Source: an uncultured bacterium
Lineage (GTDB): Bacteria > Cyanobacteriota > Vampirovibrionia > Gastranaerophilales > Gastranaerophilaceae
Direction of reading: 5' to 3'
Assembly: GCA_949292185.1 (NCBI GenBank)
Contig: CASEYP010000006.1
Span: 1-32,714, forward strand
DNA length: 32,714 nt
The position numbers were made by a program, and so were the translations under genes. Position 1 is the first letter of the stretch, and each line of letters begins with the position of its first letter. Shown piece after piece: positions 1 through 32,714 of this stretch. The notes under the pieces were generated by a model, which did not search any database, was not told where the DNA came from, and worked only from the letters and a program-made list of their open reading frames with translations.

Positions 1-54
1 AAGAAAGTAATATCTAAGAACGTAGAATCATCTTTCAAAACTTTCAACGCATAA
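1..54 (+). CDS. C-terminal end of an unidentified protein (partial)
   Basis: Frame 1 is open from the first base of the window and ends with TAA at 52-54, giving 17 residues (KKVISKNVESSFKTFNA). The other two + strand frames stop within the first 15 bases. A + strand intrinsic terminator follows about 90 bases later with no other + gene in between, which supports a real upstream gene ending here. Nothing can be said about its function from so short a tail. Confidence 0.4.
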   Translation, partial: KKVISKNVESSFKTFNA

Positions 55-144
55 AATGATTAAATAGATATAGATATAATAATCATTTAATGCAAACAAA
101 TATTATATATAAATTTTCCTTTCCCTTTTTCCTATTGATTTCCC

Positions 145-173
145 AACGACTTGCAACATAGTCGTTTTTTTTT
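145..173 (+). terminator. Rho-independent terminator
   Basis: A 7-bp stem (AACGACT at 145-151, AGTCGTT at 160-166) with an 8-nt loop is followed by a run of T to 173. The T-run is on the + strand side, so it terminates the partial + gene at the window's left edge rather than the minus-strand gene ending at 201. The ACGACT stem core recurs in the terminator at 8069-8098. Confidence 0.8.
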
Positions 174-200
174 GCCAAAATCACAAAAATTTTTCCTAAA

Positions 201-1403
201 CTATTTATCAACAGTGTTAAAGATATATTCAGTTTTATTTTTTATATTATCCAAAATTTCTCTATAATTAACAGAAACTTTAGTAGGAACGGAAGACTCA
301 ATTGCTGATAAAAACACTTTTGCATTTTTAGGTTTTTCACCATCCAAAAAAGTGTTTGAATTAGCACTATCAATTCTTGCAGGGACAACAAGTCCGCTTT
401 TTGCAAATTCTTTAGAGCATTTTTCAGATGATAAATATTTAATTAGTTTGATTGCCTCAGCTTTGTGTTTTGAAGACCTTGCAACAGCCCACCCGGAAGC
501 ATCTAATGGTACGACACTTCCACTTGAACCCTTAGGAAATTCCACAACATCCCAATCAAATTTTGCATCCTGTCTATATTTTGGAACAAGCCATCTTCCG
601 GATATTTGCATTCCCAATTTTCCTTGTAAAAACATTTGTGCCATTGTAGCACTTGCAGATTCTTCTTTCCTAGGTGCAACGTGATATTTATTACGCAAAT
701 TTGCATAAAATTCTATAGATTTTTGGCTATTACCATCATTAAAAATCTTAGTATTGGATTTACCGGAATATAAATCCTCAAACCCACCGCCATTACTTGT
801 TAAATAAGGCAAATAAAATAACGGATCTTCTTCAAAAGATACCCCGTAAACATCAGGCAAATGAGTTAATTTTTGAGCTGTTACCAAAAACTCACTTAAA
901 GTCCAATCCTTATTAGGATATTTAACTTTATACTTATCAAAAATATCTTTATTATAAAAAACTACTAATGTTGAAATATCTCTTGGTACAGCGTATAACT
1001 TGTTATTCCAACTCAAAGCATCAAGAGACTTTTTATAAAATTTATTTAATTCAAAATCTTTATCATAAGATGACAAATCTTCCAAAACACCTGCATTCGC
1101 ATAATTCGGAAGGTACTGATTATTTATAAAAATTACATCAGGAGCCGTATTTGAGGCAAAAAGCAAATGAATTTTTTGAAAATAATTTTGTGGAATATGC
1201 ATAAAATCCACTTTTATATCAGGATTTTCTTTTTCAAATTCCACAAGCATAGGTTTCAAAATTTGAATTTCAGATTCTGAACCCCACGATGCAAATTGTA
1301 CAGTAGTTTTGTCGGGGAAATGACTGTTACTGTATAATTTAAGACAGCAAAAAATGCTCGCTCCAATTATTAAACAAACAATAAAAATTATTTTTTTAAA
1401 CAT
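201..1403 (-). CDS. Extracellular solute-binding protein, family 1 (sugar ABC transporter type)
   Basis: The 400-residue protein has the layout of family 1 (MalE/UgpB-like) binding proteins. It starts with a hydrophobic leader (about residues 4-24), followed by the typical first strand and helix (VQFASWGSESE, then a helix ending in FEKENPDIKVDF), the TAPDVIFI segment and a C-terminal helical lobe containing the GWAVARSSKHKAEA region typical of the family. The leader contains Cys-Cys but no clean lipobox, so it may be a signal anchor rather than a lipoprotein. The family binds sugars or glycerol-phosphate compounds in the periplasm for an ABC importer. No permease or ATPase gene is adjacent, so the partner must lie elsewhere. 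The start lies only 9 nt after the stop of the upstream minus-strand gene, so the two are probably cotranscribed; no strong ribosome binding site is seen. Substrate unknown. Confidence 0.85.
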   Translation of the reverse strand: MFKKIIFIVCLIIGASIFCCLKLYSNSHFPDKTTVQFASWGSESEIQILKPMLVEFEKENPDIKVDFMHIPQNYFQKIHLLFASNTAPDVIFINNQYLPNYANAGVLEDLSSYDKDFELNKFYKKSLDALSWNNKLYAVPRDISTLVVFYNKDIFDKYKVKYPNKDWTLSEFLVTAQKLTHLPDVYGVSFEEDPLFYLPYLTSNGGGFEDLYSGKSNTKIFNDGNSQKSIEFYANLRNKYHVAPRKEESASATMAQMFLQGKLGMQISGRWLVPKYRQDAKFDWDVVEFPKGSSGSVVPLDASGWAVARSSKHKAEAIKLIKYLSSEKCSKEFAKSGLVVPARIDSANSNTFLDGEKPKNAKVFLSAIESSVPTKVSVNYREILDNIKNKTEYIFNTVDK

Positions 1404-1412
1404 TATTTAAGA

Positions 1413-3791
1413 TTATATTTCAATAAGTGTTCCCATTTTGTCTTTTGAAACATCAACTAAGCATTTGAATTTGCCAACTCTAACAATATAAACATTAGCA
1501 TCATCAGGTCTTACCTGAAGAGGTTTATCAACTACATAGTCAAATTTTTTCAAAATAAATATACTATCTTTAATTCTACCTACCAATGCTGAAACACCGT
1601 CAATATTTACTAAATAAAAACCTTTTTCAGAATCAATATTATAACCTGATTTTACAATAAGTCCGTTCATATAAGGAGTTGGTTCACTAGATTTTTTCAT
1701 TGGATTACTTCCTCTTGAAATAGGATTTGTAACTCCTGAACGGCTCATTGGAACAGAAGAAGATCTCATCTGAGATAAACTATCTGCTACAGATGATTTT
1801 GCTACTGTTGTTGTACTTGTTGTTTCTTCATTGTCCAAAATTGATAAGTACTCATCCAATGAAGACAATAAATAATTTTCATTTTCCTTGTTCATTTTCA
1901 TTTCCCCATTATTATTTGTTAAATATTTATTACCGGTATTGATCAAATCATTAACTTGAAGATTTGAAGATGCTGATTTACGTCTGCTTACACTCAACGG
2001 TGAATTTTTAAGTTTCACAAAACGTCCTTCTTTATAAGCTTTGTTTCTTGAAATCTTTTTATCATCTTCAACAAGACTTCTATTTGTTTCTTTTAAAGTA
2101 AGAGGTTTTGCAAAAGATTTCAATTTAATATTTGACATATTATTCATAATAGCATCATCTTCAGATTGAACTTCATGAACAACCTCCTCAGGCTCTTGCA
2201 TACTAGGTGTTTGAGCTAATGCATGTTCCATCTGAGAGATTTTTGCCTGAAGCTTTTCTTGCAATTTTTCTTTATGGCTATCAGGTATATTTTGGATACT
2301 ATCCTTAACTTTATCCAAACTCAACTCTGCAGCCTTTCTTGAAGATTTTTGCAATGAATTCATATTATTATCATTAGAACTTGTTTCTGCAACTTCCGGA
2401 GTTACTATAGCCTTTTTCATTCCTGCCATATCAGTAACATAAGACATATCCATAGAAGATTTTTTAGGTTTAGCACTTTCTTCTTTTTCAGTATAAAGTT
2501 TATATTTTTCTTGCCAAGACAATTCATCGTTATTTACAATATCATAATATTCACGTCTGCGGCGTTTTGCCTGATTTTTAGCTGACAAAGTAAAGAATGA
2601 TTTAATTCTTGCCTGATCCTTTTCTGTAGAATGAGACATTGCATCAAATACAAGATACAATATGCCCAATGCTAAAACTGAACCTCCGGCAACTAATATC
2701 CACCAAGGGAAATGTGAAGTATTTTCAGCATTTTCAGGAGTTTCAACAGCTGTAGAAGTTTCATCAATCGGCTGACCTTCAGTTTGAACTATAGGAGCAT
2801 TTTGATTTTGTTCTAAATTTTGTCCCTGATCTTGACTTTCCAAAGCATTACTATTTTGATCAACTGCAAATAACGGATCAACTGCAACTTTAGCAGCAGG
2901 CTGTTCAGATTTTACCGTATGAGAAACTCTTGGTTCTAAGTCAATCATACGTTTGCCATTTGCATCAAACTTCATTTTTGGAACATAACCATCTGTTGCC
3001 AATAATGAATTAGAAACAGGTTTTTGAACAGATTTTGTCTGCTCAACTTTAGGTTGTTGAACAACCTTTGGTTTCGCAACCGTTTGTGTTTTTACAGGTT
3101 GAACTTCTTTTGGCTTAACAACACTTTGTGTTTTTGGTTTTGGAACATCAATAAGTGTTATTTTTGGAATAATTGATTTTGGCGCTTCTTTTACGTGCTG
3201 TGTAGTTTTTGCTGTGGTAGTTGTATTAGAAGCAACTTTTGTAACATTAGAAACAGGTTTTACTGTTTGCGGTTTACTTGCCGTAGTTGTTTGTGCTTGT
3301 GGCTGTTTATGAACCGCAGGTACTGTAGTTTGATGAGATTTATTTAAATTATTTTGAGCAATAATTGCTTTATAATCTTTTTGAGCTTGAGTTAACGGAG
3401 CGGTTTTGCGCATATATGTTTTGATATTGATAGGTTTTGATGATTCAAAAGTAACTTTTGTATACCCGCCAATACCATCATTTACATGCTTAACTTCTAT
3501 ATTGTTAACTAAATCCTTAACTCCGCCAATACTAGGGGTAACAGAACTATTACTATCAACATTAGGAAGTAAAACAACATATCTGTTATTAGATTTTCTG
3601 GTTACAACTGAATTAGTAGAATCTCCGGTTGTATAAAATGTTACATCAACAGTATTTGCAACAGATGATCTTTTGACATCCATTTGCAATAAACTATTTG
3701 AATTATCAGCATTAGCTGCAACAAATCCGGTAGATAGCATTGCCAACATTGCTGCAATGATTATATATTTTTTATTATTCATGTTTCCCAT
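1413..3791 (-). CDS. Membrane-spanning protein with N-terminal AMIN-like domain (FimV-like layout)
   Basis: The 792-residue protein has a signal peptide (about 1-29), then a beta-rich region (about 35-125) resembling the AMIN domain that targets proteins to peptidoglycan. A long low-complexity Pro/Gln/Thr/Lys linker (about 140-350) with PKxVQ-type repeats follows. One transmembrane helix lies at about 361-384, then a basic cluster (RRRR) indicates the C-terminal part is cytoplasmic. The cytoplasmic half is charged and mostly disordered, ending in a compact folded region (about 710-792). This order (cell-wall-binding periplasmic domain, Pro-rich linker, one helix, long cytoplasmic tail) resembles the plan of FimV-type polarity proteins, but there is no LysM domain and I do not claim homology. 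Two ATGs are possible, at 3791 and 3782; the second has GGGA just ahead of it. It lies divergent to era and heads a pair with the solute-binding protein. Confidence 0.6.
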   Translation of the reverse strand: MGNMNNKKYIIIAAMLAMLSTGFVAANADNSNSLLQMDVKRSSVANTVDVTFYTTGDSTNSVVTRKSNNRYVVLLPNVDSNSSVTPSIGGVKDLVNNIEVKHVNDGIGGYTKVTFESSKPINIKTYMRKTAPLTQAQKDYKAIIAQNNLNKSHQTTVPAVHKQPQAQTTTASKPQTVKPVSNVTKVASNTTTTAKTTQHVKEAPKSIIPKITLIDVPKPKTQSVVKPKEVQPVKTQTVAKPKVVQQPKVEQTKSVQKPVSNSLLATDGYVPKMKFDANGKRMIDLEPRVSHTVKSEQPAAKVAVDPLFAVDQNSNALESQDQGQNLEQNQNAPIVQTEGQPIDETSTAVETPENAENTSHFPWWILVAGGSVLALGILYLVFDAMSHSTEKDQARIKSFFTLSAKNQAKRRRREYYDIVNNDELSWQEKYKLYTEKEESAKPKKSSMDMSYVTDMAGMKKAIVTPEVAETSSNDNNMNSLQKSSRKAAELSLDKVKDSIQNIPDSHKEKLQEKLQAKISQMEHALAQTPSMQEPEEVVHEVQSEDDAIMNNMSNIKLKSFAKPLTLKETNRSLVEDDKKISRNKAYKEGRFVKLKNSPLSVSRRKSASSNLQVNDLINTGNKYLTNNNGEMKMNKENENYLLSSLDEYLSILDNEETTSTTTVAKSSVADSLSQMRSSSVPMSRSGVTNPISRGSNPMKKSSEPTPYMNGLIVKSGYNIDSEKGFYLVNIDGVSALVGRIKDSIFILKKFDYVVDKPLQVRPDDANVYIVRVGKFKCLVDVSKDKMGTLIEI

Positions 3792-3876
3792 TTAAATCTA
3801 ACAACTACACATTACTAACTATATAATACTAGAGAGTTAAAAAATTTGCTAGTTTATTAATAAAATATAAGATTTA

Positions 3877-3885
3877 TGTTACAAT
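3877..3885 (+). promoter_or_regulatory. Extended -10 promoter of era, predicted leaderless
   Basis: TGTTACAAT fits the TGnTATAAT extended -10 pattern. The hexamer ends 6 nt before the ATG at 3892, which would put the transcription start on the A of the start codon. There is no Shine-Dalgarno site between them. Confidence 0.6.
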
Positions 3886-3891
3886 ATCTTT

Positions 3892-4788
3892 ATGAAAAGC
3901 GGATTCGTTGCAATAATAGGTCGTCCAAATGTAGGTAAATCAACCCTTTTAAACCAAATTTTAGGGCAAAAAATAGTCATAACAACTGACAAAGCACAAA
4001 CAACCAGAAAAAGAATAAAAGGGATTTACACAACAGAAGAAGGACAAATAGTTTTTATAGACACTCCGGGGGTTCATAAACCTTTAAATAAACTCGGAGA
4101 ATTCTTACTTGATGAAGCAAAAATAGCCGTTCCTGATGCTGATGTAATATTATTTTTAGTTGACGGCTCAGAACCTGCAGGAAAAGGTGACAAATGGATT
4201 TGTCAAAATCTTTTGCAAACACAAATTCCTATAATTATTGTTATGAATAAAGTTGATAAGATAAAAAAACAAGAAAAAATTGAAGCAAATCTTTTATCCT
4301 ATAAAACTTTGTTTGACAAAAATTTCCCGGTGGTAAAAATTTCAGCAAAAACAGGAAGAAATATTGACACCCTAATAAAAAATATATATAAAAAATTACC
4401 TCAAGGAGAACCAATGTATCCTGAGGAAATCGTAACAGAAGAAACTATGCGAGATGTAACAGAAGAAGTTATAAGAGAAAAAATTTTATTAAATACTTCA
4501 GATGAAATTCCGCACTCTGTTGCAGTAAAAGTTGATAAATATAAAGAAGAAGAAACTATTGATAAAATTTATGCAACAATATACTGTGAACACAAAAGTC
4601 AAAAAGGTATTTTAATAGGTAAAGGCGGAAACTTATTAAAGAAAATAGGAACAGAATCAAGACTGGAACTTGAAAAAATAACAGAGAAAAAAGTCTACCT
4701 TGAACTTCAGGTAAAAGTTGAAAAAGATTGGCGTAAAAAAGAAAAAATACTTAAAGATTTTGGATATCAACAACAAAAAGAAAACTAA
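3892..4788 (+). CDS. era: GTPase Era
   Basis: At 298 residues it has the normal Era length and order of parts. The GTPase domain has G1 GRPNVGKS (about residues 10-17), the switch region with TTRKRIKG, G3 DTPG (about 58-61), G4 NKVD and G5 SAKTG. The C-terminal KH domain (about 200-285) has the GILIGKGGNLLKKIG loop. Era binds the 3' end of 16S rRNA and acts in late assembly of the small ribosomal subunit. The gene stands alone: its promoter abuts the start codon and a strong terminator follows directly. The usual neighbours (rnc, ybeY, recO) are not present here. Confidence 0.97.
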   Translation: MKSGFVAIIGRPNVGKSTLLNQILGQKIVITTDKAQTTRKRIKGIYTTEEGQIVFIDTPGVHKPLNKLGEFLLDEAKIAVPDADVILFLVDGSEPAGKGDKWICQNLLQTQIPIIIVMNKVDKIKKQEKIEANLLSYKTLFDKNFPVVKISAKTGRNIDTLIKNIYKKLPQGEPMYPEEIVTEETMRDVTEEVIREKILLNTSDEIPHSVAVKVDKYKEEETIDKIYATIYCEHKSQKGILIGKGGNLLKKIGTESRLELEKITEKKVYLELQVKVEKDWRKKEKILKDFGYQQQKEN

Positions 4789-4792
4789 TTAT

Positions 4793-4833
4793 AAAAAATA
4801 AAGAAGCCTTTAAAAAAGACTTCTTTATTTTTT
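4793..4833. terminator. Bidirectional terminator between era and the convergent gene
   Basis: A 14-bp inverted repeat (4793-4806 with 4820-4833, core AATAAAGAAG / CTTCTTTATT) is flanked by an A-run on the left and a T-run on the right. It can therefore terminate era on the + strand and the 4856-5362 gene on the minus strand. Confidence 0.85.
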
Positions 4834-4855
4834 GCGTAATTCGTATATGTTTTAT

Positions 4856-5362
4856 TTAAAAGTTCAAAGTTTTAACATTTAGTACTGTTTGAAATTTACT
4901 TATTTCTCTCAAATACTGTTCAAGAGCAATATAACCGTTATAAATTTCATTAGAAATAGAAGCATAACGACTAGCTTCCAAGAATTTTAATTCTTTTACA
5001 CGGATTAACAAAATATTATCAGAAACTTCTCTTTGTTGTGGATCTTCAGAAGATGACCATTTTTGTAAAAGAGCCAATTCTTCATACATTTGTTTTGTTG
5101 TTGTAAATTCCAAAATATTAAAATCATATTTTTCTAAAAGAGCTTTTTCAACATTAGAAATTCTACTCATACAAGCTTGGAATTTAAAAACTTTTTTAAT
5201 AATCATATAATTATCGGCAATTCTTTTATGAGATGCCGGAACATTATTCTTTGCAAGTAAAGCAGCAAATGAACGTGATGTAAAAGTATCATTTTCACTG
5301 GAAAATGCACTTTTTGAAGTTAAGTCAAAATCAGATTTCTTTTCTACCATTTCGTCTAACAT
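4856..5362 (-). CDS. Hypothetical helical protein
   Basis: The 168-residue protein is not recognised. It has no signal peptide or membrane segment. The first 40 residues are Ser/Asp/Lys-rich and probably disordered; the rest is predicted by eye to be helical, with regularly spaced hydrophobic residues (for example YMIIKKVFKFQACMSRI and EKALLEKYDF). A good ribosome binding site (GTGGAGG, about 6 nt before the ATG) supports both the gene and its start. It is monocistronic: divergent from the TPR gene and convergent with era. Its codon use looks like that of the neighbours. A lineage-specific cytoplasmic protein is the safest description. Confidence 0.6.
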   Translation of the reverse strand: MLDEMVEKKSDFDLTSKSAFSSENDTFTSRSFAALLAKNNVPASHKRIADNYMIIKKVFKFQACMSRISNVEKALLEKYDFNILEFTTTKQMYEELALLQKWSSSEDPQQREVSDNILLIRVKELKFLEASRYASISNEIYNGYIALEQYLREISKFQTVLNVKTLNF

Positions 5363-5669
5363 TCTGCCTCCACTTTATATATATAAGATATTAAAATAAT
5401 CGTAAATATTTGTCATGATATTTTGTCAAATATTTTACATTTGTTAAGATAAAAATAAAAATTTTTAATAAAAAATTTCCCCAAAAATACTTTCAAAATA
5501 GCCACAAAAAAAGATAAAACATGTAAAAATTTACGATAATTAAATTGACTTTCGCCTTAAAAAACTTAAATTTATCATGGCATAAATCATCTAAAAGTAT
5601 GACCTTTTTAAATTGAAATTATGCTAAAAATATAGTGTATAATATCAGGCTTGAAGGTAAAAACAGAAT
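5363..5669. other. Divergent intergenic region
   Basis: These 307 bases separate two divergent genes. The right end holds the TPR gene's -10 site (5636-5643). The left end holds the GTGGAGG ribosome binding site of the minus-strand gene, preceded by an AT-only stretch (TATATATATAA) that may supply its -10. The middle is very AT-rich and I see no ORF or strong hairpin in it. Confidence 0.5.
5636..5643 (+). promoter_or_regulatory. -10 site of the TPR gene, with a leader
   Basis: TGTATAAT lies about 26 nt before the ATG at 5670. The predicted leader of about 20 nt contains GAAGG as a weak ribosome binding site. A possible -35 (TTGAAA, 5613-5618) is 19 nt upstream, which is long. Confidence 0.5.
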
Positions 5670-7253
5670 ATGGGATTGAGCTTAAATAACATATATCAAA
5701 GACCCTATGTTCAACAGGAGAGAAAGACTCCTGTCAAAAAGCGTGAAGAAAATGAAAAATCCGCAGCAGCCAATACCCAAAGAGAAGAACAAACCAACCA
5801 AGATAGCAAAAGTAAAGGATTACAATACGTAGAGCAAAAGAAACCTACCTACACACCTGCTTACGAACAACGTTTTGCAATGCCTACAAATAATGCATAC
5901 TCTAATGTAAATGCTAATGCTAATGCAAACATAAATCCTTCTTTATCACATTCAAACACTCAATCAACAACTTCAACTGCCGCAATAACAGGACAAACTC
6001 AAACTTCTGTTGATAATCAAATAAATATTGCCCAAATTCTAAAAGATTTTAGAAATACATCACTGGCTATTGGAACACCGGCAGATTTAGATGATATCGT
6101 AACAGGTTATCTTACATTAGTAGAAAAACAAGTTAAAACAGGAACTGCAGATCCAAAACTAGTTAAAACAACCCTAAAAACAGCAGCAACTGTACTTGAT
6201 AAATACATTTCAGAAACCCTAAATAAAGATTCTCAAGTTGTAGAAAAATGGGTAGATGCCCTATTCTTACAAAAAATAGATTTTTCATACAACGAAGATA
6301 ATATCAATGAAAGATTTTTAGTAAAATTCCCAGACGGCTCAACAAGTGTAAGCAAACGCCAAGCTGAAAATGCGGTTTCTGATGAAGCAGACAAAGCAGA
6401 ACAAACAGCAAAAGCTGCCCAAAGTCCTGATGTTATTCCAATTTCAGTTGCAGGACAAACAACTTCATCAAAAATTCCGCAAGATAAACAATTAAAATCA
6501 TTATTTATTCAAGCTAAAAAATATGCCTACGCAAATGATCCTGAAAATGCAATAAAATCATTTGAACAAGCACTAAATAGAGCACTTGAAGTTGATGATA
6601 CAGAAACTTCAGGCAAAATCTACTATGAAGTAGGAAAAATTTATGATGACCACGATTATATCCCACAAGCTCTAAAGAGTTATAATCAAGCAATAAAATT
6701 ATCAACAGATGAAAATGTTAAAACAAAAGCGCATTATTCAATGGCCCAAATTTACGATGATGTAAATCAAATTACACCAGCTATTGATCACTATTTTAGT
6801 ACAGTATCTCATGCCGGAGAAGCAGAAAACTTACCTGCACAATCCGCATCATTAACAAAACTTGGCAATATTTATACAGATATGTATGATAAAGAAGCTT
6901 TTGATTATTATGATATGGCAACAGATATTGCAAACGAAACTGATAATTCTCATCTAAAAGGTTTTGTTGCATCTAACACAGGAAAAGCATATACAAAATT
7001 TGACGAACCTGAAAAAGCTCTGAAATCATATTCAAAAGCCGTAAAAAATTATACAGATGCTGATTCTCCATTAAAAACTGCACAAAATTATCTTGCAGCC
7101 GCAGACATAATGGTTGAATTTAACAGCCTTCACAAAGCATCTAATCTACTTTCAAAAGCTCAAAAATATGCACGCCAAACAGATAATATAAACTTGATGA
7201 ATGAAATTAATACTAAATTAAAACAATTAAACGACTTGAATAAAGCAAACTAA
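5670..7253 (+). CDS. TPR-repeat protein with disordered N-terminus
   Basis: This 527-residue soluble protein has no signal peptide. Residues 1-115 are low-complexity (Lys/Glu/Gln, then a stretch of NANANAN). A helical region at about 118-205 follows, then a second linker. The C-terminal half (about 270-520) is a series of tetratricopeptide repeats of about 36-40 residues, with the usual small and aromatic positions (for example AKKYAYANDPENAIKSFEQA and ALKSYNQAIKLSTD). Such repeats form a superhelical protein-binding scaffold; the partner is unknown. The next gene starts 10 nt after the stop, so the two are probably cotranscribed. Confidence 0.8.
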   Translation: MGLSLNNIYQRPYVQQERKTPVKKREENEKSAAANTQREEQTNQDSKSKGLQYVEQKKPTYTPAYEQRFAMPTNNAYSNVNANANANINPSLSHSNTQSTTSTAAITGQTQTSVDNQINIAQILKDFRNTSLAIGTPADLDDIVTGYLTLVEKQVKTGTADPKLVKTTLKTAATVLDKYISETLNKDSQVVEKWVDALFLQKIDFSYNEDNINERFLVKFPDGSTSVSKRQAENAVSDEADKAEQTAKAAQSPDVIPISVAGQTTSSKIPQDKQLKSLFIQAKKYAYANDPENAIKSFEQALNRALEVDDTETSGKIYYEVGKIYDDHDYIPQALKSYNQAIKLSTDENVKTKAHYSMAQIYDDVNQITPAIDHYFSTVSHAGEAENLPAQSASLTKLGNIYTDMYDKEAFDYYDMATDIANETDNSHLKGFVASNTGKAYTKFDEPEKALKSYSKAVKNYTDADSPLKTAQNYLAAADIMVEFNSLHKASNLLSKAQKYARQTDNINLMNEINTKLKQLNDLNKAN

Positions 7254-7263
7254 ATTTTAGCAA

Positions 7264-8064
7264 ATGAATCATTCAATAATATTGATTACTACAATTTTAT
7301 TATTTTTATTTATTCTTATTTGGTTAACCCTAATCGAACCAAATCAAATAGAAATTAAACACTACAAAATTCAAGACCCGCAACTAAAAGGACTAAGAAT
7401 TGTTTTTGCAGGCGATTTTCATTTTAAAAAACATCAACAAAAACGAGCCGACAAAATAATTTCTCTCATCAATCAACAAAATGCAGACCTAGTCTTATCA
7501 ACAGGAGATTATATATATTGTCACAAAGAATCAGCATCAATGCCAATAGCAAAAATTGCCGAAAATTTAAGTAAAATTCAACCGCCATTTTACACAACTC
7601 TAGGCAACCACGACTTTTGGGCAGGAAATGAAAAAATTACAAAAGAATTTGAAAAACATAACATAACCGTATTATCAAACAGTAATACTAAAATTAAAAT
7701 TAAAGATAAAACCATTTATATAGCAGGTGTAGAAGATTTACAAACAGGCTCGCCAAATGTAGAAAAAGCTTTAGAAAACACAACCTCACCCCGAATTCTT
7801 CTAACACATTCACCTGATATTTTCCCAGATATTTGGCAAGAGGATATAAATTTAATCCTTGCAGGACATCTTCACGGAGGACAAATACGCATTCCTCTCA
7901 TTGGCGCTATCATAATACCTTCTAAATATGGCAATACTTATTCACAAGGTCTTATTGTTGACAATAACAATAAAAAAATGATTGTAACAAAAGGCTTAGG
8001 GACAAGTATTCTTCCGATAAGATTTAATTGCAAACCTGATTTAATCGTAATTGATTTTATATAA
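7264..8064 (+). CDS. Calcineurin-like metallophosphoesterase (YkuE/YaeI type)
   Basis: The 266-residue protein starts with one membrane helix (about residues 5-22). It then carries the full metal-binding signature of the family: GDFHF (D-x-H), GDY, GNHD, the H in LTHSPD and the final GHLHGGQIRIP. This arrangement is typical of the membrane-anchored YkuE/YaeI group, some of which hydrolyse UDP-diacylglucosamine or other phosphoesters; the substrate here cannot be told from sequence. The start lies 10 nt after the TPR stop with no clear ribosome binding site, suggesting translation linked to the upstream gene. A strong terminator follows directly. Confidence 0.9.
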   Translation: MNHSIILITTILLFLFILIWLTLIEPNQIEIKHYKIQDPQLKGLRIVFAGDFHFKKHQQKRADKIISLINQQNADLVLSTGDYIYCHKESASMPIAKIAENLSKIQPPFYTTLGNHDFWAGNEKITKEFEKHNITVLSNSNTKIKIKDKTIYIAGVEDLQTGSPNVEKALENTTSPRILLTHSPDIFPDIWQEDINLILAGHLHGGQIRIPLIGAIIIPSKYGNTYSQGLIVDNNNKKMIVTKGLGTSILPIRFNCKPDLIVIDFI

Positions 8065-8068
8065 CAAT

Positions 8069-8098
8069 AAAAAACGACTGAAATTTCAGTCGTTTTTT
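8069..8098. terminator. Bidirectional terminator
   Basis: A perfect 30-base palindrome (stem core AACGACTGAA / TTCAGTCGTT) is flanked by six A on one side and six T on the other. It sits between two convergent genes and can serve both strands. Confidence 0.9.
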
Positions 8099-8167
8099 AA
8101 ATTATATTACCTTGAAATAAGATTATATTGAGAAGAATAATTGTTATTCCCCGCAAATTTTATTCCA

Positions 8168-8815
8168 CTACACCAATGCCATTTCCTTATTGAAAGGATT
8201 TGAGGAGGGACACCCCTTTTTATCACCAAGGATAGTTGATTTAATTTCAGCTAAATCTTGTTGCATCAATCTTCTTGGAGAACCTTCTTCCATTGAGTGG
8301 TTTCTTAACAAGTATGATGGGTGGAATATAGCCATTGCTTTATAATCTTTTCCATTAATAGTTACATTGAACCATTTTCCGCGAACTTTTGAAATTTGAA
8401 CTTTTTTATCTTTCCAGAATGATTTTAAAGAAGTTGCACCACAGAAAATAATTGCTTTTGGATTCATAATATCAATTTGAGCTGTTAAGAATTTTTCGCA
8501 CATAGATTTTTCAACATCGGTAGGAACTCTATTTTCAGGAGGTCTGCATTTTACAGTATTGATAATATACAAATCTTCCTGTCTTGAAATTCCTGCTTCT
8601 TCTAAAAACTTGTCCAATAATTGACCTGCACGACCAACAAATGGTTTACCTGTTTCATCTTCGTTCTCACCAGGAGCTTCCCCGATTAAAACAATTTGTG
8701 CAGTTTCAGGATTACCGTCAGAAAAAACAACATTCTTACGAGTTTTTCCCAAGATACACTCTTGGCAATTTTCACATTTTGCTTGAACTATATCTAAACA
8801 ACCCTTTTTAATCAT
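8168..8815 (-). CDS. Uracil-DNA glycosylase, family 4 (iron-sulphur type)
   Basis: The 215-residue protein has the family 4 hallmarks. An N-terminal CxxC pair (CENCQEC) plus two later Cys (NTVKCRPP and KSMCEKF) would bind the 4Fe-4S cluster. The uracil-binding motif is GEAPGENEDETGKPFVGRAG, and HPSYLLR is the second active-site motif. The enzyme removes uracil from DNA as the first step of base excision repair. A ribosome binding site (GGGAG, about 10 nt upstream) supports the start. Family 4 proteins are close to the SPO1 DNA polymerase N-terminal-like proteins, a common alternative name for the same fold. Confidence 0.93.
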   Translation of the reverse strand: MIKKGCLDIVQAKCENCQECILGKTRKNVVFSDGNPETAQIVLIGEAPGENEDETGKPFVGRAGQLLDKFLEEAGISRQEDLYIINTVKCRPPENRVPTDVEKSMCEKFLTAQIDIMNPKAIIFCGATSLKSFWKDKKVQISKVRGKWFNVTINGKDYKAMAIFHPSYLLRNHSMEEGSPRRLMQQDLAEIKSTILGDKKGCPSSNPFNKEMALV

Positions 8816-8839
8816 CTAAAATTTTCTCCCTCAACTTTA

Positions 8840-10285
8840 TTACTCATTTTTAAAAATTCCGATATTATATTTTCGGCAATATCTCTTCAATTCTTTCATT
8901 ATTATATCAGATAATAAAAATACTGCAAATAAGTTAGGAACTGCTAAAAATAAAGTAAACGCATCAGACAAATTTACAACACTTTTTAAGTTCATAGCAG
9001 AACCAATAATTATAAATAAACAATAAATAATTTGGAAAGTTCTTGTCGTAGCCTTAGATTCCCCGAATAAAAATGTCCAGCTTTTTGTTCCGTAATAAGA
9101 ACCGCACAACATAGTAGATAAAACAAAACAACTAGCCATAAAAGTTAACAAAATAGGGAAAAACGGACAAACAGATGCAAACGCTTTAGAGGTTAATTCA
9201 ATTCCCTCAATTCCGTTTGTATGTAAATAAGCACCTGTAACAACAATAATAAATGCCGTAGCAGAACCAACAATAACCGTATCCACAAAAGGTTGCAACA
9301 TTGCAATAAAAGCTTGAGCAACAGGTTTATTTGTTTTAACCGCAGAAAAAGCAATCGGAGCAGTACCTAAACCTGCCTCATTTGCAAACATTGCACGTCT
9401 AAATCCCCATAACATACAAGCAAAAACCCCGCCGGTTACCGCAGTAGGTTTAAATGCTTCTTTAACAATTAAGCAAACTGTTTGAGGAATATGATGAATA
9501 TTTAATAAACAAATTATAAAAGCTGAAAATACATACAAAGTACACATTACAGGCGTAACTTTTGATGTAAATTTACCGATCGATTTAATTCCGCCAATAA
9601 CAGTAACATAAGTAATTACAGCAACAATCAAGCCAAAAACCCAACGTTGATTGCCAAACAATCCCGTAACATTTGTTATTTGAGTTGTAATAGCATTTAT
9701 CTGGAACAAATTCCAACCGCCAATCATCGCAAATACACAACATATAGCATAAATTTTAGATAAGTAAGGTGCAAAAGGTTTAATCCAAGGTGCTCTCAAA
9801 CCGTTTGCAATATAATACATCGGTCCGCCGGAAGATGAACCGTCTTTATTAATTTGTCTAAATTTTATACCTAATAAAACTTCCGCAAATTTTAAAGCCA
9901 TAGAAAAAATTCCGGCAACAATCATCCAAAAAATAACCCCCGGCCCGCCAACAGAAACGGCTAAAGCAGATCCAACAACATTTCCCATGCCTGCAGAGGC
10001 TGAAATTGTTGCGGTTAAAGCTTGAAATGATGAAACTTCACCCTGTTTTTTTCTAATAATAGTATCTTCGTGTTTATATTTTTTTGTAATCAGATTTATA
10101 GCGTGCTTAAAACCCCAAAATCCGATAAATTTTGTTCTAAAAGTAAAATATAAAGCTGCAACCATTAAAAGGACAATCAAAAATTCCACACGAACCCCAT
10201 GAATGGTTACATGTGAAAAAATTAATCCAGAAATTTTATTTGCAACTGGTGATAATATACTATCAATTCGGCTATCTAAATTCAT
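8840..10285 (-). CDS. Sodium:amino-acid (alanine/glycine) symporter, AGCS family
   Basis: The protein is highly hydrophobic, with about ten or more membrane segments and the AGCS signature (FANEAGLGTAPIAFSA). Other conserved stretches are GNVVGSALAVSVGGPG and SSGGPMYYI. The family takes up alanine or glycine with Na+. The reading frame can be extended to an ATG at 10324, but that extension (13 residues) covers a TACAAT hexamer placed exactly 6 nt before the ATG at 10285. I therefore prefer 10285, giving 481 residues that begin MNLDSRIDSIL, a start typical of the family. No Shine-Dalgarno site precedes it, consistent with a leaderless transcript. Confidence 0.92.
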   Translation of the reverse strand: MNLDSRIDSILSPVANKISGLIFSHVTIHGVRVEFLIVLLMVAALYFTFRTKFIGFWGFKHAINLITKKYKHEDTIIRKKQGEVSSFQALTATISASAGMGNVVGSALAVSVGGPGVIFWMIVAGIFSMALKFAEVLLGIKFRQINKDGSSSGGPMYYIANGLRAPWIKPFAPYLSKIYAICCVFAMIGGWNLFQINAITTQITNVTGLFGNQRWVFGLIVAVITYVTVIGGIKSIGKFTSKVTPVMCTLYVFSAFIICLLNIHHIPQTVCLIVKEAFKPTAVTGGVFACMLWGFRRAMFANEAGLGTAPIAFSAVKTNKPVAQAFIAMLQPFVDTVIVGSATAFIIVVTGAYLHTNGIEGIELTSKAFASVCPFFPILLTFMASCFVLSTMLCGSYYGTKSWTFLFGESKATTRTFQIIYCLFIIIGSAMNLKSVVNLSDAFTLFLAVPNLFAVFLLSDIIMKELKRYCRKYNIGIFKNE

Positions 10286-10291
10286 AATCAA

Positions 10292-10297
10292 ATTGTA
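10292..10297 (-). promoter_or_regulatory. -10 site of the symporter gene, predicted leaderless
   Basis: On the minus strand TACAAT, preceded by TG, ends 6 nt before the ATG at 10285. A start placed at 10324 would put this promoter inside the coding region. Confidence 0.55.
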
Positions 10298-10322
10298 CAA
10301 TAAACAGATATTTTTGTATAAC

Positions 10323-10353
10323 AAAAGAAAAAGGCACTGAAATATTCAGCACC
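10323..10353 (-). terminator. Minus-strand terminator upstream of the symporter promoter
   Basis: On the minus strand GGTGCTGAA and TTCAGTGCC form a 9-bp stem with two G-U pairs and a 3-nt loop, followed by TTTTTCTTTT. It lies about 200 nt after the stop of the HD-domain gene, so it ends that transcript or a separate short RNA. Confidence 0.7.
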
Positions 10354-10551
10354 CCAAATGATTGATTATGATGGATGATTCGATTTTTTATTTTCCCCTA
10401 AAATTATTTTCCCCAATTTATAAGATATCTATTGTCACAGCCATTTATGACTTTGTTATTTTGTTTTCCCCATTTTCTTTTTCTTTAATATCCCTTACAC
10501 ATATATAAAGAATTTTGCTTATAAAAAATTGCCATAATGTTTATATACTTT

Positions 10552-11352
10552 TTAACATTTGTTTACATTTTGAGGAATAGCATTATTATTTACGGCTTTC
10601 ACCAAGGCATTAAATAAAAACGGATGAACTTCACCGCGTTTCACATCTGAATAAATAATAGTCAAAGCTTTTTGAGGAGAAAAAGCTTCTTTATAAACAC
10701 GATTTTCGGTTAAAGCAGAATACTTGTCCGCAAGATGTAAAATCTGTAGATTAATATCAGGAACATAATGTTGAGTAGTTTCAATATTATTATGATGATA
10801 TCTTACAAGATTTAAAACTTCATTGTTAACATTAGTATTTTTCAAAAGTTGATATCCTAATTCTGAATGCAAATCCATAATTCTACGCTCTTCAGGAGTT
10901 AATGGACCATTTTTATTTAAAATTTCATTTGGAATTAAAACTTTGCCAAAATCATGTAACATTGCAGCATCTTTAAGATTTTTGATATTAACTTTTTGTT
11001 TTAATGCCATTGGTAAATTTGAAGCTATAGCAGCTGCAACATTTTGAGTATCAGCGGCGTGTTTTTTCATTAATTCGTTTAATTCTGTCATATTCAAATT
11101 ATTTGGAATATGATTTTCTGACAAAATTCTTCTTATTTCACTATTTTGGCTAATTTGTTTTCTTATTAAAGCTTCATCACATAATTTTAAAGGTGAAGTT
11201 GATTGAAAACTATCTTGGACATTCTCCTGCCCAAAATAAATTTTCTTATTAAAATTATTTAGTTGTATCTTTGAATCAAAACCAATACGGCATTGATTTA
11301 CACGAGAAACTTCCATTCCGCTATCAACCACACTATATATATTTATACACAC
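10552..11352 (-). CDS. HD-domain protein, HD-GYP-like without the GYP motif
   Basis: The 266-residue protein has an N-terminal part of unclear fold (1-95) and a C-terminal HD domain (about 100-255). It shows the HD-GYP hallmarks HDFGKVLIP, the LTPEERRIMDLHSELG helix, RYHHN and LHLADKYSALTENRVYKEAFS. The usual DGSGYP segment after the HHE motif is missing: the sequence runs HHNNIETTQHYVPD. HD-GYP enzymes hydrolyse cyclic di-GMP. The metal ligands H, HD and HH are kept, but loss of GYP makes activity on c-di-GMP uncertain. The called start is a GTG at 11352; an ATG at 11316 (MEVSRVNQCRIG) preceded by AGCGGA is an alternative. Confidence 0.8.
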   Translation of the reverse strand: MCINIYSVVDSGMEVSRVNQCRIGFDSKIQLNNFNKKIYFGQENVQDSFQSTSPLKLCDEALIRKQISQNSEIRRILSENHIPNNLNMTELNELMKKHAADTQNVAAAIASNLPMALKQKVNIKNLKDAAMLHDFGKVLIPNEILNKNGPLTPEERRIMDLHSELGYQLLKNTNVNNEVLNLVRYHHNNIETTQHYVPDINLQILHLADKYSALTENRVYKEAFSPQKALTIIYSDVKRGEVHPFLFNALVKAVNNNAIPQNVNKC

Positions 11353-11445
11353 GTAACTACTTACTAATATATAAAGTTTTATTTTAAATAAAATTTGCGC
11401 TAAAATTAAAAAAATGTAAAAAATATTAATACATTAAAAATCTTG

Positions 11446-11454
11446 TGCTAAAAT
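11446..11454 (+). promoter_or_regulatory. Extended -10 promoter of the panE-like gene
   Basis: TGCTAAAAT matches TGnTANAAT and ends 9 nt before the ATG at 11464, predicting a leader of only about 3 nt. The same TGCTAAAAT occurs in the lptB promoter, and a close copy (GCGCTAAAAT) lies about 50 nt upstream. Confidence 0.5.
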
Positions 11455-11463
11455 CAAATTGTT

Positions 11464-12390
11464 ATGAGAGAAATTGAAAATGTTATTATTTGCGGAATCG
11501 GTGCAATCGGGGCGATTTACGCAAATAAAATTAATGAATACGACAGTGAAAAATTAAAAGTATTAGTTGACCCCGCAAGATTAGAAAAATATACTAAAAA
11601 CCCAAAAGTTTTTAATGGTAAGCCTTTAAATTTAAACTACATATTACCTGATAATAAAGATTTTAAGGCAGACCTTATTATTATCGCAACAAAGTTTGAC
11701 GGATTACAAGACACAATCAAAAATATAGAAAATTTTGTTAAAGAAGATACTATAATAATTTCTTTATTAAACGGAATTATAAGTGAAGAAATAATTTCAA
11801 AAAAATACGGTTGGAAACATACTCTAATTTCTTATTTTATTGGCCACAGCGCAATGAGAGAAGGTAATCAAATTACACACGACGGCAAGGGGACAATAGT
11901 TTACGGAATTAAAGACCCAACTAAAACCGATATTGAAGATATCCACATTGTTAAAAATTACTTTGACAAAGTTGGAATAGATTATAAAATTCCTGATGAT
12001 ATGCTTCACGCTTATTGGTTAAAATATATGCTAAATGTAAGTTCTAACCAACCTTCATCAATATTAGGGTTAACATTTGGTCAAATGCAAACCAATAAGA
12101 AATTTATGGAATTTTCTAAAAAAATCATGCAAGAAGTTCAAGCAATAGCAAAAGCTGAAGGTGTTAAAAATACAGAAACAATGATTGATGAAGCATTAGA
12201 TGTATTTTACAAAATGATACCTGAAGGTAAAACTTCAATGCTTCAAGACATAGAGGCCAAAAGAAAAACTGAAGTTGATATGTTTGCAGGAACAATTATA
12301 GAACTTGGTAAAAAACACAATATCCCAACACCATACAATATGGTTATGAAGGATATGGTTGAAGTTATTCAAGAAGAAAATCAAAGATAG
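11464..12390 (+). CDS. 2-dehydropantoate 2-reductase (ketopantoate reductase) family protein
   Basis: The 308-residue protein has the family's N-terminal NADPH-binding motif (CGIGAIGAIYA, residues 10-20). Its C-terminal helical domain carries the family's conserved LKYMLNVSSNQPSS segment with the catalytic-type Lys, and the SMLQDIEAKRKTEVD segment with the conserved Glu. Ketopantoate reductase makes pantoate for coenzyme A. No other pantothenate gene is nearby, so this could instead be one of the many paralogous oxidoreductases of the family. It is followed closely by mfd, but mfd has its own promoter-like site in the gap. Confidence 0.85.
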   Translation: MREIENVIICGIGAIGAIYANKINEYDSEKLKVLVDPARLEKYTKNPKVFNGKPLNLNYILPDNKDFKADLIIIATKFDGLQDTIKNIENFVKEDTIIISLLNGIISEEIISKKYGWKHTLISYFIGHSAMREGNQITHDGKGTIVYGIKDPTKTDIEDIHIVKNYFDKVGIDYKIPDDMLHAYWLKYMLNVSSNQPSSILGLTFGQMQTNKKFMEFSKKIMQEVQAIAKAEGVKNTETMIDEALDVFYKMIPEGKTSMLQDIEAKRKTEVDMFAGTIIELGKKHNIPTPYNMVMKDMVEVIQEENQR

Positions 12391-12409
12391 CATAAATTCT
12401 CTTTTTCGC

Positions 12410-12415
12410 TATAAT
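12410..12415 (+). promoter_or_regulatory. -10 site of mfd, predicted leaderless
   Basis: A consensus TATAAT lies in the 32-nt gap after the panE-like gene and ends 7 nt before the ATG at 12423. There is no Shine-Dalgarno site. Confidence 0.55.
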
Positions 12416-12422
12416 ATTGTAT

Positions 12423-15400
12423 ATGTTTACAATAAACACAGATGATATTTCGCAAAGTTACGAAGACTTCCGACTAAATATAAAACAAGGAAAATCTTTT
12501 GCAATAACAGGTTTAACCTCATTATTGCGAATATTTCTCGTGTCAAAAATTAAACAATACTCTAAAAAGAAAATTCTATTTATCACATCAACAGAACAAA
12601 ATGCACTAAAATATCAAAGCGATTTGTTAAGTGCATTTGATATACATTCAGAAGTTTTACCGTTTCAAAACATTTCAATGTATGAAACGATTACCCCGAA
12701 TTTATATGATTATTCAGAACAATTAAAAATTTTCAAAAACCAGCCTGATATTGTAATCAGCCCTGTAAAATCTATTTTAGAAAAATTCCCTGATAAAGAA
12801 TTTTTCAAAAAGCACAGCTTAAATATCAAAATAGGCGACACAATAGATTTAAAAAAACTTGCCCAACAACTTGTTGATTTAGGGTACAAAAAATCCACGA
12901 TGGTGAATGATATCTCTGAATTTAGTATCAGAGGCGACATAGCAGATATTTTTTCACTTGATGATAACCCTGTAAGAATAGAATTATGGGGTGATGAAGT
13001 CGTAGATATAAGATATTTTAATAATGAAACTCAAAAATCTATTGAAAAAATTAAAGAAACATCAATTTTACCAATATACAAGTTTACACTGGATGGCAAA
13101 AAACAAGTTCTTGAAAACCTGCAAAAAGAAATTCTAAAAGATGAAGAAGATGCAGTTCCTGACGAATCATATTTTGAAGGAATTGAAGTATATCAAAACC
13201 TTTTTAATAAAAATCTTGTAAGTGTTTTAGATTATTTCAAAGATTACATTTTAGTTTTTGATGAAACTGCTGAAATATTTTCTAAATATGAATTTATAGA
13301 CGACAATTACAACAAACAACTGGAAGAAAATTTAAAACTCGGATTAATAAAAAATTTCGAAGGCAAAAACCATTTTACCTACGAAGAATTTTTAAGAAAG
13401 ACATCTTATTTTATCAAAATAGGATTAAACAATTTCATAGACGGGCATATGGAAAACCTTGTGGAATTTAATTCCCAACCATTGAGAAATTTTGAAGCTA
13501 ATCTTGATTTAATAACAGATTTTATAACAGAACACAAAGATTACAAAATAATAATCGCAACGGATTACCCTGAAAGAGTAAAAGAAATTCTACAAGAAAA
13601 AGATATTTTCGCAGTAGAATTTTCAGAAAGCATTGTTGTTGGCGGATGTATCTTAGAAGATTTCAAAACAATTATAATGACAGATAGAGAACTGTTTAAC
13701 AAACGTTCAAAAGAAATTACCGCAACAAAGAAATCCTATTTCAAAGAAAAACCTGAATATATAGAAAACATAAATGATATCAAACCGGGAGAATTTGTAG
13801 TTCATACAATTCACGGACTTGGAATATACAAAGGTTTATCAAAACAAGAAATTGACGGACAATTAAAAGATTATTTAACAATAGAATATGCGAACAAAGA
13901 TAAATTACATATTCCTGCAGAACAAATAAACCTTTTATGCAGATATAGAGGCTCAGGTAATATTAAACCAAAACTATCCAAAATGGGTGGCAGAGATTGG
14001 GAAACAACAAAAGCCAAAGTAAAAAAAGAAGTAGAAGTAGTTGCCTATGATTTGTTAAGATTATATGCAAGACGAAAAATGCAACAAGGTATACAATTTT
14101 TGCCTGATACAACTTGGCAGGTTGAAATGGAAGAAGCCTTTGAATTTGTTGAAACTCCTGACCAACTAAAAGCTATAGAACAAGTAAAAGCTGATATGGA
14201 ATCTCCTCAACCTATGGATAGACTAATCTGTGGTGATGTAGGTTTTGGAAAAACAGAAGTTGCAATGCGAGCAATTTTTAAAGCCGTAACCTCAGGAAAA
14301 CAAGCTGCCGTCGTTGTTCCTACAACAATTCTGGCATTTCAACATTTTCAAACCATAACAGAAAGATTTAAACCTTTTGGAGTCGATGTAGAACTTTTAT
14401 CAAGATTTAGGACACACAAAGAACAAAAAGAAACCATAAAAAATCTTGCAACAGGAAAATGTGATGTCGTAATCGGAACACATAGACTATTACAATCAGA
14501 TATTGTGTTTAAAGATTTAGGACTTCTTGTAATCGATGAAGAACATAGATTCGGTGTTCGACACAAGGAAAAACTAAAACAGCTTAGAGAAAACATAGAC
14601 ATAATCTCAATGTCAGCAACCCCAATTCCACGAACATTATATATGTCTTTATCCGGAATAAAAGATATGTCTGTCATAAATACCCCGCCTAAAAACAGAC
14701 TTCCGATAAAAACATACGTAGGCGAGTGGAATGAAACTATGGTAAAAAATGCCATAACCCACGAACTTGATAGAGAAGGACAAGTTTTCTACTTATATAA
14801 CAGGGTTGAAACAATCCTGGAATTTAAAAACCAACTTCAAAAAATCGTCCCAAATGCCAGAATAGCCGTAGGTCACGGACAAATGGATGATAAAGAATTG
14901 GAAGATGTAATTATTGCATTTTCAAATCACGAATATGACATTCTTCTTGCAACAACAATTATCGAAAACGGTATTGATATTCCAAATGCTAACACAATGA
15001 TCATCCATGATGCAGATAGATTTGGACTTGCACAATTATATCAATTAAGAGGTCGTGTAGGACGTTCTCAAAGACAAGCATATTGCTATTGCTTCTACAA
15101 AAAATGTAAGGAAATTACAGAAGACGCAGTTAATCGTCTAAAAGCAATCAAAGAATTTACAACACTTGGAAGCGGATACCAAATTGCACTAAGAGATGTT
15201 GAAATTCGTGGCGTTGGAAATATATTGGGTACAAAACAACACGGACATATGGTAAATGTCGGCTTTGACACATATTGTGAACTTTTAGAAGAAACTGTTC
15301 ATGAACTTCAAGGTGAAAAAGTAGACAAAACAACTCCAACAATAGTAGATATAAATGTAACAGCATACATCCCTGATGAATGGGTAGGTTCTGCTGAACA

Positions 15401-15809
15401 AAAAATGATTGAATATAAACGCTTGGCGGATGTAAAATCTTCTGTTGAACTTGATTATATTGTAGAAGAGTGGACAGATAGATTTGCAAAACCTCCGGAA
15501 AGTGTTGAAAATCTAATAAAACTTATCCGCTTACGACTTTCTGCAACTGAAGTTAAAATTTCAGCAATACGAGAAGTTCAAAATTGTATCAGAATTTATA
15601 CCCCATATTCAAAACCTGAATGGAATATGATTCAAAAAGTTTTACCACATAACATTTCAAAAAAAATAAAATTTACACAAGCACCAAAAACATGCACAGA
15701 AGGCGTTTCTATCTTGATTTTAGATACTTCTTATGTAAATTTTGATGAAGTTTTTAACATTTTAACAGATTTGTTTTATTATATATATAAAGTTAGTCAT
15801 GAATACTAA
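12423..15809 (+). CDS. mfd: Transcription-repair coupling factor Mfd
   Basis: This protein of about 1128 residues has the standard Mfd domain order. First comes a UvrB-like N-terminal module that lacks a nucleotide site. The RNA-polymerase-interacting (CarD-like) domain follows, around PGEFVVHTIHGLGIYKG (about 455-530). The superfamily 2 translocase has Walker A GDVGFGKTEVA (about 604), DEEH (about 706), SATPIPRTL and QLRGRVGRS. A C-terminal TRCF domain closes it. Mfd removes RNA polymerase stalled at lesions and recruits UvrA. A TTG at 12417 could add two residues, but the ATG at 12423 sits 7 nt from a consensus -10 site and is preferred. The PpiC-type gene follows after 18 nt. Confidence 0.97.
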   Translation: MFTINTDDISQSYEDFRLNIKQGKSFAITGLTSLLRIFLVSKIKQYSKKKILFITSTEQNALKYQSDLLSAFDIHSEVLPFQNISMYETITPNLYDYSEQLKIFKNQPDIVISPVKSILEKFPDKEFFKKHSLNIKIGDTIDLKKLAQQLVDLGYKKSTMVNDISEFSIRGDIADIFSLDDNPVRIELWGDEVVDIRYFNNETQKSIEKIKETSILPIYKFTLDGKKQVLENLQKEILKDEEDAVPDESYFEGIEVYQNLFNKNLVSVLDYFKDYILVFDETAEIFSKYEFIDDNYNKQLEENLKLGLIKNFEGKNHFTYEEFLRKTSYFIKIGLNNFIDGHMENLVEFNSQPLRNFEANLDLITDFITEHKDYKIIIATDYPERVKEILQEKDIFAVEFSESIVVGGCILEDFKTIIMTDRELFNKRSKEITATKKSYFKEKPEYIENINDIKPGEFVVHTIHGLGIYKGLSKQEIDGQLKDYLTIEYANKDKLHIPAEQINLLCRYRGSGNIKPKLSKMGGRDWETTKAKVKKEVEVVAYDLLRLYARRKMQQGIQFLPDTTWQVEMEEAFEFVETPDQLKAIEQVKADMESPQPMDRLICGDVGFGKTEVAMRAIFKAVTSGKQAAVVVPTTILAFQHFQTITERFKPFGVDVELLSRFRTHKEQKETIKNLATGKCDVVIGTHRLLQSDIVFKDLGLLVIDEEHRFGVRHKEKLKQLRENIDIISMSATPIPRTLYMSLSGIKDMSVINTPPKNRLPIKTYVGEWNETMVKNAITHELDREGQVFYLYNRVETILEFKNQLQKIVPNARIAVGHGQMDDKELEDVIIAFSNHEYDILLATTIIENGIDIPNANTMIIHDADRFGLAQLYQLRGRVGRSQRQAYCYCFYKKCKEITEDAVNRLKAIKEFTTLGSGYQIALRDVEIRGVGNILGTKQHGHMVNVGFDTYCELLEETVHELQGEKVDKTTPTIVDINVTAYIPDEWVGSAEQKMIEYKRLADVKSSVELDYIVEEWTDRFAKPPESVENLIKLIRLRLSATEVKISAIREVQNCIRIYTPYSKPEWNMIQKVLPHNISKKIKFTQAPKTCTEGVSILILDTSYVNFDEVFNILTDLFYYIYKVSHEY

Positions 15810-15827
15810 AAGAGAGGGATCTAATAA

Positions 15828-16973
15828 ATGAAAGGAACAAAATTACTGGTAACATTAGCTGTATCAGCATTGTTATTTACCGGTTGTGGAATTAAAGATC
15901 AAAATGCAATTATCAAAATTAATGATAAGGCTATTACCCAAGCACAATATGATGATTTAATGAACAAAAGTATTGCTCAATCACCATTTGGTAAAATGGG
16001 TGATTTGAAAGGAAATAAAGATGGTTTCTTATATCTAATGATGGAACAACAAGTAATTAACCAACTTATTATTCAAGAATTATTAGACCAAGAAGCAGAT
16101 GCGCGTGGAATTAAAGCTACAAATAAAGATGTAGATGAAGCATTGAAAGAAATTATGGATCAAATGGGCGGTAAAGACCAACTTTTAAATGTTTTAAAAC
16201 AAAACGGCATAAGCGCAAGCGATTTCAGAAAAGATGTTAAAAACCAAGTAAAAATGCAAAAATTAGCAAATTCAGTAGGAAAAATTACTGTAAGTGATAA
16301 AGAATGCGAAGATTTTTACAAGAAAAATCCGGATAAATTCAAAAATCCACAACAAGTAAGAGCATCACACATATTGATTGCTGCAAATGAATACCAACTT
16401 GGTGAAGAATTAAAATCAAAATCTAAAGACATTTCTGATGAAGAATTAACAGCTAAAATTAAAAAAGTTATGGAAGAAAAGAAAGCATTAGCTGACAAAT
16501 TAGATAAAGAATTAAAAGCAGATAGTTCAAAATTTGCAGCATACGCTAAAAAATACTCAGAAGATCCTGGCAGTGCAAAACAAGGCGGAGATTTAGGATT
16601 CTTTGCAAAAGAACAAATGGTTCCTGAATTTTCAAAAGTAGCATTCAGCCTAAAACCAAACACAGTATCTGATGTAGTAAAAACTCCATACGGATATCAT
16701 ATAATCTTTGTTCAAGACAGACGTGAACCAATGGTTACACCTTACGACAAAGCTAAACCTGGAATTAAAGATTATTTAACAAATACAAAACAAATCAAAG
16801 CTCTTGATGAATTAACAACATCAGCTAAAAAGAAAGCTAACATTGAATATATGGATGAACGTTATAATCCAGAAACAATTCAAAAGAAATTAAGCAAACA
16901 AGTTGATGATGCAACAGGTGGAGCAGCTTCAAAAATTAAAGATAAAGCTAAAAAAGATAAAGCTAAAAAATAA
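15828..16973 (+). CDS. PpiC/SurA-type peptidyl-prolyl isomerase lipoprotein
   Basis: The 381-residue protein starts with a lipoprotein signal peptide ending in FTGC (Cys about residue 20). A SurA-N/trigger-factor-like helical chaperone region follows (about 30-165). Then comes a parvulin domain (about 175-300) with RASHILI, the YAKKYSEDPGSAKQGGDLGFF block and TPYGYHIIFVQ, all family hallmarks. The C-terminus is a Lys/Ala-rich tail. Such proteins help fold exported proteins in the periplasm or at the outer face of the membrane (PrsA or SurA role). A strong ribosome binding site (GAGAGGGA) precedes the ATG, in contrast to the leaderless-looking mfd start just upstream, which fits an internal operon gene. 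A terminator follows. Confidence 0.93.
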   Translation: MKGTKLLVTLAVSALLFTGCGIKDQNAIIKINDKAITQAQYDDLMNKSIAQSPFGKMGDLKGNKDGFLYLMMEQQVINQLIIQELLDQEADARGIKATNKDVDEALKEIMDQMGGKDQLLNVLKQNGISASDFRKDVKNQVKMQKLANSVGKITVSDKECEDFYKKNPDKFKNPQQVRASHILIAANEYQLGEELKSKSKDISDEELTAKIKKVMEEKKALADKLDKELKADSSKFAAYAKKYSEDPGSAKQGGDLGFFAKEQMVPEFSKVAFSLKPNTVSDVVKTPYGYHIIFVQDRREPMVTPYDKAKPGIKDYLTNTKQIKALDELTTSAKKKANIEYMDERYNPETIQKKLSKQVDDATGGAASKIKDKAKKDKAKK

Positions 16974-16987
16974 TAATTAAAACAAAT

Positions 16988-17025
16988 AAAAAAAGAATCT
17001 TCTAAATATAGAAGGTTCTTTTTTT
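16988..17025 (+). terminator. Rho-independent terminator after the PpiC gene
   Basis: A stem of about 16 bp (16988-17003 with 17010-17025, core GAATCTTCT / AGAAGGTTC with one G-U pair) ends in seven T on the + strand. Confidence 0.88.
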
Positions 17026-17069
17026 ATGCAAAAATCATACAAATGCTTTATTATATATTTTATTTACTC

Positions 17070-17078
17070 TGTTATAAT
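17070..17078 (+). promoter_or_regulatory. Extended -10 promoter, predicted leaderless
   Basis: TGTTATAAT is a full-consensus extended -10 and ends exactly 6 nt before the ATG at 17085. An upstream in-frame ATG at 17043 would place the promoter inside the coding region. Confidence 0.65.
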
Positions 17079-17084
17079 TGTTCT

Positions 17085-18299
17085 ATGTTTGATATATCAT
17101 CACCAACAATATATATACCTATAATATTTTTAACCTTAGTCGCAACCTTTGTGTCTATATTATATAAAGACGCCAAGAAAAATACTCATGAAAATACCAG
17201 AGATTTGCCGTATTTTTCAGAGATTTCGCTATCAATGAACTATATAAACAGAAATATATTGGAAGATGGTAGATTTCAATACAGAAAAAATATAGATCCT
17301 GAAATAAAATACAATAACACCATATATAACTCATTACGCCATGCCGGCACATTATACTCAATGTATATGTACGAGCAATATGGCTTAGAAAAAAAATTCA
17401 AAGAAGCCAGAATAAAATCATCAAAATATTTTATCGAAAGATACGTAAAAAAATTCGGACAGGATAAATATATAGTCCTATCAATTCCTGAAGAAGAACA
17501 AATAAAATTCCCGATAGCAAAATCAGGAGCAGCAGGAGTTGCACTTTGTGCTTTATCAAACTTATACAAAGATAATGAGATTGATTTAAGTATATTACAA
17601 GGTTTAGGAGAATTTTTATTATACCTTCAAAATGAAGAAGGCAATATCTATGCCTATTATGATTTGAAAGGAAAAACAATAAACAAAGAAGCCGAGGCAG
17701 TATTTTACCCAGGAGAAGCAGCAGCAGGTTTAATGTATTTATACGAAGTTGACCCTCAGCAAAAATGGTTAGATGCTGCCAAAAAAGCTGTATTATATCT
17801 TGCAAAAACCAGAAAAGCATTAGAATCTGATATTCCATTTGATCACTGGTCAGTTTTGACAATAGAAAAGCTTTTCCAACAAAATCTTGTAACTCCTGAA
17901 GAGAAGGTTACTTTGAGAAACTATGCAGAACAAATGGCAATTCCGACTCTAAGCAGCCAAATCACAAATTCCAACAACAGTTACTTTGGAGCCTTCAAAG
18001 ATAATATCAGACCTTGCAGTTTAGGTACAATAATGGAAGGTTTATCATCAATATATTTTTGCACAGATAGCGAAAACTTGAAAAAAATTATCTTCAAATC
18101 ACTATCTATCGGCTGTATCTTTTTAAGTAAAGTTCAAGTCAAAACAGGTGAACAAGCAGGAGGATTACCAAATTCAGCAAACTGGGTAAAACCCGGAGTT
18201 TCACCAAATGCAAGTGTCATAAGAATTGACAACGTTCAACACGTTGTAACAGGTTGGTTAAAATTCCAAAATATTCTAAAAATTACTGGCGAATATTAA
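17085..18299 (+). CDS. Membrane-anchored alpha/alpha-toroid (six-hairpin glycosidase-like) protein
   Basis: With the start at 17085 the protein has about 404 residues: a hydrophobic N-terminal anchor (about 6-25, IYIPIIFLTLVATFVSILY) and then an all-helical body. Features recall six-hairpin/alpha-alpha toroid proteins: RHAGTLYSMYMYEQYG, KSGAAGVALCALSNLY, and FYPGEAAAGLMYLYEVDPQQKWLDAA followed by DHW. Such folds occur in glycosidases, lyases and epimerases acting on polysaccharides; no catalytic pair can be assigned with certainty here, so enzyme activity is an inference. Extending to the ATG at 17043 would add 14 residues but would cover the TGTTATAAT promoter. Its 3' end overlaps the convergent GGDEF gene by 17 bp. 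Confidence 0.6.
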   Translation: MFDISSPTIYIPIIFLTLVATFVSILYKDAKKNTHENTRDLPYFSEISLSMNYINRNILEDGRFQYRKNIDPEIKYNNTIYNSLRHAGTLYSMYMYEQYGLEKKFKEARIKSSKYFIERYVKKFGQDKYIVLSIPEEEQIKFPIAKSGAAGVALCALSNLYKDNEIDLSILQGLGEFLLYLQNEEGNIYAYYDLKGKTINKEAEAVFYPGEAAAGLMYLYEVDPQQKWLDAAKKAVLYLAKTRKALESDIPFDHWSVLTIEKLFQQNLVTPEEKVTLRNYAEQMAIPTLSSQITNSNNSYFGAFKDNIRPCSLGTIMEGLSSIYFCTDSENLKKIIFKSLSIGCIFLSKVQVKTGEQAGGLPNSANWVKPGVSPNASVIRIDNVQHVVTGWLKFQNILKITGEY

Positions 18300-18948
18300 A
18301 TAAAACTGTCTTATTTCTACCTAAATTTTTTGCTTCATATAAAGCTTCATCAGTTTTTTCAATAAAATCTTCTTTTGATTCAAGCCAATCTTCAAATTGA
18401 TAAGCTCCGATACTTACAGTTATATTAACTTCTTGATTTTGATAGAAAGAATTTAAAGTTTCAATGGTTTTTCTAAATCTTTCCAGTGGAATAAAAGCTT
18501 GATTAATATCAGTTTCCGTTAAAATAACAGCAAACTCTTCACCTCCAAAACGGAAAACTGTATCGGTCTTTCTAAATGTTTGTAATGCAGCATTTGCAAC
18601 TTGTTTCAAAATAAAATCACCGCATTGATGACCGTATGTATCATTTACATTTTTGAAAAAGTCAATATCAAACATAACAAGAGTTAATTTATTTTTATAC
18701 CTTTTAGCTCTTAAAAATTCTTTTTCTAAGGTTGTGTCAAAACATCTTCTATTAGATAAACCTGTTAATTCATCAGTTATAGAAAGGTATTTTGTTCTGG
18801 TGTAAATGTAATTGATTTGGTTTATAACTTCCTCTTTATTTTCTTCAGGAACATCAAAATTTCTTATAATATCTTGAATGTTCTGTTGAATTTGATCTAA
18901 CACACTATCCGGAATATCAAAAACCAATTCTGTCGTATCTTCAACCAT
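18283..18948 (-). CDS. Diguanylate cyclase (GGDEF domain)
   Basis: The 221-residue protein has a short helical N-terminal region (1-55) with no membrane segment, then a complete GGDEF domain. The domain shows DELTGLSNRRCFD, FDIDFFKNVNDTYGHQCGD and the active-site motif GGEEF. RKTD, five residues ahead of GGEEF, is a canonical RxxD inhibitory site. It should therefore make cyclic di-GMP and be product-inhibited. A strong ribosome binding site (AAGAGGAG, about 5 nt before the ATG) supports the start. With no recognised sensor domain, its activity may be set by dimerisation through the N-terminal helix. The HD-GYP-like protein at 10552-11352 is a possible counterpart in the same window. Confidence 0.93.
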   Translation of the reverse strand: MVEDTTELVFDIPDSVLDQIQQNIQDIIRNFDVPEENKEEVINQINYIYTRTKYLSITDELTGLSNRRCFDTTLEKEFLRAKRYKNKLTLVMFDIDFFKNVNDTYGHQCGDFILKQVANAALQTFRKTDTVFRFGGEEFAVILTETDINQAFIPLERFRKTIETLNSFYQNQEVNITVSIGAYQFEDWLESKEDFIEKTDEALYEAKNLGRNKTVLFNIRQ

Positions 18949-19077
18949 AAAGCTCCTCTTAGTATAATTTTATTTATAACTCTCTTTCTAACGTAATATT
19001 ATTATCGACAAATTCAAATAATACTTTAATGATTTTACAGATTATTTACAAAACTAAACCAAAAAAATCCACGCAAT

Positions 19078-19098
19078 AAAAAAGCCGATCATACGGCT
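19078..19098 (-). terminator. Orphan minus-strand terminator
   Basis: On the minus strand AGCCG and CGGCT form a GC-rich 5-bp stem with a 6-nt loop, followed by TTTTTT. It lies upstream of the GGDEF gene, so it must end a minus-strand transcript that begins between here and lptB. Confidence 0.6.
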
Positions 19099-19256
19099 AG
19101 TTTTGGTAAAAGGTTTGTGTGTGTAGGAGAAAATAAAGAAAAAGAAAATGGTCTGTGTACATGATATATATTCCCAATTTTTTTTGAAAAGTAACATATT
19201 TCTGGGTAAAATTTTACAATTCTTAATGTTTTTCTAAACATAAGATATTTTTAATA

Positions 19257-19284
19257 TTTACAAAGCAAAACACAGTGCTAAAAT
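19257..19284 (+). promoter_or_regulatory. Promoter of the lptB operon
   Basis: TTTACA (19257-19262), a 16-nt spacer ending in TGC, and TAAAAT (19279-19284) form an extended -10 promoter. The predicted leader of about 48 nt carries a strong AAGGGG ribosome binding site 5 nt before the lptB ATG. Confidence 0.6.
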
Positions 19285-19338
19285 TTGCATTATCGTTTTT
19301 TTTTCAGTAGAATATTGCTAAGAATGTAAGGGGAAGAA

Positions 19339-20064
19339 ATGAGAATTGAGGCAAAAAATTTAATCAAAATATATGGTGACAGAAGCGTTGTAAACGATGT
19401 TTCTTTCAACATAAATAAAGGTGAAGTAGTTTGTTTGCTAGGGCCTAACGGTGCAGGTAAAACTACAACCTTTTATATGGTTGTAGGACTTGTAAAACCA
19501 AATAAAGGAAGTATAACACTTGACGGACAGGAAATTTCCTCTTGGCCAATGCACATTAGAGCAAAAGCCGGAATCGGATATTTGCCTCAGGAAGCTTCAA
19601 GTTTCAGAAGTTTATCTGTTGAAGATAACATCAAACTTGTTCTTCAAATGAATGATAAATTAACCGAATGTGAGAAAAAGAAAAAGTTAGAAGAATTATT
19701 AGCAGAATTTGGTGTTGCAAGATTACGCAGTGCATCGGCTATTTCCTTATCAGGTGGTGAAAGAAGACGTGTGGAACTTGCAAGAGCACTTGCTGCAAGT
19801 CCTGATTTTATTCTATTAGACGAACCATTTACAGGTATTGACCCTATTGCAATTGGCGAAATTAAAGACAACATAAGAAAATTATCAGAAGATAAAGGCT
19901 TAGGAGTTCTAATAACAGACCACAACCCTAAAGCTACATTATCTATTACGGATAGAGCTTATGTAATTTTCGATGGTAAAATCAAAATTCAAGGTAAAAG
20001 TGAAGAAGTTGCAGTTAACCCTGTTGCTAAAGAATTTTACTTAGGAAAGGACTTCACTTTATAA
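19339..20064 (+). CDS. lptB: Lipopolysaccharide export ATP-binding protein LptB
   Basis: The 241-residue ABC ATPase has Walker A GPNGAGKTTT, Q-loop region YLPQEASSF, signature LSGGERRRVELARALA, Walker B FILLDEPFTGIDP and H-loop ITDHN. The sequence VCLLGPNGAGKTTTFYMVVGLVKP and the ITDHNPKATLSITDRAYVI ending are typical of LptB rather than other ABC ATPases, and the length matches. LptB drives the Lpt bridge that moves lipopolysaccharide from the inner to the outer membrane. Its stop overlaps the ATG of the next gene, a YjgP/YjgQ permease, by one base (TAATG), which confirms the assignment by context. Confidence 0.95.
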   Translation: MRIEAKNLIKIYGDRSVVNDVSFNINKGEVVCLLGPNGAGKTTTFYMVVGLVKPNKGSITLDGQEISSWPMHIRAKAGIGYLPQEASSFRSLSVEDNIKLVLQMNDKLTECEKKKKLEELLAEFGVARLRSASAISLSGGERRRVELARALAASPDFILLDEPFTGIDPIAIGEIKDNIRKLSEDKGLGVLITDHNPKATLSITDRAYVIFDGKIKIQGKSEEVAVNPVAKEFYLGKDFTL

Positions 20065-21182
20065 TGAGTTTTAAATTTCCAAAAATAACAATATATGATA
20101 GGTATATGTTTAAACAGGTAACTTTAGCATCATTAGTTGCAATTTTACTGTTTACAATCGTTTGGATTGCACCTGAAATTCTTTTAAATACAATTAAAGG
20201 TGCATTGGCTGGTGATTATGGTCCAAAAACAGCTGTATTATTGTTATTTTATGAGTTACCAAAAATTTTAGATAAAGCGTTTCCTGTCGGATTGTTATTA
20301 GGAACTTTATTTACATTTGATAAAATGAGTAAAGACTCTGAAATTACAATCTTCAGAGCTGTTGGAATGTCATTTCCAAGAATTATCGCACCTGTTATAG
20401 TTTTGAGTTTAATTTTTACATACTTATGCTTTTTAACTGGTGATAAAGGAACACCAATGGCTGCTGAAAAAATGCGTGCAATAAGAGGTTCTGTAAGATC
20501 AACACAGTATATTTACACTCAAAAAGATAAAACAGGACACCCTCTAGCTGCAATTGTTGTTTCAAAATCTTATGACAGAAAATTAAAAAATGTTATAGTA
20601 CTTGATTTTTCTAATAAGGTTTATCAAGATGTTCATCAATTATCTAATATATATTCAGCAAAAAGCGGATTTGCTTATGATGATAGATGGGAGTTGAAAG
20701 ACGTAACAAATTACAAAATTTCTGGCGACGGTATTTATATAAATATAAGACATATAGATAAAATGAATGTCCTAGAAGGTCAAACAGCTAAAAATGCACT
20801 CACTCTTATGACTTATTCCACAATGAAAGAACGTGATATTACAAATCATGATCTAAAAAATTATGTTCAACTACTAAAACAAGAACATTTATCTGAAGAA
20901 TATAATTTTATGTTAAATAAATATCTACAAAGATACTTCCACCCATTAGTGTGTATATTATTAGCAATTTTAGGGTGCTTGTTGGGCTTTAGCAAACCTA
21001 GAGAACAAAGGTTAGTAGGTTTTACAATAGCTATCGGATGTATATTTGTATATTATATAACTCTGCCATTCTTTGATTTATTGGCAGAAAAAGAAATCTT
21101 ATCACCATATATTACTTCAACGTTCCCAACTATAGCTTTTCTAATTGCTATATTTGCGTTCTACAAGTCAAAGGATCTATAA
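20064..21182 (+). CDS. LptF/LptG-family permease (YjgP/YjgQ)
   Basis: The 372-residue protein has the family plan: a basic start (ITIYDRYMFKQV), three N-terminal helices (with LPKILDKAFPVGLLLGTLFTFDKMSKDSEITIFRAVGMS, the LptB-coupling region), a periplasmic beta-jellyroll-like segment (about 140-265), and three C-terminal helices starting at about 290. It is the membrane part of the LPS extractor. Only one LptF/G gene is present in this operon, whereas proteobacteria have two. In cyanobacteria a single gene is thought to serve, so the complex may be a homodimer with LptB. The next gene begins 3 nt after the stop. Confidence 0.93.
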   Translation: MSFKFPKITIYDRYMFKQVTLASLVAILLFTIVWIAPEILLNTIKGALAGDYGPKTAVLLLFYELPKILDKAFPVGLLLGTLFTFDKMSKDSEITIFRAVGMSFPRIIAPVIVLSLIFTYLCFLTGDKGTPMAAEKMRAIRGSVRSTQYIYTQKDKTGHPLAAIVVSKSYDRKLKNVIVLDFSNKVYQDVHQLSNIYSAKSGFAYDDRWELKDVTNYKISGDGIYINIRHIDKMNVLEGQTAKNALTLMTYSTMKERDITNHDLKNYVQLLKQEHLSEEYNFMLNKYLQRYFHPLVCILLAILGCLLGFSKPREQRLVGFTIAIGCIFVYYITLPFFDLLAEKEILSPYITSTFPTIAFLIAIFAFYKSKDL

Positions 21183-21184
21183 AT

Positions 21185-21997
21185 ATGAGAAAATTAAAAT
21201 TATTTTTACTTTTTGCACTAAGTATAGTATTTTTCTGTACAAATCCTGTTTTTGCGGGAGATATTTCTATTCAAAAAAATGATGGAATATATCATATTAT
21301 CTTAAAAGGCGAAAAAATTAAGAAGAAAATCAAATTTGTAGCTTCAGAAGATTTAATAACAAATAGAGAAGCACATACAAAGGCAAATGCAACACTTACC
21401 ATAAATGCAGGATATTTTGACCCGAAAAACGGCAAAACAACATCATACATTGTAACAGATAGAATGACTTCAGCAGATCCGATGTTTAATCATTCATTAC
21501 TTGCAAACCCATTTTTTAGAAAAAATATGAACACTGTTTTAAATCGTAGTGAATTTAGAGTAATGCAATGCGGAAATAAATTTGAATATGCAATTGTATC
21601 ACACAAATCAGATGTTCCGTTTAATTGTGCAGTAATTACATCCGCCCAAGCAGGTCCATTAATTCTTCCGGAATTACGACTTGAAGAAGAAGGCTTTGTC
21701 GTAAAAAATGCTGAAGGCGAAGTAATTAGAGAAGCCGCTAATGTTCTGCATAAAACAGCCAGAACTATTATTGGTCTAAAAGGAACAGACGAATGCCATA
21801 TTTTGATTATTACAGATGAACACCCTATGGATATGTACGAAGTTCAAAAATTATGTAATGATTTAAAACTTGATAGAGCAATGGCATTTGATGGAGGTGC
21901 TTCAACTTCTTTAAATTACAAAAAGAATTTAGAAGTAACTTCCCAAGAGGGTAATAATGTTGGCAGGATGCTAAAATCCTTTATGCTTGTATATTAA
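21185..21997 (+). CDS. Secreted phosphodiester glycosidase domain protein (NAGPA/DUF2233)
   Basis: The 270-residue protein has a signal peptide (about 1-24, ending FAGD) and one NAGPA-type domain. The hallmarks are NAGYFDPKNG, SAQAGPLILPE, the HKTARTIIGLKG block with the conserved Arg, and AFDGGASTSLNY near the C-terminus. Bacterial members are secreted and cleave sugar phosphodiesters or are linked to exopolysaccharide and cell-wall sugars. Its position 3 nt after the LptF/G gene places it in the LPS-export operon and suggests a role in envelope glycan processing; that role is an inference. A terminator follows at 22028-22058. Confidence 0.88.
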   Translation: MRKLKLFLLFALSIVFFCTNPVFAGDISIQKNDGIYHIILKGEKIKKKIKFVASEDLITNREAHTKANATLTINAGYFDPKNGKTTSYIVTDRMTSADPMFNHSLLANPFFRKNMNTVLNRSEFRVMQCGNKFEYAIVSHKSDVPFNCAVITSAQAGPLILPELRLEEEGFVVKNAEGEVIREAANVLHKTARTIIGLKGTDECHILIITDEHPMDMYEVQKLCNDLKLDRAMAFDGGASTSLNYKKNLEVTSQEGNNVGRMLKSFMLVY

Positions 21998-22027
21998 TTT
22001 CAAAGGGAAATAAAAAATATGAAATAA

Positions 22028-22058
22028 AAAAAACAGTTTCATTTAGAAACTGTTTTTT
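22028..22058. terminator. Bidirectional terminator
   Basis: A 13-bp stem (22028-22040 with 22046-22058, core AACAGTTTC / GAAACTGTT) with a 5-nt loop is flanked by A and T runs. It ends the lptB operon on the + strand and the tRNA-Cys transcript on the minus strand. Confidence 0.92.
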
Positions 22059-22070
22059 ATTATTTAAAAA

Positions 22071-22141
22071 AGGCGACACCCAGATTCGAACTGGGGATAA
22101 AAGCTTTGCAGGCTTCTGCCTTACCACTTGGCCATGTCGCC
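22071..22141 (-). tRNA. tRNA-Cys (GCA)
   Basis: The cloverleaf is complete on the minus strand. The 7-bp acceptor stem is GGCGACA / TGTCGCC, and the D arm is GCC-AAGTGGTAA-GGC. The anticodon stem GAAGC / GCTTT has one G-U pair and a CTGCAAA loop, so the anticodon is GCA. The variable loop is TATC and the T arm is CCCAG-TTCGAAT-CTGGG. The discriminator base is U, as expected for tRNA-Cys. CCA is not encoded. Confidence 0.97.
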
Positions 22142-22158
22142 AAAAGCCTTGTATATAT

Positions 22159-22187
22159 AATATACGCAAGACAAAGCACGATGTCAA
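22159..22187 (-). promoter_or_regulatory. Promoter of tRNA-Cys
   Basis: On the minus strand TTGACA (22187-22182), a 17-nt spacer and TATATT (22164-22159) make a near-consensus promoter. The start would fall about 10 nt before the mature tRNA. It lies between the protease gene's stop and the tRNA. Confidence 0.8.
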
Positions 22188-22197
22188 GGTTAGGTTA

Positions 22198-23448
22198 TTA
22201 TTTCTCAGAAGTTATCATTTTTGACATAACATTTTTAGCTAATTCAAGTTGAGTATCCTTTTTAGCCAAAATATCCGATCTTTTTAAATGATATTCAATA
22301 TCAGGTTTTATACCGGTTTTGTTGATATCTGTACCATCAGGAGTTAAATATTTAGCAATTGTTAAATTTAAACCTGTTTCATCAGGCATTGGAATAATTT
22401 TTTGAACCATGCCTTTGCCATAAGTTTTAGTACCAATAAGTTTTGCTCTGTGATAATCTTTCATTGCGCCTGAGAAAATTTCACTTGCACTTGCGCTTGC
22501 TCCATCAATTAGCAATATTATAGGCTTATCTATATCAACATTTGTATCTTGCGCCATAATATCATAATGATAGCCGTTTCTACCAACAATACTAACTATT
22601 TTACCTTTTTGAATAAACATGTTAGCAACAAATATCGCATTTTGAAGCAAACCGCCGGTATTTCCTCGCAAATCTATTATCAAACCTTTGGTTTTTTCTG
22701 TATTTTCTAAAGCTTCCAAAAACTCTGTAGGAGTTGAGTTACTTATAAAACTGGTTATTTGAATATAACCAATGTTTTTATCTATAGAGCTTTTTACTGT
22801 TTTTATAGAAAATTCTTTTCTTATTATTTTCTTTTTAATGTACTCTCTACCTCGTAAAATATCTATATTTACAAAAGTATTTACAGGACCTTTAACAAGG
22901 TTTGCAACTTCAGCCAATGACATACCGCTAACTTTTTTATCATCAATCGCCATAATAATATCATTTGCCTTTAAATCTGCAAATTGTGCTGGAGTATTTT
23001 CGATTACACTAATAATTTTTATTTTTCCGGATTCATTTATTATATTTACACCTATTCCGGAAATTTTTGAAATTATCGATTTATTTTGTTCAGAAAATTC
23101 CTCCTTTGTAAGAAATCTTGAATAAGGATCATCCAAACTTACAAGCATAGTATCTATGGCAACCTTGGCATCATCTAAGGTTTTAATTTTACCTTTATAA
23201 TGATTTTTCCATCTTACCCAATATTGATCATTAAAATTTGAGTCATAATATTCATTCTTAACCGTTTGCCAAGTATAATCAAACAGTTTTTGAGGAGAAA
23301 CATGAGTTTTATTAACACTCTGTTTATCCACATCTAACATTGGGTTATGACTATTCAAATAAAAAGAATTGATGGCAAATAATGTAATTACCATCCCAAT
23401 AAACAATATACCTGCTTTAATCCTTTTTCTCATAGTCCTATTTAACAT
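22198..23448 (-). CDS. C-terminal processing peptidase (S41 family, CtpA-like)
   Basis: The protein of about 416 residues has an N-terminal membrane anchor (about 10-27), a helical region, a PDZ domain (about 115-195, ISGIGVNIINESGKIKIISV onward) and the S41 core. The Ser-Lys dyad is visible: Ser in GASASASEIFSGA and Lys in TKTYGKGMVQ. It also shows LIIDLRGNTGGLL and the YLTPDGTDINKTGIKPDIEY ending of the CtpA group. It would trim C-termini of envelope proteins in the periplasm. The frame also opens with a TTG one codon earlier (23451); I prefer the ATG at 23448. The tRNA promoter begins right after the stop. Confidence 0.94.
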   Translation of the reverse strand: MLNRTMRKRIKAGILFIGMVITLFAINSFYLNSHNPMLDVDKQSVNKTHVSPQKLFDYTWQTVKNEYYDSNFNDQYWVRWKNHYKGKIKTLDDAKVAIDTMLVSLDDPYSRFLTKEEFSEQNKSIISKISGIGVNIINESGKIKIISVIENTPAQFADLKANDIIMAIDDKKVSGMSLAEVANLVKGPVNTFVNIDILRGREYIKKKIIRKEFSIKTVKSSIDKNIGYIQITSFISNSTPTEFLEALENTEKTKGLIIDLRGNTGGLLQNAIFVANMFIQKGKIVSIVGRNGYHYDIMAQDTNVDIDKPIILLIDGASASASEIFSGAMKDYHRAKLIGTKTYGKGMVQKIIPMPDETGLNLTIAKYLTPDGTDINKTGIKPDIEYHLKRSDILAKKDTQLELAKNVMSKMITSEK

Positions 23449-23507
23449 CAAGGATTTTGCATAATCAATATACTTATTCGCTAAAACATGTATTTATTCA
23501 AAATTCT

Positions 23508-24194
23508 TTATAAATTATCAAATCCAGGTGAATATGACGGTAAATTTTTGTAACCGGAATTTTGTAATACAGCCTTTTTAATATATCGATTTGTATAATT
23601 GCCTTTTTCTAAAAGCTTTTTCAAAGTATTTTCTCTTTTTACAAGAGAATTTTCTTCTTGATTACTTTCAGGATAAAGTTTTAAAATATCATCCCAAACA
23701 AAAGCTTCCATAGTCCAAGCATAAGTTTCTTCAGCAAGTGAATTAAATTCATCTTGGTGCAATGCTTCGTGAGCTAACAAAGCTGCCAATGCGCCTGCCG
23801 GTGCATCTTTGTGTTTGCTATTTATGTATATATAAAGGTTTTTACCTTTTTTCCACCCTAAAGCATCAAATGTTGCATACTCTTGATTTATTTGTCCCAA
23901 ATCTCTAAATTCAATTTTCACAGGTCTTTCAGATAAGTTATTCCCTAAAATTGCATTTCTTGAGAACATACCTTCCGTATCTTTTAACATATCTAATGCA
24001 ACATAGAAAACTTCATCTTTTCCAACATCTTTATATGCAGGTGTAATTTGTTTTATATATTCAGGAGTATACTTTGCTGGATACTGATTTGGCACTGTCA
24101 TTTCAGGTGCAGATGCGGCAAACATTACATTTTGACTAGCTAAAAACACTACAGCCAGGGTAACTATTTTATTTAATCTTCTTCTTATTTCCAT
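23508..24194 (-). CDS. Secreted putative zinc metallopeptidase (HExxH)
   Basis: The 228-residue protein has a signal peptide (about 1-28, ending MFAAS-A) and contains HEALH at about residues 142-146. The helix continues as QDEFNSLAEETYAWTMEAF, where a downstream Glu could be the third zinc ligand as in gluzincins. A YIYINSKHKDAP strand lies before it. No named family is recognised with confidence. The ribosome binding site (GGAGAAG) is clear and supports the start. It lies between the TPR gene and the processing protease in a minus-strand run of envelope genes. Confidence 0.65.
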   Translation of the reverse strand: MEIRRRLNKIVTLAVVFLASQNVMFAASAPEMTVPNQYPAKYTPEYIKQITPAYKDVGKDEVFYVALDMLKDTEGMFSRNAILGNNLSERPVKIEFRDLGQINQEYATFDALGWKKGKNLYIYINSKHKDAPAGALAALLAHEALHQDEFNSLAEETYAWTMEAFVWDDILKLYPESNQEENSLVKRENTLKKLLEKGNYTNRYIKKAVLQNSGYKNLPSYSPGFDNL

Positions 24195-24273
24195 CTTTCT
24201 TCTCCGGTTAAATCCATAATATGTATTATATTTATGTTTTTTTGAAAATCAAAAAATTTTAGGACTTAACTTA

Positions 24274-25848
24274 TTATTTGTTTACCTTTCTATTTAGTTT
24301 TGCTAATTCTGAATACATACGCTTGTATTCAGTAGAATTATCAATACTTTCAGCTTCTGAAATATATTCAAGGGCAGTTTTGTAATCCCCTTTATTTTTA
24401 TAAATTTCACTCATTTTTGTATAATATACAGGATTATTCAAATCATACAAAATAGCACGTTTCATACATTCAATAGCTTCATCAATATCATCTGTTTTTT
24501 CTCTCACTAAAGCCAGATAATAATATCCCGCAGCACAATTTATATCAAGTGAAATAGCTTCTTGAGCGTAATCTTTTGCCAATTCATAATCACCTTTTAA
24601 AAATGCTGTTTTTGCACCTAAAATATTTCCTGCAATATAATTTGGATTTATCTCAAGAATTTTATCAGCCAATTCCAACGCCTTATCAAAATTCTTTTCT
24701 TTTATATAAATTTCAGCCAAATCAGCCATATAATTCAAATTATCCGGATTTTTGTAAATAACTTCTTGAATAAGTTTTTCAGCTTTATTAAACATATTCA
24801 ATTCTGTATAAATTTTACTCAATGAAATCTTTGTAAAATCATCTTCAAAACCTTTTTGAATATTAGCTTCCAAAATATTTTCAGCACCTAAAAAGTCTTT
24901 ATTCACAGCAAGTAACAATGCTCTTATAACTCTTGCCTGAGGATGATTTGGTTCAATATCTAATATTGCATCAATTTCTTTTTTAGCTTTTGGATAATCC
25001 TTTTTATCAAAATATAAATATGCTAATGAATATCTATAATCAAGATTATCAGGACAAATATACAAAGCTTTTGAATAAGCTTTCTTTGCTTCATCCATCC
25101 AACCATTATAAAAATATGCATTCCCTAAATTATAATAATATTTCGCATTGGATTTATCTAAACTTACAGCTTTTGAAAAATTCTTTATTGCATTGATAAA
25201 GTCCATATTTTCTAAATCAAATAAACCTAAGTAATTTAAAATTTCAGGATTTTGAGAATTCTTACCTATCTGATTAAAAATTTCTTTTGCACCTTCAAAA
25301 TCATTTTTATCAAATTTAATTTTACCTTCTAATAACAGGATATTTTCATTTTTCCCGCTACATTCAGCTAGAAACTCTTGAGCTTTACCAAATTCCCCAT
25401 TATCATAAAAAGCATTTGCACATTCTAATTTAACTTCATCATTAAAATATTCAGAAGATCTATATTTATCAATCTCACAAAATAATTTTAATTTAATAAG
25501 AGCCTTAACCAATTCTTTAAGATTATCTTCATTTGGGAATTTATTAAAAAGTTTTTGAGAAATATCTAAAACAGCATCCAAATCACCCTGTCGGTCTTTA
25601 ATTGTACGGATAAGTTTTAAACTTGAAATATGATACGGATCAATTACTAAAACTTTTTCCAAATACTGCAAAGCTCTTGAATAATTATTTAAAAGAAAAT
25701 ATAACTCACCAATTTGCGATAGAATTTCAACATTATCATTTTCAATTTCTAAAGCCTTATAAAGCATCTCAATCGCAGGTTTATATAACTGAGATTCTTT
25801 TAGTTCAAAAGCTTTTTTAATATAATCTATACTTTGTGTATTTTCCAT
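24274..25848 (-). CDS. TPR-repeat protein
   Basis: The 524-residue protein is built almost wholly of about 14 tetratricopeptide repeats of 34 residues from residue 10 to the end (for example AIKNFSKAVSLDKSNAKYYYNLGNAYF and ALELADKILEINPNYIAGNILGAKTA). There is no signal peptide or membrane segment, so it is a cytoplasmic binding scaffold. GGATGGA lies just before the ATG, and the upstream FtsB/DivIC-like gene ends 13 nt earlier, so the two are cotranscribed. The target is unknown; a link to division or envelope proteins is only suggested by position. Confidence 0.85.
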   Translation of the reverse strand: MENTQSIDYIKKAFELKESQLYKPAIEMLYKALEIENDNVEILSQIGELYFLLNNYSRALQYLEKVLVIDPYHISSLKLIRTIKDRQGDLDAVLDISQKLFNKFPNEDNLKELVKALIKLKLFCEIDKYRSSEYFNDEVKLECANAFYDNGEFGKAQEFLAECSGKNENILLLEGKIKFDKNDFEGAKEIFNQIGKNSQNPEILNYLGLFDLENMDFINAIKNFSKAVSLDKSNAKYYYNLGNAYFYNGWMDEAKKAYSKALYICPDNLDYRYSLAYLYFDKKDYPKAKKEIDAILDIEPNHPQARVIRALLLAVNKDFLGAENILEANIQKGFEDDFTKISLSKIYTELNMFNKAEKLIQEVIYKNPDNLNYMADLAEIYIKEKNFDKALELADKILEINPNYIAGNILGAKTAFLKGDYELAKDYAQEAISLDINCAAGYYYLALVREKTDDIDEAIECMKRAILYDLNNPVYYTKMSEIYKNKGDYKTALEYISEAESIDNSTEYKRMYSELAKLNRKVNK

Positions 25849-25861
25849 AATCCATCCGTTT

Positions 25862-26335
25862 CTATTCTTCTACAACTTCTTGTGGAATATAAATTTTCCC
25901 TGTAGGTTCTGCCGGTTTTTCTTCTTTTTTCAAAAATGGAAGTTTTTTTAGAAATTCAAATTTTGATTTTTTCTTTTTCGGTTCTTCAACTTTTTTGTTA
26001 ATTATAATCAACACTTCATCTTCGCTTGCCATTTTTAAATTATTTCTTGCAATACCTTCAAGACTGTTATCAGAGGTAATAACTTTTTTTTCAGATTTCA
26101 AATCTTGATTACGTATTTGAGCTTTTTTCAAAACATCTTCCAAAACACTTTTCTTACCCTGATATGAAATAATTTTTGTTATATTCAAAATTGCACCGTA
26201 ACCTATTTGAATTAAACAAAAAATCAATACAATCGTTAAAAAAGAATAATAAAAGCCTGTTTTTTTATTCATTCTTTTACGTTTGCGTTTCTGATTATCA
26301 CTATTTACTTCTATATCAGAATTTTCCGGTGTCAA
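25862..26335 (-). CDS. FtsB/DivIC-like septum formation initiator
   Basis: The 157-residue protein has a basic cytoplasmic N-terminus (KRKRKR), one membrane helix (about 29-50), a short coiled-coil (about 60-85), and the family's end motif LEGIARNNLKMASEDEVLIIIN. A Lys/Pro-rich tail of about 45 residues is added. FtsB/DivIC proteins form a bitopic complex with FtsL and FtsQ/DivIB in the division septum. The start is TTG at 26335, fixed by a strong AGAGGG ribosome binding site 8 nt upstream; an ATG at codon 22 has none. It leads an operon with the TPR gene. Confidence 0.8.
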   Translation of the reverse strand: MTPENSDIEVNSDNQKRKRKRMNKKTGFYYSFLTIVLIFCLIQIGYGAILNITKIISYQGKKSVLEDVLKKAQIRNQDLKSEKKVITSDNSLEGIARNNLKMASEDEVLIIINKKVEEPKKKKSKFEFLKKLPFLKKEEKPAEPTGKIYIPQEVVEE

Positions 26336-26355
26336 AATCGTATCCCTCTTTCTAA

Positions 26356-26384
26356 ATTATAATCAAAATTTGATTAACAAACAA
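26356..26384 (-). promoter_or_regulatory. Promoter of the FtsB/DivIC-like gene with a palindrome in the spacer
   Basis: On the minus strand TTGTTT, a 17-nt spacer and TATAAT (26361-26356) predict a start at the A of AGAGGG, giving a 14-nt leader that keeps the whole ribosome binding site. A 15-base palindrome (AATCAAATTTTGATT on the minus strand) fills 26361-26375 in the spacer and could be an operator. Confidence 0.55.
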
Positions 26385-26400
26385 ACTTGTTCTTATAAAT

Positions 26401-27330
26401 TTACAATTTCAGATTTGTCTGAATTTTAAACTGATTTTTTAACAAAGTATTTGTTCCGTCAAATATAGAATTTGTTCCTAATTCAAATTTCAAACGATCA
26501 AGATCTTTTCGCCCAAAAGGATTTATTGAAATAGTAAATTCTGCTTGTCTGATATTTTTAACAATATCCGCAGATAACGTTTCACGTAAAGTAAAATACT
26601 GATTAATTTTAATCTCAGGAGCAAAATAAAACTTATCATTATAGTTATTATTTGTAGAATTGATAGTCTTTTTATATGCAGAACTGACAGCAAAATATTT
26701 TGTATCATATCTGGAAAAAATTCCTGTAGTTTGTTCAAATTCAGCATAATCTATACCCTGATTATAAGTTGTACCAATTGAAAAATTACCTTTTGTTGTA
26801 GTTGTAACATTTGATACAGGCGCGATACTATATTCAACTTTGTTGTATTTCGTAAATACTTCAGGACTTTTGAAAAATAAATTATCAGAACCACTATATA
26901 CTTCATCACTTACTTTTGAAGGTTTTTTAATATTTAGTGATAACACATCATTAAGATCATCTTCTAAGAATATTGAATTTTCATCTTCCTCATTATATTC
27001 AGCATACCCTTTTAATACATCAGTGTACATATCCCCTAATTCATAATCTTCAACAACATCCTCATCGTCACCACTATCTTCTTCAGCATCTTCATCCACT
27101 TTGCCTGAAGTATCAGCTGTTATATCATCACTTGTAATAATTTTTTTATCCTTATTATTTTTATCAGAATTAACCTCATCTGATGCAGATTCTAAATCGT
27201 CATCATCCGGTATGTGGTAAATAAAAACTTTTGCAGAAGTATCTGTGGCATCTTTATCTGTTACAGATTTTGCATTAGCGGGTAAAAATGTCAACAAAAG
27301 ACATATTAAAATTAAGCTAACCTTCTTCAT
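26401..27330 (-). CDS. Secreted beta-rich protein, possible outer-membrane protein
   Basis: The 309-residue protein has a signal peptide (about 1-20, ending ANA-K), then a strongly acidic, probably disordered region (about 50-125, rich in DDED). A C-terminal region (about 155-309) of alternating beta strands follows (KVEYSIAPVSNVTT, NFSIGTTYNQG, KFYFAPEIKINQYFTLRETLSA). The last residues (FKIQTNLKL) end with Leu rather than the classical aromatic residue. A small outer-membrane barrel is possible but not proven. No named family is recognised. A TGTAAAAT site 9 nt before the ATG predicts a very short leader. Confidence 0.55.
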   Translation of the reverse strand: MKKVSLILICLLLTFLPANAKSVTDKDATDTSAKVFIYHIPDDDDLESASDEVNSDKNNKDKKIITSDDITADTSGKVDEDAEEDSGDDEDVVEDYELGDMYTDVLKGYAEYNEEDENSIFLEDDLNDVLSLNIKKPSKVSDEVYSGSDNLFFKSPEVFTKYNKVEYSIAPVSNVTTTTKGNFSIGTTYNQGIDYAEFEQTTGIFSRYDTKYFAVSSAYKKTINSTNNNYNDKFYFAPEIKINQYFTLRETLSADIVKNIRQAEFTISINPFGRKDLDRLKFELGTNSIFDGTNTLLKNQFKIQTNLKL

Positions 27331-27339
27331 AGTATTGAT

Positions 27340-27347
27340 ATTTTACA
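27340..27347 (-). promoter_or_regulatory. -10 site of the beta-rich protein gene
   Basis: On the minus strand TGTAAAAT ends 9 nt before the ATG at 27330, with no ribosome binding site between. This predicts a leader of about 3 nt. Confidence 0.4.
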
Positions 27348-27421
27348 ACATTTTATCATTTTCTTCAATAAATAAAAGTTAAGAAATCTTTAAAATTTGA
27401 CCTGTAATATAAATACAAGAC

Positions 27422-27450
27422 TTGACAATAAAAATTTTATATGATAATAT
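27422..27450 (+). promoter_or_regulatory. Promoter of the flagellar operon
   Basis: TTGACA (27422-27427), a 17-nt spacer ending in TGA, and TAATAT (27445-27450) give a housekeeping-type extended -10 promoter. It does not look like a sigma-28 or sigma-54 site. The predicted start is near 27457, more than 230 nt before the first flagellar gene. Confidence 0.65.
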
Positions 27451-27463
27451 ACAGGTGGGGTAA

Positions 27464-27538
27464 ATGTATATTTATAAGTCTTATCATTCGATGAGACTTT
27501 CTTTTTCTCTAGAGGGGATGTTTTTTATATACATGTAA
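27464..27538 (+). CDS. Possible 24-residue leader peptide
   Basis: ATG at 27464 opens a 24-codon frame ending in TAA, with AGGTGG 5 nt upstream, the same ribosome binding site type used by the flgF-like gene. The hairpin at 27476-27499 lies inside it, so translation could affect folding. The predicted transcription start would cut into the AGGTGG, which weakens the case. No homology is recognised. Confidence 0.25.
   Translation: MYIYKSYHSMRLSFSLEGMFFIYM
27476..27508 (+). terminator. Attenuator-like hairpin in the flagellar leader
   Basis: AAGTCTTATC and GATGAGACTT form a 10-bp stem with one G-U pair and a 4-nt loop, followed by TCTTTTTCT. It lies about 20 nt after the predicted transcription start and 180 nt before the first flagellar gene, so it could stop most transcripts early. 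Confidence 0.45.
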
Positions 27539-27553
27539 GTAGTGTAGTTCCGT

Positions 27554-27573
27554 TATAAAAGTTGACTTTTATA
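27554..27573 (+). repeat. Palindrome in the flagellar leader
   Basis: TATAAAAGT and ACTTTTATA are perfect inverted copies around a central TG. It could be a protein binding site or an RNA hairpin; it has no T-run, so it is not a terminator. Confidence 0.5.
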
Positions 27574-27690
27574 CATATTTCATTAAACACATCTCATAAG
27601 CTCATATATTTGGAGGATTTTTATCAAAATAATTGATGAAAACCCAACAAAGACCGATAATATATGAGAATAGTATGTAGAGGTGGTACC

Positions 27691-28389
27691 ATGAGATTAA
27701 ATAGCGGAATTCATTATAATGACAGCGGTTTGACAATGTCTATACGTGCCATGCACTTAGATAGTGAAATTGTTGGAATTACTAATGAAAACATAAGTGG
27801 TTTCGATAAAGTAGGTTATCAAAGAAAAGAGGCCGTAGTATCATCATTTGCAGAATATTTAGGGGTACATGCTCTCTCTACAACACGTGATGATAAAGTC
27901 GGTCGTATTGCAATGTCTTCAAATCCATTAGACATCGCCATTGCTAATAAAGGATATTTCCAAACTCAAACCGAAAATGGAATAAAATTAACACGTGATG
28001 GCAGATTTCAAATAGGTAAAGACGGAACTTTACTAACATTAGAAAATGCACAAGTTTTATCAAATGCAGGAACTCCAATAAAACTTCCGTTTATACCACA
28101 AGATTTGAAACAAGTAAAAATCGATAGAGACGGAAAAATTACAATGTTTAACCCAAAGGTTAACAAAATTACTCTTATCGGACAGATTGGAGTTGTTGAC
28201 GCAAATGGTATAAACGTCATGGATCCAAATATTAAACAAGGATACAATGAATTTTCAAATGTATCGTTGCAACAAGAATTTTTATCACTCATGCCTGTAA
28301 TAAAAAACTTTGATGCAAACAGACAAATGTTTATGCTTCAAAATTCAGTATTAGGCAAAACTATTTCGCAATTAAGTTCAGCTTCATAA
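27691..28389 (+). CDS. Flagellar basal-body rod protein, FlgF-like (divergent)
   Basis: The 232-residue protein matches the FlgF/FlgG/FlgE rod-hook family in its middle (IAMSSNPLDIAIANKGYFQTQTENGIKLTRDGRFQ and later SNAGTPIKLP) and its C-terminal helix. The N-terminal motif that is normally ANNLANVNTTGYKR reads VGITNENISGFDKVGYQRKE here, so only the G-Y-[KQ]-R core is kept. It is shorter than a usual FlgF (about 250). FlgF forms part of the proximal rod. An ATG at 27664 could add nine residues, but AGAGGTGG stands 4 nt before the ATG at 27691, which I take as the start. flgG follows 17 nt after the stop. Confidence 0.75.
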   Translation: MRLNSGIHYNDSGLTMSIRAMHLDSEIVGITNENISGFDKVGYQRKEAVVSSFAEYLGVHALSTTRDDKVGRIAMSSNPLDIAIANKGYFQTQTENGIKLTRDGRFQIGKDGTLLTLENAQVLSNAGTPIKLPFIPQDLKQVKIDRDGKITMFNPKVNKITLIGQIGVVDANGINVMDPNIKQGYNEFSNVSLQQEFLSLMPVIKNFDANRQMFMLQNSVLGKTISQLSSAS

Positions 28390-28406
28390 GAATAGAGGTT
28401 TTATAA

Positions 28407-29123
28407 ATGTATAATTTACAAGGAATAATTTCAAAAGGCACAAATAACGCGTTACTTCAATTTGATAAATTCGGTCAAATTGCAAATAACCTTGCAAACT
28501 TTCAAACAACAGGCTACAAAAACGTTACTTTTGAACAGATTTTAAGAGAAGACGGATACTTAACAGGTGCCGTTAGAACAGACTATTCTCAAGGTTCAAT
28601 AAGAATTACAAGCAACCCTTATGATGTTGCAATAGATGGAGCCGGATATATTCCTGTAGTTTCCCCATCCGGAGAAGTTCAATACACAAGAGACGGCTCA
28701 TTTGTTCAAGGCAAAAACGGTTTCTTAACAACAAGGGATGGCTGGCTTGTCGGTGAGGGAATCCAAATTCCTACAAACTGTTTCAAGTTTGAAATTAAGA
28801 AAAACGGTGATGTTATGGCTTATGATTCAAGAGGAGCAAAAGCCAAAAAGGTCGGAACAATTCCGTTAATTAGATTTGACAATCCTGCAGGCATGGAACA
28901 AGCAGATATGAACAGATTAAAAGCAACAGATGATGCTGGAGAAGCAAGACTTGTAAAAGATCATGATTGCTTTAGACAAAACAACCTTGAAGCATCAAAT
29001 GTAAGTATTTTTAGATCAGCAAATGACTTGTTAAGATTGAATGCCTCAATGCTTGCAAGTATGCAAATGATGAAACTTGCAGACACAATGTATAACAAAG
29101 CCATAAATATAAGAGAAGCTTAG
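28407..29123 (+). CDS. flgG: Flagellar distal-rod protein FlgG-like
   Basis: The 238-residue protein starts with the rod-protein N-terminus (FDKFGQIANNLANFQTTGYKNVTFEQILRE), followed by the GSIRITSNPYDVAIDGAGYIPV and YTRDGSFVQGKNGFLTTRDGWLVGEG blocks typical of FlgG/FlgF. The C-terminal helix (QNNLEASNVSIFRSANDLLRLNASMLASMQMMKLADTMYNKA) has the usual E-x-SNV element but not the standard MITTQRAYE motif. At 238 residues it is shorter than a normal FlgG (about 260). FlgG polymerises into the distal rod crossing the periplasm. The ribosome binding site is AGAGG. It could also be called FlgF. Confidence 0.82.
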   Translation: MYNLQGIISKGTNNALLQFDKFGQIANNLANFQTTGYKNVTFEQILREDGYLTGAVRTDYSQGSIRITSNPYDVAIDGAGYIPVVSPSGEVQYTRDGSFVQGKNGFLTTRDGWLVGEGIQIPTNCFKFEIKKNGDVMAYDSRGAKAKKVGTIPLIRFDNPAGMEQADMNRLKATDDAGEARLVKDHDCFRQNNLEASNVSIFRSANDLLRLNASMLASMQMMKLADTMYNKAINIREA

Positions 29124-29152
29124 TAAAAAATTAAACGAAAGGTATAAATATC

Positions 29153-29500
29153 ATGTTTACGTCATTAGACAGTATGGGCAAAGTATCATTAATGATGGAC
29201 TTAATCTCTCAAAGACAAAGAGCATTAGGTTCTAATATTGCTAACGTTGATACTCCGGGCTATATCAGACAGGATATAGATTTTGGTCAATACTTAAGTA
29301 CAATGAATAGTCCATTAGAAACTAAATTATCAGAAAAATTAGGGCCTTCAGGTATTGCCCCTGACAGATCGGAAGAACCGGTTAATGCTGCTAATGAATT
29401 ACTGCAAATGCAGGAAAATTCAATTATGTACACTATGGCAACACGTAGAATGTCAAATATCATTACAGAAATGAAAACCGTAATAAATGTCGGTAAATAA
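29153..29500 (+). CDS. flgB: Flagellar basal-body rod protein FlgB
   Basis: The 115-residue protein has the FlgB length and motif. The N-terminal helix is LMDLISQRQRALGSNIANVDTPGYIRQDIDF and the C-terminal helix is ENSIMYTMATRRMSNIITEMKTVIN, which corresponds to the family's LMYQAALRLISGKF-type ending. FlgB builds the proximal rod next to the MS ring. Its position directly before flgC is the conserved flgBC pair. An AAAGG ribosome binding site precedes it. Confidence 0.9.
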   Translation: MFTSLDSMGKVSLMMDLISQRQRALGSNIANVDTPGYIRQDIDFGQYLSTMNSPLETKLSEKLGPSGIAPDRSEEPVNAANELLQMQENSIMYTMATRRMSNIITEMKTVINVGK

Positions 29501-29518
29501 TTAAGGCAGGTGATTTAA

Positions 29519-29962
29519 ATGGGTATAATGGAAACAATTGATATGGGTGCAAAAGCACTGCAAGTACATGGCAAAAGAATAGATGTCCATGCAAAAAACA
29601 TTGCAAACCTTGATACACCTAATTATGTAAGGAAAATCCCTGTTTTAACAGCAGTAGATGATATGTCATTCCATGGCTTGATGAATGTTATGAAAGAAGA
29701 TGTCTTCGGAGTCGGTACATTACCATATCTTCAAGGCGGAGTTAATTTTTCAGGTGTTGTAGAAGATCCGACACTCGGTGAAAAAATCTACAAACCCGGG
29801 CATCCTGATGCAGATGAAAACGGTTATATAAGAGCTTCAAACGTTAATGCCATGGTCGATATAGCAGATGCTTTAGTTGCCCAAAGAGCTTACGAAGCTA
29901 ACCTTGCACTGGTAAATATTTCTAAAGCCATGGCTCAAAGAGCTGTTGAAATCGGCAGGTAA
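29519..29962 (+). CDS. flgC: Flagellar basal-body rod protein FlgC
   Basis: The 147-residue protein carries the FlgC N-terminus (ALQVHGKRIDVHAKNIANLDTPNYVRKIPVL) and its very conserved C-terminal half: EDPTLGEKIYKPGHPDADENGYIRASNVNAMVDIADALVAQRAYEANLALVNISKAM. It is part of the proximal rod. The AGGTGA ribosome binding site 6 nt ahead fixes the start. fliE, which usually follows flgBC, is not here: the next genes are DUF3137-like membrane proteins. Confidence 0.95.
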   Translation: MGIMETIDMGAKALQVHGKRIDVHAKNIANLDTPNYVRKIPVLTAVDDMSFHGLMNVMKEDVFGVGTLPYLQGGVNFSGVVEDPTLGEKIYKPGHPDADENGYIRASNVNAMVDIADALVAQRAYEANLALVNISKAMAQRAVEIGR

Positions 29963-29979
29963 ATCTAAATAAAATTTGA

Positions 29980-30004
29980 AAATATATAAGCTTTTTATAT
30001 ATTT
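29980..30004. repeat. AT-only inverted repeat between flgC and the DUF3137 pair
   Basis: AAATATATAA (29980-29989) and TTATATATTT (29995-30004) pair over 10 bp with a 5-nt loop. The stem has no G or C and no T-run follows, so it is a poor terminator and transcription may continue into the next gene. Confidence 0.55.
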
Positions 30005-30036
30005 AAAATTACTAAATAAGGAAAAAGGAATAAATC

Positions 30037-31107
30037 ATGCTGGCTGATTGTATGGATAAATATAAAAACGATTTTGCAATAAAGTTTGCAAAAATTATGC
30101 AGCAGCAACTTGATATATGGAAAGATGTCCAAAATTCAAACAGACTCAGTTTACTAAGCTTACAGTCATTTGGGTTTTACTTTTTTATTGCCGCATTAGG
30201 AATGGTACCGGGGAAAAACGAACATAATTATAATTTAAAATTTCATCTTATATTAGCAGCAGTTTGTTTTGTCGGGGCAGTTATTGCAAATATACATAGT
30301 ACTAATAAAATATATCAAGACACAATCAAAGCAACTCTGTTTCCCGAATTGTTAAAAATTTTCGGTAATCTTCAATACCGCTCAAGCAGCTCCTTAACAA
30401 GTAAGTTAAATGCAAGCAGCATTATTCTTGATGATGAAACCGATAATGCAGCATCACTTGCAAGAAAGACTACAGATAACAATATAATATATGATATCAA
30501 AAGTTCCGTATTTCAAAACTCTCAACTTTACGACAAAAAAATAACAGAACGTACTGATGATGATGCTTTCTACGGAACATATAATGATGTTGCTCTGACG
30601 ATGGTAGAAACGGATTTCGGATGGAATGCTAAAGACAGATATAGAACTTACCATCGTATGTTCAAAGGTCTTGCAATGCGGTTTAAAATAAATAAAAAAA
30701 TCAAGTCGCGCGTATTGATTTTAACCAAATTTTCAATGACTAAAATTCCGAAGGGTTTTGAAAAAGTTGAATTGGAATCCGTAAAATTTAATAAAAAATA
30801 TAATGTTTGGGTTGACAGCCAGTCTGCTAAAGGAGAAGGACAAATTGAAGCGCGGTATCTTTTGAATACCGCATTTTTAGAAAGACTAATGCAAATCCAG
30901 ACAAGTTTTAGGGTACATCAGATGTGCTGTTCTATTTTTGGAAATTCTATGCTTGTCATGCTCCACACAAGAAAGGATTTATTTGAAATGAATCATTTGT
31001 TTGGCAGAATTGATGATACAACCCAATACAGGCATTTGTTTAATGAGTTTGCATCTGTTTTATCTTTTATTGATGTACTAAATCTCTCAAGCAAAACAAA
31101 GTTATAA
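30037..31107 (+). CDS. DUF3137-like membrane protein, copy 1
   Basis: The 356-residue protein has a cytoplasmic-looking N-terminal helix (CMDKYKNDFAIKFAKIMQQQ), two membrane helices (about 41-57 and 69-87), a linker, and then a conserved beta-rich domain (about 185-350). Segments such as RMFKGLAMRFKINKKIKSRVLIL, GFEKVELES, GQIEARYLLNTAFLERLMQIQ and the closing DLFEMNHLFGRIDD resemble DUF3137, a family of unknown function. AAGGA, 7 nt before the ATG, supports the start. It is 75 nt downstream of flgC on the same strand. It is a tandem paralogue of the next gene. Confidence 0.75.
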   Translation: MLADCMDKYKNDFAIKFAKIMQQQLDIWKDVQNSNRLSLLSLQSFGFYFFIAALGMVPGKNEHNYNLKFHLILAAVCFVGAVIANIHSTNKIYQDTIKATLFPELLKIFGNLQYRSSSSLTSKLNASSIILDDETDNAASLARKTTDNNIIYDIKSSVFQNSQLYDKKITERTDDDAFYGTYNDVALTMVETDFGWNAKDRYRTYHRMFKGLAMRFKINKKIKSRVLILTKFSMTKIPKGFEKVELESVKFNKKYNVWVDSQSAKGEGQIEARYLLNTAFLERLMQIQTSFRVHQMCCSIFGNSMLVMLHTRKDLFEMNHLFGRIDDTTQYRHLFNEFASVLSFIDVLNLSSKTKL

Positions 31108-31125
31108 AATAACCGGAGAACCCAG

Positions 31126-32154
31126 ATGAGCCAAAACTGCATGGATAAATATAAAAGTGATTTCACTGCTAAATTTAAAGAAATAATGGATAAAGATGCA
31201 CATAAATGGAAAGAAATTCAAAAGGCAATAGTGCTAGAATTATTTAATAGGTTTTCTCTCTCAATATATGTTATATATTCCATTTTTGGATTTTCAATTC
31301 CTTATATTGCAAAAGTAGAAAATAATACTTTCCAATGGGCATTATTATGGGGTGGGACTTTCTTTTTATGGGCCTTTATTATGATTATTCAAGATAAAAA
31401 TAAGGATTATCAAGCAGAAATTAAACACAAAATTTTTCCGGAGTTGCTTAGTATTTTTGGTAATCTTGCCCATAAAGATGGTGATGTATTAAGAGGTCTT
31501 ACATCCGAATTAGACGACTTGGACAAAAAATCAAAAAATATAGATAACTCTGTATTTAATAACTCAGAATTATATCCCATTGATATAGAAATTCGAACTA
31601 ATGATGATATTTTTTACGGTCAATATAATAATGTTTCCTTAACAATGGTAGAAACAGATTTCGGCTGGAAAACACGAATTCTAAAATTCATAAAATATAA
31701 TCGCATGTTTAAAGGTCTTGCAATGCAATTCAAAATGAATAAGGAAATCAAATCACGAGTATTAATTTTAACTAAGTTTTCAATGACTCAAATTCCAAGG
31801 GGTTTTGAAAAAGTTGAATTGGAATCTGCAAAGTTTAATAAAAAATATGATATTTGGGTAGACACCCAATCTGATAAAAGCCAAGGACAGATTGAGGCTA
31901 GATATCTTCTGAATACTGCTTTTATGGAAAGATTAATGCAGATACAAACGAGTTTTAAAGTATCTAAGATGTGCTGCTCAATTTATAATGATACAATGCT
32001 TATTATGCTTAGCACAAGAAAAGATTTATTTGAAATGAACCACCTGTTCGGCAGAATTGATGATGTAAATCAATACAAGCATTTGTTTAACGAGTTTGCT
32101 TCTGTTTTATCTTTTATTGATGTATTAAATCTCTCAAGCAAAACAAAATTGTAA
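31126..32154 (+). CDS. DUF3137-like membrane protein, copy 2
   Basis: The 342-residue protein has the same plan as the preceding gene: an N-terminal CMDKYKSDF helix, two membrane helices (about 44-63 and 71-88), and the DUF3137-like domain (about 175-335) with RMFKGLAMQFKMNKEIKSR and GQIEARYLLNTAFMERLMQIQ. Its linker is shorter than in copy 1 and the membrane helices are quite different in sequence. GGAG, 7 nt before the ATG, and a gap of 18 nt from copy 1 indicate cotranslation from one mRNA. Function unknown. The two copies may form a heteromer; that is an inference. Confidence 0.75.
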   Translation: MSQNCMDKYKSDFTAKFKEIMDKDAHKWKEIQKAIVLELFNRFSLSIYVIYSIFGFSIPYIAKVENNTFQWALLWGGTFFLWAFIMIIQDKNKDYQAEIKHKIFPELLSIFGNLAHKDGDVLRGLTSELDDLDKKSKNIDNSVFNNSELYPIDIEIRTNDDIFYGQYNNVSLTMVETDFGWKTRILKFIKYNRMFKGLAMQFKMNKEIKSRVLILTKFSMTQIPRGFEKVELESAKFNKKYDIWVDTQSDKSQGQIEARYLLNTAFMERLMQIQTSFKVSKMCCSIYNDTMLIMLSTRKDLFEMNHLFGRIDDVNQYKHLFNEFASVLSFIDVLNLSSKTKL

Positions 32155-32162
32155 AATGGGTA

Positions 32163-32168
32163 TATAAT
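32163..32168 (+). promoter_or_regulatory. -10 site of the small membrane protein gene, predicted leaderless
   Basis: A consensus TATAAT ends exactly 6 nt before the ATG at 32175, and no ribosome binding site is present. It lies 8 nt after the stop of DUF3137 copy 2, so this gene may have its own promoter although it follows closely. Confidence 0.55.
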
Positions 32169-32174
32169 AAAAAT

Positions 32175-32606
32175 ATGAATTTGTCAAAATTAAAAAAATA
32201 TATAAGTTGGAATATTATATCAGCTATAGGCTACATAGGACTAATAATTTTCATATTTTTCCTAATAATAAGAGCCATAGGCCTATCTAACATAAATATG
32301 CGTGCAGATTTGAACGAATATTATACAGATTTTGTTACAAATCACATCATAAAACCATATTATGCGATATACAAATTTCAAATTTCTATAATAATTTTTC
32401 TTATGATAGGCTCATTATTTGAACACCATAAAAATATAGAAAATAACTTAACAGGATTTCAACCATTTGAAAGTTATAAAATAAGGAAAATCTATTCAAT
32501 ATTTTTTTATATAGGCATACTTCTAAACTTAGTACCATTATACATCCCATTCCTAGAGATAATAAGCTTATTAGTCAAATTTTGTGGTATAATAATACGG
32601 GTTTAG
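32175..32606 (+). CDS. Small hypothetical membrane protein
   Basis: The 143-residue protein is not recognised. It has three or four hydrophobic segments (about 14-33, 66-80, 106-121 and 123-139) separated by short charged loops (ADLNEYYTDF, EHHKNIENN, ESYKIRK). There is no signal peptidase site or known motif. Start support comes from the TATAAT placed 6 nt upstream. A hairpin with a T-run ends the transcript about 35 nt after the stop. Confidence 0.6.
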   Translation: MNLSKLKKYISWNIISAIGYIGLIIFIFFLIIRAIGLSNINMRADLNEYYTDFVTNHIIKPYYAIYKFQISIIIFLMIGSLFEHHKNIENNLTGFQPFESYKIRKIYSIFFYIGILLNLVPLYIPFLEIISLLVKFCGIIIRV

Positions 32607-32640
32607 AATAAAAGAGTCAGTCGATATGGCACTCTGCCGA

Positions 32641-32665
32641 AAAAAATGATTGAGTATCATTTTTT
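32641..32665. terminator. Bidirectional terminator
   Basis: AAAAAATGAT and ATCATTTTTT form a perfect 10-bp stem with a TGAGT loop. The A- and T-rich ends allow use on either strand. It follows the small membrane protein gene and is flanked by two GC-richer hairpins (32628-32638 and 32672-32686). Confidence 0.75.
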
Positions 32666-32704
32666 GAGAGGGTTGTCGAAGACAACGTCCGACATAAATG
32701 GTCA

Positions 32705-32713
32705 TGTTATAAT
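32705..32713 (+). promoter_or_regulatory. Extended -10 promoter at the window edge
   Basis: TGTTATAAT is identical to the extended -10 site at 17070-17078. The window ends one base later, so the gene it would serve is outside. Confidence 0.4.
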
Positions 32714-32714
32714 G

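Follow-up and report, generated by a model that had tools for sequence, protein, structure and literature searches.

Leaderless transcription is a known kind of gene expression in bacteria, and its probable presence in the lineage studied here is the new part. Zheng et al. (2011) detected TA-led, that is leaderless, genes in 207 of 953 bacterial genomes (PMC3160421), and GeneMarkS-2 predicts leaderless transcription for 21.6% of bacterial species, as given in the StartLink paper (PMC9581028). For the Cyanobacteria the sources are in conflict: Table 2 of Zheng et al. has no cyanobacterial row and their text describes many Cyanobacteria genomes as using neither Shine-Dalgarno (SD)-led nor leaderless genes (PMC3160421), whilst Bacteroidetes, Cyanobacteria and Deinococcus-Thermus are said in passing to have many leaderless mRNAs in another report (PMC5397173). 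Our literature search for leaderless together with Melainabacteria, Gastranaerophilales or Vampirovibrio found nothing. The arrangement that we describe resembles the TA-led genes of Zheng et al., in which a TANNNT motif, its first T lying about 12 bp ahead of the start, replaces the SD; this corresponds to six nucleotides between hexamer and start codon (hereafter gap 6; PMC3160421). It also resembles the GeneMarkS-2 leaderless genomes, where a promoter box near the gene start occurs beside SD-led genes (PMC9581028). Unlike Zheng's Cyanobacteria (PMC3160421), however, the non-photosynthetic sister lineage considered here carries the signal in ~7% of its likely first or intermediate genes, and the box differs from the weak signal of unknown nature for which GeneMarkS-2 takes Cyanobacteria as the example (PMC9581028).

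The window, a stretch of 32,714 nucleotides with a G+C content of 30.4%, holds five genes for which the original prediction had proposed leaderless mRNAs. All five hexamers lie where it had placed them, at gap 6 in four genes and at gap 7 in mfd, none of the five genes has an SD in its upstream sequence, and the TGT before the hexamer in era and in the toroid-like gene is confirmed. On the plus strand, the extended -10 TGT TACAAT at 3877..3885 (hexamer 3880-3885) precedes the predicted leaderless era GTPase gene (3892..4788), recognised by Pfam MMR_HSR1 and KH_2 and by its orthologues. On the minus strand, TACAAT at 10292..10297 precedes the sodium:alanine symporter (AGCS) gene (8840..10285; Pfam Na_Ala_symp), also predicted to be leaderless; its start is likely the ATG at 10285 rather than the upstream TTG at 10324, because an ATG stands at the same place in 30/30 orthologue loci, own included. 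The remaining three genes, again on the plus strand and with the same prediction, are mfd (12423..15809; Pfam UvrB_inter, CarD_TRCF_RID, DEAD, Helicase_C and TRCF), whose TATAAT (12410..12415) sits within a 32-nt gap after a panE/ApbA-like gene; a toroid-like membrane gene with no Pfam match (17085..18299), with the extended -10 TGT TATAAT at 17070..17078 (hexamer 17073-17078) and an in-frame ATG at 17043 upstream of the conserved start; and the last small membrane protein gene, likewise with no Pfam match (32175..32606), with TATAAT at 32163..32168, the least strictly conserved box of the five. Upstream of the toroid-like gene, a further element, AAAAATCATACAAATGCTTTATTAT (17030..17054, plus strand), is visible by eye in 30 orthologue upstreams and is possibly a regulator site or an upstream promoter site. 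Motif counts in the window alone constitute weak evidence, near chance: TANAAT-N6-ATG has 10 matches against 5.7 expected (5/100 shuffles reach as many) and TANAAT-N7-ATG has 11 against 5.7 (7/100 shuffles), and several of these matches fall within genes.

The case is carried by a larger sample of 832,714 bases, or 44% of the genome of the window's source bacterium, in which we classed genes as first (356), intermediate (176) or operon-internal (201), operon position being inferred from gene spacing only. Starts were set at the leftmost well-supported ATG, blind to upstream motifs, and genes with <120 nt of upstream sequence inside a stretch were left out of the gap counts; a choice of start by coding score alone had been dropped, as it truncated several N-termini, those of mfd and AGCS among them. 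With exactly 6 nt between hexamer and start, TANAAT is found in 31/532 likely first or intermediate genes: 20/356 first genes (mean 2.9 and maximum 8 in 200 dinucleotide shuffles) and 11/176 intermediate genes (mean 1.5, maximum 5 in 200 shuffles). Operon-internal genes show no gap-6 excess (1/201 against a shuffle mean of 1.3). The distance peak over shuffled upstream regions that the original prediction had asked for is thus present in first and intermediate genes and not in internal ones. When gap 7 is included, with its 13 genes, the box is found in 44/532 first or intermediate genes and in 2/201 internal genes (Fisher p 6e-5), a concentration in single genes or in those placed first in operons. 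The excess over chance amounts to 37.8/532, or ~7% of the genes in these two likely classes. Without any annotation, TA[TC]AAT-N5-T-ATG gives 41 matches at gap 6, whereas the remaining gaps from 1 to 25 yield 9-23, and TATAAT-N6-ATG, with no filter on the T at -1, gives a modest peak of 52 against 19-42 at other gaps from 0 to 20. A gap-6 peak was also looked for at GTG and TTG starts in the genome sample and was absent.

Could base composition, codon phase or misplaced starts mimic such a box, as when Tyr-Asn codons precede an internal Met? TATAAT is indeed common in DNA as AT-rich as the window, a hexamer at gap 6 is in frame with the ATG, and the number of matches in the window alone lies near chance. 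However, there is no such peak in the shuffles, at the in-frame gaps 3 and 12, in internal genes or in the N12 control, and the peak remains among 414 genes whose start is unambiguous, in that an in-frame stop precedes any other start (22 at gap 6, 3 at gap 5 and 2 at gap 8). Considering also that orthologues keep both box and spacing, in mfd with upstream sequences otherwise unalignable by eye, we regard an artefact as extremely improbable.

Boxed genes differ from their neighbours in their translation signals. An SD-like motif, scored as GGAG, GAGG or AGGA, is present in 2/44 gap-6/7 genes and in 249/488 other first or intermediate genes (p 1.4e-10), so that the claim that first genes are leaderless gains support from the genome sample whilst the word "often" attached to it is too strong, given the size of the excess and the SD-led share of the remainder. 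Internal genes, said to have mostly clear ribosome binding sites, carry the motif in 112/201 cases, and the statement holds loosely. With a box 6-7 nt before the start and almost no SD, the mRNA is predicted to begin at the start codon. The 3' end of the 16S rRNA was looked for in the bacterium's own genome and was not found; the anti-SD was seen in 10/59 related genomes searched.

The boxes also have the surroundings of a sigma-70-type promoter. The match to TTGACA upstream of the box peaks at a spacer of 17 (mean 2.68 of 6; 1.39-2.16 at the other spacers from 10 to 25), and a match of at least 4 of 6 is reached by 16/44 boxed genes, 69/196 leadered candidates and 355/2187 hexamers in ORFs; the -35 element is thus present for the 44 genes as a set and weak in single genes. 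A TGn precedes the hexamer in 13/44 boxed genes against 231/2294 hexamers inside ORFs, and a T stands at -1 in 30/31 gap-6 genes against 272/488 others (p 8e-7). These features bear on a second explanation, that the TA-rich box is no promoter and serves leadered mRNAs as a translational element, be it an AU-rich or S1-type site or another ribosome site distinct from the SD. The AT-rich surroundings of the box and the lack of an SD in boxed genes would suit such a role, and a U-rich upstream bias is discussed as a source of possible S1 sites in other phyla (PMC5397173). Yet internal genes need translation too and almost never have the box, and neither the -35 match at the 17-nt promoter spacing nor the enrichment of TGn fits a ribosome site; we consider this explanation very unlikely.

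Conservation was followed in 30 loci each for AGCS, mfd and the toroid-like gene, own locus included, which are fewer than the matches listed and come from close relatives, hence are not independent. A gap-6 TANAAT is kept in 30/30 toroid-like loci and in 25/30 AGCS loci (29/30 as TANNNT), and SD motifs are absent from all three sets (0/30 each, 0/90 together). In mfd, the raw TANAAT counts are 11 at gap 6, 15 at gap 7, 1 at gap 8, 1 at gap 9 and 2 at gap 10 (n=30), the gap-10 pair being L209 and L210, whose ATG sits one codon upstream and which thereby come to gap 7. For the last small protein, starts were placed by protein alignment in 14/15 loci, own included (L294 is a fragment), and the box is kept as a gap-6 TANAAT in 6/14 and as TANNNT in 10/14, with an SD-like motif in 0/14. 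We assign era, AGCS, mfd and the toroid-like gene to the predicted leaderless type, and the last small protein gene likewise, less surely.

The way in which mfd mainly varies between gaps 6 and 7 favours a third possibility, namely that the promoters are real and the mRNA retains a leader of 1-5 nt through upstream drift of start-site choice. The gap-7 class points the same way, as does a small gap-9 class of 9 genes (SD 0/9, T at -1 in 9/9). On the other hand, the main class has precisely the 6 nt that canonically separate hexamer and +1, the T before the start is as expected of a pyrimidine-purine initiator, and mRNAs with so short a leader would functionally still be without an SD. We judge such leaders unlikely, if rather less so than the two preceding alternatives, and keep to mRNAs that begin at the start codon.

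The era gene offers the most instructive comparison, made on the best 80 of 361 encoded relatives. The extended -10 stands at gap 6 or 7 in 68/80, with an SD-like motif in 0/68; in the other 12/80 it lies 24-52 nt from the ATG, and 10 of these 12 have an SD-like motif in the leader. No box was found at distances between gap 7 and 24 among the 80 relatives, and in L062, where the ATG is shifted 12 nt upstream, gap 6 is retained. That the same box stands so far upstream in leadered relatives also argues against a translational element. The series suggests that era can switch naturally between a leaderless and a leadered state with the same promoter. The gene is of special interest for its product: Era binds the 3' end of 16S rRNA that carries the anti-SD, and we could speculate that a leaderless era mRNA would need no free anti-SD.

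Ten proteins were sampled from the 44-gene set, eight by choice and two as a divergent pair of AmmeMemoRadiSam genes, both boxed, whose start codons are separated by 21 bp that contain a single palindromic -10. With start codons placed by alignment, we compared 20/23 intergenic strings, omitting L336 (where no partner gene was identified), L337 (557 bp) and L339 (90 bp); loci L340-L346, which are partial or distant, and matches lacking a locus lay outside the comparison. TATAAT occurs on both strands in 20/20, and 17/20 strings measure 21 bp, the box standing at gap 6 from one start codon and at gap 7 from its partner. A gap of 21 bp is too short to hold an SD-bearing leader, and the palindromic -10 is predicted to make two leaderless mRNAs, with start sites 22 bp apart if each transcript starts on the A of its ATG. 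Bidirectional promoters with a near-symmetric -10 are described by Warman et al. (2021; cited in PMC10268837): transcription starts once on each strand, and by definition the two sites are separated by 7-25 bp. The predicted 22 bp falls in this range, the commonest spacing being 18 bp. Unlike their set, the promoter here fills the whole gap between two start codons, and both mRNAs are predicted to be leaderless.

Across its own family the signal is general: TATAAT-N6-ATG exceeds the N12 control in 130/130 genomes (14786 vs 6728). Outside the family, the picture for the gap-6 box is mixed. Pooled together, five further large families within the phylum (f17, f18, f25, f28 and f35) show no excess (2961 N6 vs 2890 N12), and neither do four order-level genomes of f2 and f4 over a backward control (91/122, 70/78, 77/93 and 82/78). 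Six sets of stretches sampled from other families, of which f9 and f12 pool several species, hold too few genes for a clear peak; in the small sample of f9 first genes, TANAAT at gap 8 (5) and gap 9 (4) exceeds gap 6 (3/71).

Considering that SD absence, the 17-nt -35 spacing, the T at -1, the orthologues and the era switch agree, we think it highly probable that a minority of transcription units in this Gastranaerophilales-type (Melainabacteria) genome, these window genes included, yield leaderless mRNAs. A sigma-70-type holoenzyme would use the boxes 6-7 nt before the start codon, placing +1 on the A of the ATG at gap 6 and on the base before it at gap 7, and ribosomes would initiate on the 5'-terminal AUG, presumably as 70S particles, as leaderless mRNAs are initiated elsewhere. 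We lean, with some reserve, towards a broader picture of mixed initiation in Gastranaerophilales, with genes toggling between leaderless and SD-led states under a constant promoter, and one palindromic -10 in a 21-bp gap firing two divergent mRNAs that each start at AUG.

If true, this would place leaderless initiation in a gut-associated, non-photosynthetic sister lineage of the cyanobacteria, a group in which gene-finding programs tuned to the SD may call starts wrongly. The era orthologues stand as a ready-made comparison: with the promoter constant, leader and SD appear and vanish together, so that the interchange between SD-led and leaderless initiation is directly testable.

The original prediction held that a TANAAT box 6-7 nt before ATG, with no Shine-Dalgarno (SD) site, marks leaderless mRNAs and that such mRNAs are common among first genes of transcripts, and a comparison, across a large genome sample, of the distance between hexamer end and start codon (hereafter the gap) with shuffled sequence now bears out the expected peak. 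We sampled 832,714 of the 1,888,546 bases (33 contigs) of the own genome, whose contig C6 is the window; the sample joins the window to 40 stretches of 20 kb each. Gene calling relied on codon usage, and starts were picked blind to upstream motifs. The resulting 733 genes comprised 356 first genes (either divergent or separated by 100 nt or more from the same-strand gene before them), 201 internal genes (no more than 25 nt from the preceding gene) and 176 intermediate genes, a class that takes in all others, among them those at the ends of stretches. TANAAT at gap 6 precedes 20 of the first, 11 of the intermediate and 1 of the internal genes, against means of 2.9, 1.5 and 1.3 in 200 dinucleotide shuffles (maxima 8, 5 and 5). 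Gap 7 adds 9 first, 4 intermediate and 1 internal gene, and gaps 5 and 8 lie near background. The gap-6 peak persists among genes whose start is the sole start codon after an in-frame stop (22/414). For TANNNT, the excess at gaps 6-7 amounts to 37.8 of the 532 first and intermediate genes, or about 7%; within the window only (30.4% G+C), the hexamer-gap-ATG pattern exceeds shuffles about twofold.

The 44 first and intermediate genes with TANAAT at gap 6 or 7 differ from the other genes in several respects. An SD site precedes two of them, versus 249 of the 488 other first and intermediate genes; for operon-internal genes the figure is 112/201. Their top TTGACA match lies at a spacer of 17 nt, and TGn precedes the hexamer in 13/44, versus 26/154 leadered candidates and 231/2294 hexamers within ORFs. 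The base before the start is T in 30 of the 31 gap-6 genes versus 272/488 others. This preference returns in an annotation-free count, where TA[TC]AAT-N5-T-ATG at gap 6 yields 41 matches and the other gaps from 1 to 25 yield 9-23 each; the peak is modest when T is not required, and absent when a non-T base precedes ATG. GTG and TTG starts in the own-genome sample show no gap-6 peak. The 44 include the replication and repair genes dnaE, holA, uvrC, radA, rnhB and mfd, as well as mnmE, nadD and mazG (mfd named via Pfam, the other eight via NCBIfam). Separately, two window genes carry TAAAAT at gap 9, namely a panE/ApbA-like gene (box at 11449-11454, forward strand) and the gene at 26401-27330 (box at 27340-27345, reverse strand). 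The genome sample holds nine gap-9 genes, each with T as the base just ahead of its start codon and none with an SD site, and these could form a near-leaderless class.

Within the window, inspection found the hexamers and gaps of all five genes predicted to be leaderless just as claimed. Pfam upheld the identities of era, the AGCS symporter (Na_Ala_symp) and mfd, and gave no hit for the toroid-like membrane gene or the last small membrane protein. Conservation was assessed in 30 upstream sequences each, own one included, for AGCS, toroid-like and mfd, and an SD site occurs in 0/90. Gap-6 TANAAT is present in 30/30 toroid-like and 25/30 AGCS orthologues (29/30 for TANNNT). For mfd, TANAAT lies at gap 6 in 11/30 and gap 7 in 15/30, plus two with ATG one codon upstream; hexamer and spacing are the kept part, because the remaining upstream region is unalignable by eye. 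Upstream of the toroid-like promoter, a conserved block visible by eye in the 30 sequences (AAAAATCATACAAATGCTTTATTAT, 17030-17054) may serve as an operator or as an upstream site of the promoter. The last small protein is present in 15/59 genomes; at the 14 starts that could be placed, gap 6 holds TANAAT in six and TANNNT in ten, with no SD-like motif, and the gap-6 box is missing in four loci (L283, L284, L285 and L291). These upstream sequences support it as a putative gap-6 gene, but with less strict conservation.

The case of era suggests that the leaderless state can be gained and lost. The best 80 of 361 encoded Era relatives (80-95% identity) all carry an extended -10, TRTGnTANNNT. The box sits at gap 6 in 48 relatives and at gap 7 in 20, and none of these 68 has an SD-like motif; the other 12, ten of which do have one, place the box at gap 24-52, and none falls between gaps 7 and 24. 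Where the start is 12 nt further upstream (L062), the box has shifted along. Mapped onto a tree of Era proteins, the leadered state takes at least three changes to explain, two forced by well-supported branches, and in other families of the order SD-like motifs precede 15 of 18 era genes and TANNNT at gap 6/7 one. As outgroups are absent from the tree, the polarity is one we infer: era would have passed from SD-led to leaderless at the family base, with reversal in part of the family.

A search for closely spaced divergent genes uncovered a further arrangement, in which a gene for AmmeMemoRadiSam B+A and its radical SAM partner (NCBIfam names) are separated by 21 bp (L035:12311-12331, contig C20 of the own genome), with one palindromic -10, AGTATTATAATACT, filling the space between. 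Among 23 loci with near full-length matches, whose counts are not independent because several are near-copies, the spacing is exactly 21 bp in 17, where the box stands at gap 6 from the Memo start and at gap 7 from the SAM start; in one more locus the spacing is 22 bp and both starts are at gap 7. In two f7 genomes 49 bp lie between the genes, the SAM side still at gap 7 and the Memo side at gap 34 with AAGG-type SD letters; in the other three the partner was not found (one) or lies 557 or 90 bp away. The two divergent starts are predicted to be 22 bp apart, within the 7-25 bp range that one study applies to symmetric bidirectional promoters (PMC10268837). In each of the divergent pairs at L004:16450-16491 (42 bp), L036:2427-2467 (41 bp) and L035 (21 bp between starts), TANAAT precedes one or both starts at gap 6 or 7.

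Predicting leaderless genes from TANNNT near the start is well described (PMC3160421, PMC9581028). Gastranaerophilales belongs to Candidatus Melainabacteria in the Cyanobacteriota/Melainabacteria group (NCBI taxonomy), and our full-text search, which covered literature other than subscription journals and supplements, returned no paper on leaderless genes in Melainabacteria, Gastranaerophilales or Vampirovibrio. The newest aspects are perhaps the era leaderless/SD switch and the 21-bp double promoter, both predicted from sequence. As for breadth, we compared TATAAT-N6-ATG with an in-frame N12 control in 292 genomes of the phylum. N6 exceeds N12 in 130/130 genomes of the own family (14786 vs 6728) and in f9, a family of the same class (309 vs 178 in five genomes), where small numbers hint that gaps 8-9 may be preferred. 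Genomes of f2 and f4, from the same order, show no N6 excess over a backward control. The N6/N12 ratio is 0.94 to 1.19 in the large families f17, f18, f25, f28 and f35, probably oxygenic cyanobacteria judging from the size and number of their genomes. Some families with few matches also show an excess (f44, 43/29; f10, 20/13; f19, 12/4), as do three families of other classes (f12, 213/73; f16, 24/3; f20, 36/6), and the excess in these last three hints at leaderless genes in further lineages of the phylum.
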